This document shows positions 1 to 64,000 of a stretch of DNA of 64,000 nucleotides, in pieces. A model generated the notes under the pieces. It made no database searches. It was not told the origin of the DNA and saw only the letters and a list, made by a program, of their open reading frames with translations. This stretch comes from Komagataeibacter oboediens (GTDB lineage: Bacteria; Pseudomonadota; Alphaproteobacteria; Acetobacterales; Acetobacteraceae), in the NCBI RefSeq assembly GCF_003207815.1, contig NZ_NKTX01000003.1, positions 62,001-126,000 on the forward strand, in the 5' to 3' direction. A program made the position numbers and the translations under genes. Positions within the stretch are counted from its first letter, which is position 1. The number at the start of each line of letters is the position of its first letter.

Positions 1-86
1 GCACGCTTGGCCCATCGCGCCATACCGGGCAGGCACGCCGCCATCCGTCCCGGTACAGGGCGCAGGCAAGAACGGTTAGAGAGATC

Positions 87-1610
87 ATGGCCCTATCATC
101 TGATATTTCCGCAACCATGCCGCCCGGTGCCCGTCGGGCCCCCGCGTGCACCCTGGTCATTTTCGGGGCGCATGGGGATCTGACCAAGCGGCTGCTCATG
201 CCCGCGCTGTACAATCTGGTGGGTAACGGGCTGCTGGATGACGGCTTCCGCGTCATTGGCGTGGACCGCGTGGACAGCACCACCGCGCAATGGCGCGACG
301 GCCTTGCCGCCATGATGCAGTCCTTCACCCATGACCCGAACGCCGAATTCCATCCTGCCAGCATCAATGCACAGCAGTGGGACTGGCTGGCGCAGCGGCT
401 GGAGTATGTACAGGCCGATTTCAGTGATGCGGACGCCCTGCGCCAGCTGGGCACGAAGCTGCCGGGCAACGCCATCTTCTACCTGGCCATCCCGTCGCGG
501 TTTTTCGCCACGGTGGTCGAAACATTGGGCAAGGCCGGTGTGGTGGCGCAGAAGGAGGGCGTTTTCCGCCGCGTGGTGATTGAAAAGCCGTTTGGTTCGG
601 ACCTGGCTTCGGCAAAGGAACTCAACCGCCGGGTGCTGTCGGTACTGGACGAGTCGCAGGTCTTCCGCATTGACCATTTCCTTGGCAAGGAAACGGTGCA
701 GAACATCCTCGCCATGCGATTCGGCAATCTGATATTCGAACCGCTGTGGCGCAATGAATATGTCGATCATGTCGAGATCACTGCTGCCGAGACCATTGGC
801 GTGGAACAGCGCGGCGCGTTTTACGAGCCCACGGGCGCGCTGCGTGACATGGTGCCCAACCACCTGTTCCAGCTTTTCGCCATGGTGGCGATGGAGCCCC
901 CCAATACCTTCGACGCCGAAAGCGTGCGCAACGCCAAGGAACAGCTGTTCGAGGCCGTGACCCCCATCGACCCGGCGGATGCCGTGCGCGGCCAGTATGC
1001 AACCGGCACGGTGGAGGGCAGACCCATGGTCGGCTACCGCGAAAGCCCCGGCGTGGCCCCGCACAGCAATACCGAAACCTATGTGGCGCTGAAGCTGCAT
1101 GTGGATAACTGGCGCTGGGCCGGGGTGCCGTTCTACCTGCGCACCGGCAAGGCGCTGGGGGGACGGCGGACCGAAGTTGTGGTGCAGTTCCGCAAGCCGC
1201 CAATGCTCATGTTCCGTGAAACCGAAACGGAGGAACTGCCCCCCAACCGCATTATCCTCAACATCCAGCCAGCCCAGGGGCTGACGGTGGAACTGGGTGC
1301 GAAAAAGCCGGGGCCGGAAATGGACCTGACCGATGTGCAGGCCCGTTTCCGTTACGAGGACGTGTTCGCCAAATCGCCCAATGTCGGGTACGAAACCCTG
1401 CTGTATGACTGCCTGATGGGGGACGAGACCCTGTTCCAGCGTGCCGATAATATCGAGGCCGCGTGGAAGGCCGTCGATCCTGTCCTGCAGGCATGGGCGA
1501 AGGATACGGCGGGGCCGGAACTATACGAAGCCGGGACATCAGGTCCCAGCGGGGCGGACGACCTGCTGCATCGTGACGGACGGTCGTGGTACCCGCTTGA
1601 TCGCGCCTGA
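87..1610 (+). CDS. zwf: Glucose-6-phosphate 1-dehydrogenase
   Basis: Oxidises glucose 6-phosphate to 6-phosphogluconolactone with NAD(P)+, the entry step of the oxidative pentose phosphate pathway, in the cytosol. The 507-residue length is normal for the family. The N-terminal nucleotide-binding motif GAHGDLTKR is at residues 27-35. The signature RIDHFLGKE starts at residue 194, with D196-H197 and K201 in the substrate and catalytic site. The ATG at 87 follows a purine-rich GAGAG and leaves a short leader before the Rossmann strand. The upstream neighbour lies outside the window, so operon membership is unknown. The gene converges on the next gene, and a dispersed repeat fills the junction. 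The identification is secure. Confidence 0.97.
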   Translation: MALSSDISATMPPGARRAPACTLVIFGAHGDLTKRLLMPALYNLVGNGLLDDGFRVIGVDRVDSTTAQWRDGLAAMMQSFTHDPNAEFHPASINAQQWDWLAQRLEYVQADFSDADALRQLGTKLPGNAIFYLAIPSRFFATVVETLGKAGVVAQKEGVFRRVVIEKPFGSDLASAKELNRRVLSVLDESQVFRIDHFLGKETVQNILAMRFGNLIFEPLWRNEYVDHVEITAAETIGVEQRGAFYEPTGALRDMVPNHLFQLFAMVAMEPPNTFDAESVRNAKEQLFEAVTPIDPADAVRGQYATGTVEGRPMVGYRESPGVAPHSNTETYVALKLHVDNWRWAGVPFYLRTGKALGGRRTEVVVQFRKPPMLMFRETETEELPPNRIILNIQPAQGLTVELGAKKPGPEMDLTDVQARFRYEDVFAKSPNVGYETLLYDCLMGDETLFQRADNIEAAWKAVDPVLQAWAKDTAGPELYEAGTSGPSGADDLLHRDGRSWYPLDRA

Positions 1611-1642
1611 AAGATTTTTTGAAAACGACCTGTTCATAAGGA

Positions 1643-1728
1643 TGAAAGTTTCCGGCTGCCGCCTTTCTTCAGAAAGGCGGCGTTCCTTAGAAGCTTTCTG
1701 AAAAAAGCTTCACCAGAAACTTTCTTGC
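1643..1728 (-). repeat. Dispersed two-hairpin repeat, copy 1
   Basis: Read on the minus strand, this copy has a GGTGAAGCTTTTTTC hairpin (arms roughly GAAGCTTTTTTC and GAAAGCTTC) followed by a second hairpin with arms GCCGCCTTTC and GAAAGGCGGC. It lies between the convergent 3' ends of zwf and the LTXXQ-type gene. Five related copies occur at 11771, 21236, 38253, 50041 and 56854. The arms end in A/T runs on both strands, so a bidirectional terminator role is likely but inferred. Confidence 0.8.
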
Positions 1729-1829
1729 GACCGGCTCCGTCTGGCTGTTGCGGATCGCCCGGGACTGTCAGGTAAGCCGGATATGGCCTGGCCCCGCCCG
1801 CAACATGCTGTGGGCGGGGCGGGACGCGT

Positions 1830-2363
1830 TTACTGCGCGGGGGCGGCGGTGGTCCCCTGCGCATCGGCAGCCTTGGCCTGCTGTGCGGCGGTGTGTTCGC
1901 TGTCGCCCTCACGGAACAGGGTGTCGGCATGCTTGCGCTGCTTCTTGGACAGGCTGTCATACAGCGATGCGAACGCCGTGTTCAGCGTCTGCATGTCACG
2001 CGCGCGCTCGATCACCAGATCGGCATAGGACTGCATGTTTTCCACCGCGTTCAGGGTGGGCAGCTTGGACCGGCGGTCCTCGATCGCATCATGCAGGCGC
2101 TGCGCGTTGTCGCGCATGTCCTGTGCGAAGGGGGCCCACAGCGCTTCCTGCTTCTTGGTAATGCCCAGCTGGTCATGCAGCGCCTTGATATGGGCTTCCA
2201 CCTGTTCCGGCGCGGGATCGCGCGGGGTGTGGGCCAGTGGCGCGGTCGGGTTGGGCTTGCCTGCTTCTGTCTGGGTACCCGTGGTGGGCTGCGGGTCGGC
2301 GGCCATGGCCATGGCGGGCAGCATCAGCAGGGCAGCGGTGGGTAGGAACCGGCGGAACATCAT
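1830..2363 (-). CDS. Spy/CpxP-like LTXXQ-motif periplasmic protein
   Basis: A small exported helical protein of 177 residues. It starts with a signal peptide (MMFRRFLPTAALLMLPAMA, then an AMAADP-type cleavage site). The mature part has two LTxxQ-type repeats, LGITKKQEALW near residue 68 and LSKKQRKH near residue 140, typical of the Spy/CpxP family of periplasmic chaperones and stress sensors. The C-terminus is Ala/Gln-rich. It lies 60 bp upstream of the 3' end of the Gly-rich exported protein on the same strand, so it follows that gene in transcription. No metal-binding His/Cys cluster is visible. The family call is good; the specific role in acid, metal or envelope stress is unknown. Confidence 0.8.
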   Translation of the reverse strand: MMFRRFLPTAALLMLPAMAMAADPQPTTGTQTEAGKPNPTAPLAHTPRDPAPEQVEAHIKALHDQLGITKKQEALWAPFAQDMRDNAQRLHDAIEDRRSKLPTLNAVENMQSYADLVIERARDMQTLNTAFASLYDSLSKKQRKHADTLFREGDSEHTAAQQAKAADAQGTTAAPAQ

Positions 2364-2423
2364 GTTGTATATTTTCCTTCGCAGGGGTGTCGATATGCGT
2401 GGGATGTGTCAGGGCTGCGGTTA

Positions 2424-2789
2424 TCAGTAACCGCCGCCATAGGGGTAATAGGCCGGCGGCGGCGGGGCCGGCGCGGGGGTGGGATAGTAGGCCGGTGGCG
2501 GTGCCGCAGCGCCGCGTTCGGCCAGCGTGCTGCCCAGCATGGCGCCCACTGCAAGACCGGCCAGGCCACTGCCCACGGCCAGACCCGCGCCGCCGCCACC
2601 ACGGTGGCCGCCATAATAACCGCCACGCGGCGGCGGGGGCGGTCCGCCACGTCCACCGCGGGGACCGCCATGCCACGGCTGGGCCTGCGCAGCCGGCACG
2701 GCCGTTGCCAGTATGCCCAGCGCAAGGCTGGCTGACAGGAGGGAAGCAGTAAGTTTGCGCAGATGCATGGAGTTTGAGAACCTCGACAT
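2424..2789 (-). CDS. Small Gly/Pro-rich exported protein with glycine-zipper segment
   Basis: A 121-residue protein with an N-terminal signal peptide: a Lys-containing n-region, then a hydrophobic LLSASLALGILATAVPAA core and an AQA cleavage site. The mature part has a GGPRGGRGG-type basic Gly/Pro-rich stretch, a short hydrophobic glycine-zipper-like segment (GLAVGSGLAGLAVGAMLGS) and a Tyr/Pro-rich tail with PPPAYYP-type repeats. Such architecture suggests a cell-envelope protein. No enzyme motif is seen. An internal ATG at 2768 (MHLRKL) gives a cleaner signal peptide and may be the real start. It is probably co-transcribed with the LTXXQ protein downstream. Function unknown. Confidence 0.65.
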   Translation of the reverse strand: MSRFSNSMHLRKLTASLLSASLALGILATAVPAAQAQPWHGGPRGGRGGPPPPPRGGYYGGHRGGGGAGLAVGSGLAGLAVGAMLGSTLAERGAAAPPPAYYPTPAPAPPPPAYYPYGGGY

Positions 2790-2855
2790 ATCGTGAAGGC
2801 GGATAACAGGATCATTATGACCAATGTCCGTGTCGAAACAATGGCCGGGTCCGTG

Positions 2856-3500
2856 TCAGGCCACCCAGGGCAATCGCTTTGTCAGGGCGGATAACCGGTG
2901 GCGACGCAATTCGTTGCGCGCCCTGGCATCATTGGTCATGTAATTCAGCTGTATGGTGTGGCGGGGACCGACGTACTGCCGGTGGCCATGCCATGTGTCC
3001 GGCCCGTTGGGGAAGACCAGCAGCGTGCCGTTGACGGGCGGAACCTCGACCGTGAAATCCTCCAGGTCATGGTCGTTGCGCAGCAGTCGCAGGCAGCCTT
3101 CATGCCGTGCCCATGCCGTGTCGTCCCCGGCGTTCAGATACAGCAGGACGGTCACGCGCTTGCTGGCGGAATCGCGGTGGATGCGTCCGTCCTTGGCCCG
3201 CGTGCGTCCACGCAGGGTCAGCATGGTGGGGGCGGTATCCAGATCCAGCGCGAATTTCCGCGCGATCAGGGTCCGCAGCCGTGGTCCCTCCAGTTCCGTC
3301 ACCAGCCGCGCCATAAGCGGCGAAAGCGTCAGCGCCCCGGGCGGGAAGGACCCGCCGGAGCGGATGTCAGGCAGGCTTGCGGCAAGGGCATGCAGGTCAT
3401 CGGGCCTGATGAAATGCGGGACCACCACATGCGCAAATGGTGCGGTGGACACGGGCGCTGCCTCCAGCGCCGCATAGTCGGGGGTGACGGGTTGGATCAT
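2856..3500 (-). CDS. 2OG-Fe(II) oxygenase family protein
   Basis: A 214-residue protein of the prolyl-4-hydroxylase-like 2-oxoglutarate/Fe(II) dioxygenase fold. The Fe ligands are visible: H-x-D in GRIHRDSASK, then a distal His in DTWHGHRQYVG, with the Arg in GPRHTIQLNYM a good candidate for binding the 2OG carboxylate. Strands VTVLLYLN and LLVFPN frame the jelly-roll core. I start it at the ATG at 3500 because AGGAT lies 5 nt upstream. A GTG at 3521 with GGAAG upstream would add seven residues. The substrate cannot be read from sequence. The gene stands with its own short spacers between an exported protein and an AhpD-like gene. Confidence 0.85.
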   Translation of the reverse strand: MIQPVTPDYAALEAAPVSTAPFAHVVVPHFIRPDDLHALAASLPDIRSGGSFPPGALTLSPLMARLVTELEGPRLRTLIARKFALDLDTAPTMLTLRGRTRAKDGRIHRDSASKRVTVLLYLNAGDDTAWARHEGCLRLLRNDHDLEDFTVEVPPVNGTLLVFPNGPDTWHGHRQYVGPRHTIQLNYMTNDARARNELRRHRLSALTKRLPWVA

Positions 3501-3576
3501 GCCATCCTGCAAGCTGGTCACTAAGCGGCTTCCAGATTAGGCCCGGACACGCCCCCCCGCAAGCATGCGTACGGGA

Positions 3577-3915
3577 TCAGGCCGTGACCGTGTCCACCGC
3601 GTCCAGCACCCGGCTGGAATAGACCGTGGCCGCCCCCGCATTCAGCGCCACGGCAACGCCCAGTGCTTCGGCAATTTCCTCTTTCGTGGCCCCGGCCTTC
3701 ACCGCGGCGGTGGAATGGACGGATATGCAGCCGTCGCACCGTGTGGTCACGGCAACCGCCAGCGCGATCAGTTCACGTGTCTTGGCATCCAGCTTTCCGG
3801 TGCGCGCGGCAGCGCCATCCAGCGTCTGGAGTCCCTTGATGGTGTCGGGCGAGAGCGCCGCGAAAGCTTTGATAGAGTCGCCCAGATGGGCGCGGTAGGC
3901 GTTCCAGTCAGTCAT
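3577..3915 (-). CDS. Carboxymuconolactone decarboxylase / AhpD-like protein
   Basis: A 112-residue all-helical AhpD/CMD-family protein. The redox-active CxxC and nearby His are present in TTRCDGCISVHSTAAV (about residues 57-72), preceded by a conserved Glu in the TRELIALAVAV helix. This pattern is that of peroxidase-linked disulfide reductases rather than true carboxymuconolactone decarboxylases. The ATG at 3915 has GGAG 6 nt after a good spacing, better than the GTG one codon upstream. It is divergent from zapE. A role in thiol or peroxide metabolism is likely; the partner is unknown. Confidence 0.85.
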   Translation of the reverse strand: MTDWNAYRAHLGDSIKAFAALSPDTIKGLQTLDGAAARTGKLDAKTRELIALAVAVTTRCDGCISVHSTAAVKAGATKEEIAEALGVAVALNAGAATVYSSRVLDAVDTVTA

Positions 3916-4035
3916 CACAAACTCTCCATTCTGGCTGGTTTCAGTTCACCAGATGGAGAGAACCCCTGTCATGACACAGTTTGGCGAGTTTGCGCCCTTG
4001 ATGGGGTGTTTGTTACGGACTATCGCCGAAATACC

Positions 4036-5238
4036 ATGGATACAGACATAGCCCCCGCCCGCCCGTCCGCTGCGGCGTTGCCCGCAGGTACCGGCCCCCT
4101 CGCCGCCTATGAGGCCCGTGTGGCTTCTGGCCGTCTTGATCGTGACCCGGAACAGGAAAAGGCCGCCCGCCGGCTCGACCGCCTGTGGCGTGAACTACGT
4201 GACTACCACCCGGTGGTCCAGCAGCACGCGCCGCAGGCCTCGGGCTGGCTGGGCGGGCTGAAGGCGCGCCTGGGCCTGTCGGGGCGCCACGCCACCGAGG
4301 CCCCGCGTCCGCGCGGCGTTTACATGGTGGGACAGGTGGGGCGTGGCAAAACCATGCTCATGGACCTGTTCTTCAGCCTCGCCCCCGTGGAACACAAGCG
4401 CCGGGTCCATTTCCACCGCTTCATGCAGGACGTGCACCAGCGCCTGCATGACATGAAGGCGGCCGATCCCGACCTGACGGATCCCATCCCGCCGCTGGCG
4501 CGCCAGATCGCGCAGGAAGCGTGGCTGCTGTGCTTTGATGAATTTCAGGTCAATGACATTGCCGACGCCATGATCCTTGGCCGCCTGTTCGATTACCTGT
4601 TCGCCGATGGCGTGGTGGTGGTCGCGACATCCAACACGAAACCCGAGGACCTGTTCCAGGACCGTCCGGGCGCTGATGCCTTCAAGCCGTTCATCGCCGC
4701 GATTCTCAAGGAAGTGGATACCGTCATCCTCGATTCCCCGCGCGATTACCGCCGGGGCAACGCGCGGGGAATGCAGACATGGATCATCCCCGCCGATGAT
4801 GCGGCGCGCCGGGCGCTCGACTCGATCTTCACCCGGCTGGCCGATGGCGCGCCGGTCGTGCCGGTTACGCTGGACATCATGGGCCGCCGCCTGAAGGTGG
4901 ACCAGGCGGCAGGTCCGGTCGCGCGCTTCAGCTTTGCCGATCTGTGCGGCAGGCCGCTGGGTGCTGGCGATTACCTGGCGCTGGCCACGCGGTTTCCCAA
5001 CCTTGTCCTGGATGGCGTCCCGCGCATGGGGCCGGATAATTTTGACGAGGCCCGGCGCTTCATCGTCCTGATCGACACGCTGTACGAACAGAACGTCAAG
5101 CTGTTCGCCTCCGCCGAGGACAGGCCGGACGCACTGTATGCAAAGGGGCAGGGCGCCACCGCGTTCGAACGCACCGCCTCGCGTCTGGAGGAAATGCAGA
5201 GCGCGGCCTACATGCAGCTGCCGCACCTGAACGCATAG
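4036..5238 (+). CDS. zapE: Cell division protein ZapE (AFG1-like AAA+ ATPase)
   Basis: A 400-residue P-loop ATPase of the AFG1/ZapE family, which in bacteria acts on the Z-ring during division and in mitochondria has a quality-control role. Walker A is GQVGRGKTMLMD near residue 100, Walker B is LLCFDEFQVNDIAD near 165, and a sensor-1-like VVVATSNTKPEDL follows near 195. The C-terminal part has the family pattern ARFSFADLCGRPLGAGDY. The frame is open further upstream, but the ATG at 4036 (MDTDIAPARP) leaves the usual short N-terminal helix (AYEARVASGRLDRDPEQ) seen in the family. Monocistronic as far as seen. Confident. Confidence 0.92.
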   Translation: MDTDIAPARPSAAALPAGTGPLAAYEARVASGRLDRDPEQEKAARRLDRLWRELRDYHPVVQQHAPQASGWLGGLKARLGLSGRHATEAPRPRGVYMVGQVGRGKTMLMDLFFSLAPVEHKRRVHFHRFMQDVHQRLHDMKAADPDLTDPIPPLARQIAQEAWLLCFDEFQVNDIADAMILGRLFDYLFADGVVVVATSNTKPEDLFQDRPGADAFKPFIAAILKEVDTVILDSPRDYRRGNARGMQTWIIPADDAARRALDSIFTRLADGAPVVPVTLDIMGRRLKVDQAAGPVARFSFADLCGRPLGAGDYLALATRFPNLVLDGVPRMGPDNFDEARRFIVLIDTLYEQNVKLFASAEDRPDALYAKGQGATAFERTASRLEEMQSAAYMQLPHLNA

Positions 5239-5587
5239 GAGCGGACAGGGGATGAAAGGGTCACGCCATCGTGACGGTTATGGCGGTGGTGTGACTGGTC
5301 AGGCGGTAGGCAAGCAGGACGGTCTTTGCTTGGGTATGGGCAAGTTCGCATCAGCCGGGACAAAGGCCGCGGATATGGACGTTTTCCGCACGCCGGTCCC
5401 CGCTATCGGAGGACAGGCACGAAAATGTCAGTATGCGCGGCAAGCAGACCTGATCCTGATGAATGATGGCGGCATCCCGGCAAGGGTGCGGCTAGGGTAG
5501 CGATACAAATCGGGCCGGTGAGAATGACATGCCGGATCCGACAATAGCGCGGCCAAAAAAGGCCGCCAGCGAGGAGATGTCTTCAAT
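5239..5587. other. Non-coding leader region upstream of sucA
   Basis: About 350 bases without a convincing gene. It starts with a perfect inverted repeat GTCACGCCATCGTGAC at 5260-5275, right after zapE, which could be an operator or weak terminator stem. The only open frame here (from 5252, 82 codons) has no domain-like composition. The region ends with a good GAGGAG ribosome binding site at about 5571 for sucA. It presumably carries the promoter of the 2-oxoglutarate dehydrogenase operon. Confidence 0.6.
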
Positions 5588-8461
<2,874 letters not shown>

Positions 8462-8488
8462 CCGTCACGGGTTACGCATAAGGGAAAT

Positions 8489-8512
8489 GGGAACGGCGGT
8501 CTGGCCGTTCCC
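8489..8512 (+). promoter_or_regulatory. Intercistronic hairpin between sucA and sucB
   Basis: A perfect 9-bp stem GGGAACGGC/GCCGTTCCC with a 6-nt loop. No T-run follows, so it is not a classical terminator. An mRNA-stability or partial attenuation role between E1 and E2 is a reasonable inference. Confidence 0.55.
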
Positions 8513-8581
8513 CTGAATAACGATAAGGCCGCCCGGACGTGTCCGATGCGCCAGGGCGGCAAAGGGATTGGGAATTAAAAG

Positions 8582-9841
8582 ATGTCTGCCGATATCAAGG
8601 TACCGACACTGGGTGAAAGTGTTACCACAGCAACCGTTGCAAAATGGCTGAAGCATCCCGGTGATGCCGTGAAGGAAGATGACCCGTTGGTGGAACTGGA
8701 AACCGACAAGGTCAGCGTGGAAGTTCCCGCGCCGCAGTCTGGCGTGCTTGGCCCGCTGCTGGTTCCCGAGGGTGAGGAAGTCGAGGTCGGCACCGTGCTG
8801 TCCACGATCGAGGCCGGCAGTGGCGCCGCCCCCAAGCCTGCGGCCGCCCCCGCGCCGAAGAAGGAAGCCGCCCCTGCGGGCGTGCAGGCCCAGCCCGCCG
8901 CCAGCGGCCCGGTTGCCCGCCCGGCAACGCCGCCGTCCGATGTCGCGGCACAGGGTGCCGCAGCCGTGGCTTTCCCGAGCGCGCGCAAGATGATGACCGA
9001 GCAGGGCGTGTCCGCAGCCCAGGTCGGCACCGGCACCGGCAAGGATGGCCGGATCACCAAGGGTGACGTGCAGACGTTCCTGTCGCAGCCGCGTGCAGCC
9101 CAGCCTGCCGCCGCCGCACGCCCGCCCCGTCAGGACGACCCGCGTGAAGAACGCGTGAAGATGACGCGCCTGCGTCGCACCATCGCCCGTCGCCTGAAGG
9201 ATGCGCAGAACACCGCAGCCCTGCTGACCACCTTCAACGAAGTGGACATGTCCGCCGTCAAGCAGATGCGCGCGGAATACAAGGATCTGTTCGTCAAGAA
9301 GCACAACGGCACCAAGCTGGGCTTCATGTCCATCTTCAGCCGTGCGGTGATCGCGGCCCTGCAGGAATTCCCGGCCATCAACGCCGAAATCGACGGCGAT
9401 GACGTGATCTACCGTGAATTCGTGAACCTGGGCATTGCCGTGGGTGGCCCCAACGGGCTGGTCGTGCCCGTAATCCGCGACGCGGACAAGATGAGCTTTG
9501 CCGAAATCGAAAGCACCATTGCGGGCTTCGGGAAGAAGGCACGCGAAGGTACGCTGAAGATCGATGAACTGTCGGGTGGCACGTTCTCGATCACCAATGG
9601 CGGAATCTATGGCTCGCTCATGTCCACGCCCATTATCAACGCGCCGCAGTCGGCCATCCTTGGCATGCATGCCATCCAGGATCGTCCGGTGGCGGTTGAC
9701 GGGCAGGTCGTGATCCGCCCGATGATGTATATCGCCCTGACCTACGATCACCGGATCGTGGATGGCAAGGAAGCGGTCAGCTTCCTTGTGCGGGTCAAGC
9801 AGAACGTGGAAGACCCGCGCCGTCTGCTGCTGCAGGTCTGA
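8582..9841 (+). CDS. sucB: Dihydrolipoamide succinyltransferase (E2 of 2-oxoglutarate dehydrogenase)
   Basis: Core transacylase of the complex, 419 residues. It has one N-terminal lipoyl domain (lipoyl Lys43 in ETDKVSVEV), an Ala/Pro-rich linker, a peripheral-subunit-binding domain around residues 130-165 ([13 protein letters not shown] to DGRITKGDV), a second linker and the catalytic domain. Its active site is [10 protein letters not shown] with H390 and D394-G395. One lipoyl domain and the 419-residue length are typical of SucB rather than pyruvate E2. It sits 120 bp after sucA and 67 bp before lpd. The lipoyl domain is strikingly like the one fused to the neighbouring Lpd. Confidence 0.97.
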
Positions 9842-9908
9842 TGCCTGCCGGGGCCGTGCCATGCGCGGCCCCTACGCGCAACCGCATAGCAAGCAGGACT
9901 GAATAGAC

Positions 9909-11645
9909 ATGACAATCGACATCAAGGTGCCCACGCTGGGCGAAAGTGTGACCACGGCTACGGTCAGCAAGTGGCTGAAGCAGCCCGGCGATACCGTGAA
10001 CGCGGATGATCCGGTCGCTGAACTGGAAACCGACAAGGTCAGCGTGGAAGTCCCCGCCCCGCAGGCTGGCGTGCTGGGCGCACACGCCGTGAAGGAAGGC
10101 GACGAGGTTGAGGTCGGCACCGTACTGACCACCCTGACCCCCGGCGCGGGTGGCCAGAAGGCAGCACCAGCCGCCGCTAGGCCAGCCCAGCCTGCACCGG
10201 CTGCTGCGGCCCCTGCCACGGCCCCCGCGCCCAAGGCTGCCGCCGAGGCCCCGGCGGAGACGGATTACGATGTGATCGTGATCGGCGCAGGCCCCGGTGG
10301 CTATGTGTGCGCCATCCGCGCAGCCCAGCTTGGTTTCAAGGTGGCATGTGTGGAAAAGCGCGCGACGCTGGGGGGCACCTGTCTGAATGTTGGCTGTATC
10401 CCGTCCAAGGCGCTGCTGCAGCAGTCCGAAAACTTCCATGCCGCCAAGGATGAGTATGGCGAGATGGGCATCATCATCGACAGCGTGAAGTTGGATCTGG
10501 CGAAGATGATGGCGCGCAAGCAGTCCGTGGTCGATGCCAATGTGAAGGGCGTGGAGTTCCTGTTCAAGAAGAACAAGGTCACCTGGCTCAAGGGTGTCGG
10601 CAAGGTTGAGGGCACGGGCCGTATCACAGTTGATGGCAAGCCGGTCACGGCCAGGCATATTGTCATTGCCAGCGGCAGCGACAGCGCAGGCCTGCCGGGC
10701 GTTGAAGTGGACGAAAAGCAGATCGTCACCTCCACCGGCGCGCTTGAACTCTCCGCTGTTCCCAAGAAGATGGTGGTGATTGGCGGCGGTGTGATCGGCC
10801 TTGAACTGGGCAGCGTGTGGCACAGGCTGGGTGCGGATGTGACGGTGATCGAATACCTCGACCGTCTGGTTCCCGGCACGGATAACGAAGTGGCCAAGAC
10901 GTTCCAGCGCATCCTGACCAAGCAGGGCCTGAAGATGAAGCTGGGCCACAAGGTGACCAAGGCGGAAAAATCCGCCAAGGGCGTGACGCTGACCGTGGAG
11001 CCCGCGCAGGGCGGGACGGCTGAAACGCTGGAAGCCGACGTGGTTCTGCTGGCCATTGGCCGTACGGCAGCCAGCAAGGGCTTCGGGCTGGAAGAAGCCG
11101 GTATTGAACTGGACAAGCGTGGCCGGATCGTCACCGATGCGCATTACGCAACCAGCGTGCCGGGCATCTATGCCATTGGTGACGTGATTGCAGGCCCGAT
11201 GCTGGCGCACAAGGCCGAGGAAGAAGGCGTTGCCGTGGCCGAACTGCTGGCGGGCCAGGCAGGCCACGTCAATTATGGTGCCATCCCCGCCGTGGTCTAC
11301 ACCTGGCCGGAAGTCGCAACCGTCGGCAAGACCGAAGAAAACCTGAAGGAAGAGGGTGTTTCCTACAAGGTTGGTAAATTCCCCTTCACTGCGAATGGCC
11401 GTGCGCGCGCCATCGGCATGACGGACGGATTTGTAAAGGTTCTGGCCGATTCCACCACCGATCAGGTGCTGGGCGTGCATATCATCGGCCCGATGGCGGG
11501 CGAACTGATTGCCGAATGCACAATGGCGATCGAATTCGGCGCGTCGTCGGAAGACATTGCACGCACCTGCCACGCCCATCCCACGCTGAGCGAAGCGGTG
11601 AAGGAAGCGGCGCTGGATGTGGACAAGCGCGCGATCCATATCTGA
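9909..11645 (+). CDS. lpdA: Dihydrolipoamide dehydrogenase with N-terminal lipoyl domain (E3)
   Basis: FAD enzyme that reoxidises dihydrolipoamide with NAD+. The 578-residue length exceeds the usual 465-475 because an N-terminal lipoyl domain (Lys43 in ETDKVSVEV) and an Ala/Pro linker precede the E3 body. E3 begins at about residue 119 with [17 protein letters not shown]. The redox disulfide is C158-C163 in GTCLNVGC, the NAD site is [16 protein letters not shown], and the catalytic His is H557 in [10 protein letters not shown]. The first 60 residues nearly repeat those of sucB ([29 protein letters not shown]), which suggests local duplication. Lipoylated E3 proteins are known in some bacteria. 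Last gene of the operon. Confidence 0.96.
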
Positions 11646-11662
11646 TCTGGCGTGACTGAAAG

Positions 11663-11703
11663 AAAACCCACCCGGCAGGTCTGCTGCCGGGTGGGTTTTT
11701 TTT
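11663..11703 (+). terminator. Strong rho-independent terminator after lpdA
   Basis: A perfect 16-bp stem (AAAACCCACCCGGCAG / CTGCCGGGTGGGTTTT) with a 5-nt loop, running into TTTT. It begins 17 nt past the stop of lpdA and ends the sucA-sucB-lpdA operon. Confidence 0.95.
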
Positions 11704-11770
11704 GTTTACCAAGCAGAAACTTTATAATTTCCTGAAATTACGTAAAATTTCCTAGAATTTGTTCAGGAAA

Positions 11771-11857
11771 TAAAAGTTTTTGGTGAAGATTTTTCCAAAA
11801 AGCTTCTGGAAACACCGCCTTTTTTGGAAAAAGGCAGCATCCAGCAACGTCTTTTTA
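11771..11857 (+). repeat. Dispersed two-hairpin repeat, copy 2
   Basis: Carries AAAAGTTTTTGGTGAAG, an imperfect first hairpin (arms near GAAGATTTTTCC and AAAAAGCTTC) and a second with CCGCCTTTTTT and AAAAAGGC. It lies between convergent lpdA and the minus-strand cyclase gene, just after a separate strong terminator and a very A/T-rich 60-bp stretch. The extra terminator shows that termination alone may not explain its presence. Confidence 0.8.
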
Positions 11858-11881
11858 GTTAACAGTACAATGGCACAGGCA

Positions 11882-13615
11882 TCAGGATGCGGTCGGCGCG
11901 GGGTTCCAGGCTTCTTCGCGGGTAATGCGGATCAGTTCCGTGGCGGAGACCGCAGGCGAAATGAAGAAACCCTGCACATAATCCACGCCCAGCTTGCGCA
12001 CCGTATCGAATTCGTCCTGCGTTTCCACGCCTTCCACCGTTACGGCAAGGTTGTAGCCGTGACCCAGTTTGATGAGCGAGGCCAGAAGGCTGCGTGCCTT
12101 GGTATCCGACCCGATATTGCGAACCAGGCAACGGTCCAGCTTCAGTGACTGTAACGGCAGTTCCCGCAGGGTGGACAGGCGTACAGTTCCGTATCCGAAA
12201 TTGTCCATCGCCAGGCCGAACCCGTCTTCGGCCAGCCCGCGCAGGCGCAGGCGACTTTTTTCCGCGCGCCGTCCCTGCAGCATCTGTTCGGTGACTTCCA
12301 GCATGAAAGTGCCGGGATCAAGGTTGAGCTGCCTGATTTCACTGAACAGGTCGATCTGCTGTTCAAGGTTCAGCAGGTCCAGATGCGACAGGTTGACCGC
12401 CAGCCGCAGGCTGGGAAGACCCGCTTCCTTCCATTTCAGGATATCATCATGGAAGGACTGCACCAGATGCGTTTCCATGATCTGGGCCAGCGCGGAATCC
12501 GCGAACACATCGGTGAAGGCACCGGCGGACAGCAGTCCACGTTCCGGATGGTGCCAGCGCATCAGGGCTTCCGCCTGTTCGATCCTGCCGGTGCGGGCGT
12601 TGAGGATGGGCTGGTAATAGACCTCGAACTGCTTTTCCACGACGCCCTGCCGGGCTTCCGACAGGATCTTGGCCCGCTCCATCGTGGTCTTGTGCAGGCT
12701 GGGTGTGAACATGCGTGCCTGCTTGCCACCCGCCTGCTTGGCGGCATAGACCGCGACATCGGCGTTTTTCTGCAGCCCCTCCAGCGTGTCCTCGCTGGTG
12801 ATGGGGGTGGCGCCGATACTGCCGGAAATGCGCACGGTGGCGCTGTCCAGCATGATTGGTTCTTCCAGCAGGTTCTGGATCTTGTTCAGGATGGTCTGCA
12901 GCGGCGTGTGCTTCAGGCTGTGATGCAGGATCACCGCGAACTCATCCCCGCCCAGACGGCTTATGGCATCCTGCGGCCCGATCACTTCGATCAGGCGCGT
13001 CGCAATGGTCTTGAGCACCTCATCACCGGCATGGTGGCCATGGATGTCATTGACGGGCTTGAAGCCGTCAAGGTCGAACATCATCAGTACCTGCGGGTCG
13101 GCGTTACGGCGCTTGCTGGCCTCGACCGCGGTGACAAGGCTTGCGTTGAACCCCCCACGGTTCAGCAGTCCGGTCATGACATCGGTCGCGGCCTGTTTTT
13201 TCAGCCGGACCTTGGTGTTCATGAGTTCGGTAATCTCGAAACGGGTTGCCACGAACCCGCTTATGTCCCCGTTTGCGTTCTTGTGGGGGATAATGGTGGT
13301 TGCCACCCAGTAATGGCTGCCGTCCTTGGCGCGGTTGCACAGGTTACCGTACCATGTTTCCCCCGAATACAGGGTGCGGTACATGTCGCGGAAGAACGCC
13401 TTGTTATGCTCACCGGAATTCAGGATACGGTGGGTGTGGCCCAGCAGTTCTTCACGCGAGTACTGGCTGATCTGGCAGAATTTGTCGTTAACGTAGGTAA
13501 TGATCCCCTTGCGGTCAGTGACCGCCACGATCAGGACATTATCCACCACGTCCGCCCAGAAGTCGGCATCTTCATGTGTTAGGGCACGAAGCCTGTTATC
13601 ATGGTGTGCGGACAT
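11882..13615 (-). CDS. PAS-GGDEF-EAL protein, probable diguanylate cyclase
   Basis: A c-di-GMP enzyme of 577 residues. Residues about 20-130 form a PAS domain with the pattern SGEHNKAFFRDMY then GETWYGNLCNRAKDG, which resembles the flavin-binding PAS of Aer and the K. xylinus DGC2 protein. The GGDEF motif is intact at 222-226 (RLGGDEF), with DLDGFKPVND upstream. The inhibitory RxxD site is not conserved (GPQD). The EAL domain keeps EAL (349-351), NLS and VTEQ, but the usual DDFG reads DNFG at 471-474, a lost metal ligand. This predicts a cyclase with a weak or regulatory EAL. The start is chosen for its GAGGT 7 nt upstream. It is the second gene after the PDE candidate, 49 nt apart. Confidence 0.9.
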   Translation of the reverse strand: MSAHHDNRLRALTHEDADFWADVVDNVLIVAVTDRKGIITYVNDKFCQISQYSREELLGHTHRILNSGEHNKAFFRDMYRTLYSGETWYGNLCNRAKDGSHYWVATTIIPHKNANGDISGFVATRFEITELMNTKVRLKKQAATDVMTGLLNRGGFNASLVTAVEASKRRNADPQVLMMFDLDGFKPVNDIHGHHAGDEVLKTIATRLIEVIGPQDAISRLGGDEFAVILHHSLKHTPLQTILNKIQNLLEEPIMLDSATVRISGSIGATPITSEDTLEGLQKNADVAVYAAKQAGGKQARMFTPSLHKTTMERAKILSEARQGVVEKQFEVYYQPILNARTGRIEQAEALMRWHHPERGLLSAGAFTDVFADSALAQIMETHLVQSFHDDILKWKEAGLPSLRLAVNLSHLDLLNLEQQIDLFSEIRQLNLDPGTFMLEVTEQMLQGRRAEKSRLRLRGLAEDGFGLAMDNFGYGTVRLSTLRELPLQSLKLDRCLVRNIGSDTKARSLLASLIKLGHGYNLAVTVEGVETQDEFDTVRKLGVDYVQGFFISPAVSATELIRITREEAWNPAPTAS

Positions 13616-13664
13616 TCTGTTACCTCGATACGAAGCGGGAAACGGGGAATTACCGGTACTCAAT

Positions 13665-15887
13665 CTAGGACGATTTCTTCTTATCGGAAACCGTTTTGGC
13701 AGCTGCGCCGGCCGGCGGGGCCTTCTTGACCGTCTTGTGCTGCCGTACCCATTTTTCCAGGTCATCGGGGGCCAGCGGCTTGGCGAACAGGTAGCCCTGC
13801 ATCACGTCGCAGTTCAGTTCTTCCAGCAGTTCGCGCTGCTGTTCGGTCTCCACCCCTTCGGTCACGACCGTCATGCCAAGGCGCGAGCCAATGCCGATCA
13901 CGGCCATGGTCACGGCCTGCGCATTGGTGTCGTATTCGAAATCGTTGATGAAGCTGCGGTCGATCTTGATTTCTGTCAGCGGCAGGCGCGTCAGCCGCGA
14001 CAGCGACGAATACCCCGTCCCGAAATCATCCATCGACAGGCCACAGCCAAGGTTGCGGATGGACTGCAGCACTTCCTCGGTATCGCGGCTGTTGTCCATC
14101 ATCACGCTTTCGGTGATTTCCACCGTCAGGCGCGCGGGCTTGAGGTCATGGTCCTTCAGCAGGGCGGCGATGTGTTCAGGCAGCGCGCGATTGCGGAAAT
14201 GCACCGCCGACAGGTTCACGGCCACGGTCGGCACATGGATGCCGTCGCGGTCCCATTTCACGATCTGGCGGCAGGCCTCCAGCAGCGACCACCGGCCGAT
14301 GGCCTCGATCTGGCCGGTTTCCTCCGCCACCGCGATGAAGCGCGAGGGATAGATGTTGCCCAGCGTCGGATGGTGCCACCGCGACAGGGCCTCCACCCCG
14401 CTGAGTTCGAGCGTATGCGTGCGCACCTGCGGCTGGTAATGCAGGTTCAGCATGCCCTTGGCCAGTGAATCACGCAGCGCGGAGCCCAGCACCAGACGGT
14501 CCTGCGCCACCTGGTTCTTTTCAAGGTTGGCGAAGCGGAAGGTGCCGCGCCCGTCTTCCTTGGCCTGTCGCAGCGCCACGTCCGCCGTGCTGAGCAGCGA
14601 TTCACTGTCCGGCCCGTTATCGGGATAGGTGCTGATGCCGATGGAGCAGGAAATCGTCAGTGTGTTCTGCCCGATCTGCATGGGCTTGGCGATGGTGGTC
14701 AGCAGGCGTTCGGCAAATTCGGCGGCTTCCTTGTTGGGGCAGTTGGGCACCACCACCACGAATTCATCCCCGCCCGAGCGGCTGATGACATACCCATCCA
14801 GCGCGATGGCGCGGATACGGGCCGCGATTTCAACCAGGAACTGGTCGGCATAGACATGGCCCAGGGCGTCGTTGATGTCGCGGAAGCGGTCGATGTCCAG
14901 CATGAAGATGGCAAACTGGCGGTTGCCATCCTGCTTGTTGATCATGCTCTCGATCACCTTGTGGACCGAGGACCGGTTGAGCAGCCCGGTCAGGCTGTCG
15001 AAATTGGCAAGGTGGGAGATGTGTTCCTGCGTTGCATTCTGCTCGAACGCCAGCGCACAGAAGGGAATGCAGGAATCGACAATGCGCTGCGGCCATGTGT
15101 TGCGGCCCTGGTCTTCACGCGAATACAGGGCGAAAATGCCCTTGACCTGACCCGACCGGGTGCAGACCGGCGTGCAGAAACACTGCTGCAGCCCCAGCGA
15201 GATCCCGAGCGAGCGGTAGCTGTCCCATACCAGGCGCGTGGCGTATTTGGGATCAAGCCGCAGCTTCTCCAGCTCGGATGATGAAATGTACAGGCTTTCC
15301 AGCGATGCCCGGTACCGCTTGGGCAGTGTGGGGCTGGACAGGACACGCAGCTGCCCGTCAGGCGTGATGAGCATGAGCACCGCAACCGTGCCGGGCACGA
15401 AGCTTTCCACCCGGCGGCACAGCAGGTCGGCCACGTCCTGTATGACCATGTCGCTGGCCAGCGCCTGCAGCACGTCGTTCTGCAGGATCAGGATCTTGCG
15501 TTGCTGGCTTTCGTTGGTGACGTTTTTCATCACCCCCATGAAGAAGATGCGCCCGTTATCGGTCACGACCTTCGACAGGGACAGTTCGCCACAGATGTAT
15601 TCCCCGTCGCTGCGGGTGAACTCCACCTCACGCGATGTGCCGACAATACGGTTCTGGCTGCTGGATCGGCTGCGGTCCACAAACGCGTCATGTCCGTTGC
15701 GGTGCAGCATGGGCACCAGCACGTTCACGTTCTGGCCAAGCACGTCCTTCTTGTCCAGACCCCACAGGTTTTCCGCAGCGCTATTGAAAAAGATGACGCG
15801 GTTCTGGTCATCGATAATAACGGTTGCGTCTATGGCCTGTTCCAGTGCCGAAATCAGGACTTCAGCGCTCAGGTTAGGCTTGGACAT
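13665..15887 (-). CDS. pdeA: PAS-GAF-GGDEF-EAL protein, probable oxygen-responsive c-di-GMP phosphodiesterase
   Basis: A 740-residue c-di-GMP enzyme. The PAS domain (about 8-125) matches the FixL haem fold: LHRNGHDAF places H66 at the proximal haem ligand, and IVGTSRE places R86 at the FixL distal Arg. A GAF-like region follows (about 135-285), then GGDEF (SGGDEF at 372-376 with DIDRFRDIND) and a fully conserved EAL domain: EALSRW at 499, EITES, MDDFGTGYSSL, KIDRSF, TEGVET and MQGYLF. The RxxD inhibitory site is absent. Haem-PAS PDE followed by PAS-DGC is the known K. xylinus cdg operon order. The ATG at 15887 fits the PAS start. Both activities remain possible; PDE is favoured by analogy with AxPDEA1. 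Confidence 0.9.
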   Translation of the reverse strand: MSKPNLSAEVLISALEQAIDATVIIDDQNRVIFFNSAAENLWGLDKKDVLGQNVNVLVPMLHRNGHDAFVDRSRSSSQNRIVGTSREVEFTRSDGEYICGELSLSKVVTDNGRIFFMGVMKNVTNESQQRKILILQNDVLQALASDMVIQDVADLLCRRVESFVPGTVAVLMLITPDGQLRVLSSPTLPKRYRASLESLYISSSELEKLRLDPKYATRLVWDSYRSLGISLGLQQCFCTPVCTRSGQVKGIFALYSREDQGRNTWPQRIVDSCIPFCALAFEQNATQEHISHLANFDSLTGLLNRSSVHKVIESMINKQDGNRQFAIFMLDIDRFRDINDALGHVYADQFLVEIAARIRAIALDGYVISRSGGDEFVVVVPNCPNKEAAEFAERLLTTIAKPMQIGQNTLTISCSIGISTYPDNGPDSESLLSTADVALRQAKEDGRGTFRFANLEKNQVAQDRLVLGSALRDSLAKGMLNLHYQPQVRTHTLELSGVEALSRWHHPTLGNIYPSRFIAVAEETGQIEAIGRWSLLEACRQIVKWDRDGIHVPTVAVNLSAVHFRNRALPEHIAALLKDHDLKPARLTVEITESVMMDNSRDTEEVLQSIRNLGCGLSMDDFGTGYSSLSRLTRLPLTEIKIDRSFINDFEYDTNAQAVTMAVIGIGSRLGMTVVTEGVETEQQRELLEELNCDVMQGYLFAKPLAPDDLEKWVRQHKTVKKAPPAGAAAKTVSDKKKSS

Positions 15888-16203
15888 TGAGTTACCTCGC
15901 AAAAGGGACAAGGACGGCCTGCAGCCACGAGCCATGCGGACCGTGGGGCATGCAGTATGGGACAGGTAGGCACACGGCGTGCCGGACGTGACGTTATAGG
16001 GAAGACGGACATGCCGGTAATAGCAGTGGGCGCAGGCATATCATATGAACAGCAGACATATATTACATATTATATAGAATAGTATTTATTCCGAATTTGT
16101 ATAGACGAAAACCATGGTACACGATTTAACAGAAAACCAGATGGTCTATATAACCCATCCCGGTGCACTGATCCATCGCGTCATTTGTTTAAAATACCCG
16201 TAC
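15888..16203. other. A/T-rich promoter region of the c-di-GMP operon
   Basis: About 315 bases with no convincing gene. The part at 16040-16110 is much more A/T-rich than its surroundings. On the minus strand it includes a TATAATAT-like run that could be the -10 region for the c-di-GMP operon. On the other side it is the 3' flank of the Feo operon. No perfect terminator stem was found. Confidence 0.5.
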
Positions 16204-16467
16204 TTACCTGACCGCTTTTCTGTCTGTGCTACAGGTTTCACCACGACAGCCGGAACATCCGCCGCATCCGCCAGCGGAACGGGGTGCGGCGCGCCGGGTG
16301 GCGTAGCGGGTCATGGCGGCAGGGGCATGAAGCCACCGCAGCAGGCTGCCTGTCTGGTGCCAGCCCTTGCGCGCCAGTGCCGGAAACAGCCGTCCCGCCC
16401 AGTACAGCGCGCACGCCAGCACCAGCCCACAGGCCAGCAGCGTCTGCAGCAGCGTCGTGAAATGCAT
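16204..16467 (-). CDS. Small FeoB-associated Cys-rich membrane protein
   Basis: An 87-residue protein whose ATG overlaps the feoB stop codon (ATGA), which supports translational coupling. One N-terminal transmembrane helix (LLQTLLACGLVLACALYWA) is followed by a basic cytosolic part and a Cys-rich C-terminus with GGCGGCSGC and a further Cys pair. Such Gly-Cys motifs are typical of small proteins encoded after feoB (FeoC-like or FeoB-associated Cys-rich families). They may bind metal or stabilise FeoB. The N-terminal open frame extends upstream but would lie inside feoB, so the overlapping ATG is preferred. Confidence 0.8.
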   Translation of the reverse strand: MHFTTLLQTLLACGLVLACALYWAGRLFPALARKGWHQTGSLLRWLHAPAAMTRYATRRAAPRSAGGCGGCSGCRGETCSTDRKAVR

Positions 16468-18302
16468 CAGAACATCCGTGCGATATGGTAGGTCAGGAAC
16501 GCCGCGACATAGGCAAGGGCAAACAGGTACCCCGCCGCAAGCGCTACCACGCGCCATGATGACGTCTCCCGCCGGATGACCGCCAGCGTTGCAACGCATT
16601 GTGGTGCGTAGACATACCACGCCAGCAGCGACAGCGCGGTCGCCATGCTCCAGTGCGTGGGCAGCATCTGCCCAAGCTGGATGGCCGCCTGATCGGTATC
16701 CGTGCCGGAGCCAAGGGAATAGATCGTGGCCAGCGCACCCACCGCGACTTCACGCGCGGCAAGCCCGGGAATCAGCGCCACGCAGATCTGCCAGTTGAAG
16801 CCCAGCGGCGCGAAGACCGGCAGCATCAGGTGGCCGATCCGGCCTGCAAGGCTCCAGTCGATGGCAGGCCCAGGCGCACCCGGCGGCGGGGCGGGAAAGC
16901 TGGACAGGCCCCACAACAGCACCGTGAGCGAGACAATGGTCGTGCCCACGCGGAGCAGGAAGATGCGCGCGCGTTCCCACAGCCCCAGCGCAAGGTCGCG
17001 CGGGTTGGGCAGGCGGTAGGCAGGCAGTTCCATAAGCAGGGTGGCTTCCTGCCGGTCGGCATTGCGCCAGCGCAGTATGCGCGCCACCACCACGGCGGAG
17101 ATGATGCCCAGCGCATACAGCCCGAACAGGACAAGCCCCTGCAGGTTCAGGAATCCGGCGATGTTGCGGTGGGGAATGAATGCCCCGATCAGCAGCGTAT
17201 AGACCGGCAGCCGGGCCGAACAGGTCATGAGCGGCGCGATCAAAATGGTCACCAGCCGGTCACGCGGGTTCTGGATCGTGCGCGTGGCCATGACCCCGGG
17301 CACGGCGCAGGCAAAGCTGGACAGCAGCGGAATGAAGGAACGCCCGCTCAGCCCCGCGAATGACATAAGCCGGTCCAGCAGGAACGCGGCCCGGGGCAGG
17401 TAGCCCGATTCCTCCAGCGCCAGTATCCATGCAAACAGGATCAGGATCTGCGGCAGGAACGTCACCACGCTGCCGGCCCCCGCGATCACGCCATCCACGA
17501 TCAGGCTGCGCAGCACGCCATCGGGCAGCAGCTGCCCGACCTGCTGTCCCAGCCAGCCCATGCCCGCATCGATTCCGTCCATGACGGGCTGGGCCCATGA
17601 AAAAACCGCCTGGAACATGAAGAACAGCAGCACGATCAGGATGACCGGCCCCCAGACCGGGTGCAGCACCCATCGGTCGAGCCGTTCTTCCACCCGGTCG
17701 GACAGGGGGGTGGACTGGGTCACGCAGTCCGACAGGATCTGCCGCACCAGCGCATGCAGGTCGGTGCCCGCGGGCAGGGGCGTGGGCACGGGGGGCAGGG
17801 TTTCGTCCAGCTGTGTCAGCAGGCTGCGTGCGCCGTCCCGCCTGATTCCCACCGTGGGCACCACCGGCATGCCGATTTCCGCCTGCAGGCGGGGCAGGTC
17901 GATCTCCATGCCGCCGCGCTGGGCCGCATCGATCATGTTCAGTGCCAGTACCACCGGCCGGCCAAGGTTGCGCATTTCCAGCACGAAGCGCAGGTGCAGC
18001 CGCAGGTTCGTCGCATCCGCAACACAGACCAGCAGGTCGGGCGCAGCCTCCCCTTTGTAGGTACCGGCGCAGACATCGCGGGTGACGGCTTCATCGGGGC
18101 TGGTGGCGTTCAGGCTGTATGCGCCGGGCAGGTCCAGCAGGCGCACGGTATGGCCCGCGGGTGTGGTGAACCAGCCTTCCTTGCGTTCCACCGTAGCACC
18201 GGCGTAATTGGCCACTTTCTGCCTGCTGCCGGTCAGCAGGTTGAATAGCGCGGTCTTGCCACAGTTCGGATTGCCGACCAGTGCGATGTTGAGTGTGGTC
18301 AT
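16467..18302 (-). CDS. feoB: Ferrous iron transport protein B
   Basis: Inner-membrane Fe2+ transporter with a G-protein domain, 611 residues, at the short end for the family. The G motifs are clear: GNPNCGKTALFN (G1, residues 10-21), DLPGAYSL (G3) and ALNMID (G4). Two Gate domains with Cys are present (SSFACAVPGVMATRTI and LIPGLAAREV), plus several membrane helices. The start overlaps the feoA stop by 4 nt. The linker between the G domain and the membrane part is short. Transcribed feoA-feoB-small Cys-rich protein. Confidence 0.97.
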   Translation of the reverse strand: MTTLNIALVGNPNCGKTALFNLLTGSRQKVANYAGATVERKEGWFTTPAGHTVRLLDLPGAYSLNATSPDEAVTRDVCAGTYKGEAAPDLLVCVADATNLRLHLRFVLEMRNLGRPVVLALNMIDAAQRGGMEIDLPRLQAEIGMPVVPTVGIRRDGARSLLTQLDETLPPVPTPLPAGTDLHALVRQILSDCVTQSTPLSDRVEERLDRWVLHPVWGPVILIVLLFFMFQAVFSWAQPVMDGIDAGMGWLGQQVGQLLPDGVLRSLIVDGVIAGAGSVVTFLPQILILFAWILALEESGYLPRAAFLLDRLMSFAGLSGRSFIPLLSSFACAVPGVMATRTIQNPRDRLVTILIAPLMTCSARLPVYTLLIGAFIPHRNIAGFLNLQGLVLFGLYALGIISAVVVARILRWRNADRQEATLLMELPAYRLPNPRDLALGLWERARIFLLRVGTTIVSLTVLLWGLSSFPAPPPGAPGPAIDWSLAGRIGHLMLPVFAPLGFNWQICVALIPGLAAREVAVGALATIYSLGSGTDTDQAAIQLGQMLPTHWSMATALSLLAWYVYAPQCVATLAVIRRETSSWRVVALAAGYLFALAYVAAFLTYHIARMF

Positions 18303-18550
18303 GCCGGTGTTCCAACCGCGGCATGGACGTTCACGCGATCGGCTTCCGTGCGGCGCAGGGCAAATCGTGTGAAGCCGATGCGCACCGCCAGCGGATCCCC
18401 TCCCAGTGGCGCGGTCGCGACAACGCGCACCGCCTCCCCCGGCACGAAGCCGAGTTCACGCAGTCTGTGGGCCACGGGGTCTGTGCTGCCGTGGTCATCA
18501 ACGCTGTCGATCACGGCGTCGGTTCCGCGTGGCAGGTCACTCAGTCGCAT
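18299..18550 (-). CDS. feoA: Ferrous iron transport protein A
   Basis: An 83-residue SH3-like FeoA protein that supports FeoB function in the cytosol. The pattern MRLSDLPRG, HRLRELGFVPGEAVRVV, PLGGDPLAVRIGFTRFALRR is typical. Translationally coupled to feoB. A Fur-like A/T-rich palindrome lies 20-50 nt upstream of its start, suggesting iron repression. Confidence 0.95.
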   Translation of the reverse strand: MRLSDLPRGTDAVIDSVDDHGSTDPVAHRLRELGFVPGEAVRVVATAPLGGDPLAVRIGFTRFALRRTEADRVNVHAAVGTPA

Positions 18551-18570
18551 AAGGCGGTATTATCCGGACA

Positions 18571-18600
18571 ATAATAGTAAGTGATAATTATTATTAAATA
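18571..18600 (-). promoter_or_regulatory. Candidate Fur box upstream of feoA
   Basis: A sharply A/T-rich stretch with GTGATAATTATTATTAAATA at 18581-18600, close to tandem GATAAT/ATTATT hexamers of Fur boxes. It lies between the cobB stop and the feoA start, in an otherwise GC-rich region. This is a motif match by eye; binding is inferred. Confidence 0.6.
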
Positions 18601-18619
18601 CTGGTGGTAATGTTGTCCA

Positions 18620-20005
18620 TCATGTTTGTTCCGATACCTGCGCCGTGGCGGATGCGGGTATGCCGGGTGTGCATGTAGCCCCGTCGTGCAATGCGGGCAG
18701 CGTGGACAGGATATGGAAGAACGTGCCCGATACCAGCCCGCGCCGGCCCCCGCCCGTGCCACGTGGTTCGCCGTATCCGTCGTGCATGTCCGCCAGTGTC
18801 GTGTCATTACCCGGATCTGTCACGGTGGCGTAATGGAATTCATGCCCGCGCAGGACCGTCCCCGCCCGGCCAATGGCACAGTCGTGGCGCAGTTGCGCCG
18901 TGCGATAGCCCAGGTTCATCCGTCGCCGCGCAAATGATGTGGCATGCCCCAGCAGCCCGGTCATGCGGTGGGTTTCCCCTGCCTTGTCCGTCAGGCTTTC
19001 ACCCAGCACCATGAATCCCCCGCATTCCCCATGCACCGGCCGGGTCTGCGCGAAGCATGCCAGCGCATGGCGGAAATGGTCCGCTGCCGCCAGCCGCCCG
19101 GCATGCAGTTCGGGATAGCCGCCAGGCAGCCAGCAGGCATCGCATCCGTCCGCCGGGCCTTCGTCATTCAGCGGGGAGAAAAAATGCAGTTCTGCCCCCG
19201 CCCTGCGCCAGCCTGCCGCCACGTGTGCGTACAGGAAGGAAAAGGCCGCGTCATTCGCCACCGCGATCCGCTGCCCCGGTGGAGCGATGGCAATGGCGTC
19301 AGTCGCGGCGGCAGGGGACTGTGGCATGGCGCAGGCCAGTATGGCGTCAAGGTCAAGGTCTCGTTCGGCCTGCGTGGCCAGACGTTCGGCCAGTGCATCC
19401 AGCCCGCCATGCTCCCGCGCCTGTACCAGTCCCAGATGGCGTTCGGGCATCTGCAGCTGCGTATCACGCCCGAATGCGCCCAGTACCGGTATGCCCGTGG
19501 CGGTAATGGCCCGTGTCGCCATGGCGGCATGACGGGGGGATCCCACGCGGTTCAGGATGACCCCCGCGATCCGGACGGAGGGATCAAGCGTTGCAAAACC
19601 CAGCGCGGTGGCCGCCGCTGACTGCCCCTGCCCGGAAATATCCAGCACCAGCACGACCGGCAGGCCAAAGCGTGCGGCGATATCCGCAGGCGCGCCCCGC
19701 GCGCCGCGTGGCTCCAGCAGTCCGTCAAACAGACCCATGGAGGCTTCGGTCACCAGCATGTCGCAGCCTGAACACGCCTGCGACATGACATCATCCAGCA
19801 GCGCGGGCGGCATGGCCCAGCTGTCCAGGTTGAGGCTGGACAGCCCGGTCAGCGCTTCATGGAACGCAGGGTCGATATAGTCCGGCCCGGTCTTGGCCCC
19901 GCGCACGGCAATACCCCTGCGGCGCAGGGCGGCCAGCAGGGCCAGCGTCAGCGTGGTCTTGCCGCCACCAGATCGGGGCGCGGCTATCATCAGCCCTCGT
20001 GTCAT
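18620..20005 (-). CDS. cobB: Cobyrinate a,c-diamide synthase (CobB/CbiA)
   Basis: Glutamine- and ATP-dependent amidation of (hydrogeno)byrinic acid at carboxylates a and c, cytosolic. Length 461 residues, normal. The N-terminal ATP domain starts with APRSGGGKTTLTLALL and TGPDYIDPAFH. The C-terminal class I glutamine amidotransferase-like domain has the nucleophile Cys in HGECGGFMVLGESL and a later FHYATV segment. The start at 20005 has AGGA upstream and places the P-loop at the N-terminus. It is divergent from cbiD (71-bp spacer) and upstream of feoA on the same strand. Confidence 0.95.
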   Translation of the reverse strand: MTRGLMIAAPRSGGGKTTLTLALLAALRRRGIAVRGAKTGPDYIDPAFHEALTGLSSLNLDSWAMPPALLDDVMSQACSGCDMLVTEASMGLFDGLLEPRGARGAPADIAARFGLPVVLVLDISGQGQSAAATALGFATLDPSVRIAGVILNRVGSPRHAAMATRAITATGIPVLGAFGRDTQLQMPERHLGLVQAREHGGLDALAERLATQAERDLDLDAILACAMPQSPAAATDAIAIAPPGQRIAVANDAAFSFLYAHVAAGWRRAGAELHFFSPLNDEGPADGCDACWLPGGYPELHAGRLAAADHFRHALACFAQTRPVHGECGGFMVLGESLTDKAGETHRMTGLLGHATSFARRRMNLGYRTAQLRHDCAIGRAGTVLRGHEFHYATVTDPGNDTTLADMHDGYGEPRGTGGGRRGLVSGTFFHILSTLPALHDGATCTPGIPASATAQVSEQT

Positions 20006-20076
20006 CGTATCCGTTCCTGCTAGACCGTGTTGAGCCAAGTCACCTTTTACCCCTGCAGGAAAAGAAGACCACCCAG

Positions 20077-21168
20077 ATGGAGCGTACCCATACCAGCCTG
20101 CGCCGGGGATGGACCACTGGCAGCTGCGCCACCGCCGCCGCCCGTGCCGCATGGTGTGGCCTGTGCGGGGGGGCGTTTCCCGACCCTGTGACCATTGTCC
20201 TGCCCGGTGGGCAGCATGTGGCGTTCGCGCTGGCGGCCCACGGGCATGATGGGGATGGCGCATGGGCGGAGGTTGTGAAGGACGCAGGCGACGACCCGGA
20301 TGTGACACACGGCGCGCATGTGCGTGTGGACGTGCGCCGTGGGCCACCGGGAAGTGGCGTGGTGTTTCGTGCGGGCGAAGGCGTGGGCACCGTGACCCTG
20401 CCCGGCCTGCCCGTCCCGCCGGGCGAGCCCGCCATCAACCCGGTGCCCCGCCGCATGATCCGGACCGCCCTGCGTGACGTGTCGGGGCGGGAACCGGATG
20501 TCGTGGTCACGGTGTCCGTCGCGGGTGGGCAGGACATGGCGCGTCATACGCTCAATGGCCGTCTCGGAATCGTGGGCGGTCTGTCCATTCTGGGCACGAC
20601 GGGCATTGTCGTGCCGTTTTCCTGTGCCGCGTGGATCGACAGCATCCATCGCGGCGTGGACGTGGCGCGCGCGCTGGGCCTGCCGCATGTGGCGGGCTGC
20701 ACGGGCGATGTGTCGGAACGGGCCACGCGGGCGCTGTACGGCCTGCCGGAAGAAGCCATGCTGGAAATGGGGGATTTTGCCGGTGGCCTGCTGAAATACC
20801 TGCGCCGTCATCCGGTGGGGCGTGTGACCATTGGTGGCGGCGTGGCCAAGATGACCAAGCTGGCGCAGGGTTTTCTTGATCTGCATTCCCGCCGTGGACA
20901 GGCGGACATGACGCGGCTGGCGGCGCTTGCGCGGGGGATGGGGGGACCTGATCCGCTGGTGGAGGACATTGCACGGAGCCATTCCGTCGCCGCCGCCTTC
21001 GCGCTGGCGGCCGGGGCCGGGTATCCCCTTGGTCCGGCTGTTGCGCACGGGGCGTGGCAGGCGGCGGCCGATGTGCTGGCTGGCAATGACTGCGTGCTGG
21101 ATGTGCTGCTGTTCGACCGCGCGGGCACGCTGGTTGCCCGGCATGGCCCGCATCCGGTCAGGGGCTGA
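20077..21168 (+). CDS. cbiD: Cobalt-precorrin-5B (C1)-methyltransferase type CbiD
   Basis: C1 methylation of the corrin ring, 363 residues. The N-terminal signature LRRGWTTGSCATAAARAA and later NPVPRRMIRTAL and TIGGGVAKMTKLAQGFLDLHSRRG are typical of CbiD. The ATG at 20077 follows AGGAAAAG and matches the family N-terminus. CbiD belongs to the cobalt-early (anaerobic) route, yet here it sits with cobG and cobN of the aerobic route and no cobF is visible. It therefore probably does the CobF job on a metal-free intermediate. A hairpin TCCGGTTT/AAACCGGA (21186-21209) follows the gene. Confidence 0.95.
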   Translation: MERTHTSLRRGWTTGSCATAAARAAWCGLCGGAFPDPVTIVLPGGQHVAFALAAHGHDGDGAWAEVVKDAGDDPDVTHGAHVRVDVRRGPPGSGVVFRAGEGVGTVTLPGLPVPPGEPAINPVPRRMIRTALRDVSGREPDVVVTVSVAGGQDMARHTLNGRLGIVGGLSILGTTGIVVPFSCAAWIDSIHRGVDVARALGLPHVAGCTGDVSERATRALYGLPEEAMLEMGDFAGGLLKYLRRHPVGRVTIGGGVAKMTKLAQGFLDLHSRRGQADMTRLAALARGMGGPDPLVEDIARSHSVAAAFALAAGAGYPLGPAVAHGAWQAAADVLAGNDCVLDVLLFDRAGTLVARHGPHPVRG

Positions 21169-21235
21169 AACGCGGTATCATCATATCCGGTTTTATTTAC
21201 CAAACCGGAAAAAGATGGATGATTACTACTGCTGG

Positions 21236-21320
21236 ATAAAAGTTTTTGGTAAAATTTCCCCAAAAAGTTTCAGGAAACGCCGCCTTTTGAAGAAGGCAGC
21301 ACCCAAAATTTTTTATCTTC
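21236..21320 (+). repeat. Dispersed two-hairpin repeat, copy 3
   Basis: AAAAGTTTTTGGTAAAATTT, then AAAAAGTTTC, then CCGCCTTTTGAAGAAGGC. It lies at the convergent junction of cbiD and cobM. The first hairpin is decayed (TTTCCCCAAAAAG), while the second is kept. Confidence 0.8.
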
Positions 21321-21348
21321 TGGTCTCGATACTTTCTGGTGCTGTCGT

Positions 21349-22101
21349 TCAGGACCGGAAGCGGCGATGATAATCGGCGTTGTACAACGCGCTTTCCCTG
21401 AAATTGTGCGTGCCCAGCGCCCGGCCCACCAGCACCAGTGCCGTGCGCTCGATGGGATTTTCCGACAGCTTCGCACAGATATCCCCCAACGTGCCGCGCA
21501 GCACCAGCTGGTCAGGCCATGTCGCCCGCGCCACAATGGCCACGGGACAGTCCGCGCCATAAAGCGGCGTCAGGTCGGCCACGATCCGGTCCAGCACATG
21601 AATGGCCAGATGGATTGCAAGCGTTGCGCCCGTCGCGCCGAAAGCGGTCAGTTTTTCACGGTCCGGCATGGCCGATGCCCGCCCGCTGACACGCGTCAGC
21701 ACCACGCTCTGCGCCACTTCGGGCACCGTCAGTTCCCGCCCCAGAACGGAAGCGGCAGCAGCAAAGGCTGGCACGCCCGGTGTCATGGTCCACGGAATGC
21801 CATGGCGGTCCAGACGGCGGATCTGTTCGGCTACCGCGCTATAGACAGACAGATCACCCGAATGCAGGCGCGCCACATCCTGTCCCGCCGCATGGGCCTT
21901 CAGATATTCCTGCTCGATCAGGTCCAGCGTCAGCGGGGCAGTATCCACCAGCCGCGCATCTGGCGGGCAGTGTTCCAGCATTTCGGCCGGTACGATGGAA
22001 CCCGCGTACAGGCAGACCGGGCATGCCGCCAGCAGGTCGCGCCCACGCAGGGTCAGCAGGTCGGCAGCGCCCGGACCTGCGCCAATGAAGTGTACGGTCA
22101 T
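21349..22101 (-). CDS. cobM: Precorrin-4 C11-methyltransferase
   Basis: SAM-dependent tetrapyrrole methylase, 250 residues. [20 protein letters not shown] at the N-terminus, then [19 protein letters not shown] and [15 protein letters not shown] are classic for CobM/CbiF. The start at 22101 overlaps the cobE stop by 4 nt (ATGA). It is the last gene of the cobL-cobE-cobM run. Confidence 0.95.
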
Positions 22102-22472
22102 GCATCCTCTCCCTGTGCCATGGCACATGTTGCGTGGGTGCCGGTCAGGCGCGGCACGATCAGTCGTGAGTACGGCCCCGCCGCCGCCAGCGCGCAGCCT
22201 TCCGCCACCGACGCGACACCCAGTGCAGCCTGCGCGCGGGCAGATCGGGTCAGGCAGCGCGGCTGTGCCGCGGCCAGTTCATCCGGCGTCACCGCGCACA
22301 GCGTCAGGCCCAGCCGGGCGAGTGCCGCCTGCAGCCCGGCCTCGCGGTAGCGGAAGGCGGGCACGGCCACAAGGTCCGCCTGCCTGCCACAGCGTTCGTG
22401 GGCCGCCTGCAGCAGGTCAAGGATCGCCCCCGCCGCGCACCCGCTGCGCAGGCCAAGTCCCGCGACGATCAT
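22098..22472 (-). CDS. cobE: Cobalamin biosynthesis protein CobE (CbiG C-terminal-like)
   Basis: A small 124-residue protein matching the CobE/CbiG C-terminal domain: [21 protein letters not shown], then [22 protein letters not shown] and the C-terminal [12 protein letters not shown]. Its exact step is still unclear in the family; a role in ring contraction or intermediate handling has been proposed. The start overlaps the cobL stop by 4 nt and its stop overlaps the cobM start, so it is translationally coupled on both sides. Confidence 0.88.
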
Positions 22473-23716
22473 GCAGATGCGTCCTGCGTGCGGGTGACGG
22501 CGTAGCTGGTCACGGTCATGCCGGGGCGGAATCCGTGGAAGCGTCCTATGGCCTCCAGCCGTTCCACCTGCATGCGCGTCAGCGTGCCGCCCCGGCGGGC
22601 ATGGGCGGCCATGACCGCTGCCTCGCTTTCCAGTGTGACGGCATTGGCAACCAGCCGCCCGCCTGGCCGCAGCGCGCGCCATGCCGCGTCCAGCATGCCG
22701 GGACTGCTTATGCCGCCACCAATGAAAATGGCATCAGGTGGTGGCAGGCCATCGGCCGCAAGTGTGGGCAGGATTGCAGGCGCTTCCCCCGCCACGATAT
22801 GCAGCGCGGGCACGCCAAGGTTCAGGGCGTTACGGGCGATGCGGGCACGGCGTTCAGCCGATTTTTCAATGGCGACAGCCCGGTTGGCCGGGTGGCGCAG
22901 CATCCATTCAATGCTGATCGACCCCGATCCGCCGCCAATGTCCCACAGCACTTCGCCCCGCCGCGGGGCAAGGGCAGACAGGGTTGCTGCCCGGATCTCG
23001 CGCTTGGTGATCTGCCCGTCATGGGCAAACATCTCATCAGGCAGCCCGCAGGCCAGCGGGATGACCAGCGCATCACGTGTCGCCACGATATCCAGCGCCA
23101 TCAGGTTCAGCCGGGGCGGGCGGGGCGCATCCGCCGCCATGTCCGCAACTGTTGCGGTGTGGTGCGTCTGTCCCGCCCCGCCCAGCGCGCCCAGCACATG
23201 CATGGTGGACGGACCAAAGCCGCGTTCGTGCAGCCAGCGCGCGAACCGCGCAGGCGTTTCTTCATCCGCCGACAGCACCACCAGCCGCGCACCGGGCTGC
23301 AGGGCAGGGGCCACGGCCTCCATCGGGCGACCGCACAGGGACAGGACATTCACATCCTGCTCCGCCCAGCCCAGCAGGTTGCATGCCAGTGCTACGGAAG
23401 ACGGCGCGGGATAACACCGCATTTCACCCATCGGCACGTGGCGGCACAGCGTGCTGCCCACCCCGAACAGGAACGGATCGCCAGATGCCAGCACGCACAC
23501 GGCCTGCCCGCGATGGGCCAGCAACCTGGCAACGCCATCGACAAAGGGGTGCGGCCAGGCCAGCGTGCGCCCGGTTACCATCGTCGCCGCAAGGGCCAGG
23601 TGGCGCGCGCCACCCACCACCAGGTCCGCGCCCGCGATCAGGGTGCGCAGGGCCGGGGGCAGGCCCTCGACACCTTCCTCGCCAATGCCGATAACATGCA
23701 GCCATGGGGTGGTCAT
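22469..23716 (-). CDS. cobL: Precorrin-6Y C5,15-methyltransferase (decarboxylating)
   Basis: A fusion of CbiE (N-terminal C5 methylase, starting TTPWLHVIGIGEEGVEGL) and CbiT (C-terminal C15 methylase and decarboxylase, with WDIGGGSGSISIEWML and AIFIGGGISSPGML). The 415-residue length fits CobL. The start at 23716 is 32 bp from the divergent cobK start, so promoters for both would have to lie in this tiny gap or within coding sequence. Confidence 0.95.
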   Translation of the reverse strand: MTTPWLHVIGIGEEGVEGLPPALRTLIAGADLVVGGARHLALAATMVTGRTLAWPHPFVDGVARLLAHRGQAVCVLASGDPFLFGVGSTLCRHVPMGEMRCYPAPSSVALACNLLGWAEQDVNVLSLCGRPMEAVAPALQPGARLVVLSADEETPARFARWLHERGFGPSTMHVLGALGGAGQTHHTATVADMAADAPRPPRLNLMALDIVATRDALVIPLACGLPDEMFAHDGQITKREIRAATLSALAPRRGEVLWDIGGGSGSISIEWMLRHPANRAVAIEKSAERRARIARNALNLGVPALHIVAGEAPAILPTLAADGLPPPDAIFIGGGISSPGMLDAAWRALRPGGRLVANAVTLESEAAVMAAHARRGGTLTRMQVERLEAIGRFHGFRPGMTVTSYAVTRTQDASA

Positions 23717-23748
23717 GCGCAGGCCCCGTTGCAGGCAAGGGGGGAAAG

Positions 23749-24519
23749 ATGCGGGTTCTGGTTCTGGGTGGCACGACGGAGGCCCGCGCGCTGTATGGCC
23801 TCCTGGAACAGGCGGCCGCAAGGTTTGATGTCACGGTCTCCCTCGCCGGGGCCACGCGTGCGCCCGTCCTGCCACGGCTTGCGGTCAGGATCGGCGGGTT
23901 TGGCGGGGTGGACGGCCTGCGGGCGTGGCTGGTGGCGCACCGGATCGAGGCGGTCATTGACGCGACCCACCCCTTTGCCGTGCGCATGAGCGCCAATGCC
24001 GTACAGGCCTGTGCGCAGGCGGGTGTCGCGCTGCTGCGCGTGGAACGTCCCGGCTGGACGCCGGTGGCGGGGGACCGCTGGATACGGGTGGGCGACATGC
24101 AGGCCGCTGCCCGTGCACTGGGCGCCACGCCGCGCCGCGTGCTGCTGACGGTGGGGCGCAAGGACCTGCTGCCCTTCCATCATGCGGGGGCGCATGACTG
24201 GCTGCTGCGCAGCGTGGACCGGCCCGATGCAGCCCTGCTGCCGCCCGGCGCGCGGGTGGTGCAGGCGCGTGGTCCCTTTGATGTCGCGGCCGAGGATGCG
24301 CTGCTGCGTACTGAACGCATTGATGTAATCGTCACCAAGAATTCCGGCGGCACGGCAACATCTGCCAAGCTGGAGGCCGCACGCGCACTGGGTCTGCCGG
24401 TCATCATGGTTGACCGCCCGCCCGCAGCGTCGGCCCCCACCGTGGCCGATGCTGCGGGCGCCATGGCATGGCTGAAGCGCCTTTATGCGCACGATGCCTC
24501 CACCCGGCGGGAGGTATAA
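23749..24519 (+). CDS. cobK: Precorrin-6A reductase
   Basis: NADPH-dependent reduction of precorrin-6A, 256 residues. The N-terminal MRVLVLGGTTEARALYGLLE and later VIDATHPFAVRMSANA, LLTVGRKDLLPF and VTKNSGGTATSAKLEAA are diagnostic. The ATG at 23749 follows GGGGAAAG. It is the only plus-strand gene inside a minus-strand cob run, and its last 37 nt overlap the 3' end of cobJ. Confidence 0.95.
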   Translation: MRVLVLGGTTEARALYGLLEQAAARFDVTVSLAGATRAPVLPRLAVRIGGFGGVDGLRAWLVAHRIEAVIDATHPFAVRMSANAVQACAQAGVALLRVERPGWTPVAGDRWIRVGDMQAAARALGATPRRVLLTVGRKDLLPFHHAGAHDWLLRSVDRPDAALLPPGARVVQARGPFDVAAEDALLRTERIDVIVTKNSGGTATSAKLEAARALGLPVIMVDRPPAASAPTVADAAGAMAWLKRLYAHDASTRREV

Positions 24520-25256
24520 AGCCACTTCCCCCCATCCGCGCGGTCGATCACATGGGTCAGCGGGCAGCCGATCAGCACCAGCGTGCTCATGTCCACCTGT
24601 TCGGGGTCGGCATGGGCGATATCGGTCAGGATCACCCGTTCATCCGGGCGGCCAATGGCGCGGGCAAAGGCGACCGGCACATCGCCGGGCAGGATGGTGC
24701 GCAGCAGGTCCAGCGCCTCGCCCAGCTGGTCTGGGCGGGCCTTTGAACGTGGATTGTACAGCGCAATGACCAGCCCCGCGCCCGCAGCCGCCGCCAGCCT
24801 GCGGTGCACGACCTCACGCGGTTTGAGGTTGTCCGACAGGGAAATGACGCAGAAATCCCCCCCCAGCGGCGCGCCCAGCCGGGCGGCTGCGGCCAGCACG
24901 GCGGAGACGCCCGGTATGACCGTGACATCCACCCCCCGCCATGTGGCCGGGCCGTGGTCGATGGCCTCGAACACGGCGCTGGCCATGCCGAATACGCCCG
25001 CATCCCCGCCGGATACGACCGCCACGGTCCGTCCCGCCAGTGCGAGTTCAATGGCGTGCTGCGCGCGGTCCAGTTCCACGCGGTTGTCGGATGCATGGCG
25101 CACGACCTCCGGCCCGGCTTTGACCCGGGCGACATAGGGCGTGTAGCCGATCAGGTCGGTTGCCTGCGCCAGTGCATGACTGGCCTGCGGGGTCTGCTGT
25201 TCCGGCGCGCCGGGGCCAAGCCCCACGATGAAGATGCGCCCTGCCGCCTGCATCAT
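24483..25256 (-). CDS. cobJ: Precorrin-3B C17-methyltransferase
   Basis: Ring-contracting SAM methylase, 257 residues. IFIVGLGPGAPEQQTPQA, DLIGYTPYV, VVSGGDAGVFGMAS, VTVIPGVSAVLAAAARLG and NPRSKARPDQL are typical of CobJ/CbiH. It has a 4-nt overlap with cobI (ATGA). The 3' end overlaps cobK on the opposite strand. Confidence 0.96.
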   Translation of the reverse strand: MMQAAGRIFIVGLGPGAPEQQTPQASHALAQATDLIGYTPYVARVKAGPEVVRHASDNRVELDRAQHAIELALAGRTVAVVSGGDAGVFGMASAVFEAIDHGPATWRGVDVTVIPGVSAVLAAAARLGAPLGGDFCVISLSDNLKPREVVHRRLAAAAGAGLVIALYNPRSKARPDQLGEALDLLRTILPGDVPVAFARAIGRPDERVILTDIAHADPEQVDMSTLVLIGCPLTHVIDRADGGKWLYTSRRVEASCA

Positions 25257-25990
25257 CGCGCGTCCTCCCGTCCGGGGACAAGGATGATGGAGAAATAGGG
25301 GGCTGGTCCCGTCATGTCCGCAAGCTTCATCCAGCGCTGCTGCGGCTGGGTCGCGCGTTCGACATAGATCGCGCGGTTCTCCCGCCCCGCATGGCGCAGC
25401 GCGGTACGCACCTTTTCAAGGTTGCGGCCCAGCTTCATGATGACGGCGGCATCCGCGTGTTCCAGCGCCGAGGTCAGTGCCGCTTCATCCAGCGTGCCGG
25501 GAATGACGCACAGCACGTCATCCCCATGCACCATCGGCTGCCGCGCGGCCGACCAGCATCCCGCCATGGCGGTAATGCCGGGCACCACGGTGCAGTCAAA
25601 ACGGTCCTGCAGGCGGTCAAACACATACATGGCCGACCCGAACAGGAACGGGTCCCCTTCACACAGCAGGGCCACGTCCTGTCCGTTCTGCAGGCGTGTT
25701 GCGATCTGTCTGGCGCACTCATCGTAAAATGCCGCCATGCGCACCAGATAGGCCGGGTCGCTGACCGGGATTTCCGTGGTGAAGGGATAGGCGAAGCGCA
25801 GGGCCTCCGCCCGTTCGGGCAGCATGTCGCCTGCGATCTGGCGGGCATGGCCGGGGCGGTCATGGCGGCAGAACCATGCCACCACCGGGCTTTCGCGCAG
25901 TATGCGCGCGGCCTTGAGGGTCATCAGTTCCGGATCACCTGGCCCCATGCCAAGGATCGACAGGCGGCCTGTCGCGGCGCTGGCGTTCAT
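25253..25990 (-). CDS. cobI: Precorrin-2 C20-methyltransferase
   Basis: SAM methylase acting on precorrin-2, 245 residues. LSILGMGPGDPELMTLKAARIL at the N-terminus, LLCEGDPFLFGSAMYVF and VVPGITAMAGCWSAA are the family motifs. It is coupled to cobH and cobJ by 4-nt overlaps. Its place with cobG and cobJ is the usual C20, oxidation, C17 order. Confidence 0.96.
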   Translation of the reverse strand: MNASAATGRLSILGMGPGDPELMTLKAARILRESPVVAWFCRHDRPGHARQIAGDMLPERAEALRFAYPFTTEIPVSDPAYLVRMAAFYDECARQIATRLQNGQDVALLCEGDPFLFGSAMYVFDRLQDRFDCTVVPGITAMAGCWSAARQPMVHGDDVLCVIPGTLDEAALTSALEHADAAVIMKLGRNLEKVRTALRHAGRENRAIYVERATQPQQRWMKLADMTGPAPYFSIILVPGREDAR

Positions 25991-26628
25991 TCCGCTTCAC
26001 TCGCCAGCGCGTTGACGGTGGCCGCCGCCATGGCGCTGCCCCCCAGGCGTCCGCGCACGATGATGAACGGCAGGTCGCCAAACTCCGCCAGCGCGTCCTT
26101 GGATTCCGCAGCGCCGACAAAGCCGACCGGCATGCCAATGACCGCAGCCGGGCGGGGCGCGCCCGCGCGGATCAGTTCCAGCAGGTGAAACAGCGCGGTC
26201 GGCGCGTTGCCAATGGCCACCACCGCGCCATCCAGCTGGTCGCCCCACAGGTCCATCGCCGCGGCCGAGCGGGTATTGCCGATTTCCTTTGCAATCACGG
26301 GCGTGCGCGGGTCGCGCAGCGTGCAGATGACCGGGTTGTCGGCAGGCAGGCGCGCGCGGGTCACGCCATGGGCGACCATGTTCGCATCACACAGGATGGG
26401 CCGGCCCGCCAGCAGGGCCGCGCGCGCACTGCTTACGAAATCGGGGGACATGCGGATGGATTTCACCACATCCACCATGCCGCAGGCGTGGATGATGCGC
26501 ACGGCCACGCGGGCTTCGGCCTCGGTCAGTCCGCTCAGGTCGGCTTCGGCGCGGATGATGGCAAAGGAACGGGCATAGATCGCCGCCCCGTCATGAATGT
26601 AGTCGTACGGTTCCGTCTGCGGGGTCAT
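25987..26628 (-). CDS. cobH: Precorrin-8X methylmutase
   Basis: Moves a methyl group from C11 to C12 to form hydrogenobyrinate, 213 residues. The catalytic His sits in VRIIHACGMVDVV (about residue 47), and ILCDANMVAHGVTR, GNAPTALFHLLEL and GMPVGFVGAAESK are conserved. Overlaps cobG and cobI by 4 nt. Confidence 0.96.
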   Translation of the reverse strand: MTPQTEPYDYIHDGAAIYARSFAIIRAEADLSGLTEAEARVAVRIIHACGMVDVVKSIRMSPDFVSSARAALLAGRPILCDANMVAHGVTRARLPADNPVICTLRDPRTPVIAKEIGNTRSAAAMDLWGDQLDGAVVAIGNAPTALFHLLELIRAGAPRPAAVIGMPVGFVGAAESKDALAEFGDLPFIIVRGRLGGSAMAAATVNALASEAE

Positions 26629-27857
26629 GCCGGTTCAGTTCTCCCGTTGCGTGGGGTGGCGTCGGTGGGGCGCGGGGGCCAGCCCCGCACGATCGGATGT
26701 ATCTGTGCCAGCGAAAGCCCGATGTCCACAGGCGTATTGTCCGCCCGGCCATGCGGGCACAGGCCATACCCGTCCGGCCCCGCCACCAGCGTGATGTCGG
26801 CGGGGGCAGGGTGGGCGCATCCCTTGGCGCAGCCTGATACATGCAGGCTGACACCCGGCGGCAGATCAGGGGCCAGCGCCTGCGCATCCGCAATCACGTC
26901 GCGCGCAGCACACGCACAGCCACGCGTGCCGATGCATGCCCATATGCGCAGGCGTGGGTCATCCGCGTGCGTGATCAGACCGGGCAGGGCGGGTGGTACC
27001 GCGCACTGTTCCAGCACGATCGCGCGCCATGGGGCCACGCGCATATGGCCGTTGCCGTGGTCATCGCACCATTGTGCAATCGCTTCGAACATGTCGGCCG
27101 TAACGGGACCGGGCGGCAGCATGACACCCATGGCGTGACCGGGCAGCGGCCCTGCCGGCCGGGGCCTGTGCCGGGTTGCGGGTGGGGCGGCCACGGTATC
27201 CGGTCGCCCGATGCGGGCAAAGGCCGCCTGGCCCAGCACGGGGTCACGCAGGGGCCGCGCAGCAGGGGACATCGCCGCCAGGGCATGCGCCAGCGCGACA
27301 GCAACGGGTGGCACGTCATGGCCAGCGCAGGCCAGCGCGCGATCGCCACAGGCCACCAGCCACCCGCCGTCCGTGGCGCGGGCGACAATATCCGCGCGCA
27401 GCGTGCCTGCCGGGATATACCCCCCGCATTCCACGCCCACCACGAATTTGGCAGGCAGTCCACACAGCGTATCGGCACCGGCAAGGGCGGCATCCAGTGC
27501 CTGGATCACCTGTGGCGCATCGGATGCCGCATCCGGGTCGATCCCGGCCAGTGGCGACAGCAGCAGGCTGCGCCGTGCCTCGGTCGCGGCATCGCTGCTG
27601 GCCAGTCCTGCCGCGTGCATGTCGCGGGCAAAGGCGCTGGCGCTGTGTTGTGTCAGGCCGCGCAGTTGCAGGTTGCCCCGGCTGGTCAGTTCAATCAGGC
27701 CATTGCCATGCATGGTGGCGGCGCGGGCGATCTGCCGCGCCTGCGTCCCGGACAGGCGGCCCAGTGGCGGGCGCACGCGGACCAGCCAGCCATCAGCGGC
27801 TTCCATGGGGGTGTGCAGGCCGGGACACCAGCCGCGTATGGCGGCTGGCGTGGTCAT
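26625..27857 (-). CDS. cobG: Precorrin-3B synthase CobG
   Basis: O2-dependent oxidation of precorrin-3A, 410 residues, a nitrite/sulfite-reductase-like protein. The Fe-S/sirohaem-type Cys set appears as CIGTRGCACA and HVSGCAKGCAHP in the C-terminal half. The N-terminal half has the ferredoxin-like pattern GNGLIELTSRGNLQLRGL. CobG marks the aerobic B12 pathway, in keeping with a strictly aerobic host. Overlaps cobN by 4 nt. Confidence 0.93.
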   Translation of the reverse strand: MTTPAAIRGWCPGLHTPMEAADGWLVRVRPPLGRLSGTQARQIARAATMHGNGLIELTSRGNLQLRGLTQHSASAFARDMHAAGLASSDAATEARRSLLLSPLAGIDPDAASDAPQVIQALDAALAGADTLCGLPAKFVVGVECGGYIPAGTLRADIVARATDGGWLVACGDRALACAGHDVPPVAVALAHALAAMSPAARPLRDPVLGQAAFARIGRPDTVAAPPATRHRPRPAGPLPGHAMGVMLPPGPVTADMFEAIAQWCDDHGNGHMRVAPWRAIVLEQCAVPPALPGLITHADDPRLRIWACIGTRGCACAARDVIADAQALAPDLPPGVSLHVSGCAKGCAHPAPADITLVAGPDGYGLCPHGRADNTPVDIGLSLAQIHPIVRGWPPRPTDATPRNGRTEPA

Positions 27858-30800
27858 GGCCGTGTATCATCCAGCAGCATGGCTGCGGAATTGCTGCGCG
27901 GCCGCCACAGGTCGCGGCGTAGCGCATCGGCCAGCAGGCGGCGGATGGCGGCATGTGCGTCGGGATTGGCATGACGCAGGAAGGCGTCGATATCCGGGTC
28001 GTCAAGCACGGCGCGGAAGGTCAGGTCAAACTGCCGGTCGAAACGCACGGGCATGGTTGCGGCGAAACCATGCAGGGCCTGCACCCCGCGCGCGATTTCC
28101 GCAGCACCCCGGTAGCCATGGCGGCGCATGCCCGCCAGCCACGCCGGGTTGGCCAGCCGCCCGCGCGTGATCCGGGCCACTTCCTGCGCCGTGGCCCGCA
28201 GGCGTGGCGCATCGGGGCGGGAGGTATCGCCATGCAGCAGGCGCGGCGTATTGCCCAGCATGCTGGCTGCTGCCGCCATGCCGCCTTCATGCGTGGCCAT
28301 GTCAGCACTTTCCAGAATGTCGGTTTCGGCACTGTCCTGCACATGCAGCACGACCGCTGCACCCGCCATGCGCGCGGCCAGCGCGTCGGGCTGGCGCTGT
28401 CCCTCGCGGTTGCCGCCATAGGTCCATGCCGACCCATCCAGCCATGCCTGGCCCAGATCGTCACGTGTCGACCATGCGCCACGCGCCAGCGGGTCTTCCA
28501 CGCCCGTGCCGTAACTGCCGGGTGCCGCGCCAAACATGCGTGCGGTCGCGGCCTGCAGCGCCGCCCCGTCCAGACCGGCCGCCTGTGCCGCCAGCGGATT
28601 GAGGTCGGGGGATTCGAAATGGCGTGCGGCCACGGCCTGCACCGCCTGTTCAAACAGGGCGATCTGCCCCGGAAAGGCGTCACGGAACAGGCCCGACAGG
28701 CGCAGCGTCACATCCACGCGCGGACGGTCGAGTTCCGCCATCGGGATGACCTCGATCCCCGTGACCCGTCCCGATGCGCCGTCCCATACCGGGCGTACCC
28801 CCATCAGCAGCAGCGCAAGGGCAAGGTCCTCGCCCCCCGTGCGCAGGCTGGCCGATCCCCACAGGTCAATGACCAGACTGCACAGCGGCTCACCCTGATC
28901 CTGCAGGTGCCCTTCCAGCAGCAGTTCCGCCGTGCGCTGCGCCAGTACCATGGCGGACCGGGTGGGAATGGCGCGCGGGTCCATGGCATACAGGTTGCGC
29001 CCCGTAGGCAACACGTCGGCCCGGCCCCGCGTGGGCGCGCCCGCGGGCCCCGCCGGGATGAATCGCCCGTCCAGCGCCGCCAGCAGTGCCATGCCTTCCG
29101 CCGGGCCACAGGCCAGCAGGCGGGTGGTGATGTCGTCCGTTTCCACCCTGCCGCATGAGCGTGCGATGGCCTGCGCCAGTTCGGTCGCGCGCGGCGGCGG
29201 ATTGCCGAATACGTGCAGTCCGTCGCGGATCTGCAGGTCCTTTACGTCACACAGATAGGCGTCAAGCCGGGCAAGGGCTTCGTCCTCGTCATCCGTGCGG
29301 GTCAGGCCGGTTTCATGCAGCAGGCCAAGGCTGTCGGCGCGCTGCAGGATTTCCCCGCGCAGGATCGCGCCCCGCCTGCGGTCCAGTCCGTCAGCGGCGG
29401 CATATTCATCAATCAGCCGTTCAAGGTCGCCTGTATCGGCCCCCGCTGAACCAGCAGGCACGATGGGCGGCGTCATGTGCCCGATGGTGACCGCCCCCAG
29501 CCTGCGCCGGGCTGCGGCGGCCTCGCCAGGGTTGTTGACGATGAAGGGGTAAATGACCGGCATGCCGCCAACCAGCACCGATGGCCAGCACGTGGCCGAT
29601 GGGGCCGCGGCCTTGCCCGGCAGCCATTCCAGCGTGCCATGCGTGCCCAGATGCACCATGGCGTCCAGTTGCCGTTCATGGCGCAGCCACAGGTAGAACG
29701 CGACATAGGCATGGCGTGGTGGCGTGTCGGGATCATGATAGCCCGCATGCCGGTCGGTCGTGGCCCCGCGATCGGGCTGCAATGCCATCAGGATATGGCC
29801 AAGATGGACATGACGCAGGCAGAACCGGCCATCGGTTACTGCCGGATCCTCTTCCGGCGCGCCCCAGCAGGCGGCCAGTGCGTCGCGCAATGTGGCGGGT
29901 AGTGCGCCCAGCCACTGGCGGTAGGTGGTGACGGAAACGAAGGGTCGCGCCGGTGCCCGCGCCAGCATGTGGGCCAGTGCATCCGCCGTGGGCAGGGACG
30001 CATCACCCGTATCGTAACCGGCGTCGCGCAGCAGGCGCAGGATGTGTTCAAGGCTTGCGAAACTGTCCAGCCCCACGGCATGCGCCGCCTGTCCCGTGGG
30101 GGCACCCTGCGCGCCGGGATAATCGGACAGGATGATCCCCACCCGTCGCGCGGCGGGCGCTTCATGCCCCAGCCGCGCCCATCCGACCGCGCGTGCGCAG
30201 GTCAGGGTGATGCCATCGGGATAGGGTTCATGGCGTGCGGGCAGGCCGGGGGTGGTTTCTTCCTTGAAGGAAATGGGGCAGGCGGGAATGCGGCCATCCA
30301 GTTCAGGCAGCACCACCTGCATGGCCAGGTCGGCCTGCGACAGGCTGCGCACGCTGTCGCGCCATACGGTGTAGGGAATGCCCGGCTGCTGCACCTGCAG
30401 TACCGGCACGCCCGCGAGATCCAGCGGGGAACGGCTGTCATTCCCCGCGCGGGCAGAAAAGAAGGTGGCGTTTATGATGACGTCCGGCGGGCAGGCCGTC
30501 AGCCGTGCGGCCACCACCCGGGCGGAGTCAGGGTTCTTGAGCGATGTGACATAGACAAGGTCCGCCCCCATGCCGTGGCGCGCCAGTTGCGCTGCCAGCT
30601 GCGTAACGGGTGCGATGTCACCGGCCAGCAGGTGCGCGCGGTAGAACACCACCATGGCGCGCAGCGGCAGCGCCGGGTCGGCTTCATGCAGCACGTCGGC
30701 GGGTGGCAGGGGAACGGGAGCGGTGCCGTCATCCGCGCAGCGACCTGCCAGATGCGCCATAAGACGCAGGGCGGCTTCCATATTGGCCGTGCCCCCCGTG

Positions 30801-31228
30801 CGCAGCAGCGCGTCAAGGCGGGCGCGCATGGGTTCCGGCATGGTGGACTGGGCGGCAAGGCGGGGGTCATCGCGCCCGTCCCCCGCCACGAAGGCCAGTG
30901 GAATGCCCCCCTGCCGGCACGCGCGCGACAGTTCTTCCGCCCCGTAGCGCCAGTATTCCACGCCGCCGAGCAGCCGGACCACCACGCAGCGCGAGTCCAT
31001 GATCGTATCGGCTACGTACAGGTCGATGGACATGGGATGCAGCAGGCGCGACAGCGTGGCCATGCGCAGGGTCGCGGCAGGCGCGTCCTGTGCCGCGTGG
31101 GCGGCGCTCAGGCAGAGCAGGTCACTGTCCGAAAAGGACAGGAACACGATATCAGCCGGGGCATGCCCCAGGTCTTCCGCCTGCGCGCCGTCATCCAGCG
31201 TGCGGACCTCACGTGCAAGCAGATGCAT
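27854..31228 (-). CDS. cobN: Cobaltochelatase subunit CobN
   Basis: Large subunit of the ATP-dependent cobalt chelatase that inserts Co2+ into hydrogenobyrinate a,c-diamide together with CobS and CobT, which are not in this window. Length 1124 residues. Family patterns include HLGTHGTLEWLPGK, NNPGEAAAARRR, DLWGSASLRTGGEDLALAL, GTGVEDPLARGAW and EGQRQPDAL. It is 34 nt after cobW and before cobG. Magnesium chelatase BchH is related, but the cob context decides. Confidence 0.96.
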   Translation of the reverse strand: MHLLAREVRTLDDGAQAEDLGHAPADIVFLSFSDSDLLCLSAAHAAQDAPAATLRMATLSRLLHPMSIDLYVADTIMDSRCVVVRLLGGVEYWRYGAEELSRACRQGGIPLAFVAGDGRDDPRLAAQSTMPEPMRARLDALLRTGGTANMEAALRLMAHLAGRCADDGTAPVPLPPADVLHEADPALPLRAMVVFYRAHLLAGDIAPVTQLAAQLARHGMGADLVYVTSLKNPDSARVVAARLTACPPDVIINATFFSARAGNDSRSPLDLAGVPVLQVQQPGIPYTVWRDSVRSLSQADLAMQVVLPELDGRIPACPISFKEETTPGLPARHEPYPDGITLTCARAVGWARLGHEAPAARRVGIILSDYPGAQGAPTGQAAHAVGLDSFASLEHILRLLRDAGYDTGDASLPTADALAHMLARAPARPFVSVTTYRQWLGALPATLRDALAACWGAPEEDPAVTDGRFCLRHVHLGHILMALQPDRGATTDRHAGYHDPDTPPRHAYVAFYLWLRHERQLDAMVHLGTHGTLEWLPGKAAAPSATCWPSVLVGGMPVIYPFIVNNPGEAAAARRRLGAVTIGHMTPPIVPAGSAGADTGDLERLIDEYAAADGLDRRRGAILRGEILQRADSLGLLHETGLTRTDDEDEALARLDAYLCDVKDLQIRDGLHVFGNPPPRATELAQAIARSCGRVETDDITTRLLACGPAEGMALLAALDGRFIPAGPAGAPTRGRADVLPTGRNLYAMDPRAIPTRSAMVLAQRTAELLLEGHLQDQGEPLCSLVIDLWGSASLRTGGEDLALALLLMGVRPVWDGASGRVTGIEVIPMAELDRPRVDVTLRLSGLFRDAFPGQIALFEQAVQAVAARHFESPDLNPLAAQAAGLDGAALQAATARMFGAAPGSYGTGVEDPLARGAWSTRDDLGQAWLDGSAWTYGGNREGQRQPDALAARMAGAAVVLHVQDSAETDILESADMATHEGGMAAAASMLGNTPRLLHGDTSRPDAPRLRATAQEVARITRGRLANPAWLAGMRRHGYRGAAEIARGVQALHGFAATMPVRFDRQFDLTFRAVLDDPDIDAFLRHANPDAHAAIRRLLADALRRDLWRPRSNSAAMLLDDTRP

Positions 31229-31262
31229 GGCGCTGCCCCGTTCCCGTCAGTCTGCCTGCCGT

Positions 31263-32315
31263 CTAGCCCTGCGCCAATGCAGCCGTAATGGCGGACTGGT
31301 CCAGCCCCTTCTGGCCAATGACCACAAGGCTGCCCGTGCGCGGCGCGTCCTTGGGCAGGGCGCGGTCGAACTGGTGGCGGAAACGGCTGCCCACCCCCTG
31401 CACCGCAAGGCGCATGGCCTTGCCGCGCACCGTGGCGTAGCCCTTCATGCGCAGGATGTCATGCCGTTCAGCCAGTGTTTTCAGCCGCGCGATGAAATCT
31501 TCCACGCTGTCCTGTTCGGGCACGGGTGCGACAAAGCTTTCGAAATCATCGTGCTCGTGCTCGCCGCCTTCGGCATCGTGGTGCGAGGGACGGGCGTCAA
31601 GGTCATCTTCCGCTGCGGCATCAAGCCCCAGCAGGATGGCGGGGTCCACCTGTCCGTCGGTCGCGCGCACCACCTTCACCACGCGCGGGATCTCGGCGCG
31701 GATGGACGATTCCACCGCGTCGGCCTGCGCGGGCGTCATGAGGTCGGTCTTGTTCAGCACCACCAGGTCGGCGGACAGAAGCTGGTCCTCGTATACTTCC
31801 GCCAGCGGGTTGTCGTGGTCCAGCGACGGGTCGGCGGCCTGCTGGCGGGCGACTTCCTCGGGGTTGTCGGCAAAGCGGCCGGCGGCGACCGCGGGACCGT
31901 CCACGACCGTCACCACGCCATCCACCGTCATGCGGGTGCGGATGGTGGGCCAGCCAAATGCCTTGAGCAGCGGTTTGGGCAGCGCCAGCCCCGATGTCTC
32001 GATCACGATATGGTCGGGCGGTGCATCACGGTCCAGCAGCGCCTCCATGGTGGGCAGGAAGTCATCTGCCACCGTGCAGCACAGGCAGCCATTGGTCAGT
32101 TCGACAATATCCTCGTCGCGGCAGCCTTCCACGCCACAGGCGCGCAGCGTATCGCCATCAATGCCCAGCGTGCCGAATTCATTGACGACAATGGCGATGC
32201 GCTGTCCCTTCGCATTGGCCAGCACATGGCGTAGCAGCGTGGTCTTGCCCGCCCCCAGAAAACCGGTGATGACGGTAACGGGCACCCGCGCGCGGGCCGT
32301 GGTGGATGGGGTCAT
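31263..32315 (-). CDS. cobW: Cobalamin biosynthesis GTPase CobW
   Basis: G3E-family metal-chaperone GTPase, 350 residues. The P-loop GFLGAGKTTLLRH is near residue 20, with the CxCC metal motif in NGCLCCTV near residue 75, IETSGLALP, and NKTDL as base specificity. A His/Asp-rich loop HHDAEGGEHEHDD (about residues 245-257) is likely metal-binding. It probably feeds cobalt to CobN encoded just downstream. Confidence 0.96.
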   Translation of the reverse strand: MTPSTTARARVPVTVITGFLGAGKTTLLRHVLANAKGQRIAIVVNEFGTLGIDGDTLRACGVEGCRDEDIVELTNGCLCCTVADDFLPTMEALLDRDAPPDHIVIETSGLALPKPLLKAFGWPTIRTRMTVDGVVTVVDGPAVAAGRFADNPEEVARQQAADPSLDHDNPLAEVYEDQLLSADLVVLNKTDLMTPAQADAVESSIRAEIPRVVKVVRATDGQVDPAILLGLDAAAEDDLDARPSHHDAEGGEHEHDDFESFVAPVPEQDSVEDFIARLKTLAERHDILRMKGYATVRGKAMRLAVQGVGSRFRHQFDRALPKDAPRTGSLVVIGQKGLDQSAITAALAQG

Positions 32316-32320
32316 GGCGA

Positions 32321-32722
32321 TCAGGCTCCTGAAAAAAGGGATGCGGGGAAACGGCCGCGCACCATGTCCGACAGGCTGGCGGGGCGGCGGGACGGCATGA
32401 CGGTGCCGCTGCGTGATGCGCCGTAGGCCGCGACATAGGTCATGAGGTCATCCGCCTTCTCCGGTCCGAGATTGGCCAGCAGCCAGCCCCATTTGCCCGG
32501 CATGGCCACCACGGCGGTGCAGCCGTCATTGCAGGCGGCAAGGCAGCTGACCTCGTGCACCACGACCTGCGGGCTGTCCGCCGCCAGCGCCTGCATGGCG
32601 TCATGCAGCTGCCGTCCCGGCGGATTGTCGGACGCGGGCAGGCCACGGCGGCAGGTCACGCAGACATGCAGGTGAACGGGGCCGGTCTCATCCGTCGGCT
32701 CGGGTGGTGCGGGAATGCTCAT
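32321..32722 (-). CDS. DUF1636 ferredoxin-like protein
   Basis: A 133-residue protein with a thioredoxin-like ferredoxin Cys pattern: VCVTCRRG and, about 40 residues on, SCLAACNDGCTAVV. This fits a 2Fe-2S or metal site. The family is usually found with cobW and cbtAB and is thought to take part in cobalt or B12 metabolism; the precise role is unknown. It is the first gene after the cobalamin riboswitch, 5 nt before cobW. Confidence 0.85.
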   Translation of the reverse strand: MSIPAPPEPTDETGPVHLHVCVTCRRGLPASDNPPGRQLHDAMQALAADSPQVVVHEVSCLAACNDGCTAVVAMPGKWGWLLANLGPEKADDLMTYVAAYGASRSGTVMPSRRPASLSDMVRGRFPASLFSGA

Positions 32723-32892
32723 GACGGTCCGTGCCCTTTCGCGGCGGTGCTGCGCGTGGCAGCTGAATGCGGGGTGCACGGTCATGGCGGCGTCACCCGG
32801 CATGGGGCGGGGTGGTCGCCTGTCGCGTGCCGGGCACCCCGCCGGCCATGCGATCGAATTCGGTCCTGTTATGCCCGCCGGCAGGGCGTGGC

Positions 32893-33113
32893 ATGATGGC
32901 AGGTCTCCTGGCTTGTGGCGGAGGGTGCGGCCGCACCCCCGATCCCGGCGGCCTTCCCGGTCCCGTGAAGGGGGCCAGTGGCGTATGCCGGTCCATGTTT
33001 TCATGGACCGTGCCGGGACATCACCACCCACAGTTGCGGGGGCAGCGACGGACTTGCCGGTATGGCGCACCGTCTTCCCTATTCTCCCCCGGAAGGGGGA
33101 ACCATCACCGGCG
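32893..33113 (-). promoter_or_regulatory. Cobalamin riboswitch for the DUF1636-cobW-cobN-cob operon
   Basis: On the minus strand all landmark elements appear in order: CGGTGATGGTTCC at the 5' end, GAATAGGGAAGACGGTG, the core CGTCGCTGCCCCCGCAACTG (33031-33050), CCACTGG, and the B12 box AGCCAGGAGACCTGCC (32899-32914). The spacer to the first gene (32722) contains an inverted repeat GGCGGGGT/ACCCCGCC (32806-32813 with 32836-32843) that may be part of the expression platform. Repression by adenosyl- or other cobalamins is expected. Confidence 0.96.
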
Positions 33114-33174
33114 GATTTAGACGATCGGTCCCGGCACTGTCAAAGGAACCCGGTGCGGGGCGCATGCCATGCGG

Positions 33175-33717
33175 TCATGGCAGCGGTGCGCCGCTGATGG
33201 CCACGCGCCATGCCGTATGGCGGGTCAGGCGGGACCGGGTCAGGGGGGCGATATCCAGCCGTGACAGCATGGCTGCGCTTCCGCCAAGGGCAGCCACCAC
33301 GATGGCCCGGACCACCGTGGCATGCGCCAGCACCGTGATCTGCGCGGGCGCAGGCGGCAGGGCAACCAGCCACCGGGCCATGCGATGCAGGTGCGCAGCC
33401 CGGCTTTCACCCCCCGGCGGGGCGAAACCGGCATCCGCAATCCAGCGCGCCACGTCGTCAGGCGGCAGGTCCTTCAGCGATTGCCCATGCCATGCGCCCA
33501 TGTCCGGCGCGGTCAGGGCCGCCTGCGGGCAGGCCGTGCCGGTGGCGGTGGAAGGCCACGCGGCCAGAAGGGCGGGGGGCAGCATGATCTGCCCGGCCGT
33601 CCCGACGTGCCGCGCCAGACCGGTGGGCAGGGGCGGGATTTCATCACGTCTCGGGAAAATGCCGCGACGCATGCACCCGGCGGCAGGCAGCGCGATGCAG
33701 GTCAGGGTCTGGGTCAT
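33175..33717 (-). CDS. Histidine-phosphatase-like protein, N-terminal motif lost
   Basis: A 180-residue member of the phosphoglycerate-mutase-like histidine phosphatases. Conserved pieces are MGAWHGQSLKDL, PPGGESRAAHLHR and VLAHATVVRAIV, which holds the second catalytic His. The usual N-terminal RHG with the phospho-accepting His is missing: this stretch reads CIALPAAGCMRRG. The protein may be inactive or use other chemistry. It sits upstream of the riboswitch and divergent from cbtB. Related genes often accompany cobW and cbtAB. A B12-linked role (alpha-ribazole phosphatase-like) is possible but not shown. Confidence 0.75.
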   Translation of the reverse strand: MTQTLTCIALPAAGCMRRGIFPRRDEIPPLPTGLARHVGTAGQIMLPPALLAAWPSTATGTACPQAALTAPDMGAWHGQSLKDLPPDDVARWIADAGFAPPGGESRAAHLHRMARWLVALPPAPAQITVLAHATVVRAIVVAALGGSAAMLSRLDIAPLTRSRLTRHTAWRVAISGAPLP

Positions 33718-33807
33718 GCGCAGTGGCCGCGCACGGGGGGAAGGGGTGGGATATGCACAGGGAGTGATTGACCTTCCATGCCGTTTTTGGAAACATGCGC
33801 CCCGATC

Positions 33808-33870
33808 CGGTTATGGGAAGGACGGCCTGACGCGGCACGTCGCCCACATGCTGCCCCGGGTCGCATGTGA
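33808..33870 (+). promoter_or_regulatory. Structured leader of cbtB, possible degenerate cobalamin riboswitch
   Basis: Contains GGTTATGGGAAGGACGG, a GACG/CGTC stem, a GCTGCCCC segment, and a perfect hairpin CACATGC/GCATGTG (33845-33851 with 33863-33869) just before the cbtB ribosome binding site. The first and third elements recall the conserved core of cobalamin riboswitches, but the B12 box is not found. The assignment is speculative; the hairpin is certain. Confidence 0.35.
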
Positions 33871-33889
33871 TCCAGGGAGTTTCCAGTCA

Positions 33890-34114
33890 ATGAGCCAAGA
33901 TACATCCGTTCTGTCCAGCGCCGCTGTCGCCGCGCCGCAGGTTTCCATCCCGGTTCGCGACCTGTTGCCGTGGGGTGTGTTCGGGCTGGTTCTGGCGTCC
34001 CTGCTGCTGTATTTCGTCGGAGCGGAGCAGGGGGCGACCTCCCTTATTTCCGGTCATTACGTGCATGAATTCGTGCATGATGGCCGTCACCTGCTGGGTT
34101 TCCCCTGCCACTGA
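33890..34114 (+). CDS. cbtB: Cobalt transporter subunit CbtB
   Basis: A 74-residue single-pass membrane protein. One helix (LPWGVFGLVLASLLLYFVGA) is followed by the hallmark His-rich tail HEFVHDGRHLLGFPCH, likely a cobalt site. Normally cbtA, with five or so helices, lies beside it; here the next gene is an unrelated oxidoreductase on the other strand and no cbtA is seen. The start at 33890 (MSQDTS) follows CCAGGGAG. The gene ends 42 nt before a clear terminator. Confidence 0.92.
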   Translation: MSQDTSVLSSAAVAAPQVSIPVRDLLPWGVFGLVLASLLLYFVGAEQGATSLISGHYVHEFVHDGRHLLGFPCH

Positions 34115-34156
34115 AGGCACGGCGTCGTGCCATGGTTGCGCGATGGCGGGTGACGG

Positions 34157-34187
34157 ACGGCATGCCCCTGCGGGCATGCCGTTTTTT
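34157..34187 (+). terminator. Rho-independent terminator after cbtB
   Basis: A perfect 11-bp stem ACGGCATGCCC/GGGCATGCCGT with loop CTGC, followed by a T6 run. It closes the cbtB transcript ahead of the convergent oxidoreductase gene. Confidence 0.93.
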
Positions 34188-34207
34188 ATTGCGCGGCCCC
34201 GGTTGGT

Positions 34208-35188
34208 TCAGTTGATGGTGATGACGGTCCGGCCCCGGATATGACCGGCAAGGATGCGCGGCGCGATGGCGATGGCGTCGGACAAGGGGGCATCGTGCAG
34301 CATGCTTTCCAGTCGTGTGGGATCGATATCGCGCGCCAGCCGGGCCCATGCCGTCATGCGGCGCGGGCGCGGACACATCACGCTGTCGATTCCCTGCAGG
34401 CGTACGCCGCGCAGGATGAACGGCGCTACTGTCATCGGCAGCGCCAGCCCGCCCGCCAGCCCGCATGCCGCCACCGTGCCCCCGTACTGGATGGAGGCGC
34501 ACATCGCGGCCAGCGTCTCGCCACCTACAACGTCGATTCCCCCCGCCCAGCGCGCGGTTTCCAGCGCCTTGCCAGTGGGGGACAGGGTATCGCGCGGCAG
34601 TACCTCCGCGGCCCCCAGGCCGGTCAGGTAGGCATGAAGCTGTGGCCGTCCGGTGACCGCCACCACCTGATAGCCCAGCTGCGCCAGCAGCATGATCGCC
34701 ATACCCCCTACACCGCCGCCGGCACCATTGACGATGATGGGACCACTGGCGGGGGTCAGGCCGCCTTCTTCAAGGCTCATGACACACAGCATGGCGGTCA
34801 GTCCCGCCGTGCCGATTCCCATGGCCTGCCGTGCGCTCAGGCCCGTAGGCTGTGGCAGCAGCCACCGTCCCGACAGGCGGGCCATGCGGGCAAGTCCGCC
34901 CCAGTGCCGTTCCCCCAGTCCCCAGCCGGTGGCCAGAACCCGGTCACCCGTGCAATGGACGGGATCGTCGGAGTGAATGACGCGTCCGGCAAGGTCGATG
35001 CCGGGAATCATGGGAAAATGCCGCACCACCGGCGCGCCACGGGTTATGGCCAGCGCATCCTTGTAATTCAGGCTGGAATGATCAATTTCCACCGTCACGT
35101 CGCCTTCGGGCAGGGTCATGGGATCGACCTGCTCCAGCCGGGTCGTGACCACGCCATCCGCGCGGCTGATCATGAGGGCGTCGAACAT
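34208..35188 (-). CDS. acuI: YhdH/AcuI-type quinone oxidoreductase (acrylyl-CoA reductase-like)
   Basis: Zinc-free medium-chain dehydrogenase/reductase, 326 residues. LNYKDALAITRGAPVVRHFP and PGIDLAGRVIHSDDP at the N-terminus mark the YhdH/AcuI branch. The NADP-binding site is VNGAGGGVGGMAIMLLAQLGYQVVAVTGR. In this branch acrylyl-CoA is a known substrate; general enone reduction is also possible. The gene is alone, convergent with cbtB. Confidence 0.85.
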   Translation of the reverse strand: MFDALMISRADGVVTTRLEQVDPMTLPEGDVTVEIDHSSLNYKDALAITRGAPVVRHFPMIPGIDLAGRVIHSDDPVHCTGDRVLATGWGLGERHWGGLARMARLSGRWLLPQPTGLSARQAMGIGTAGLTAMLCVMSLEEGGLTPASGPIIVNGAGGGVGGMAIMLLAQLGYQVVAVTGRPQLHAYLTGLGAAEVLPRDTLSPTGKALETARWAGGIDVVGGETLAAMCASIQYGGTVAACGLAGGLALPMTVAPFILRGVRLQGIDSVMCPRPRRMTAWARLARDIDPTRLESMLHDAPLSDAIAIAPRILAGHIRGRTVITIN

Positions 35189-35517
35189 GCTGGCAGTCTT
35201 CCGTGGTGATGAGGGGGAGGGGAACGCAGGACCGCGTTCAATGCATCATCCATGCCTGATTCAGGTCTGTCTTCCTATGTACAGCCGCGTGATTTCGCAT
35301 GATCGTGAAGCGGTCTGGTTTCTGAACCTTCTGATTGTGCAAGAAGATTTTCCAATGTAGCGGCAGCCGTACCCATGCCTGTTCCGCACCGTCCGGGCAG
35401 TGCGTGATGCGATGCAGAAAAGCGCAGGGCTGGTGTGACCTTCCCCCGCTTCCTGCCGGAAGGTGGGTGTGGTGTGCTGATTTTTCAGCCATCATTGCAC
35501 AGGCAGGAGGCATGCCC
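35189..35517. other. Non-coding divergent region
   Basis: About 330 bases between the oxidoreductase (minus) and the nitroreductase (plus). No reading frame here has family-like content. It must hold promoters for both directions. An inverted pair CCTTCCCCCGC and GGAAGGTGGG near 35440-35468 is imperfect. An AGGAGG ribosome binding site ends the region. Confidence 0.5.
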
Positions 35518-36381
35518 ATGTCCGACGTCACCGTTTCTTCCTTTTCCGCCCTGTCTTCCATGAACGCGCTGTGGCAGGCGCGCTATGGCACCCGTCCCCC
35601 CGGTATTTCCCTGCCCGAAAGCCCGGTGGCGCGCAGTCTCATGACCCATCGTTCGGTGCGGGCCTTCAGCCCCACGCCAGTGCCCGATGGCGTGCTGGAA
35701 GCGGCCGTGGCGGCGGGGCAGTCGGCCTCGACCTCATGCAACCTGCAGGCATGGAGCGTGATCGCCGTGCGCGATCCGGCGCGGCGCGAACGGCTGGCCA
35801 GAATCGCGGGGGATCAGGATTTCATCGCGCAGGCGCCATTGTTCCTTGCATGGATCGCCGACCTGTCGCGGCTGGAACATGTGGGACAGTCGCGCGGGCG
35901 TGCGCTGCCGGGACTGGACTGCCTTGATACGTTCCTGGGCGCGGTCATGGATACGGCCTTTGCCGCGCAGAACGCGGCGGCCACGTTCGAGTCCTATGGT
36001 CTGGGAATCGTGTATGTGGGCGCGGTGCGCAACCAGCCCGAAGCGATTTCCGCGGAACTGGGGCTGCCCAAACGCACGCTTGCGGTGTTCGGCATGAGCG
36101 TGGGCTACCCTGATCGCAAGCAGCCCACCGCCATCCGCCCCCGCCTGCCGCAGCAGGCTGTCCTGCATTCCGAGCAGTACAACGGGGCCGCCGCCAGCAA
36201 TCCCGAGGTCCTGGACGCCTATGACGACCGCCTGCGCGCGGCCGCCGCGGCCCAGGGCAAGCCCGCGCGGGGATGGAGCGACAGCGTGCTGGCGCGGCTG
36301 GGTGACATAAGCGCGCTGCATGGGCGCGAACACCTGCCGCAGGTGCTGCGGCGGCTTGGTTTCATGCTGGGCGAGGCATGA
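35518..36381 (+). CDS. NADPH-dependent FMN nitroreductase (NfsA/FRP-like)
   Basis: A flavin oxidoreductase of 287 residues. HRSVRAFSPTPVPDG near residue 45, SASTSCNLQAWSVIAV, and the central LDTFLGAVMDTAFAAQNAAATFESYGLGIVYVGAVRNQP fit NfsA/FRP-type nitroreductases, with the C-terminal extension (LARLGDISALHGREHLPQVLRRLGF) usual for the group. Of two in-frame ATGs, the one at 35518 has AGGAGG at ideal spacing (7 nt). Physiological substrate unknown; quinones or nitro compounds are typical. Confidence 0.87.
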   Translation: MSDVTVSSFSALSSMNALWQARYGTRPPGISLPESPVARSLMTHRSVRAFSPTPVPDGVLEAAVAAGQSASTSCNLQAWSVIAVRDPARRERLARIAGDQDFIAQAPLFLAWIADLSRLEHVGQSRGRALPGLDCLDTFLGAVMDTAFAAQNAAATFESYGLGIVYVGAVRNQPEAISAELGLPKRTLAVFGMSVGYPDRKQPTAIRPRLPQQAVLHSEQYNGAAASNPEVLDAYDDRLRAAAAAQGKPARGWSDSVLARLGDISALHGREHLPQVLRRLGFMLGEA

Positions 36382-36524
36382 AAAGCAGGGGTCATGCGCA
36401 CGTGGCGGGGTTGACCGGCACAATGTTCTGGTGAACTTCTGCTAACGTTGCCCGCATCTGTTGGCGGGCAGGGGCGCGCCCTGTGTATCGCGCCAGCGCC
36501 ATGATGAAAGAGAAACGAACGGCT

Positions 36525-37616
36525 ATGGACAGCGCCACTTCCCTTCCCTTTACGCTTTCACCCAGCACCTCCCCGGTTTCGCCGCAGCGGCGGGCGGAGA
36601 TTCTGGCCAATCCCGGTTTCGGGCGTGTCTTTACCGACAACATGGTCGTGATCCGTTATGTGGAAGGCAGGGGATGGCATGATGCGCGCGTACAGCCCTA
36701 TGCACCGATTACGCTGAACCCGGCGGCGGCCGTCCTGCACTACGCGCAGGAAATCTTCGAAGGGATGAAGGCGTACCGGACGGCAGACGGCGGCATTACC
36801 CTGTTCCGCCCCTATGCCAATGCCGCGCGCTTCCGCAAGTCGGCTGAACGCCTGGCGATGGCGGATTTGCCCGATGAAGTGTTTGTCGAGGCAGTGCGCC
36901 AGCTTGTGCGCGTGGACCATGTCTGGGTTCCCGGCAACCCCGATGAAAGCCTGTATATCCGCCCCTACATGATCGCGAGCGAGACGTTCCTGGGCGTCAA
37001 GCCCGCGTCGGAATACATGTTCATGGTCATCGCATCGCCCGTGGGCGCGTATTTCGGCGCTGAAGCGGTCAGCGTGTGGGTGTCCGATTTCTGTCGCGCC
37101 GCCCCCGGCGGCACGGGGGAAGCCAAGTGCGGCGGCAACTATGCCGCAAGCCTGCTGGCGCAGCAGGAAGCCAAGGGCCATGGCTGCGCGCAGGTCCTGT
37201 TCCTTGATGCGGTGGAACGCCGCTGGATCGAGGAAATGGGCGGCATGAACGTGTTTTTCGTCTTTGACGACGGCTCTCTTGCCACCCCGCCGCTGACCGG
37301 CACGATCCTGCGTGGCATCACGCGTGATTCGCTGCTGACGCTGGCGCGTGGAATGGGCCTGACCGTGCGGGAAGAACCCTATGCCATCGATCAGCTTTAT
37401 GCCGATGCCGCGTCCGGTCGCCTGAAGGAAGTGTTCGCCTGCGGCACGGCGGCGGTGGTGTCCCCCATCGGGCGTTTCCGCGGCCACAGGGGCGAGGCCG
37501 TGATCGGTGATGGCGCGGGTATTGGCCCCGTGACCGAAAAGCTGCGCAATGCCCTGATCGGCATCCAGCGCGGCACGGCACCCGACCCGCATGGCTGGGT
37601 CGAAAAGGTCATCTGA
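36525..37616 (+). CDS. ilvE: Branched-chain amino acid aminotransferase (type II)
   Basis: PLP-dependent transaminase for Leu, Ile and Val, 363 residues, the length of the larger BCAT group. FEGMKAYRTADGGITLFRP, IRPYMIASETFLGVKPA, AKCGGNYAASLLAQ (PLP Lys) and EEMGGMNVFFVFDDG are diagnostic. The frame is open from 36483. I favour the ATG at 36525 (MDSATS) after AAAGAGAAA; ATGs at 36501 and 36504 would add up to eight residues. Confidence 0.93.
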   Translation: MDSATSLPFTLSPSTSPVSPQRRAEILANPGFGRVFTDNMVVIRYVEGRGWHDARVQPYAPITLNPAAAVLHYAQEIFEGMKAYRTADGGITLFRPYANAARFRKSAERLAMADLPDEVFVEAVRQLVRVDHVWVPGNPDESLYIRPYMIASETFLGVKPASEYMFMVIASPVGAYFGAEAVSVWVSDFCRAAPGGTGEAKCGGNYAASLLAQQEAKGHGCAQVLFLDAVERRWIEEMGGMNVFFVFDDGSLATPPLTGTILRGITRDSLLTLARGMGLTVREEPYAIDQLYADAASGRLKEVFACGTAAVVSPIGRFRGHRGEAVIGDGAGIGPVTEKLRNALIGIQRGTAPDPHGWVEKVI

Positions 37617-37626
37617 TCACGCGCAC

Positions 37627-37656
37627 ATGGCCGGGATGGGTGTCATGCCCGGCCAT
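37627..37656 (+). terminator. Stem-loop after ilvE
   Basis: A perfect 9-bp stem ATGGCCGGG/CCCGGCCAT with a 12-nt loop, 10 nt after the ilvE stop. No T-run follows, so it may be a weak terminator or a 3' stability element. Confidence 0.55.
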
Positions 37657-37804
37657 CCCCATCCCCATCCCTGGTGCGGGCTGTATGGAATGGCCTGCGG
37701 ACCAGAACGCGGTCTTTTAAATAAAGTAGTGTCCGACAGCTTCTGCCGTTTCCGGTTGGCAGATTGGTCTGGGTTCCCTTGTATCAAGATAAACACAGGT
37801 TTCG

Positions 37805-38245
37805 ATGACTGAGACGACTCTGGATGTAACGGGACAGTGGGATGGGCAGTTCAGTTATCCCCATACGCTGATGCCGGAGTCTTTTTCGGCCTCCCTGTTC
37901 GAAACCGGTGGGCATGTGGGCGGAACGGTGACGGAGCGCGCCACGTCGGGCGCCAGTGCCGGGGCGTGTTTCATCGCAACGGTACAGGGGGAGCGCAACG
38001 GCCTGCATGTGCGGTTTACAAAGACATATGAAGACCATGTGCACATCCATGCCGTGCTGTATGCGGGCACGCTGAGCGCGGATGGCTGCGAGATCGAAGG
38101 GGAATGGCGTATCGCCGGATCCTGGTCGGGGCCGTTCCTCATGATCCGCCGGGCGGCGGGGGGCACGGTTGCGGAACACAGGGTGGCGGAAACGACAGTG
38201 TCCAACGCCCTGTCCAATGCGGATTGCGCGCCCGTTTCCTGCTAA
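37805..38245 (+). CDS. Uncharacterised beta-rich protein
   Basis: A 146-residue protein I do not recognise. It opens with DVTGQWDGQFSYPH, then alternating hydrophobic strands (SFSASLFETGGHVGGTVTE, GLHVRFTKTYEDHVHIHAV, CEIEGEWRIAG, GPFLMIRR). This looks like a small lipocalin- or avidin-like beta barrel. No signal peptide is seen, so it is probably cytosolic. Codon use is like its neighbours. It stands alone between ilvE and the convergent thiC, with a dispersed repeat just after its stop. Confidence 0.65.
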   Translation: MTETTLDVTGQWDGQFSYPHTLMPESFSASLFETGGHVGGTVTERATSGASAGACFIATVQGERNGLHVRFTKTYEDHVHIHAVLYAGTLSADGCEIEGEWRIAGSWSGPFLMIRRAAGGTVAEHRVAETTVSNALSNADCAPVSC

Positions 38246-38252
38246 AAACCGG

Positions 38253-38331
38253 CTGAAAGTTTTTGGTGAAGCTTTTTTCAAAAAGCTTCGAAGACCGCTG
38301 TCTTTTGAAAAAGGCAACGCCCGGAAACTCT
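38253..38331 (+). repeat. Dispersed two-hairpin repeat, copy 4
   Basis: The best-preserved copy. GAAAGTTTTTGGTG is followed by a perfect hairpin GAAGCTTTTTTC/AAAAAGCTTC and then a second, weaker hairpin CTGTCTTTTG/AAAAAGGC. It begins 8 nt after the stop of the beta-rich protein, at the convergent junction with thiC. Confidence 0.85.
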
Positions 38332-38376
38332 GGACATTCTTTAATCAAAACATTGTTTTCAGAAATAATTTTCCAA

Positions 38377-38405
38377 ATGCCGCCTTTGTTTTTGAAAGGC
38401 GGCAT
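38377..38405. terminator. Bidirectional stem-loop before thiC 3' end
   Basis: A perfect 11-bp stem ATGCCGCCTTT/AAAGGCGGCAT with loop GTTTTTG. It has the same core as the second hairpin of the dispersed repeat, so it may be a detached half unit. It sits between two convergent genes and could stop transcription from either side. Confidence 0.6.
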
Positions 38406-38531
38406 CTGTTTGATGCTGTCCGGACAGCGTGTCAGCGGAAACTTTGCCTATGGCGTTCGGGCTGCGCGATGGGCCTGCATTCCGGCTTGTTGCAGACCCA
38501 TCGGAATCGGTCCCGCGATTGCCCTGCGGGC

Positions 38532-40621
<2,090 letters not shown>

Positions 40622-40775
40622 GTCGTTTCAGGATGTTGAAATGCCTTGCTTTTGTCAACAGTGCCGCGATGGTTCGCGGGCTGGCGACGAAAAAGAATCC
40701 GTGTATCGATTTGCCAGGCGCGCTGTTGTGATAGACTGCGGGCACCATCGTTTTTTCACCAGGAAGCAGGACAGT

Positions 40776-42476
40776 ATGGCAGGTAGCGTGATTTCCGACC
40801 GGATTGCACAGGGAAGCGGACGGAGCGTGGCGGACACCGTGATCCGCAATGTCCGTCTGTTCGATCTGGTGACCGGTGAACTGCTGCCAACCGATATCGC
40901 CATATGTGGTGACACCATTGTTGGCACGCTGGACCGGTACGAGGGCACGAACGTGATCGAGGGGCATGGCCGCATTGCCGTGCCGGGCTTTATCGACACG
41001 CACCTGCATGTTGAATCCTCGCTGATCACCCCGTTTGAATTCGACCGCTGCGTCCTGCCCCATGGCGTGACCACCGCCATATGCGACCCGCATGAAATGG
41101 CCAACGTGCTGGGGCGTCCGGCGCTGGACTACTTTACCGAAGCGGCGCTGCGCACGGTCATGGACCTGCGGGTCAACCTGTCCAGCTGCGTACCTGCGAC
41201 CCATCTGGAAACATCGGGGGCGACGCTGGATGCGGCTGACCTGCTGCCGTACCGTGATCACCCCAAGGTCATTGGCCTGGCCGAGTTCATGAACATTCCC
41301 GGTGTGCTGAATGGCGACCCGGTGTGCATGGAAAAGCTGGAAGCGTTCGCGGGCGGCCATATTGACGGCCATGCCCCGCTGCTGCGCGGGCGGAAGCTGA
41401 ATGGCTACCTGTCAGCCGGCATCACCACCGACCATGAGGCGACAACGGCCGAAGAAGCGCTGGAGAAGGTGCGCAAGGGCATGACGGTGCTGATCCGCGA
41501 AGGCTCGGTGTGCAAGGACCTGCGTGCGCTTGTGCCGCTGCTCAACCCGGTGACATCGCCGTTCTTCGCCTTCTGCACCGATGACCGCAACCCGCTGGAA
41601 ATCGCGCATGAAGGGCATCTGGATTACCTGATCCGCCTTGCCATCTCGCTGGGGGTGGAGCCGCTGGCCGCCTATCGCAGCGCCTCGCTCAGCGCCGCCA
41701 ATGCCTTCGGCCTGCGTGACCGGGGCATGATCGTGCCGGGCCGGCGGGCGGATATCGTGCTGCTTGATGACCTGCGCGAATGCCGGGTGTCGGACGTGAT
41801 CAGCGCGGGGCGTCTGGTAAATGACGCGCTGTTCGCCGCGCGGGAGGTCATTCCCCCCGTCGGCACCGACAGCATCAACCTGCCCGGCCCCGTCAGCGCA
41901 GGGGACATGCAGGTCAGGGGAAGCGGCACGCAGCGCCCCGTGATCGGCCTGCTGCCTGGCCAGATCATCACCCCCTTCCTGCATGCCGACCTGCCGGTGG
42001 TCGATGGCGTCGTCCAACCCGACCCGGCGCAGGATATCGCGCGTATCTGCGTGGTGGCACGGCATGGCCATAACGACAATATCGGCCGGGGCTTCGTAAA
42101 GGGGTTTGGCCTGTCGGGTGGCGCGCTGGCGTCCTCGGTCGGGCATGACAGCCACAATATCTGCGTGGTTGGCATGGATGACGCGGACATGGCGCTTGCG
42201 GTCAACCATCTGGAAAAGACCGGTGGCGGCTTCGTGGTGGTGCGTGATGGAAAGGTGGTGGCCGACATGCCGCTGCCGGTGGCGGGCCTGATGAGCGACG
42301 CCCCGTTCGAGACCGTGCGTGACCAGCTTGAGGTGCTGCGCGCCGCCGCCCGTGCGCTGGGCTGCAAGCTTGATGAGCCGTTCCTGCAACTGGCCTTCCT
42401 GCCGCTGCCGGTGATCCCGCATCTCAAGATCACGGATTTCGGCATGGTGGATGTCAACCGGATGGAACTGGTCTGA
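40776..42476 (+). CDS. ade: Adenine deaminase
   Basis: Metal-dependent hydrolase that converts adenine to hypoxanthine, 566 residues. The metal site HLHVESS ([16 protein letters not shown]) near residue 75, [28 protein letters not shown], and the C-terminal [21 protein letters not shown] are typical of Ade. The ATG at 40776 has AGGA upstream. The gene lies 150 nt from the divergent TPP riboswitch start and is followed after 25 nt by a tyrosine recombinase. Confidence 0.95.
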
Positions 42477-42501
42477 CGCGGTCACGATACAGGAGCAGAC
42501 C

Positions 42502-43374
42502 ATGACAGGGGCCGATGTCGCAGCCCCCGTGCGTGAAGCCGTGGCCACCCTGCGGGCCTATCGTGCGGACTGGGTGCATTTCACCAACTGGTGCGCGGGA
42601 CATGCCGTGTCCCCCATTCCCGCCGCGGCGGATGTCGTGGCGGCGTACCTGCGCAGCCTGACGGAATTCGCGCCCGCCACCATACGCCGCAGGCTGGCTG
42701 CGATCGGCAAGATGCACCGCTTTAACGAAATGCCGTGGGATGTGACCGACGGCCGCATCCGCGCGGCACTGACCGACATGACCGAACGGGCCCGCCGTCC
42801 GGCTCCGCCGCCCGCGGTGGTGACACCGGACATGCTGCGCGCCATGGTTGAACGCTGCGCGGACGGATCCCCCCGCGGCCTGCGTGACCGCTGCCTGCTT
42901 CTGTTCGGGTTTGCGGGCGCGTTGCGGCGTTCGGAACTGGTGGGATTGCAGGTGGAGGACGTGCGCATCGACCGCATGGCGGTCGTGCTGAGCATTCGTG
43001 AGGACGGTGAAGCGCAGCCGGTGCACCTGCCCCTGCCCGAAGCGAAGGAGATGTGCCCCGCTGCGGCGTTCACGGCATGGCAGCAGGTGGCGCACCGGCA
43101 GACCGGGCCGCTGTTCCGCGCCATTTCCAAGGGGGAGCGCGTGGGGGGACGCGCGCTGACACCCTATGCCGTGACCCGCATCCTGCAACGACGCGCGGCG
43201 ATGGCCGAAATCCCGCCCGAGATCGCAACGGCACTCAGCGCGCATGCCCTGCGTGCGGGCTACATTGTCGCTGCGTTGCGGCAGGGCATGGACACCGAAG
43301 CACTGTGCCAGCATACCCGGTACCGTGATCCGCGTGCCCTGCGCCAGTATGAACGCCTGCTGACCCATGACTGA
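42502..43374 (+). CDS. Tyrosine recombinase/integrase (XerC/D-like)
   Basis: A 290-residue tyrosine site-specific recombinase. The N-terminal SAM-like core-binding domain is about 10-100 (AVATLRAYRADWVHFTNWC, ATIRRRLAAIGKMH). The catalytic domain has the first Arg in LRRSELVGL (R142/R143), H248-x-x-R251 in AHALRAG, H271 in CQHTRYRD and the nucleophile Y283 in LRQYERL. The beta-hairpin Lys is not obvious (SIREDGEAQ). The start has AGGAG at 6 nt. It overlaps the next gene by 8 nt. There is no attachment site, excisionase or phage gene nearby, so it looks resident rather than mobile. Confidence 0.85.
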   Translation: MTGADVAAPVREAVATLRAYRADWVHFTNWCAGHAVSPIPAAADVVAAYLRSLTEFAPATIRRRLAAIGKMHRFNEMPWDVTDGRIRAALTDMTERARRPAPPPAVVTPDMLRAMVERCADGSPRGLRDRCLLLFGFAGALRRSELVGLQVEDVRIDRMAVVLSIREDGEAQPVHLPLPEAKEMCPAAAFTAWQQVAHRQTGPLFRAISKGERVGGRALTPYAVTRILQRRAAMAEIPPEIATALSAHALRAGYIVAALRQGMDTEALCQHTRYRDPRALRQYERLLTHD

Positions 43375-44071
43375 AAACCTGCGCCTGCCCTGGGCCGACC
43401 TGCCTCCCGCAACCGCGCGGGAGGAGGAGACGCCCGCCGAGACCACGCGCCGCCCACCGGGCAGGCGGGGACGGCGGCCACTTTCCGCATGGCCGCAGCC
43501 TGCCGAACCATCGCCATGGCAGTGGTGGCATCTGCTGGTATACGGGCCGGATGCCGGCATGGACGCTTTTGTTACGGAAGCGGCGGGTCCCGGCCTGATC
43601 CCGTGGCCGTTTGACGCCGAACGGGTGGAGGAGGACATGTTCGCGCTGGCCATTGGTGCCAACGGCCCGGCACGTGGCCGGGCGGGACTGTCCATTGATG
43701 GCTGCCGTATTCTGGCGCGCCAGTTCCGTGCGGCGGCGGAAGCACGGCATGCCCGGCTGGGCCTGCGTATGGAAAAGGCATGTCCGCTGGATTTCCACCA
43801 GCTTGTGCCCGTGCCGGAGCGGATCCTCCATCTGGGCGCCACCCACCCCGATGCCCGGGCATGGCTGCATGCCAACTGGGGCCTGACCGAAGCACCGCGA
43901 CAGGTGCGCCACCTGCCGGGGCGCAAGGCGGGCCGCCGCCTGCCGCGTGGCCATCGGGCCATGGTCTATGGTTTCTTTACCCGCATGGGCACGCCAGCCC
44001 CCGTGGTCCGCCGGATGGAGGAGCATTACCCCACCCTGACATTCCGCCTGTCGGAACGGTCGCTGGCATGA
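43367..44071 (+). CDS. Uncharacterised protein between recombinase and ScpA-like gene
   Basis: A 234-residue protein of unknown function. A basic, Pro-rich N-terminus (TTRRPPGRRGRRP) leads to a Trp-rich PWQWWHLLVYGP segment, then GLIPWPFDAERVEEDMFALAIG, an LARQFRAAAEARHARLG helix, CPLDFHQLVPVPERILHLG and a C-terminal HRAMVYGFFTRMGTPAPVVRRMEEHYP. No enzyme motif is seen. It overlaps the recombinase by 8 nt and the ScpA-like gene by 4 nt (ATGA), so it is surely translated with them. It could be a DNA- or partner-binding accessory of the kleisin; that is inference. Confidence 0.75.
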   Translation: MTENLRLPWADLPPATAREEETPAETTRRPPGRRGRRPLSAWPQPAEPSPWQWWHLLVYGPDAGMDAFVTEAAGPGLIPWPFDAERVEEDMFALAIGANGPARGRAGLSIDGCRILARQFRAAAEARHARLGLRMEKACPLDFHQLVPVPERILHLGATHPDARAWLHANWGLTEAPRQVRHLPGRKAGRRLPRGHRAMVYGFFTRMGTPAPVVRRMEEHYPTLTFRLSERSLA

Positions 44072-44925
44072 CGGAACAGACCGACCTGTTCAGCAGGCCG
44101 TTGCCCGATGGCGAACCGGTCATTGTCCTCGACATCTATCAGGGCGGGCTGTCGCACCTGCTGCAGCTGGCGCATGCGCGTGAAATCGATCTGGCGCGGC
44201 TGGATATCGTCACCCTGATCGACCAGCTGGCCGAGGCCGCGCGGACCCATACCGACCTGCCGCTGGGAATCAAGGCACAGTGGGCGGTCATGGCGTCGGG
44301 GCTGCTGCTGCTGCGTTCGCGACTCATGTTGCCTGCGGACGATCCGCGTCAGGCTCAGGCCACGCAGGAGGCAGCCGACCTGCGCACGCGCCTGCTGGCG
44401 GCGGAGGACGCCGCCCGCCTGGCGGGCTGGCTTGCGGTGCGTGAACAGCTGGGCCGGGATGTCCATGCCTTTGGCGGCGCGGTTGCCCCCGAAGCGGACG
44501 AATCGGCGCAGTGGGAAGTGGACCGGATCGAGTTCCTGTGGGGCTGCCTTGCGGTGTTTGACGGCAACTGGGGCGTCATGCCGGTGGAAACGCCATTCTA
44601 TGCCCCGGTGCAGCTGGACCTGTTTTCTGTGGAGGACGCCCGCATGCGCGTGCGCACCTGTCTTGCGCGTGCGCAGGACGAACCGGTGCCGCTGGACCGG
44701 ATGCTGCCCGATTCCGTGCGGGTGGGGCAGGGGGGCGACCTGTCATCGGGGCAGCGGCGGTCGGCATGGAGCAGTACGTTCGCCGCCTGTCTGGAAATGG
44801 TGAAGCAGGGGGAGGCCCTGGCCTATCAGCCCGCCCCGGAAACCATGCCCTGTTTCAGCGGTGTGCCGGACGCAACGCCGCGACAGGGAAAAAGTTCCCC
44901 CGGATCTGGAAACAGGACGAAATGA
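44068..44925 (+). CDS. scpA: ScpA-like kleisin (segregation/condensation protein A family)
   Basis: A 285-residue ScpA-family protein. The N-terminal SMC-neck-binding part VLDIYQGGLSHLLQLAHAREIDLARLDI replaces the common FEGPLDLLLHL pattern, and KAQWAVMASGLLLLRSRLMLP matches the second ScpA helix. The C-terminal winged-helix part has SAWSSTFAACLEMVKQGEALAYQ. The sequence between is acidic and variable as usual. scpB, its normal neighbour, is absent downstream. Either this is the sole, diverged ScpA or a second kleisin. Coupled to the unknown gene upstream by a 4-nt overlap. Confidence 0.8.
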   Translation: MTEQTDLFSRPLPDGEPVIVLDIYQGGLSHLLQLAHAREIDLARLDIVTLIDQLAEAARTHTDLPLGIKAQWAVMASGLLLLRSRLMLPADDPRQAQATQEAADLRTRLLAAEDAARLAGWLAVREQLGRDVHAFGGAVAPEADESAQWEVDRIEFLWGCLAVFDGNWGVMPVETPFYAPVQLDLFSVEDARMRVRTCLARAQDEPVPLDRMLPDSVRVGQGGDLSSGQRRSAWSSTFAACLEMVKQGEALAYQPAPETMPCFSGVPDATPRQGKSSPGSGNRTK

Positions 44926-45524
44926 ACGGATCGTTGCAGCTTATACTGTCAGACCGCCGGTTCATGTCGAATTGATAATATCATATGAAAAAACAGGCTA
45001 TCGGGCACGAACAGGCAGATTTTTTCCTAATTTTTTAACAGTTTGCTTGACTGGGATTTTTTTTTGATCAAGCTGGCAGGTATGAGTTTTTTACCGGCCT
45101 GCCAGACCGGGACAGCGGCCATTCCAACAGGGCATTTTTTCGCCATGGACCGCGGCCTGTCGGGCGGGGCGCCGCTGGAAGATTATTTCATATTAAGATC
45201 AGGGTTGATTTCGAGATGTTAATAATGTTTATGGATAAAACGTGATGAATGAATGGCTTGGCCTGTCAGGGCAGGGCGCATCCAATGCCTGTGCATTGGT
45301 ATATGCACTGCCGGAGGTGGCGAGGGTCGTGCTTTCCCGTTCCGCCGGGAAAGAGGGCAATCGGGCTTCAGGGTTGAGCTGGGGAGAACAAGGCGGATCG
45401 CATCAGTCGTTTCGTAGAAATCTGGTCATACTCCCGTAGTAAAATTGGTGAAATCAGAACAACCAGAACAAATTCTGTAATAATTCCTTCCTAAAAACTA
45501 TGCCGTTCTGAGTGAGGTATGGGT
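44926..45524. other. Long non-coding region upstream of tonB
   Basis: About 600 bases with A/T-rich blocks (44970-45070, 45180-45245, 45420-45510). A perfect 8-bp stem CTGGCAGG/CCTGCCAG with a 17-nt loop occurs at 45073-45105, after a long T-run at 45055-45065, probably part of the ScpA-like gene's 3' end. A 65-codon frame at 45242 has no convincing protein character. The rest presumably carries tonB promoter and regulatory sites. I could not pick out a clear Fur box. Confidence 0.5.
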
Positions 45525-46187
45525 ATGACGTATGCGGAACAGAGTGATAACAGACTACAGAAGATAATAATTTTCGCCCTTGTTTTGGTATTTGAAGGGC
45601 TGCTGGTGCTTGCGCTGCTGTTCGGGCTCAGTTCCCCGCCGGATGCGCCCAAGGAACCGCCGCGGCCGCCGGTGGAAGTCCACATGATCAAGGAACCGCC
45701 ACCACCGCCGCCACCGCCGCCACCACCGCCGCCGCCGCCGGAAATTACGCAGCCGCCGCCGCCGTATATTCCGCCGCCGAAGATTCAGGTTCCGACGCCG
45801 CCGCCGCCGATGAAGGTGACCCACACGAAGCCGCCGAAGGCGATGCCGCCCGCAAAGGCAGCCCCGCCGGCTGATGCGCCCGTGTCCAACGCGCCGCCCG
45901 TGCCCGATCATTCGGCAGGCACGTCGCCGCTGAACCATGTCGTGCCGGAATATCCGGAGGAAATGTCGGAAGAAGGCCGTGAAGGCGTCGTGTCCGTGGC
46001 ATGTGACGTGGAAGCGACCGGTGTTACCAGCAACTGCCAGGTGGTCAGTGTAAAGGGTGGCCAGGCATTCGCTGATGCCGCGCTGAAGGCGGTCCGCCGT
46101 TCGCGTTATGCGCCGGCTGTCAAAAATGGTGTGCCCGTCAAGGAGTTCCACCATCTCTATACGATCACGTTCAGTCTGAATGACTGA
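45525..46187 (+). CDS. tonB: TonB family energy-transducing protein
   Basis: A 220-residue TonB. One N-terminal membrane helix (IIIFALVLVFEGLLVLALLFGL) is followed by a periplasmic Pro-rich rod with a run of about 15 prolines and KPPKAMPP-type repeats. The C-terminal TonB domain is present (LNHVVPEYPEEMSEEGREG, VACDVEATGVTSNCQVVS, ALKAVRRSRYAPAVKNG). It transduces ion-gradient energy to outer-membrane receptors. Of two ATGs, the one at 45525 has GTGAGG 7 nt upstream. First gene of tonB-exbB-exbD-exbD. Confidence 0.93.
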   Translation: MTYAEQSDNRLQKIIIFALVLVFEGLLVLALLFGLSSPPDAPKEPPRPPVEVHMIKEPPPPPPPPPPPPPPPEITQPPPPYIPPPKIQVPTPPPPMKVTHTKPPKAMPPAKAAPPADAPVSNAPPVPDHSAGTSPLNHVVPEYPEEMSEEGREGVVSVACDVEATGVTSNCQVVSVKGGQAFADAALKAVRRSRYAPAVKNGVPVKEFHHLYTITFSLND

Positions 46188-46208
46188 GCCTGAGTGTTAG
46201 GTCAGGCA

Positions 46209-46234
46209 CGGCGGGGGCCGGCAGCACCCCGCCG
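46209..46234 (+). promoter_or_regulatory. Intercistronic hairpin between tonB and exbB
   Basis: A perfect 8-bp GC stem CGGCGGGG/CCCCGCCG with a 10-nt loop, followed by a run of A, not T. It may lower or stabilise downstream expression so that tonB and exbBD are made in different amounts. Confidence 0.5.
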
Positions 46235-46275
46235 CCTCGGAAAAAAAACATCCTGCTCCAGAGGATTTTGGTTAA

Positions 46276-47331
46276 ATGATCAGACTGCATCGTAAACACA
46301 CTCTTGTTGCCTCGGCTGCTTTCGCTGCCATGCTGTGCGCGGCTTCCCCGCTCGCCGCGCTGGCACAGGACGCCGCCCCGGCCGCTAGCGATGCGGCCAC
46401 GGCACCGGCGGTTTCCGCCCCCGCAACCGATGGCAGCGGCGCTGCCGCCACCCCGGCCCCCGGCACGGATGCCCCGGCCCCGCAGGCATCCACCCCGACC
46501 GATGCCGCACCGGCTGCTGATGCGGCCCCTGCCGCCCCGGCAGAACCCGCAGCCCCGGCGCCCGCCGCCGATGCAGCCCCCCCGGCCGATGCCCCCAAGG
46601 CACCCGAGGGTAACCCGTATGGCCTGGGCGCGCTGTGGGCCAATGGTGACTTCATTGCCCGTGGCGTCCTGCTGATCATGGTCTTCATGTCGCTTGGCAC
46701 ATGGTACATCATGATCACCAAGTTCTTTGAGCAGGCGCGTGTCATGAACGCTGCCAAGCAGGTCATGACCGATTTCTGGACCAAGGGTTCCATCAAGGAC
46801 GGTGCTGCCGCCCTGCCCGCGAACTCCCCGTTCCGCTACATTGCCGATACCGGCGTGAAGGCTGCTGAACACCACGAAGGCACGATGCAGGAATCCATCG
46901 ACCTGCATTCCTGGACCACCATGTCCATCCAGCGTTCGGTTGACGTGATCCAGACCAAGCTGCAGGGCGGCCTTGCCTTCCTCGGCACCGTGGGGTCGAC
47001 CTCTCCGTTCGTGGGTCTGTTCGGGACCGTGTGGGGCATCTATCACGCGCTGACGGCCATTGGCATCGCGGGTCAGGCCTCGATCGACAAGGTTGCCGGT
47101 CCGGTTGGTGAATCGCTGATCATGACCGCCATCGGCCTGGGCACCGCCGTGCCTGCGGTTCTGGGCTACAACCTGCTGGTGCGCCGTAACAAGGGTGCGA
47201 TGGACAAGATCCGCAACTTCGCCGCTGACGTGCAGTCGATCCTGATGGGTGGTTATCGCCATGGTGCAGAAATCACCGTCCATCCGGACAACTCCCCGAC
47301 CACGACGACTATCGATAACCGGGTGGCCTGA
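46276..47331 (+). CDS. exbB: ExbB/TolQ-type proton channel protein
   Basis: A 351-residue MotA/TolQ/ExbB protein. A signal peptide (HTLVASAAFAAMLCAASPLAALAQ) and a long Ala/Pro-rich periplasmic stretch (to about residue 110) precede the channel body. Three helices follow: FIARGVLLIMVFMSLGTWYIM, then GGLAFLGTVGSTSPFVGLFG with the conserved GTVWGI, and LIMTAIGLGTAVPAVLGYN. The N-terminal extension is found in some proteobacterial ExbB proteins. GAGG ribosome binding site upstream. Confidence 0.94.
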   Translation: MIRLHRKHTLVASAAFAAMLCAASPLAALAQDAAPAASDAATAPAVSAPATDGSGAAATPAPGTDAPAPQASTPTDAAPAADAAPAAPAEPAAPAPAADAAPPADAPKAPEGNPYGLGALWANGDFIARGVLLIMVFMSLGTWYIMITKFFEQARVMNAAKQVMTDFWTKGSIKDGAAALPANSPFRYIADTGVKAAEHHEGTMQESIDLHSWTTMSIQRSVDVIQTKLQGGLAFLGTVGSTSPFVGLFGTVWGIYHALTAIGIAGQASIDKVAGPVGESLIMTAIGLGTAVPAVLGYNLLVRRNKGAMDKIRNFAADVQSILMGGYRHGAEITVHPDNSPTTTTIDNRVA

Positions 47332-47333
47332 TC

Positions 47334-47756
47334 ATGGGTATGCAAGTTGGAGGTGGCAGCGATGAAGACGAGGTGGTGTCCGCCATCAACACCACACCGC
47401 TTGTCGATGTCATGCTGGTGCTGCTGATCATCTTCCTGATCACCATCCCCGTCGCGACACATACCATCAAGGTTAGCCTCCCCATGGATGCCAACCAGCC
47501 CACCCGGACGATGATGAACAACATCGTCATCGCAGTGACCCCGGAGGGTCAGGCCTACTGGAACGAGACGCCTCTGACCAGCTATGCCGATCTGGAGTCC
47601 CATCTGGAACACGTGGCGGCGGAAAACCCGCAGCCACAGATCCAGATCCGTGGTGACCAGGCGGCAAAATACGAAGGTGTGGGCAAGGTGATTGCAGCCT
47701 GCCAGCAGGCTGGTATCGTCCACATCGACTTCATTACCGAGCAGCCGCACGGCTGA
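47334..47756 (+). CDS. exbD: ExbD/TolR family protein, first copy
   Basis: A 140-residue partner of ExbB. A cytosolic N-terminus leads into NTTPLVDVMLVLLIIFLITIPV, where Asp of PLVDVML is the proton-carrying residue, and then a periplasmic ExbD domain. It begins 3 nt after the exbB stop. A second, related copy follows. Confidence 0.93.
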   Translation: MGMQVGGGSDEDEVVSAINTTPLVDVMLVLLIIFLITIPVATHTIKVSLPMDANQPTRTMMNNIVIAVTPEGQAYWNETPLTSYADLESHLEHVAAENPQPQIQIRGDQAAKYEGVGKVIAACQQAGIVHIDFITEQPHG

Positions 47757-47810
47757 TATCCATTCCCGGCCGGGGCCTGTGTGCCCCGGCCAATTTCGGG
47801 AGAGTAGACC

Positions 47811-48248
47811 ATGGGCATGAATATCGGCTCAGACAGCACGACAGAGGACGAAGGTATTGTCGATATCAATACCACGCCCCTGATTGACGTCATGCTGGTG
47901 CTGTTGATCATGCTGATCATCACCATTCCGCTTCAGACGCATTCAGTTTCGATCGACCTGCCGCAGGGCAATCCTCCGCCGTCTTCCGCACCGGACCCGG
48001 TTGTGGACACGGTGGCGATCGATTTTGACAACACCATCACGTGGAATGGCGAACCCGTCGCCAGCGATGCGGACCTGCAGGCCCGTTTCAGGGATGCAGC
48101 CGCCCAGCCGGTACAGCCGGAAATGCATATCCACCCAGACCGTCTGGCCAGCTACAAGGTCGTGGCACGGGTTCTGGCAGATGCGCAGCGCCTGGGTGTA
48201 AGCAAGCTTGGTATCATGGGTAGCGACCAGTTCATGGATGCGCAGTAA
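47811..48248 (+). CDS. exbD: ExbD/TolR family protein, second copy
   Basis: A 145-residue second ExbD. INTTPLIDVMLVLLIMLIITIP keeps the proton Asp. The periplasmic part (VDTVAIDFDNTITWNGEPV, MHIHPDRLASYKVVARVLADAQRLG) differs clearly from the first copy, so the two are not recent duplicates. GGGAGAG upstream gives independent initiation. Last gene of the operon. Confidence 0.93.
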   Translation: MGMNIGSDSTTEDEGIVDINTTPLIDVMLVLLIMLIITIPLQTHSVSIDLPQGNPPPSSAPDPVVDTVAIDFDNTITWNGEPVASDADLQARFRDAAAQPVQPEMHIHPDRLASYKVVARVLADAQRLGVSKLGIMGSDQFMDAQ

Positions 48249-48288
48249 CCCTGTCAGTTTCCTGACGGTATCCTGCCAGACAGCACGG

Positions 48289-48321
48289 CGGCCCTTTCCT
48301 TATGGGAAGGGCCGTTTTTTT
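48289..48321 (+). terminator. Rho-independent terminator after exbD
   Basis: An 11-bp stem (CGGCCCTTTCC with GGGAAGGGCCG, one T-G wobble) and a TTAT loop, followed by a T7 run, 40 nt past the last exbD. Confidence 0.92.
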
Positions 48322-48686
48322 ATGTTCGCCGTGACCCGGAAAAATTTCCGTTTTCAGGGCATTAGGGAATGGCACCATGTGGCATGAAAGCCACAGGACC
48401 CGCATTGTTCCCAATCACTTTCCCGCCTGCATCGGGGCAGGCAGATCGAATATTACGGCGGAATGAGTGTTTTATGCGGGTTCCGGGCCGGCGGGTGGTC
48501 ATCGGAACGTGCAACAGGCAGTTAGATGAACAGCATGTTGCATTTTTTAAGCTTTGTCCGCGTATCTGTATTCCATAAGTCAACGGACAGGCGGAACACC
48601 CAGTTTCCGTCATGCCTTCAGCATGGCCGGATGGCACAGGGCCGCTGACAGAAAGGCAGACAGGGCGCGCTGCCGCTGGAAACCGT
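48322..48686. other. Non-coding region upstream of the purine permease
   Basis: About 365 bases with no supported gene. A/T-rich patches at 48325-48360 and 48530-48560 could hold promoter elements. The permease frame is open from 48612, but the codons before 48687 are not family-like. No riboswitch core was recognised by eye. Confidence 0.5.
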
Positions 48687-50024
48687 ATGATTGTGAAAAC
48701 AGACCCGACACACCCGGTTGATGAAATGCTGCCTGCGGGCATGCTGTTCGCCTTTGGCCTCCAGCATGCGCTGGTCATGTACGCGGGCACGGTTGCCGTG
48801 CCGCTGGTTTTTGCCGCGGCCATGCACCTGTCATCCGCGCAGACCATCCTGCTGATCAACTGCGGGCTGATGACTTCGGGCATCGCCACGATCATACAGA
48901 GTATCGGGGTATGGAAATTCGGCTCCCGCCTGCCAATCGTGCAGGGGTCGTCCTTTGCCATGCTGGCATCCATGCTGCTGATCGGGCAGATGTACGGCGT
49001 GCCGTCGGTATTTGGCGCGGTCATCGGCGCGGGGCTGGCCATGGTGGTGCTGGCGCCGTTCATGGCGCGGCTCATGCGGTTTTTCCCGCCGGTGGTGATC
49101 GGGTGCCTGATCACCATCATCGGCCTGACGCTGGTGCCGGTGGCGGGGCGGTGGATTGGCGGCGGTACGCCTGGCACACCCGATTTTGGCAGCATCGCAA
49201 ACCTGACCCTGGCGTTCGCCACCATCCTTATTACCGTGGGGGTGCAGGCATGGGGCAGGGGGTTCGTGGCCAATATCAGCGTTCTGATCGGGCTGATTGC
49301 GGGCAGTATCCTCGCCGCGCTGTGCGGCATGGGCCATTATGGCGTGGTTGCCGATGCGCCATGGTTTGCCATCAGCACGCCGTTTGCGTTCGGCATGCCG
49401 GAATTTCATTTCATGCCGATCATGATCATGTTGCTCAGCATGGTTATCATCGTGGCGGAAACGACCGGTAACTGCCTGGCGATTGGCCGCGTGGTCGATG
49501 TGCCGATTACCGATGCCACCATTGCCGGCGCCTTACGGGCCGATGGCCTGTCCACCATGCTGGGCGGGTTGTTCAACAGCTTTCCCTATAATGCCTTTAC
49601 GCAGAATACCGGCCTGATCGCCATAACCGATATCCGCAGCCGTTTTGTCGTGGCGGCGGCAGGGATGGTCATGATCGGGCTGGGACTGTTTCCCAAGCTT
49701 GGCGCGTTGATTGCCGCCCTGCCACCGCCGGTTCTGGGGGGATGTGGTCTGGTCATGTTCGGCATGACCACCATTGGCGGCATACGCGAACTGCTGCATG
49801 TCCGGTTTGAAGGGACACGGAATGGCCTGATTGCGGCTGTTTCCATCGGGCTGGGCGTATTGCCAATGGCGTGCCCGGACCTGTTTACGCATATAAGCGG
49901 GCTGGCGCGGCTGTTACTGGGTAATGGTGTGCTGCTGTGCATCCTGTCGGGCGTGCTGATGAACCTGATCGTAGGGAAAAGCGCGCCGGATGTGGAAAGC
50001 GTGGTGGACGAACGCACGCCATGA
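48687..50024 (+). CDS. NCS2-family purine (xanthine/urate) permease
   Basis: Proton-coupled nucleobase transporter of the xanthine/uric acid branch, 445 residues, 12-14 membrane segments. PVDEMLPAGMLFAFGLQHALVMYAG at the start, LPIVQGSSFAM, and the NCS2 motif region AETTGNCLAIGRVV with GLFNSFPYNAFTQNTGL are diagnostic. The start at 48687 (MIVKTD) has GGAAA upstream. It may import purines for salvage in step with ade elsewhere in the window. It converges on an MFS gene with a repeat between. Confidence 0.9.
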   Translation: MIVKTDPTHPVDEMLPAGMLFAFGLQHALVMYAGTVAVPLVFAAAMHLSSAQTILLINCGLMTSGIATIIQSIGVWKFGSRLPIVQGSSFAMLASMLLIGQMYGVPSVFGAVIGAGLAMVVLAPFMARLMRFFPPVVIGCLITIIGLTLVPVAGRWIGGGTPGTPDFGSIANLTLAFATILITVGVQAWGRGFVANISVLIGLIAGSILAALCGMGHYGVVADAPWFAISTPFAFGMPEFHFMPIMIMLLSMVIIVAETTGNCLAIGRVVDVPITDATIAGALRADGLSTMLGGLFNSFPYNAFTQNTGLIAITDIRSRFVVAAAGMVMIGLGLFPKLGALIAALPPPVLGGCGLVMFGMTTIGGIRELLHVRFEGTRNGLIAAVSIGLGVLPMACPDLFTHISGLARLLLGNGVLLCILSGVLMNLIVGKSAPDVESVVDERTP

Positions 50025-50040
50025 AAGCCTGAGGACCATA

Positions 50041-50122
50041 AAGAAATTTCTGGTGACGCTCTGTCCGGAAAGCTTCAGATAACGCTGTCTTTATCTGGGG
50101 CAGGGCAATATCCGGAACCTTT
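50041..50122 (+). repeat. Dispersed two-hairpin repeat, copy 5 (degenerate)
   Basis: AAGAAATTTCTGGTGACGCT, then GGAAAGCTTCAGATAACGCTG and TCTTTATCTGGGGCAGGGC. The order of blocks matches the other copies, but both stems are decayed. It fills the convergent junction of the purine permease and the MFS transporter. Confidence 0.6.
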
Positions 50123-50146
50123 GCCCGTTCCTGTATCTGTCGTCCT

Positions 50147-51529
50147 TCAGGCGGTGCGGCGGTTCAGCAGGCGCGCGGCGCTGCACAGCATGCCGATAAA
50201 GGCGACAATCGACCCGAAGCCCAGGCAGCTGCGCTCCGCATCATGCGTGATCAGGCCAAAGGCCATGGCCACGAACATGGCCCCGGTGGCCTGCCCGCAC
50301 TGCCGCGCGATCTGCACCATGCCCGACGCGCTGCCTGAACGCCCCGGCGGGGCCGTCACCATCATGATGCGGTTGTTGGGCGGCTGGAAAATCCCGAACC
50401 CCATCCCCGCGATCGTGATGCGCCATGCAATGTCGAACCAGCCCGGATGTGGTGGCAGGTTATAAAGCAGCAGAAACCCCATTGAGGTGATGAACAGTCC
50501 TACCGATGACAGGATGGCGGCCGGAATGCGGTCCGCCAGCCGGCTGATGACGGGGGATACGGCCATGATGCCAACCGGCCACGGTGTCATCAGCAATCCC
50601 ACGATGGACGGGGGATAATGGAACATGGACTGCAGCGTGAACGGGAAGGAGATCATGAACAGGTTGGAGGATACGAAGCCCACGAATCCCACCAGCGTCC
50701 CGGTGCGGAAGGCCGGGATACGTAGCATGTCCACCGGAAACATGGGGTGTTCGCGCCCGCGCTGTCGGCGCACCAGCAGCCAGCCCGCGCCGATCCCGGC
50801 CAGCAGCAGTAAGATGACCTGCGCCATGCCCGCGTGATGCGCCACCGAATCCCCCGCCATGATCAGCGCGCCAAAGGTCAGCACGTTCAGCAGGGCGCTG
50901 ATCCCGTCGAATGTTCCCGCGCTGACAGGCGTGCGCGGCAGCGAAACCAGCGCCAGCACAAGGGCTGTCACCCCCAGCGGAATGTTGATCAGGAACAGCC
51001 ATGGCCATGACGCGACCGTCAGGATGATGGAGGCGACCGTCGGGCCACCCCCTACGCCCAGCGCCACCATCACGCCATTCAGGGCGATGCCGCGACCCAG
51101 TATGGCATGGGGATAGATGAAGCGGATCAGCGCGATGCTGACGCTCATGATACATGCGCCCCCCACGCCCTGCACCGCCCGCGCCAGCGACAGCATGAGC
51201 AGCGAATGGGACAGTGCGCAGAACAGTGACGCCACCGTCAGCAGCGCCAGCCCGATCTGGCACAGCCGCGCAAAACCGATGCGCGAGCCCAGGGCCGCCA
51301 TGGGCAGCAGCGAGACCACGCTGGCCAACTGGTAGGAATTGACGATCCATACCGCCGAAGCCGGGGAAACATGGATGTCCTGCGCGATGGTGGGCAGGGC
51401 CACGTTGGCGATGGCGTAATCCAGCAGCGCCAGCAGTACCGACAGCGCCACGGCGCTGACCGCCCGGACGCGGGCCGCACCATGCAGGCCTTCGCCTTCG
51501 GTCAGGACAGGGGTCGATCGGGGGGGCAT
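50147..51529 (-). CDS. MFS transporter, DHA2 (EmrB/QacA-like) drug exporter family
   Basis: Major facilitator of 460 residues. ALLDYAIANVALPTIAQDI is motif D1 near the N-terminus, ARAVQGVGGACIMSVSIALI follows, and motif C appears as GVMVALGVGGGPTVASIIL, typical of antiporters. The helix count is consistent with 14 membrane segments. Substrate unknown; multidrug or metabolite export is usual. Alone on the minus strand, it converges with the purine permease. Confidence 0.85.
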   Translation of the reverse strand: MPPRSTPVLTEGEGLHGAARVRAVSAVALSVLLALLDYAIANVALPTIAQDIHVSPASAVWIVNSYQLASVVSLLPMAALGSRIGFARLCQIGLALLTVASLFCALSHSLLMLSLARAVQGVGGACIMSVSIALIRFIYPHAILGRGIALNGVMVALGVGGGPTVASIILTVASWPWLFLINIPLGVTALVLALVSLPRTPVSAGTFDGISALLNVLTFGALIMAGDSVAHHAGMAQVILLLLAGIGAGWLLVRRQRGREHPMFPVDMLRIPAFRTGTLVGFVGFVSSNLFMISFPFTLQSMFHYPPSIVGLLMTPWPVGIMAVSPVISRLADRIPAAILSSVGLFITSMGFLLLYNLPPHPGWFDIAWRITIAGMGFGIFQPPNNRIMMVTAPPGRSGSASGMVQIARQCGQATGAMFVAMAFGLITHDAERSCLGFGSIVAFIGMLCSAARLLNRRTA

Positions 51530-51647
51530 GGCAGCGGCTTTTCAGACGGGAAGGAAATTATGGTTTTGATAGTGAAACATTATATGGCCCTGCAGCAGGG
51601 GTATCAATAGTCGCCCATTGCAGGGGGGATGCCGCAGGACAGGTCCG

Positions 51648-52928
51648 TCATCCTTCCGCCAGCAGAGCGCGCTGGCCGATGTCATGGCGGTAGATGCCAT
51701 CGGGCCAGTCAATGACCCTGACCGCACTATATGCGCGGTCACGGGCCTGCTGCAGTGTGTCGCCCGTCGCGCAGACCGCAAGCACGCGCCCGCCCGCGGC
51801 AACCAGTTCGTCCGCTGCATTCCGTTTCGTGCCCGCCTGGAATACATGCACCCCCGGCATGGCTTCGGCGGTCGCGATATCGCGGATCACCCCGCCCGTT
51901 ACCGGCGTGCCGGGATAGCCGCGCGCGGCCATGACCACGCTTACGGAGGACTGGTTGGCAAAACGGATATCTGTCTGATCCAGCTGCCCCTTTGCCACGG
52001 CGGCAAGGGCGGCCAGCAGGTCGCTTTCGAGCCGGATCAGCAGGGCCTGCGCTTCCGGATCCCCAAGGCGGACATTATATTCGATCAGTTGCGGGCCGGT
52101 TGCGGTCAGCATGAGGCCCGCGAAAATGATGCCGGTGAACGGCGTGCCCCGACGCACCATTTCGCGCAGCATGGGCCGTACCAGCAGGTCCAGGGCGGCT
52201 TCCTGCTGTTCACGGTCAAAACCGGTGGGGGGGGAGACCGCGCCCATCCCGCCGGTATTGGGGCCGGTATCGCCATCGCCAATGCGCTTGTGGTCCTGTG
52301 CCGCGCCAATCAGCACGGCGGTTTCCCCCGCGCAGAACGCGAACAGGGATACCTCGTCGCCCATCAGGCAGTCCTCGATTACCACGCTGTGGCCCGCCTG
52401 TCCCAGCGTGCCGTCGGTCATCATGTCGGTAATGGCCTGTTCGGCTTCAGGCACGGTCTGCGCCACCACCACGCCCTTGCCTGCCGCAAGGCCGTCGGCT
52501 TTCACCACCACGGGCGCCCCATGCCGGCGGACATAGTCCAGCGCGGGACCGGCAGCGTCAAAGCGTTCCCATCGCGCGGTGGGGATGCCTGCCGCATCGC
52601 ACACTTCCTTGGTGAAGGTCTTGCTGCCCTCCAGTGCGGCGGCGGCCTGCGTGGGGCCGGCGCAGGGAATGCCCGCCTTCGCGCACGCATCGGCAATACC
52701 TGCCACCAGCGGGGCTTCGGGGCCGGGTATGACCAGGTCGATGCCTTCCTGCCGCGCCAGTGCGATCAGTTCTGGCACGTCATCAGCGCGCACGGCGCAG
52801 TTCGTGCCCAGAACGGCGGTGCCGGGATTGCCCGGCGCAATGAACAGGGCGTCAAGCAATGGCGACCGCGCAATGGCAGCGGCCATGGCATGTTCACGTC
52901 CGCCTGATCCAATCAGCAGCACCCGCAT
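51648..52928 (-). CDS. purD: Phosphoribosylamine-glycine ligase
   Basis: ATP-grasp enzyme of purine synthesis (GAR synthetase), 426 residues. MRVLLIGSGGREHAMA at the N-terminus, GPEAPLVAGIADAC, PVVVKADGLAAGKGVVVA, TGGMGAVSPP and FNVR-like EYNVRLGDPEAQALL are classic. The start at 52928 gives the standard N-terminus. It is divergent from xseA with a 67-bp spacer. Confidence 0.97.
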   Translation of the reverse strand: MRVLLIGSGGREHAMAAAIARSPLLDALFIAPGNPGTAVLGTNCAVRADDVPELIALARQEGIDLVIPGPEAPLVAGIADACAKAGIPCAGPTQAAAALEGSKTFTKEVCDAAGIPTARWERFDAAGPALDYVRRHGAPVVVKADGLAAGKGVVVAQTVPEAEQAITDMMTDGTLGQAGHSVVIEDCLMGDEVSLFAFCAGETAVLIGAAQDHKRIGDGDTGPNTGGMGAVSPPTGFDREQQEAALDLLVRPMLREMVRRGTPFTGIIFAGLMLTATGPQLIEYNVRLGDPEAQALLIRLESDLLAALAAVAKGQLDQTDIRFANQSSVSVVMAARGYPGTPVTGGVIRDIATAEAMPGVHVFQAGTKRNAADELVAAGGRVLAVCATGDTLQQARDRAYSAVRVIDWPDGIYRHDIGQRALLAEG

Positions 52929-52995
52929 TACTCTGTTTCTCCCGTTTTTCATCTCGGCCCTTTCGGGGTGGCCGTCTCTATCATACCTTGCGCGA

Positions 52996-54456
52996 ATGGA
53001 TGAACAGTTTCCCGACTCCGGTCGCACCATGGGCGGCAATACCCCGGAATTTTCGGTTGCCGAGATTTCAGGGGCCATCCGCCGGGTGCTTGAAGGCACA
53101 TTTGGCCGCATTCGCGTGCGTGGCGAAATCACGGAATTCAAGCGCTATCCGTCCGGTCACCTGTATTTCTCGCTCAAGGATGAAGGGGGCAAGCTGTCCT
53201 CCGTCGTATGGCGGGGCACGGTGTCCCGGCTGGGGCTGAAACCCGAAAACGGTGTTGAAGTCATCGCCACGGGCAAGATTTCATCCTACGGCGAACGATC
53301 TTCCTACCAGATGGTGATCGACCGGCTGGAATATGCGGGCGAAGGCGCACTGCTGGCCCGGATTGAACGCCTGCGTCTGCGCCTTGCGGCGGACGGCCTG
53401 TTCGATGCGGAGCGCAAGCGGCCATTGCCCTTCCTGCCGCGCGTGATCGGGGTGGTCACGTCGGCGCAGGGGGCCGTGCTGCATGACATCCGCACCACCA
53501 TTGCCCGCCGGTTTCCCCATCCGGTCCTCGTCTGGCCGGTGCCGGTGCAGGGGGAGGGCGCGGCCGAACGGATTGCGCAGGCGGTTGCGGGATTCGATGC
53601 GACTGAAGGCCATGGCGGCGTGCCGCGTCCCGATGTGCTGATTGTCGCGCGCGGTGGCGGATCGCTTGAGGACCTGATGGCCTTCAATGACGAAGCCGTG
53701 CTCCGCGCGGTGGCGGCATGCCGCATTCCGGTGATTTCTGCCGTGGGGCATGAAACGGATACGACACTGATCGATTTCGTGTCCGACCGCCGGGCACCTA
53801 CGCCCACGGCGGCGGCTGAAATGGCTGTACCTGTACGGGCCGAGCTGGAGGCGGCCCTTGCGCAGCGTGACGCACGCCTGCGTGGTGGCCTTGAGCGTAC
53901 GCTGCAGCTGGCGCGCGCGCGGCTGGACCGGGCGGCGGCGGGGCTGCCTGACCTGCCCGCCGTGGTTGAAAATGCCCGGCGGCGGCTGGATGATCGCGCC
54001 TATCGGCTGGATCTGGCACTGCCGACCCGTATGGAGCAGTTGCGCAGTCGCCTGCGCAACGCATCCGACCGGCTGCCCGCCCCGCAGATGGTCCTTGCCC
54101 TGCGCCGTGCGGATCTTGCACGCATTGACGCGGCTAGCCAGCAGGCCATGGCCGGTTTCCTGCACCGCCGGGTGTCCACGCTGCGCGGCCTGCGCGTGCC
54201 GCCCGCCATTCTGGTGTCACAGCTGCGCGCCAGCACCAGCCGCCTTGCCGGGGCGGGGGGACAGCTGGATTCGCTGTCCCCGCAGGCCGTGCTGGAACGC
54301 GGCTATGTGCTGGTGACCGACAGGGCGGGCCGGCCTCTGGCGCATGCGGCACAGGCCCGGCGGGCGACACAGGTGACCATGACCTTCGCCGATGGCAAGG
54401 TTGTGGCCCGTCCCCTAAGATCGGGGGAAACGGAACAGGGGCATTTGGATCTGTAA
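52996..54456 (+). CDS. xseA: Exodeoxyribonuclease VII large subunit
   Basis: Subunit of the ssDNA exonuclease ExoVII, 486 residues. An N-terminal OB-fold (VRGEITEFKRYPSGHLYFSLKDE) is followed by the catalytic core (VTSAQGAVLHDIRTTIARRFP, VARGGGSLEDLMAFNDEAV, SAVGHETDTTLIDFVSDRRAPTP) and a coiled-coil C-terminus. The frame is open upstream over purD, but the ATG at 52996 (MDEQFP) fits the family. Stop and next start overlap (TAATG). Confidence 0.96.
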   Translation: MDEQFPDSGRTMGGNTPEFSVAEISGAIRRVLEGTFGRIRVRGEITEFKRYPSGHLYFSLKDEGGKLSSVVWRGTVSRLGLKPENGVEVIATGKISSYGERSSYQMVIDRLEYAGEGALLARIERLRLRLAADGLFDAERKRPLPFLPRVIGVVTSAQGAVLHDIRTTIARRFPHPVLVWPVPVQGEGAAERIAQAVAGFDATEGHGGVPRPDVLIVARGGGSLEDLMAFNDEAVLRAVAACRIPVISAVGHETDTTLIDFVSDRRAPTPTAAAEMAVPVRAELEAALAQRDARLRGGLERTLQLARARLDRAAAGLPDLPAVVENARRRLDDRAYRLDLALPTRMEQLRSRLRNASDRLPAPQMVLALRRADLARIDAASQQAMAGFLHRRVSTLRGLRVPPAILVSQLRASTSRLAGAGGQLDSLSPQAVLERGYVLVTDRAGRPLAHAAQARRATQVTMTFADGKVVARPLRSGETEQGHLDL

Positions 54457-54854
54457 TGCATATACACGCACGTAACAGGACACTTTCGCCGTGGTTGTGC
54501 GCTATGGGCGCGGTCGTGCTGCTGGCGGGATGCGCGGGACACGGTGCGCCCCGGACAGCGTCGCGCCCCGCCGTGGCTCCGGCGTCGTCGGGGCATATCC
54601 CCCCGCAGGATTTCGCCCCCGGCCTGACGGGGGAGGAAGGTGCGCCACCACAGGGTGTCGTCCTGACAAATGATCCCTCCGCGCCAGCGGATACGCCCCT
54701 GTGTGGCCATGCCGCGCGGGAGGCGAACGCCATAGGGGCCGCCGTTCACCCCGATATCACCCCCACCGCCAGCAGCTGCGCCGCCAATGCGTGTTTCGAT
54801 GCGCAGACCGGCACCTATATCGCCGCTGACGGCAGCCGCCGGGTCTGCCGCTAG
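54456..54854 (+). CDS. Small predicted lipoprotein
   Basis: A 132-residue protein with an n-region, hydrophobic core and lipobox LLAGCAG (Cys26), so it is probably a lipoprotein. The rest is Ala/Pro-rich and low in structure, with four Cys in the C-terminal half (TPLCGHA, SSCAANACFD, RRVCR) that could form disulfides. No known domain. Translation is coupled to xseA by a 1-nt overlap. Function unknown. Confidence 0.7.
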   Translation: MHIHARNRTLSPWLCAMGAVVLLAGCAGHGAPRTASRPAVAPASSGHIPPQDFAPGLTGEEGAPPQGVVLTNDPSAPADTPLCGHAAREANAIGAAVHPDITPTASSCAANACFDAQTGTYIAADGSRRVCR

Positions 54855-54957
54855 CGGCCCGGCCGCATATGCTGCATGGGTCATATGCCGCGCGTGGGCA
54901 GGCGGAAACCATATTCCGATTGACTTGGTCCGGATGGATGGTTGACCCTCACCTTCC

Positions 54958-55419
54958 ATGAGCCTCCCCCCTTCATCCGGCAGCATAGGTGACCCGCAGG
55001 CCACGGTACACATGTTCCCCCTCAAGCGCATGCTGTCGCTGCGCGAGGCCGCGGAATATGTCGGTATCACGCTGCTGCGGCTGCGTAGCCTGCGTCTTGT
55101 GAACGCAGGCCCCCACGCCGCCATGCGCAGCAAGAACGGGGTGATGTTCCGGATCGAGGATCTGGACGATTATGTGGACGGCCTGTACCGCCGCGCCAAC
55201 ATTTCCCATACCGAACAGGCACGACACCGTAATGAATGGCGCGGCAGGCTGGCCGCCCTGCCAGAAGAGGCACGGGGCGGCATATCCGATTCCTTCATGC
55301 AGATCGTCACCCGTGACGAACTGCTGGAAAAAGGGGCCAACCGGGGGTTCCGTGTCCTGTTCCTTGGCGGGCTGTGCCTGATTTTCCTGTCCCATACGCC
55401 GCTGATCTGGCGGCTGTAG
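54958..55419 (+). CDS. HTH protein with C-terminal membrane helix
   Basis: A 153-residue protein. Residues about 22-75 look like a MerR/excisionase-type winged helix (MLSLREAAEYVGITLLRLRSLR, then SKNGVMFRIEDLDDYVDGL). The middle is charged and helical. The last 25 residues form one membrane helix (GFRVLFLGGLCLIFLSHTPLIW). A DNA-binding-like fold tied to the membrane is unusual. The ribosome binding site is weak; starts at 55012 or 55030 are possible. It may regulate or scaffold; no target can be named. Confidence 0.6.
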   Translation: MSLPPSSGSIGDPQATVHMFPLKRMLSLREAAEYVGITLLRLRSLRLVNAGPHAAMRSKNGVMFRIEDLDDYVDGLYRRANISHTEQARHRNEWRGRLAALPEEARGGISDSFMQIVTRDELLEKGANRGFRVLFLGGLCLIFLSHTPLIWRL

Positions 55420-55523
55420 GGTGATGCGGCGGGCATTTCGGTGAAAATGCGTTTTTTTGCCTGTGCGGGTATGTTCTTTCGACATACGATCCGCTACGCA
55501 GAAACCACGATAGCGGAACAATA

Positions 55524-56264
55524 ATGGATCGGATAATGACAGGTATGCGCAGCAGCACTATGGCCCGGACCGGATACGCGCGGCTGTGTGGCGCACTTTG
55601 TGGGGCGGCACTTGCCCTGACCCCTGTCCTTGCCATGGCGCAGGACGCTGGTGGCGGTCAGCAGCAGGCACCCATACTGCCCATGCCGCCCGTGCCTGAA
55701 TTCAAGCCGCTGCCCGCGGGCACGAAGCCTGCCGCGCCTGTCATCGGCATTTTTAATACCCAGCAGATCATGGCGCAGTCCACCGCCGTGCAGAAACTGC
55801 AGACCGAACTGGGCGCCCGCCGCGAGGCGCTGGTGCGCGACGTGCGCGCCGAGGATGCGCAGCTTCAGGCCGTGCGCCAGTCCATCATCAAGGCAGGCAA
55901 GGCACCCACGCCGGAACAGCAGCAGGAGCTGCAGAAGCGCGTGAACGCCGACCGCACCAAGTTTGGTAACCGTAACCGGATTCTGGAAGAAGACGCGCAG
56001 GTTGCCCTGAACCAGGTGCAGCGTGAAATGCAGCAGATCGTCAGCGCCATCGCTTCCGCGCGCGGCATGACCATGGTGCTGCAGGCTGGCACCGCCGCCC
56101 TGCATGACAACAGTCTGGATATCAGCGATCAGGTCGTGACCTACCTCAATCAGGCGCTGCCGTCGGTGTACCTGCCCGGTCCCACGGAAGACCCTGAGGA
56201 AATCGCCAAGAGCGGCAAATACCCGGTCATGCCGTTCCAGCCCTCTGATGGTGGTGGAGAATAA
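55524..56264 (+). CDS. OmpH/Skp family periplasmic chaperone
   Basis: A 246-residue protein with a signal peptide (LCGALCGAALALTPVLAMAQ) and a Pro-rich linker. An OmpH/Skp core follows: IGIFNTQQIMAQSTAVQKLQTELGARREAL, a long helical hairpin (about 80-185) and a closing VVTYLNQALPSVYLP. Skp-like proteins escort unfolded outer-membrane proteins. The usual bamA and lpx neighbours are absent here. Convergent with ybaK. Confidence 0.85.
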   Translation: MDRIMTGMRSSTMARTGYARLCGALCGAALALTPVLAMAQDAGGGQQQAPILPMPPVPEFKPLPAGTKPAAPVIGIFNTQQIMAQSTAVQKLQTELGARREALVRDVRAEDAQLQAVRQSIIKAGKAPTPEQQQELQKRVNADRTKFGNRNRILEEDAQVALNQVQREMQQIVSAIASARGMTMVLQAGTAALHDNSLDISDQVVTYLNQALPSVYLPGPTEDPEEIAKSGKYPVMPFQPSDGGGE

Positions 56265-56326
56265 TCACCCACGCATGAACCCGTCCCGCAACAGGCCCCT
56301 GCATATGCAGGGGTGAGCGGACCGGA

Positions 56327-56800
56327 TCAGGCTAGCAGGTCGGCTGTAATCGCGTCTGTCGCCGCCACGGCGTCGGCAGGCGACAGCCGGACCAGATAGC
56401 CACGTTTTCCCCCGTTTATGACCACATAAGGCTGTGCCAGCGCGTCTTGCGCCAGTGCTGTCGGCACGCGCCGACGCTGCCCGAACGGGCTGATCCCGCC
56501 CACGCGGAAACCCGTGCTGCGTTCGGCGGTGGGCGGTGGCATCATTTCGGCTGACTTGCCGCCAAAGGCTGCAGCGACTTTCTTCATGCTCAGCGTCGCC
56601 GCGACCGGCACCACGACACAGGCCGGGCGTGCGTCCACCATGACCATCAGTGTCTTGAACACGCGTGCGGGGTCTTCCCCGATCGATGCGGCGGCATGGT
56701 TGCCAGTCTGTCCCGCGCCGGGATCATAGTCATATTCAATGACGGTGAAGGCCACGCCAGCTTTTTCCAATGCCGCCGTGGCGGGTGTTGCCCTGCTCAT
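56327..56800 (-). CDS. ybaK: Cys-tRNA(Pro) deacylase, YbaK/EbsC family
   Basis: Edits mischarged Cys-tRNA(Pro), 157 residues. RVFKTLMVMVDARPACVVVPV, LSMKKVAAAFGGKSAEMM, GFRVGGISPFGQRRRVPT and the C-terminal GKRGYLVRLSPAD are typical. The start at 56800 (MSRATPATAA) has AAGGGAAG upstream. It carries GGISPFG, the conserved substrate-site loop. Confident. Confidence 0.93.
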   Translation of the reverse strand: MSRATPATAALEKAGVAFTVIEYDYDPGAGQTGNHAAASIGEDPARVFKTLMVMVDARPACVVVPVAATLSMKKVAAAFGGKSAEMMPPPTAERSTGFRVGGISPFGQRRRVPTALAQDALAQPYVVINGGKRGYLVRLSPADAVAATDAITADLLA

Positions 56801-56853
56801 GCTTCCCTTCTTTATCCTGAAGACCATTTCAGAAGACGTTACTGGTCATAAAG

Positions 56854-56934
56854 AATAAAATTTTTTGGTGAAGCTTTTTTCAAAAAGCTCCGCGACCGCC
56901 ACCTTCTGTGAAAAAAGATGGCACTCAAAAACGT
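56854..56934 (+). repeat. Dispersed two-hairpin repeat, copy 6
   Basis: AAAATTTTTTGGTG, a perfect GAAGCTTTTTTC/AAAAAGCTC hairpin and a second, weaker one (ACCGCCACCTTC with GAAAAAAGATGG). The flanking genes (ybaK, SDR) run in the same direction, the only copy not at a convergent junction. It is placed between the SDR 3' end and the ybaK start. Confidence 0.8.
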
Positions 56935-56961
56935 TTATTATATTTATCTGGAGACAATCTT

Positions 56962-57693
56962 TTACGTTTCCATATCGAAACGTATGCAGCCACCCTGCGG
57001 CTGGGGACCGGGCAGGCACAGGCTGACAATCCGGGGGGCGATGGCTTCGGGCGGCATCAGGCTTTTCTGGTCCAGTGCGGGCATGGCCAGCCGACGCAGC
57101 CGGGTCGCGACCATGCCGGGTTCAAACAGGTTGATGCGCAGCGGGCTGCCCTGTGGCATTTCACGTACCCATGTCCGTACAATGGCGTCCTGTGCTGCGC
57201 GCGTTGCTGCCACCAGTCCCCAGAACGGCTCCGGCACCTGCGCATGGTGGTCGGTCAGGAAGACGGCGCGTCCGGCCGGGCTGTGCTCCAGCAGTGGACC
57301 CAGCGTGCGGATCAGCCGCCATGTGGTCAGGGGACCGGCCTGCAGCCCCCGTTCCCAGTCTCCGGGCTGCATGTGGGAGAGGGGAGAGAGCAGGCCGAGT
57401 TCCCCTGCGCAATGGACCACACAGTCCAGCCTGCCGATCCGGGCCGCGATGGACGGGCCCAGCGTGTCCAGCTTTTCCCCGTCCAGCAGGTCAAGTGGCA
57501 GCAGGGTAGCGTTCTGCCCGGTGTGCTGGCGGACCAGGTCATCCGTGTGTTCCAGCCCACCCTGCGCGCGTGCGGTCAGGATGCACTGTGCACCCGCCTG
57601 CGCCAGCGCCACGGCGACCGCGCGCCCGATCCCCCGGCTGGCGCCGGTAATCAGGGCGACCCGTCCGGTCAGATCGGTCACGGAACCCGTCAT
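56962..57693 (-). CDS. SDR-fold protein with altered catalytic residues
   Basis: A 243-residue short-chain dehydrogenase/reductase. The cofactor motif TGASRGIGRAVA is intact at residues 17-28, and LDCVVHCAGELG marks the NAG-like turn. The catalytic YxxxK is not: the expected aYaasKaa reads LVAATRAA (Val and Arg). Either the enzyme is inactive or uses another arrangement. Overlaps the purF stop by 4 nt (ATGA), so it is co-translated with a purine gene; a related role is possible but not shown. Confidence 0.8.
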   Translation of the reverse strand: MTGSVTDLTGRVALITGASRGIGRAVAVALAQAGAQCILTARAQGGLEHTDDLVRQHTGQNATLLPLDLLDGEKLDTLGPSIAARIGRLDCVVHCAGELGLLSPLSHMQPGDWERGLQAGPLTTWRLIRTLGPLLEHSPAGRAVFLTDHHAQVPEPFWGLVAATRAAQDAIVRTWVREMPQGSPLRINLFEPGMVATRLRRLAMPALDQKSLMPPEAIAPRIVSLCLPGPQPQGGCIRFDMET

Positions 57694-59204
57694 GCAGGTT
57701 CGGGGTGGTGTTCGGCCTCGTAATCCACCAGTTCAATCGGATAGTCGCCGGTAAAGCAGGCGTCGCAGTAGCGGTTGGCCGCGCTCTTGCGGTCCTTGTA
57801 GCCCAGCGCGCGGTACAGCCCGTCAAAGGAAATGAAGGCAAGGCTGTCCACGCCGATCAGCTTGGCCATTTCCTCGATATTGTGCTGGGCGGCAAGAAGC
57901 TGGCTGCGTTCGGGCGTGTCGATGCCATAGAAACATGAATGCGTGGTCGGCGGAGAGGAAATGCGCATATGCACTTCCCTGGCGCCTGCCGCGCGGACCA
58001 TGTCCACGATCTTGCGCGATGTGGTGCCGCGCACGATGGAGTCATCGACCAGCACCACGCGCTTGCCATCCAGCACGGGGCGGTTGGTGGAATGTTTCAT
58101 TTTCACGCCCAGATTGCGGATCTGGTCGGTCGGCTCGATAAAGGTCCGGCCCACGTAATGGTTGCGGATGATGCCCAGTTCGAACGGGATGCCGCTTTCG
58201 GCTGCGAACCCCATGGCCGACGGCACGCCGGAATCGGGCACTGGCACGATCACGTCTGCGTCCACGGCGCTTTCGCGGGCCAGTTCCACGCCAATCTGCT
58301 TGCGGGTGTCATAGACGGCCTTGCCATCCATGACGGAATCGGGCCGGGCGAAATAGATGTATTCGAACACGCAGAAGCGCGACTGCTTGCTGTCGAACGG
58401 CTTGAGGGAACGGATGCCATCGTCATTGATGATCACGATTTCGCCCGGTTCCACGTCGCGCACGAACTCCGCGCCGACAATGTCCAGCGCACAGGTCTCA
58501 CTGGCCAGAACCCATTTGCCCTCCGAGCCATCTTCTTCGCGCAGGCGACCAAGGATAAGCGGACGCACGCCCAGCGGGTCGCGTACGCCAATCAGTTCAT
58601 TGCGTGACAGCACGATCAGGGAATACGCGCCCAGCACCTGCTTGAGCGCGTCAATCAGCCGGTCCACCACGTTGGAATACAGCGATATGGCGATCAGGTG
58701 GATGAATACCTCGCTGTCCGTGGTGGACTGGAAGATGCATCCCCGCCGCACCAGTGCCTTGCGCAGGGTTTCGGCATTGGTCAGGTTGCCGTTATGGGCC
58801 ACCGCCAGGCCACCGAATTCAAAATCGGCAAATAGCGGCTGCACGTTACGGATCAGTGTGGCCCCGGTTGTGGCGTACCGGTTGTGGCCCACGGCGCAGT
58901 GCCCCGGTAGTGTCGCCATGACGCGGGCATCGCCAAACACGTCGCCAACCAGCCCAAGTCCCTTGTGGGTATGGAAGCGTTCGCCATCATAGGACACGAT
59001 GCCGGAGGCTTCCTGCCCGCGATGCTGCAGGGCATGCAGCCCCAGCGCCGTCAGGGCGGCGGCATCCTTGGTGTTCCATACGCCAAAAACCCCGCATTCT
59101 TCATGCGGCTTGTCATCATCATGCCGCCACTGGGCGGCGATATCATCGCGTTCGTGCTGTGTTGTCGGATTGCCGGAAACAGCATGGAAGCAGGGACGGG
59201 ACAT
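57690..59204 (-). CDS. purF: Amidophosphoribosyltransferase
   Basis: First committed step of purine synthesis, 504 residues. After a 36-residue propeptide the catalytic Cys (C37, in EECGVFGVWN) would be exposed. GHNRYATTG, NGNLTNAETLR and the PRPP loop VVLVDDSIVRGTTSRKIVDMV are conserved. Cys residues in SPPTTHSCFYGID and YCDACFTGDYP suit the 4Fe-4S type. It follows cvpA and precedes the degenerate SDR. Confidence 0.97.
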   Translation of the reverse strand: MSRPCFHAVSGNPTTQHERDDIAAQWRHDDDKPHEECGVFGVWNTKDAAALTALGLHALQHRGQEASGIVSYDGERFHTHKGLGLVGDVFGDARVMATLPGHCAVGHNRYATTGATLIRNVQPLFADFEFGGLAVAHNGNLTNAETLRKALVRRGCIFQSTTDSEVFIHLIAISLYSNVVDRLIDALKQVLGAYSLIVLSRNELIGVRDPLGVRPLILGRLREEDGSEGKWVLASETCALDIVGAEFVRDVEPGEIVIINDDGIRSLKPFDSKQSRFCVFEYIYFARPDSVMDGKAVYDTRKQIGVELARESAVDADVIVPVPDSGVPSAMGFAAESGIPFELGIIRNHYVGRTFIEPTDQIRNLGVKMKHSTNRPVLDGKRVVLVDDSIVRGTTSRKIVDMVRAAGAREVHMRISSPPTTHSCFYGIDTPERSQLLAAQHNIEEMAKLIGVDSLAFISFDGLYRALGYKDRKSAANRYCDACFTGDYPIELVDYEAEHHPEPA

Positions 59205-59255
59205 GGTCAGCGATCTTTCCTTGACGGACGGGGGCGGAGGGTACCGACAGAAGGT

Positions 59256-59780
59256 TCAGATGGGCGCGTCATGCCGCGTCCCGGCGGGTTGCGCAAGGTG
59301 CGCATGAAAGTTATCGGGCGTATAGGCGTTCAGGTACGTCATGCTGTCGCCAACAAGGGGGACGATACGGCTCGATCGCATGACATCGGGCCATTCGGCT
59401 GCGGGAACAAGGGCGGTAATGCCCGCATATAGCAGCACCAGACAGACATACCCGCGCGCCAGCCCGAATATCAGGCCCAGCGCACGGTCGATTCCCGACA
59501 GGATCGATCCCTGCACCGCCCGACCCGACAGATGGGCAGTCGTGGTGAAAATGACAAGAAGGACAAGGAACAGGACGGCGAAGGACGCAAGGGACGCCAG
59601 CGTGTGATTGCTGATCCACTGCGTGGCATAAGGCATGAGCGCCCCGTACCATGCCACGGCCATGATGATGGCCATGACCCAGGCGGCAAGCCCCAGGACT
59701 TCGCGTGAAAAGCCGCGGACTGCACCGACCAGAGCCGACAGGGCGACAATGGCGATGCCTGTTGCGTCAATCCAGTTCAT
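59256..59780 (-). CDS. cvpA: CvpA family protein
   Basis: An integral membrane protein of 174 residues with four helices (IDATGIAIVALSALVGAVRGF, VLGLAAWVMAIIMAVAWYGAL, LASFAVLFLVLLVIFTTTAHL, ALGLIFGLARGYVCLVLLYAG) and a conserved RGF at about residue 24. Its usual position before purF is kept here (51-bp spacer). The family is linked to purine operons and envelope stress, but its molecular role is unclear. The ATG at 59780 (MNWIDATG) matches the family. Confidence 0.92.
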   Translation of the reverse strand: MNWIDATGIAIVALSALVGAVRGFSREVLGLAAWVMAIIMAVAWYGALMPYATQWISNHTLASLASFAVLFLVLLVIFTTTAHLSGRAVQGSILSGIDRALGLIFGLARGYVCLVLLYAGITALVPAAEWPDVMRSSRIVPLVGDSMTYLNAYTPDNFHAHLAQPAGTRHDAPI

Positions 59781-59944
59781 GCGTGCCGGACCGGGGGATG
59801 ACCCGCCGGCAGGTAACAGGCATGGACCTGGTCCATATATCAAGACATTTCCTGCTGTTCCGCCTGTGGCCAGCTTATGCCACCGGCATGCCGCAACGCA
59901 TAGGCCAAAAATGGCCCCGCGCGATTCCCGGCCCGCGCAGGCGG

Positions 59945-60358
59945 TCAGGGCAGCTTGGTGGTACGGATGTTCCATGGCCGCCGGCGCGCGGCGGTGGAGA
60001 CGGACGTGCGTTCGGCCATATTCAGCGCCAGCAGCAGGTTGCCCATGCGGGTACGGCGGTCAAGTTCGATCCATACATCCTCGGGCTCGACCCCTTCCGC
60101 GGTCCAGATTTCCAGCAGGTGGGCCAGTACATCGGCGCTGTGTTCGACAAGGCCCGCGTGATCGAGTGTCATGAGGTCCATCACGCACTGTTCGGCTGAA
60201 CAGGTGAAGGCGCGGCCTGCCTCACGCGTGACACGGGTATTGCGGGGCCTGTCATCGGGGGGGCGGGCCGCATCCAGACGCGCCTGCAGCCGGCCAAGCG
60301 CATGGTCGGCGACGGGCCGGTCTGGTGGCGGGGCGGACGGGGTGCGGGAACGGGACAT
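59945..60358 (-). CDS. HisE/MazG-like domain protein (degenerate phosphoribosyl-ATP diphosphatase)
   Basis: A 137-residue protein. After a basic Pro-rich N-terminus, residues about 22-115 follow the HisE/MazG-like helical pattern: LGRLQARLDAARP, SAEQCVMDLMTLDHAGLVEHSADVLAHLL and GVEPEDVWIELDRR. The metal-binding acidic residues are only partly kept (SAEQ and E..AD). The tail is basic. It lies 164 bp from cvpA and 66 bp from metH on the same strand. It may be an inactive or altered nucleotide pyrophosphohydrolase. Confidence 0.65.
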   Translation of the reverse strand: MSRSRTPSAPPPDRPVADHALGRLQARLDAARPPDDRPRNTRVTREAGRAFTCSAEQCVMDLMTLDHAGLVEHSADVLAHLLEIWTAEGVEPEDVWIELDRRTRMGNLLLALNMAERTSVSTAARRRPWNIRTTKLP

Positions 60359-60424
60359 CGGGCGATGATGGACATTATTCCGCCCACCGGTCAACAAGTC
60401 CCGCCGGATGGCCCCAATGCGTTT

Positions 60425-63400
60425 TCAGATCGAGAAATACTTCGCCTGCGGGTTGAAAATGACCAGCGCGGAGGTCGACTGCTCTGGGTGCAGCTGGAAA
60501 CCATCGGTCAGCGAGACGCCGATCTTTTCCGCATCCAGCAGTTTCAGGATCGGCTCCTGCTCCTCCAGCCGGGGACAGGCGGGATAGCCGAAGGAATAGC
60601 GCGACCCGCGATACCCCTGCTGCAGCAGTTTCGCCATGTCACGGTCGTCCTCGGCGGCGAAGCCCATCTCGGCGCGGATGCGCTTGTGGGTGTATTCCGC
60701 CATGGCTTCCGCCATCTCCACCGACAGGCCATGCAGGTACAGATAATCCTTGTAACGGTCCGCCTCGAACCATTCACGTGCCCTGTCCGATGCGTCCTGC
60801 CCCACGGTCACGACCTGCAGGCCGATCACGTCGCGCTGCCTGTCGTCAATGTCGCGCACGAAATCGGCAATGCAGGCCCCGTCCGCGCGTGGCTGGCGGG
60901 GTAGCGTGAAGCGGGCGACCTCGGTCATGCCGTCCTCGCCAAACAGCACCAGATCATTGCCTTCGCCCGCCGCCTTCCAGTAGCCGTAGCTGGCCTTGGG
61001 GTGCAGGATGTCCTGCTCCGCGCACAGGGCCAGCATGTGGCGCAGCACGGGACGCAGCTCCTTTCGCGCCCAGACCATGAAATCTTCCAGTGAGCGGCCC
61101 TGCTTACGGAAGCCCCACTGGAACTGGTACAGCGAACGTTCATTGAGGAACGGCAGCACCGCCTCCGGTGTCGCCTCCAGCACGCGCGGGCCCCAGAAGG
61201 GCGGGGTCAGCACGGGTTCATCCGCCGTCAGTCGTTCGCGCCGCGCACGGGCCGCCGCCATGTCCACCGGACCGAAGCCACGGGTTTCGGCGGCTTCGAT
61301 ATCCTGCGTGCGGTTGGTGCGCGTGGCCTTGCCCGCGCGACGGGACTGGATGGCGGCAAGGTAGGTGTCGAATTCACCCTGCGCCACCTTGTCCATAAGC
61401 GACAGGCCATCGAACGCGTCACGCGCATAGGCCACGCGTCCGCCTTCGCCATAGGCGGCGGTGCAGTCCTCTTCCACATAATTGCGGGTCAGCGCGGCAC
61501 CACCCAGCATGACCGGCACGTCAACGCCCTGCCGGTTCATTTCCTCCAGATTTTCGCGCATGATGACGGTGGACTTGACCAGCAGGCCCGACATGCCGAT
61601 GGCATCGGCCTTGTGCTCACGTGCTGCCGCGATCATGTCGGCCACTGGCACCTTGATGCCAAGGTTGATGACCCGGTAGCCGTTATTGGTCAGAATGATG
61701 TCGACAAGGTTCTTGCCGATGTCATGCACGTCGCCCTTGACCGTGGCCAGCACCATGGTGCCGCGGGTCTGCCCCTCGGTGCGTTCCATGTGGGGTTCAA
61801 GCCAGGCCACGGCCGCTTTCATGGTCTCGGCTGACTGCAGCACGAAGGGCAGCTGCATCTTGCCCGCGCCAAACAGTTCGCCCACCACCTTCATGCCATC
61901 AAGCAGCACGGTATTGATGATGTCGAGCGGCGCCATGTCCTGCATGGCCTCGTTGAGGTCTTCCTCCAGACCCTTGCGGTCGCCATCGACAATGCGGTCC
62001 TTCAGGCGTTCGGGCGCGGTTTCGGCCCGGGCCTTCTTCACCGCGTCGGCGGCCTTGCGGTCGGCAAAGATTTCCAGCATGCGCTGCAGCGGGTCGTAGC
62101 CTTCGCTGCGGCGGTCAAAGATCAGGTCCTCGGCAACCTTGACCTCTTCCTTCGCGATCAGGTGCAGCGGACGGATTTTCGACACATGCACGATCGCCGC
62201 TGTCATGCCCGCGCGCACCGCGTGGTCAAGGAACACGGAATTCAGCACCGCGCGCGCCGCAGGGTTCAACCCGAACGAGATGTTGGACAGCCCCAGCACG
62301 ATCTGGATATCGGGGAAGCGTTCGCGGATCAGGCGGATGCCCTCCAGCGTCCATTCACCCAGCTTGCGGTCATCTTCCGTGCCGGTGCCGATGGTGAATG
62401 TCAGCGGGTCGATCATCAGGTCGGATTGCGGCAGGCCATGCTTTTCACATGCGAATTCGACCAGCCGTGTCGCGATGCGCAGCTTGTCTTCCGCCGTCTT
62501 GGCCATGCCCACTTCATCAATGGTCAGGGCGATGACGGATGCGCCGAACTTGCGTGCCAGCAGCATGCGTTCGTTGGCGATCGCCTCCCCATCCTCGAAA
62601 TTGATGGAGTTGATGATCGGCTTGCCGCCATGCAGCTTCAGTGCGGCCTCGATCACCGGTGTTTCGGTGGAATCAATGACCAGCGGCGCATTGACCGAGG
62701 AGGTGAAGCGGGTGACGACCGCGTTCATTTCGCGCATTTCGTCACGGCCGACGAAGGCGGTGCAGATATCCAGCGCGTTCGAGCCTTCGGCCACCTGTTC
62801 GCGGCCCAGGGCCACGCAGCCGTCCCAGTCGCCCGCTTCCTGCAACTGCCGCCATTTTTTCGATCCGTTGGCGTTGCAGCGCTCACCAATCGAGAAATAG
62901 CTGTTTTCCTGCCGCAGCGGCACCTGCGAATACAGGCTGGCGACCGACGGAATCCATACCGGTTTGCGCGGCACGGGGGCGGGACGGATGCGGCCGGTGC
63001 CCTCGGCGCGCTTTCGCAGCATCTGGTCGAGTGCCTGCGTATGCGGTGTGGACGTGCCGCAGCACCCGCCGATCAGGTTCAGCCCGTCTTCGGTAATGAA
63101 GCGGTCGACCCAGCTTGCCATTTCGGCGGGCGTCAGCGGGTAATGTGTCGTGCCATTGACCAGTTCGGGCAGGCCCGCATTGGGCTGGACCGAAATCAGG
63201 CCGGGCCAGTTTTCGGACAGCCAGCGCACATGTTCCGCCATTTCCTGCGGTCCGGTGGCGCAGTTCAGGCCCATCAGCGGCACATCCAGCGCGTTGATGA
63301 CCGTGGCGGCTGCCGCAATGTCGGGACCGACCAGCAGCGTGCCGGTGGTTTCCACCGTGACCTGCACGAAAATGGGGGTATCCACGCCCATTTCGGCGCG

Positions 63401-63934
63401 CGCGATCTTGGCGCCATTGACGGCGGCCTTGATCTGCAGCGTGTCCTGGCAGGTCTCGATCAGGAAGCAGTCCACACCCCCTTCGATCAGGCCCCGGCAC
63501 TGTTCGGTCAGGCCCGCTTCCAGCGTGTCGTAATCGATATTGCCCAGCGAGGGCAGCTTGGTCCCCGGTCCGATGGAGCCGACAACATAGCGGTGGCGGC
63601 CATCGGCAAAGGTCTCGGCGGCTTCACGCGCCAGGTGGGCTGCGGTGCGGTTGATTTCGCGCGCGCGGTCCGCCAGCCCGAATTCGGCCAGCGTGATGGG
63701 CGAGCCGCCAAAGCTGTTGGTTTCCACCATGTCGGCCCCGGCTTCGAAATACCCGCGATGGATTTCGCGCACCAGCTCGGGACGGGACAGGTTCAGGATT
63801 TCGGTGCAGTTTTCCTGCCCCCAGTAATCGCGCTCGACCTCAAGGTCCAGAAGCTGTACGCGCGAACCCATGCCGCCATCACACAGCAGGACCTGGTCGC
63901 GAAGGGCATCGAGAAGATGGGGACGAGTGGTCAT
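60425..63934 (-). CDS. metH: Cobalamin-dependent methionine synthase
   Basis: Full-length MetH, 1169 residues, with all four modules. The homocysteine domain has Zn Cys in NLIGGCCGTSTPH (about 288-296). The methyl-THF pterin-binding domain includes SIGERCNANGSKKW, IDPLTFTIGTG and GLSNISFGLNP. The B12 domain has VKGDVHDIGKN (His about 737) and SGLLVKSTVIM. The AdoMet reactivation domain contains RYSFGYPACP. AGGA lies 6 nt before the ATG. The upstream 66 bases reach the window end, so a riboswitch or metF further out cannot be judged. It uses the cofactor made by the cob cluster. Confidence 0.98.
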   Translation of the reverse strand: MTTRPHLLDALRDQVLLCDGGMGSRVQLLDLEVERDYWGQENCTEILNLSRPELVREIHRGYFEAGADMVETNSFGGSPITLAEFGLADRAREINRTAAHLAREAAETFADGRHRYVVGSIGPGTKLPSLGNIDYDTLEAGLTEQCRGLIEGGVDCFLIETCQDTLQIKAAVNGAKIARAEMGVDTPIFVQVTVETTGTLLVGPDIAAAATVINALDVPLMGLNCATGPQEMAEHVRWLSENWPGLISVQPNAGLPELVNGTTHYPLTPAEMASWVDRFITEDGLNLIGGCCGTSTPHTQALDQMLRKRAEGTGRIRPAPVPRKPVWIPSVASLYSQVPLRQENSYFSIGERCNANGSKKWRQLQEAGDWDGCVALGREQVAEGSNALDICTAFVGRDEMREMNAVVTRFTSSVNAPLVIDSTETPVIEAALKLHGGKPIINSINFEDGEAIANERMLLARKFGASVIALTIDEVGMAKTAEDKLRIATRLVEFACEKHGLPQSDLMIDPLTFTIGTGTEDDRKLGEWTLEGIRLIRERFPDIQIVLGLSNISFGLNPAARAVLNSVFLDHAVRAGMTAAIVHVSKIRPLHLIAKEEVKVAEDLIFDRRSEGYDPLQRMLEIFADRKAADAVKKARAETAPERLKDRIVDGDRKGLEEDLNEAMQDMAPLDIINTVLLDGMKVVGELFGAGKMQLPFVLQSAETMKAAVAWLEPHMERTEGQTRGTMVLATVKGDVHDIGKNLVDIILTNNGYRVINLGIKVPVADMIAAAREHKADAIGMSGLLVKSTVIMRENLEEMNRQGVDVPVMLGGAALTRNYVEEDCTAAYGEGGRVAYARDAFDGLSLMDKVAQGEFDTYLAAIQSRRAGKATRTNRTQDIEAAETRGFGPVDMAAARARRERLTADEPVLTPPFWGPRVLEATPEAVLPFLNERSLYQFQWGFRKQGRSLEDFMVWARKELRPVLRHMLALCAEQDILHPKASYGYWKAAGEGNDLVLFGEDGMTEVARFTLPRQPRADGACIADFVRDIDDRQRDVIGLQVVTVGQDASDRAREWFEADRYKDYLYLHGLSVEMAEAMAEYTHKRIRAEMGFAAEDDRDMAKLLQQGYRGSRYSFGYPACPRLEEQEPILKLLDAEKIGVSLTDGFQLHPEQSTSALVIFNPQAKYFSI

Positions 63935-64000
63935 TGTTATCCTGAGGTCTCATGGCAGGGGACATGGCGCGGGAAGATTTTCCGGCCTGGTATCCGGCAC

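Follow-up and report, generated by a model that had tools for sequence, protein, structure and literature searches.

Outside model species, little is known of how convergent genes in bacteria terminate their messages and of the origin of the structures at those ends. Among short repeats found near gene ends, the SPRITEs of Streptococcus pneumoniae are tabulated with 15 copies between convergent genes and 15 upstream of a gene, and have been suggested to be co-opted terminators (PMC3049150, available portion). Several of the ERIC, RUP, Correia/NEMIS and CIR repeats fold as RNA and can affect neighbouring mRNAs, according to the accessible part of PMC2229807. For REPs, G-T pairing has been noted, and the Acetobacteraceae are placed among the families missing CGTC repeats (PMC3733652, partial text). 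Regarding insertion sequences, a three-nucleotide target site is given for IS1031 in the available part of PMC2516522. The repeat described below, from Komagataeibacter oboediens, is set against these systems.

The six copies in the window and the wider family

The initial annotation of the window, that is, the whole 64-kb stretch of DNA analysed, had described six copies of a two-hairpin repeat, five at convergent gene junctions and one between codirectional genes. All six are real and keep the claimed block order, both on direct reading and by covariance model scores (Table 1; E values from 4e-22 to 3e-10); the scores provide no independent test of these copies, since all six are among the 31 sequences from which the model, run with filters off, was built. 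The orientations were reproduced with the stricter of two versions of a hexamer-based gene caller, used instead of annotation. Under the looser version the copy at 56854 was classed, wrongly, as convergent through a 40-aa ORF, and one other copy moved the opposite way between callers.

Table 1. Positions of the core copies and associated features in the window
Feature	Position	Strand	Score (bits)	Remarks
Core copy 1, best preserved in the window	1641..1725	-	95.8	convergent; flanking genes end at 1610 (+) and 1830 (-)
Terminal inverted repeat remnant of copy 1, AAGATTTTTTGAAAA	1611..1625	+		12/15 bases
Core copy 2	11771..11855	+	78.6	convergent
G+C-rich intrinsic terminator of the left gene	~11663-11703	+		outside the element
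Core copy 3	21237..21317	+	66.5	convergent
Core copy 4	38254..38335	+	80.5	convergent
Weak second match at the copy 4 junction	38362..38447	-	30.5	
Core copy 5, most degenerate	50041..50126	+	50.0	convergent
Core copy 6	56856..56939	+	73.6	between codirectional minus-strand genes, opposite sense to them

The end remnant of copy 1 lies immediately 3' of the stop codon TGA (1608-1610); at the same junction the core diverges more, by eye, than the remaining spacer between this genome and its nearest relative. The copy 3 junction is without the element in two species, where the gene-to-gene gaps are 21 and 24 bp. The weak match beside copy 4 may be an old copy or a plain GCCGCC/GGCGGC hairpin.

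The family extends well beyond the window, as a genome scan of the kind proposed with the first description makes clear. With up to 3 mismatches allowed, a 34-base block is found at 34 places in the 3.78-Mb genome (reversed control 0), and the covariance model gives at least 147 matches at E<=1 and at least 131 at E<0.001, both lower bounds because scoring covered 150 of the 1735 candidates. Of the 32 first copies, one (L008, with a diverged 3' half) was left out of alignment A2, one match cut by the end of a stretch (L344/L324) was dropped, and antisense echoes of the same palindromes were dropped from the counts. Six plasmid records (Komagataeibacter, Novacetimonas) contain matches; a phage origin was rejected, with no match among the 50,697 phage records searched. 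In an Rfam scan of the window the sole match at gathering score was a cobalamin riboswitch, and in a permissive Rfam scan of four copies all matches fell below the gathering score. No description of the repeat in acetic acid bacteria was found in the literature searched, which lay mostly outside subscription papers.

The 84-bp core can fold into a three-way junction composed of hairpins A and B and an outer stem (AAAGTTTTTGG/CCAAAAACTTT) that had been overlooked at first. The folding of single window copies is uneven, with z scores in the element + sense from -7.3 (1641) to -0.8 (11771), and the copies at 11771, 21237 and 56856 fold better on the opposite strand. Two of five covariation measures were above the shuffles in all 500, while both-sided pair changes and further pair types were matched by 23/500 and 30/500 shuffles. 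In orthologous copies 11.6% of paired sites differ vs 20.5% of unpaired sites, and double changes number 62 against 33.5 expected, with the pair kept in 33. Of 457 one-sided changes, 172 preserve pairing as G.U, by a rough estimate about what transitions alone would give, so that RNA-level selection is not separated here from palindrome repair at the DNA level. A strand test by wobble pairs likewise pointed clearly to neither strand.

The 162-bp element and its IS5-family relative

The core lies inside a longer, 162-bp element that had likewise escaped notice. Its ends are 15-bp terminal inverted repeats, GAGACTGTTTGAAAA, and 33 full-length pairs with up to 4 mismatches per end were obtained from loci fetched by the end sequence itself; at 150-164 bp, the element is too short for a transposase gene. 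Identical 3-bp flanks are present in 25 of these pairs (TTA 14, TAA 9, TGA 1, ATA 1) and absent in 8. The shares of TWA (TTA/TAA, 23/25) and TNA (24/25) among the duplications have to be read in the light of retrieval, most full-length loci having been retrieved by a pattern that included TWA and tolerated one mismatch, and of sampling, as 14 of the 25 duplication-bearing copies come from one genome. The end plus TWA pattern, with at most one mismatch, occurs in 19/19 genomes of the genus, and the reversed control in 0 of 19. The 84-bp block was dropped as the mobile unit itself after the longer inverted ends were seen flanking well-kept copies. The residual arm signal and the end remnants given below favour descent of the core copies from the long form, a short mobile form being the less favoured possibility.

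An 883-bp IS5-family element of the genus has ends matching those of the repeat at 13/15 and 14/15 bases, and its transposase matches NF033580 (IS5) at 228 bits, in addition to PF01609 and PF13340. This best-matching IS is flanked by TAA/TTA, without a perfect duplication; a related 897-bp IS has TAA/TAA flanks and 12/15 bases at each end. Ends with at most 3 mismatches each occurred in only 4 of the 30 IS5-type loci examined. The target of IS1031 is TNA. The earlier description of the repeat as MITE-like is borne out and can be sharpened to 162 bp, 15-bp ends, TWA duplication and an IS5-type relative: the element is very probably a MITE of the IS5 type, and its mobility is well supported. The enzyme that moves it would be an IS5-family transposase from the genus, whose own element has almost identical ends.

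Eight of the 25 duplication-bearing copies lie exactly in a stop codon that the duplication restores, two of them in the same gene in two genomes. When the element enters a TAA or TGA stop and the triplet is duplicated, the protein is unchanged; for a transposon, landing in a stop codon and duplicating it is an easy means of causing no damage. TAA stops make up 7.7% of the TWA sites in spacers of other species and received 7 of the 23 TWA duplications (p 0.001), or 6 of 22 with the shared gene counted once (p 0.005). It may be suggested tentatively, at somewhat below even odds, that a transposon spreading through stop codons, which its TNA target opens to it, has made its palindromic core, throughout the genus, the customary 3'-end structure shared by convergent genes, lost and regained at the same junctions in either orientation.

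Junction bias, retention of the core and competing explanations

Across 760 kb of this genome, copies are present at 34/97 convergent, 6/449 codirectional and 0/98 divergent junctions with the stricter caller (34/103, 6/460 and 0/103 with the looser one). The figures for syntenic blocks from 13 other genomes are 51/90, 14/416 and 0/91, after 2 of 70 copies at block edges were dropped. The placement is far from random: the bias towards convergent junctions anticipated by the initial annotation is extreme and repeated in related genomes. One mobile family holds about one third of the convergent junctions sampled here and more than half of those in the syntenic blocks. These counts leave out matches below 40 bits (12/52 loci in this genome); their inclusion, under the looser caller, gives 42 convergent, 10 codirectional and 0 divergent. 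Two plasmid copies with public annotation are one codirectional and one convergent. The codirectional copies of this genome have a single sense (6/6), and those of other genomes are divided 9 and 5.

Orthologous places were sought for 76 copies, of which the 52 with a comparable block locus entered 517 comparisons. The element was found in the same orientation in 176, inverted in 104 and missing in 237, the last an upper bound because overlapping anchors and places without a core-like match were both counted. Occupied and empty orthologous sites both exist, none of the empty ones matched base for base to the target triplet. Over 39 copies the core is 84% identical to consensus and the arms 56 and 54%, vs a null of 51 and 44%; the residual arm signal is significant in 40 copies (p 4e-4 and 2e-5), and an end remnant is kept in 11/80 flanks vs 1/80 in the control. 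In this genome the element ends are nearly gone and the core is kept, the loss of the arms being partly ascertained, since the copies were found by their core.

The view that the copy at 11771 is not simply a terminator holds, as a separate strong terminator precedes it (Table 1), visible in all 10 junctions listed among 18 other genomes and in the nearest relative. On the consensus, the element itself does not have the G+C-rich stem followed directly by a U tract of an intrinsic terminator: hairpins A and B are not followed by a U tract, and the outer stem, which stands beside a T-rich 3' flank, is A+T-rich and thus non-canonical as a terminator stem. A home-made terminator scan, weak, confounded by masking and not relied on, called 13/68 ends with the element masked, 25/68 unmasked, 43/126 without the element and 18/194 shuffled. 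The proposed role as bidirectional terminator or mRNA 3' protector is kept as plausible on the junction bias, the survival of the core beyond the ends and the constraint on paired sites.

Taken together, we prefer, at a probability of roughly 0.65, to read the element as an IS5-type MITE inserting at 3' ends, with a core that persists as a 3'-end structure serving mRNAs on both sides. On this reading the window repeats descend from long-past insertions of a non-autonomous IS5-type transposon of 162 bp. Its ends would decay and be deleted after insertion, while the palindromic core would persist at the 3' ends of genes, most of all in convergent pairs, since there one copy could give both mRNAs a stable 3' stem-loop. 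Such a stem-loop may block 3' exonucleases and/or help termination. Retention of the core for 3'-end function, judged alone, is slightly favoured, and between convergent genes the element probably influences how both transcripts end.

It is somewhat unlikely that the element is instead a functionless, neutral MITE with broad insertion, its bias marking harmless sites and its core conservation resulting from ascertainment or concerted palindrome repair. Element-free orthologous places are indeed common (237/517, as an upper bound), canonical terminators coexist with the element, the G.U changes are without clear excess, and the convergent bias of the pneumococcal repeats has been given a neutral reading (PMC3049150, available portion). 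However, codirectional spacers downstream of operons should then fill too, yet the counts are 6/449 vs 34/97; moreover, within the same copies the arms have eroded much further than the core, and the rate of change at paired sites is about half that at unpaired ones.

Target choice alone, by a transposase drawn to 3' ends (stop codons and convergent spacers that are AT-rich or supercoiled) and without later selection, is unlikely to be the whole explanation. Full-length copies already favour stop codons (8/25) and convergent junctions, at 12/22 vs 28% of TWA sites (p 0.009), with 3 of the 25 unclassed at contig edges and 9/14 convergent in the genome that supplies 14 copies vs 3/8 classed elsewhere. 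Core copies are nevertheless more biased, at 34/40 (p 0.014) and 54/68 (p 0.029), in a comparison of copies from different genomes, and targeting alone leaves unexplained why the core outlives the arms.

A role at the DNA level, in which a palindrome able to form a cruciform would serve, between converging transcription units, as the binding site of a nucleoid or topology protein, is improbable. The covariation and the near-symmetric palindrome suit DNA as well as RNA, and the 0 divergent copies suit sites of positive supercoiling; stop-codon proximity and the single sense of codirectional copies (6/6) point to transcripts instead, the latter argument being weak in view of the 9 and 5 in other genomes. 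Hardly credible is a REP/REPIN element moved by a RAYT transposase, to which the inverted hairpin pair in spacers and the unidirectional and convergent spacer preference reported for REPs (PMC3733652, partial text) would be suited, as PF01797 was found in 0/19 genus genomes vs 5/14 controls, which refutes a resident Y1 transposase for the genomes sampled, and the inverted ends with 3-bp duplication mark a DDE element; the earlier label REP-like is not supported. Neither a GTAG nor a CGTC tag stands beside a hairpin in the consensus, where GGTG precedes hairpin A and, read on the opposite strand, GGGTG precedes hairpin B.

The presence and absence of the element between species provide natural junctions with and without it, whose comparison can serve to test what the gain of a 3'-end structure does. 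Since bacteria used industrially for cellulose and vinegar are among the hosts, the element is also relevant to the choice of terminators in engineering.

Comparison with known systems

Points in common with the IS5 family, its IS1031 group and the MITEs derived from such elements are a 3-bp target, a DDE transposase with DUF4096 and, in the genus, an IS of about 0.9 kb with similar ends. The element differs in being non-autonomous, 162 bp long and built around an internal three-way-junction core. Stop-codon insertion is shared with the MIRU of mycobacteria, which differ in forming tandem units and in translational coupling inside operons, not at convergent ends. REP, BIME and REPIN sequences with RAYT resemble the element as spacer hairpins located mainly downstream of genes (PMC3733652, partial text); in contrast to them, it is without a GTAG/CGTC tag or Y1 transposase and has DDE-type ends. 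ERIC, RUP, Correia/NEMIS and CIR are likewise small mobile palindromes, with other sequences and hosts and mostly TA at their ends, according to the accessible part of PMC2229807. SPRITEs differ in sequence, host and fold and have fewer copies, and the available portion of PMC3049150 mentions neither a partner IS nor stop-codon insertion for them. What they have in common with the element, on that same portion, is the short repeat, the strong convergent bias and the position near 3' ends, and the convergent excess close to stops is equally found here (34/97, 6/449 and 0/98).

The probable interior of an IS5-type MITE

Direct reading of the sequence confirms the six window copies and the block order claimed in the initial annotation, and our gene calls agree with its count of five convergent junctions and one codirectional. 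The 84-bp two-hairpin block (hereafter the core) is, with a probability of about nine in ten, the interior of an IS5-type MITE, because full-length ends, 3-bp duplications and IS5-type elements with similar ends are found. Longer inverted ends are visible in the flanks of the best-kept copies of other species. Five loci, representing four different places, have such ends exactly 162 bp apart and bordered in every case by TAA/TAA or TTA/TTA; two shorter end pairs, 130 and 151 bp apart, are without a duplication. When one mismatch is allowed, TWA+GAGACTGTTTGAAAA is present in 19/19 genus genomes, the reversed control never matching; this genome has one match and a genus relative, G005, has 78. 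Identical 3-bp flanks border 25 of the 33 full-length pairs (TTA 14, TAA 9, TGA 1, ATA 1), and G005 supplies 14 of these 25 copies. Many of its full-length copies (e.g., loci L377-L386 and L397-L416) share one core score (27/33 letters), and their abundance perhaps reflects a recent burst of one variant.

Features of the window, with positions along it
Feature	Position	Strand	Remark
Repeat copy 1	start 1643		
Repeat copy 2	start 11771		
Repeat copy 3	start 21236		
Repeat copy 4	start 38253		
Repeat copy 5	start 50041		
Repeat copy 6	start 56854		
Stop codon TGA	1608-1610		abutted by the end remnant of copy 1
Cobalamin riboswitch	32881-33121	-	96.8 bits; the one hit in the window that reaches an Rfam gathering score

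One genus genome has an 883-bp element that encodes an IS5-family transposase of 274 aa (NF033580, 228 bits; PF01609, PF13340); the ends of this element agree with those of the MITE at 13 and 14 of 15 positions. Among 30 loci with relatives of this transposase, four have at most three mismatches per end, one of them flanked by TAA/TAA. Furthermore, the first bases of a broken IS5-type element (L348) are identical to the MITE end. Insertion at a site of three nucleotides is given as characteristic of the IS1031 group in PMC2516522. Collectively, the 162-bp element, its inverted ends and duplications, and an IS5-type relative with similar ends bear out the earlier term "MITE-like"; the companion term "REP-like", and with it a RAYT origin, finds no support, the RAYT transposase occurring in 0/19 genus genomes.

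Further copies, for which the initial annotation had proposed a model scan, are numerous beyond the window. Genome-wide, 34 are found with a strict pattern (reversed control, 0), and the covariance model, built from 31 copies of this genome with those of the window among them, gives at least 147 matches at E<=1 (150 of 1735 candidates scored). With up to 113 candidates scored in each genome, at least 35 matches each are found in 19/19 genus genomes, this genome counted in, seven in a single one of five other same-family genomes, and none in 16 genomes of other families. A wider family draw, under stricter filters and with at most 22 scored per genome, yields a match in 29/200 genomes and 16/102 genera. 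An exact 30-mer of the repeat occurs in at least 120 stretches of the species collection, and the 80 matches listed all belong to Komagataeibacter, Novacetimonas, Gluconacetobacter, Acetobacter or Gluconobacter. Two plasmids typed as conjugative, L375 (Novacetimonas hansenii) and L376 (Komagataeibacter nataicola), bear long MITE copies; conjugative plasmids of this kind are a possible route between genera.

Fold and persistence of the core

From 31 copies of this genome, RNAalifold predicts, unprompted, a three-way junction composed of an outer stem, then hairpin A, then hairpin B; the outer stem is absent from the earlier description. In the hand-written structure, standard pairs make up 89.4% of pair cells (matched by 4/500 shuffles), and 26 cells, 16 of them in hairpin B, are changed on both sides versus a shuffled mean of 13.7 (0/500). 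The covariation score is 0.176 versus 0.153 in shuffles (0/500); two other covariation measures are less decisive (23/500 and 30/500). The window copies score 50 to 96 bits with the covariance model.

Over 39 copies of this genome, identity to the MITE consensus is 84% in the core (88% for the best 18) and 56 and 54% in the arms outside it, versus 51 and 44% in the nearby control, an excess that is small yet significant (p = 4e-4 and 2e-5; 40 copies). Consequently, the ends appear to have been lost and the core retained. An end remnant is kept in 11/80 flanks versus 1/80 controls, and eight full-length copies checked have arms at 78-97% and cores at 85-97%. Among 94 distinct orthologous copy pairs, which are not independent, paired sites differ by 11.6% versus 20.5% for unpaired sites, and double changes number 62 versus 33.5 expected, with pairing kept in 33. 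Core identity is 85.2% versus 80.9% in the adjoining 58 bp (159 orthologous pairs). Evidence to the contrary comes from junction 1643, where, judged by eye, this genome and its nearest relative differ more in the core than around it, and from the lack of a clear excess of G.U replacements in orthologous copies.

Junctions, turnover and stop codons

In 760 kb of this genome for which we called the genes ourselves, the 40 copies scoring 40 bits or more comprise 34 convergent, 6 codirectional and 0 divergent, the junctions available being 97, 449 and 98 (convergent versus rest, Fisher p = 8e-25), and 0/40 lie inside a called gene. Syntenic blocks of 13 other genus genomes contain 54 convergent, 14 codirectional and 0 divergent copies (68/70 classed), with 51/90 convergent junctions filled; these counts are not independent, because the blocks are orthologous to each other. 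Codirectional copies oppose the gene sense in 6/6 cases in this genome (p = 0.03); since the other 13 genomes split 9 to 5, a bias to antisense reading is only a hint.

Four window junctions were traced through 19 genomes. A single junction may carry, in different genomes, the element in either sense, doubled or eroded, or may lack it; at junction 21236, the genes of two species stand 21 and 24 bp apart with no element between. Comparison of 52 copies with syntenic blocks gave 517 non-independent comparisons: 176 in the same sense, 104 inverted and 237 without, the last being an upper bound. At orthologues of junction 11771 (L267-L285), the element is inverted relative to this genome in 9 of the 12 block loci compared, perhaps as a result of either repeated insertion or an in-place inversion. 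Loci L250 and L324, the same place at the junction orthologous to 38253, hold a full-length MITE with a TTA duplication. This convergent junction also contains another, less complete copy, and thus one junction can be hit repeatedly.

In 8/25 copies with a duplication, the duplicated triplet is the in-frame stop of the flanking gene (TAA seven, TGA one), with the inverted end directly after; one gene, shared by two genomes, accounts for two of the eight. Since the insertion left the triplet in duplicate, the gene should already have stopped at this position beforehand. TAA stops account for 7.7% of TWA sites (spacers, other-species blocks) versus 7/23 TWA duplications (p = 0.001), or 6/22 after the two cases of the shared gene are merged (p = 0.005). 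By source, stop-codon cases are 3/14 in G005 and 5/11 elsewhere. Window copy 1 still has the stop-codon arrangement: an end remnant retaining 12/15 bases comes directly after the TGA at 1608-1610. One further copy of this genome has a 13/15 remnant directly after a stop codon.

Proposed role and comparison with known repeats

Full-length copies are convergent in 12/22 classed cases versus 28% of TWA sites (p = 0.009; 9/14 in G005, 3/8 elsewhere). This preference, apparent from entry onwards, and that for stop codons are as expected if insertions in genes and promoters are lost and those at 3' ends are harmless. Core copies are more convergent than full-length ones (34/40, p = 0.014; 54/68, p = 0.029), the two classes coming from different genomes, and may be preferentially kept at convergent junctions. 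As a near-palindrome, the core would form stem-loops on both strands, so that one copy could serve two converging messages. The outer stem, which adjoins the T-rich flank, is rich in A+T, and terminators distinct from the element are present beside it at junctions, as the initial annotation had noted for copy 2. For these reasons, we infer and favour over a canonical terminator a 3'-end barrier, either an exonuclease stop or an end point after Rho termination.

Among the repeats covered by the excerpts consulted, the closest precedent is the pneumococcal SPRITE, which PMC3049150 calls terminator-like, reports in excess at convergent junctions and suggests to have been co-opted. ERIC, RUP, Correia and CIR elements appear, from the portion of PMC2229807 used, to be of the same general kind. 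As far as these partial sources extend, the Komagataeibacter element is set apart from all five by the share of convergent junctions it fills, its two-orientation turnover across species, its landing on stop codons and its core-only survivors.
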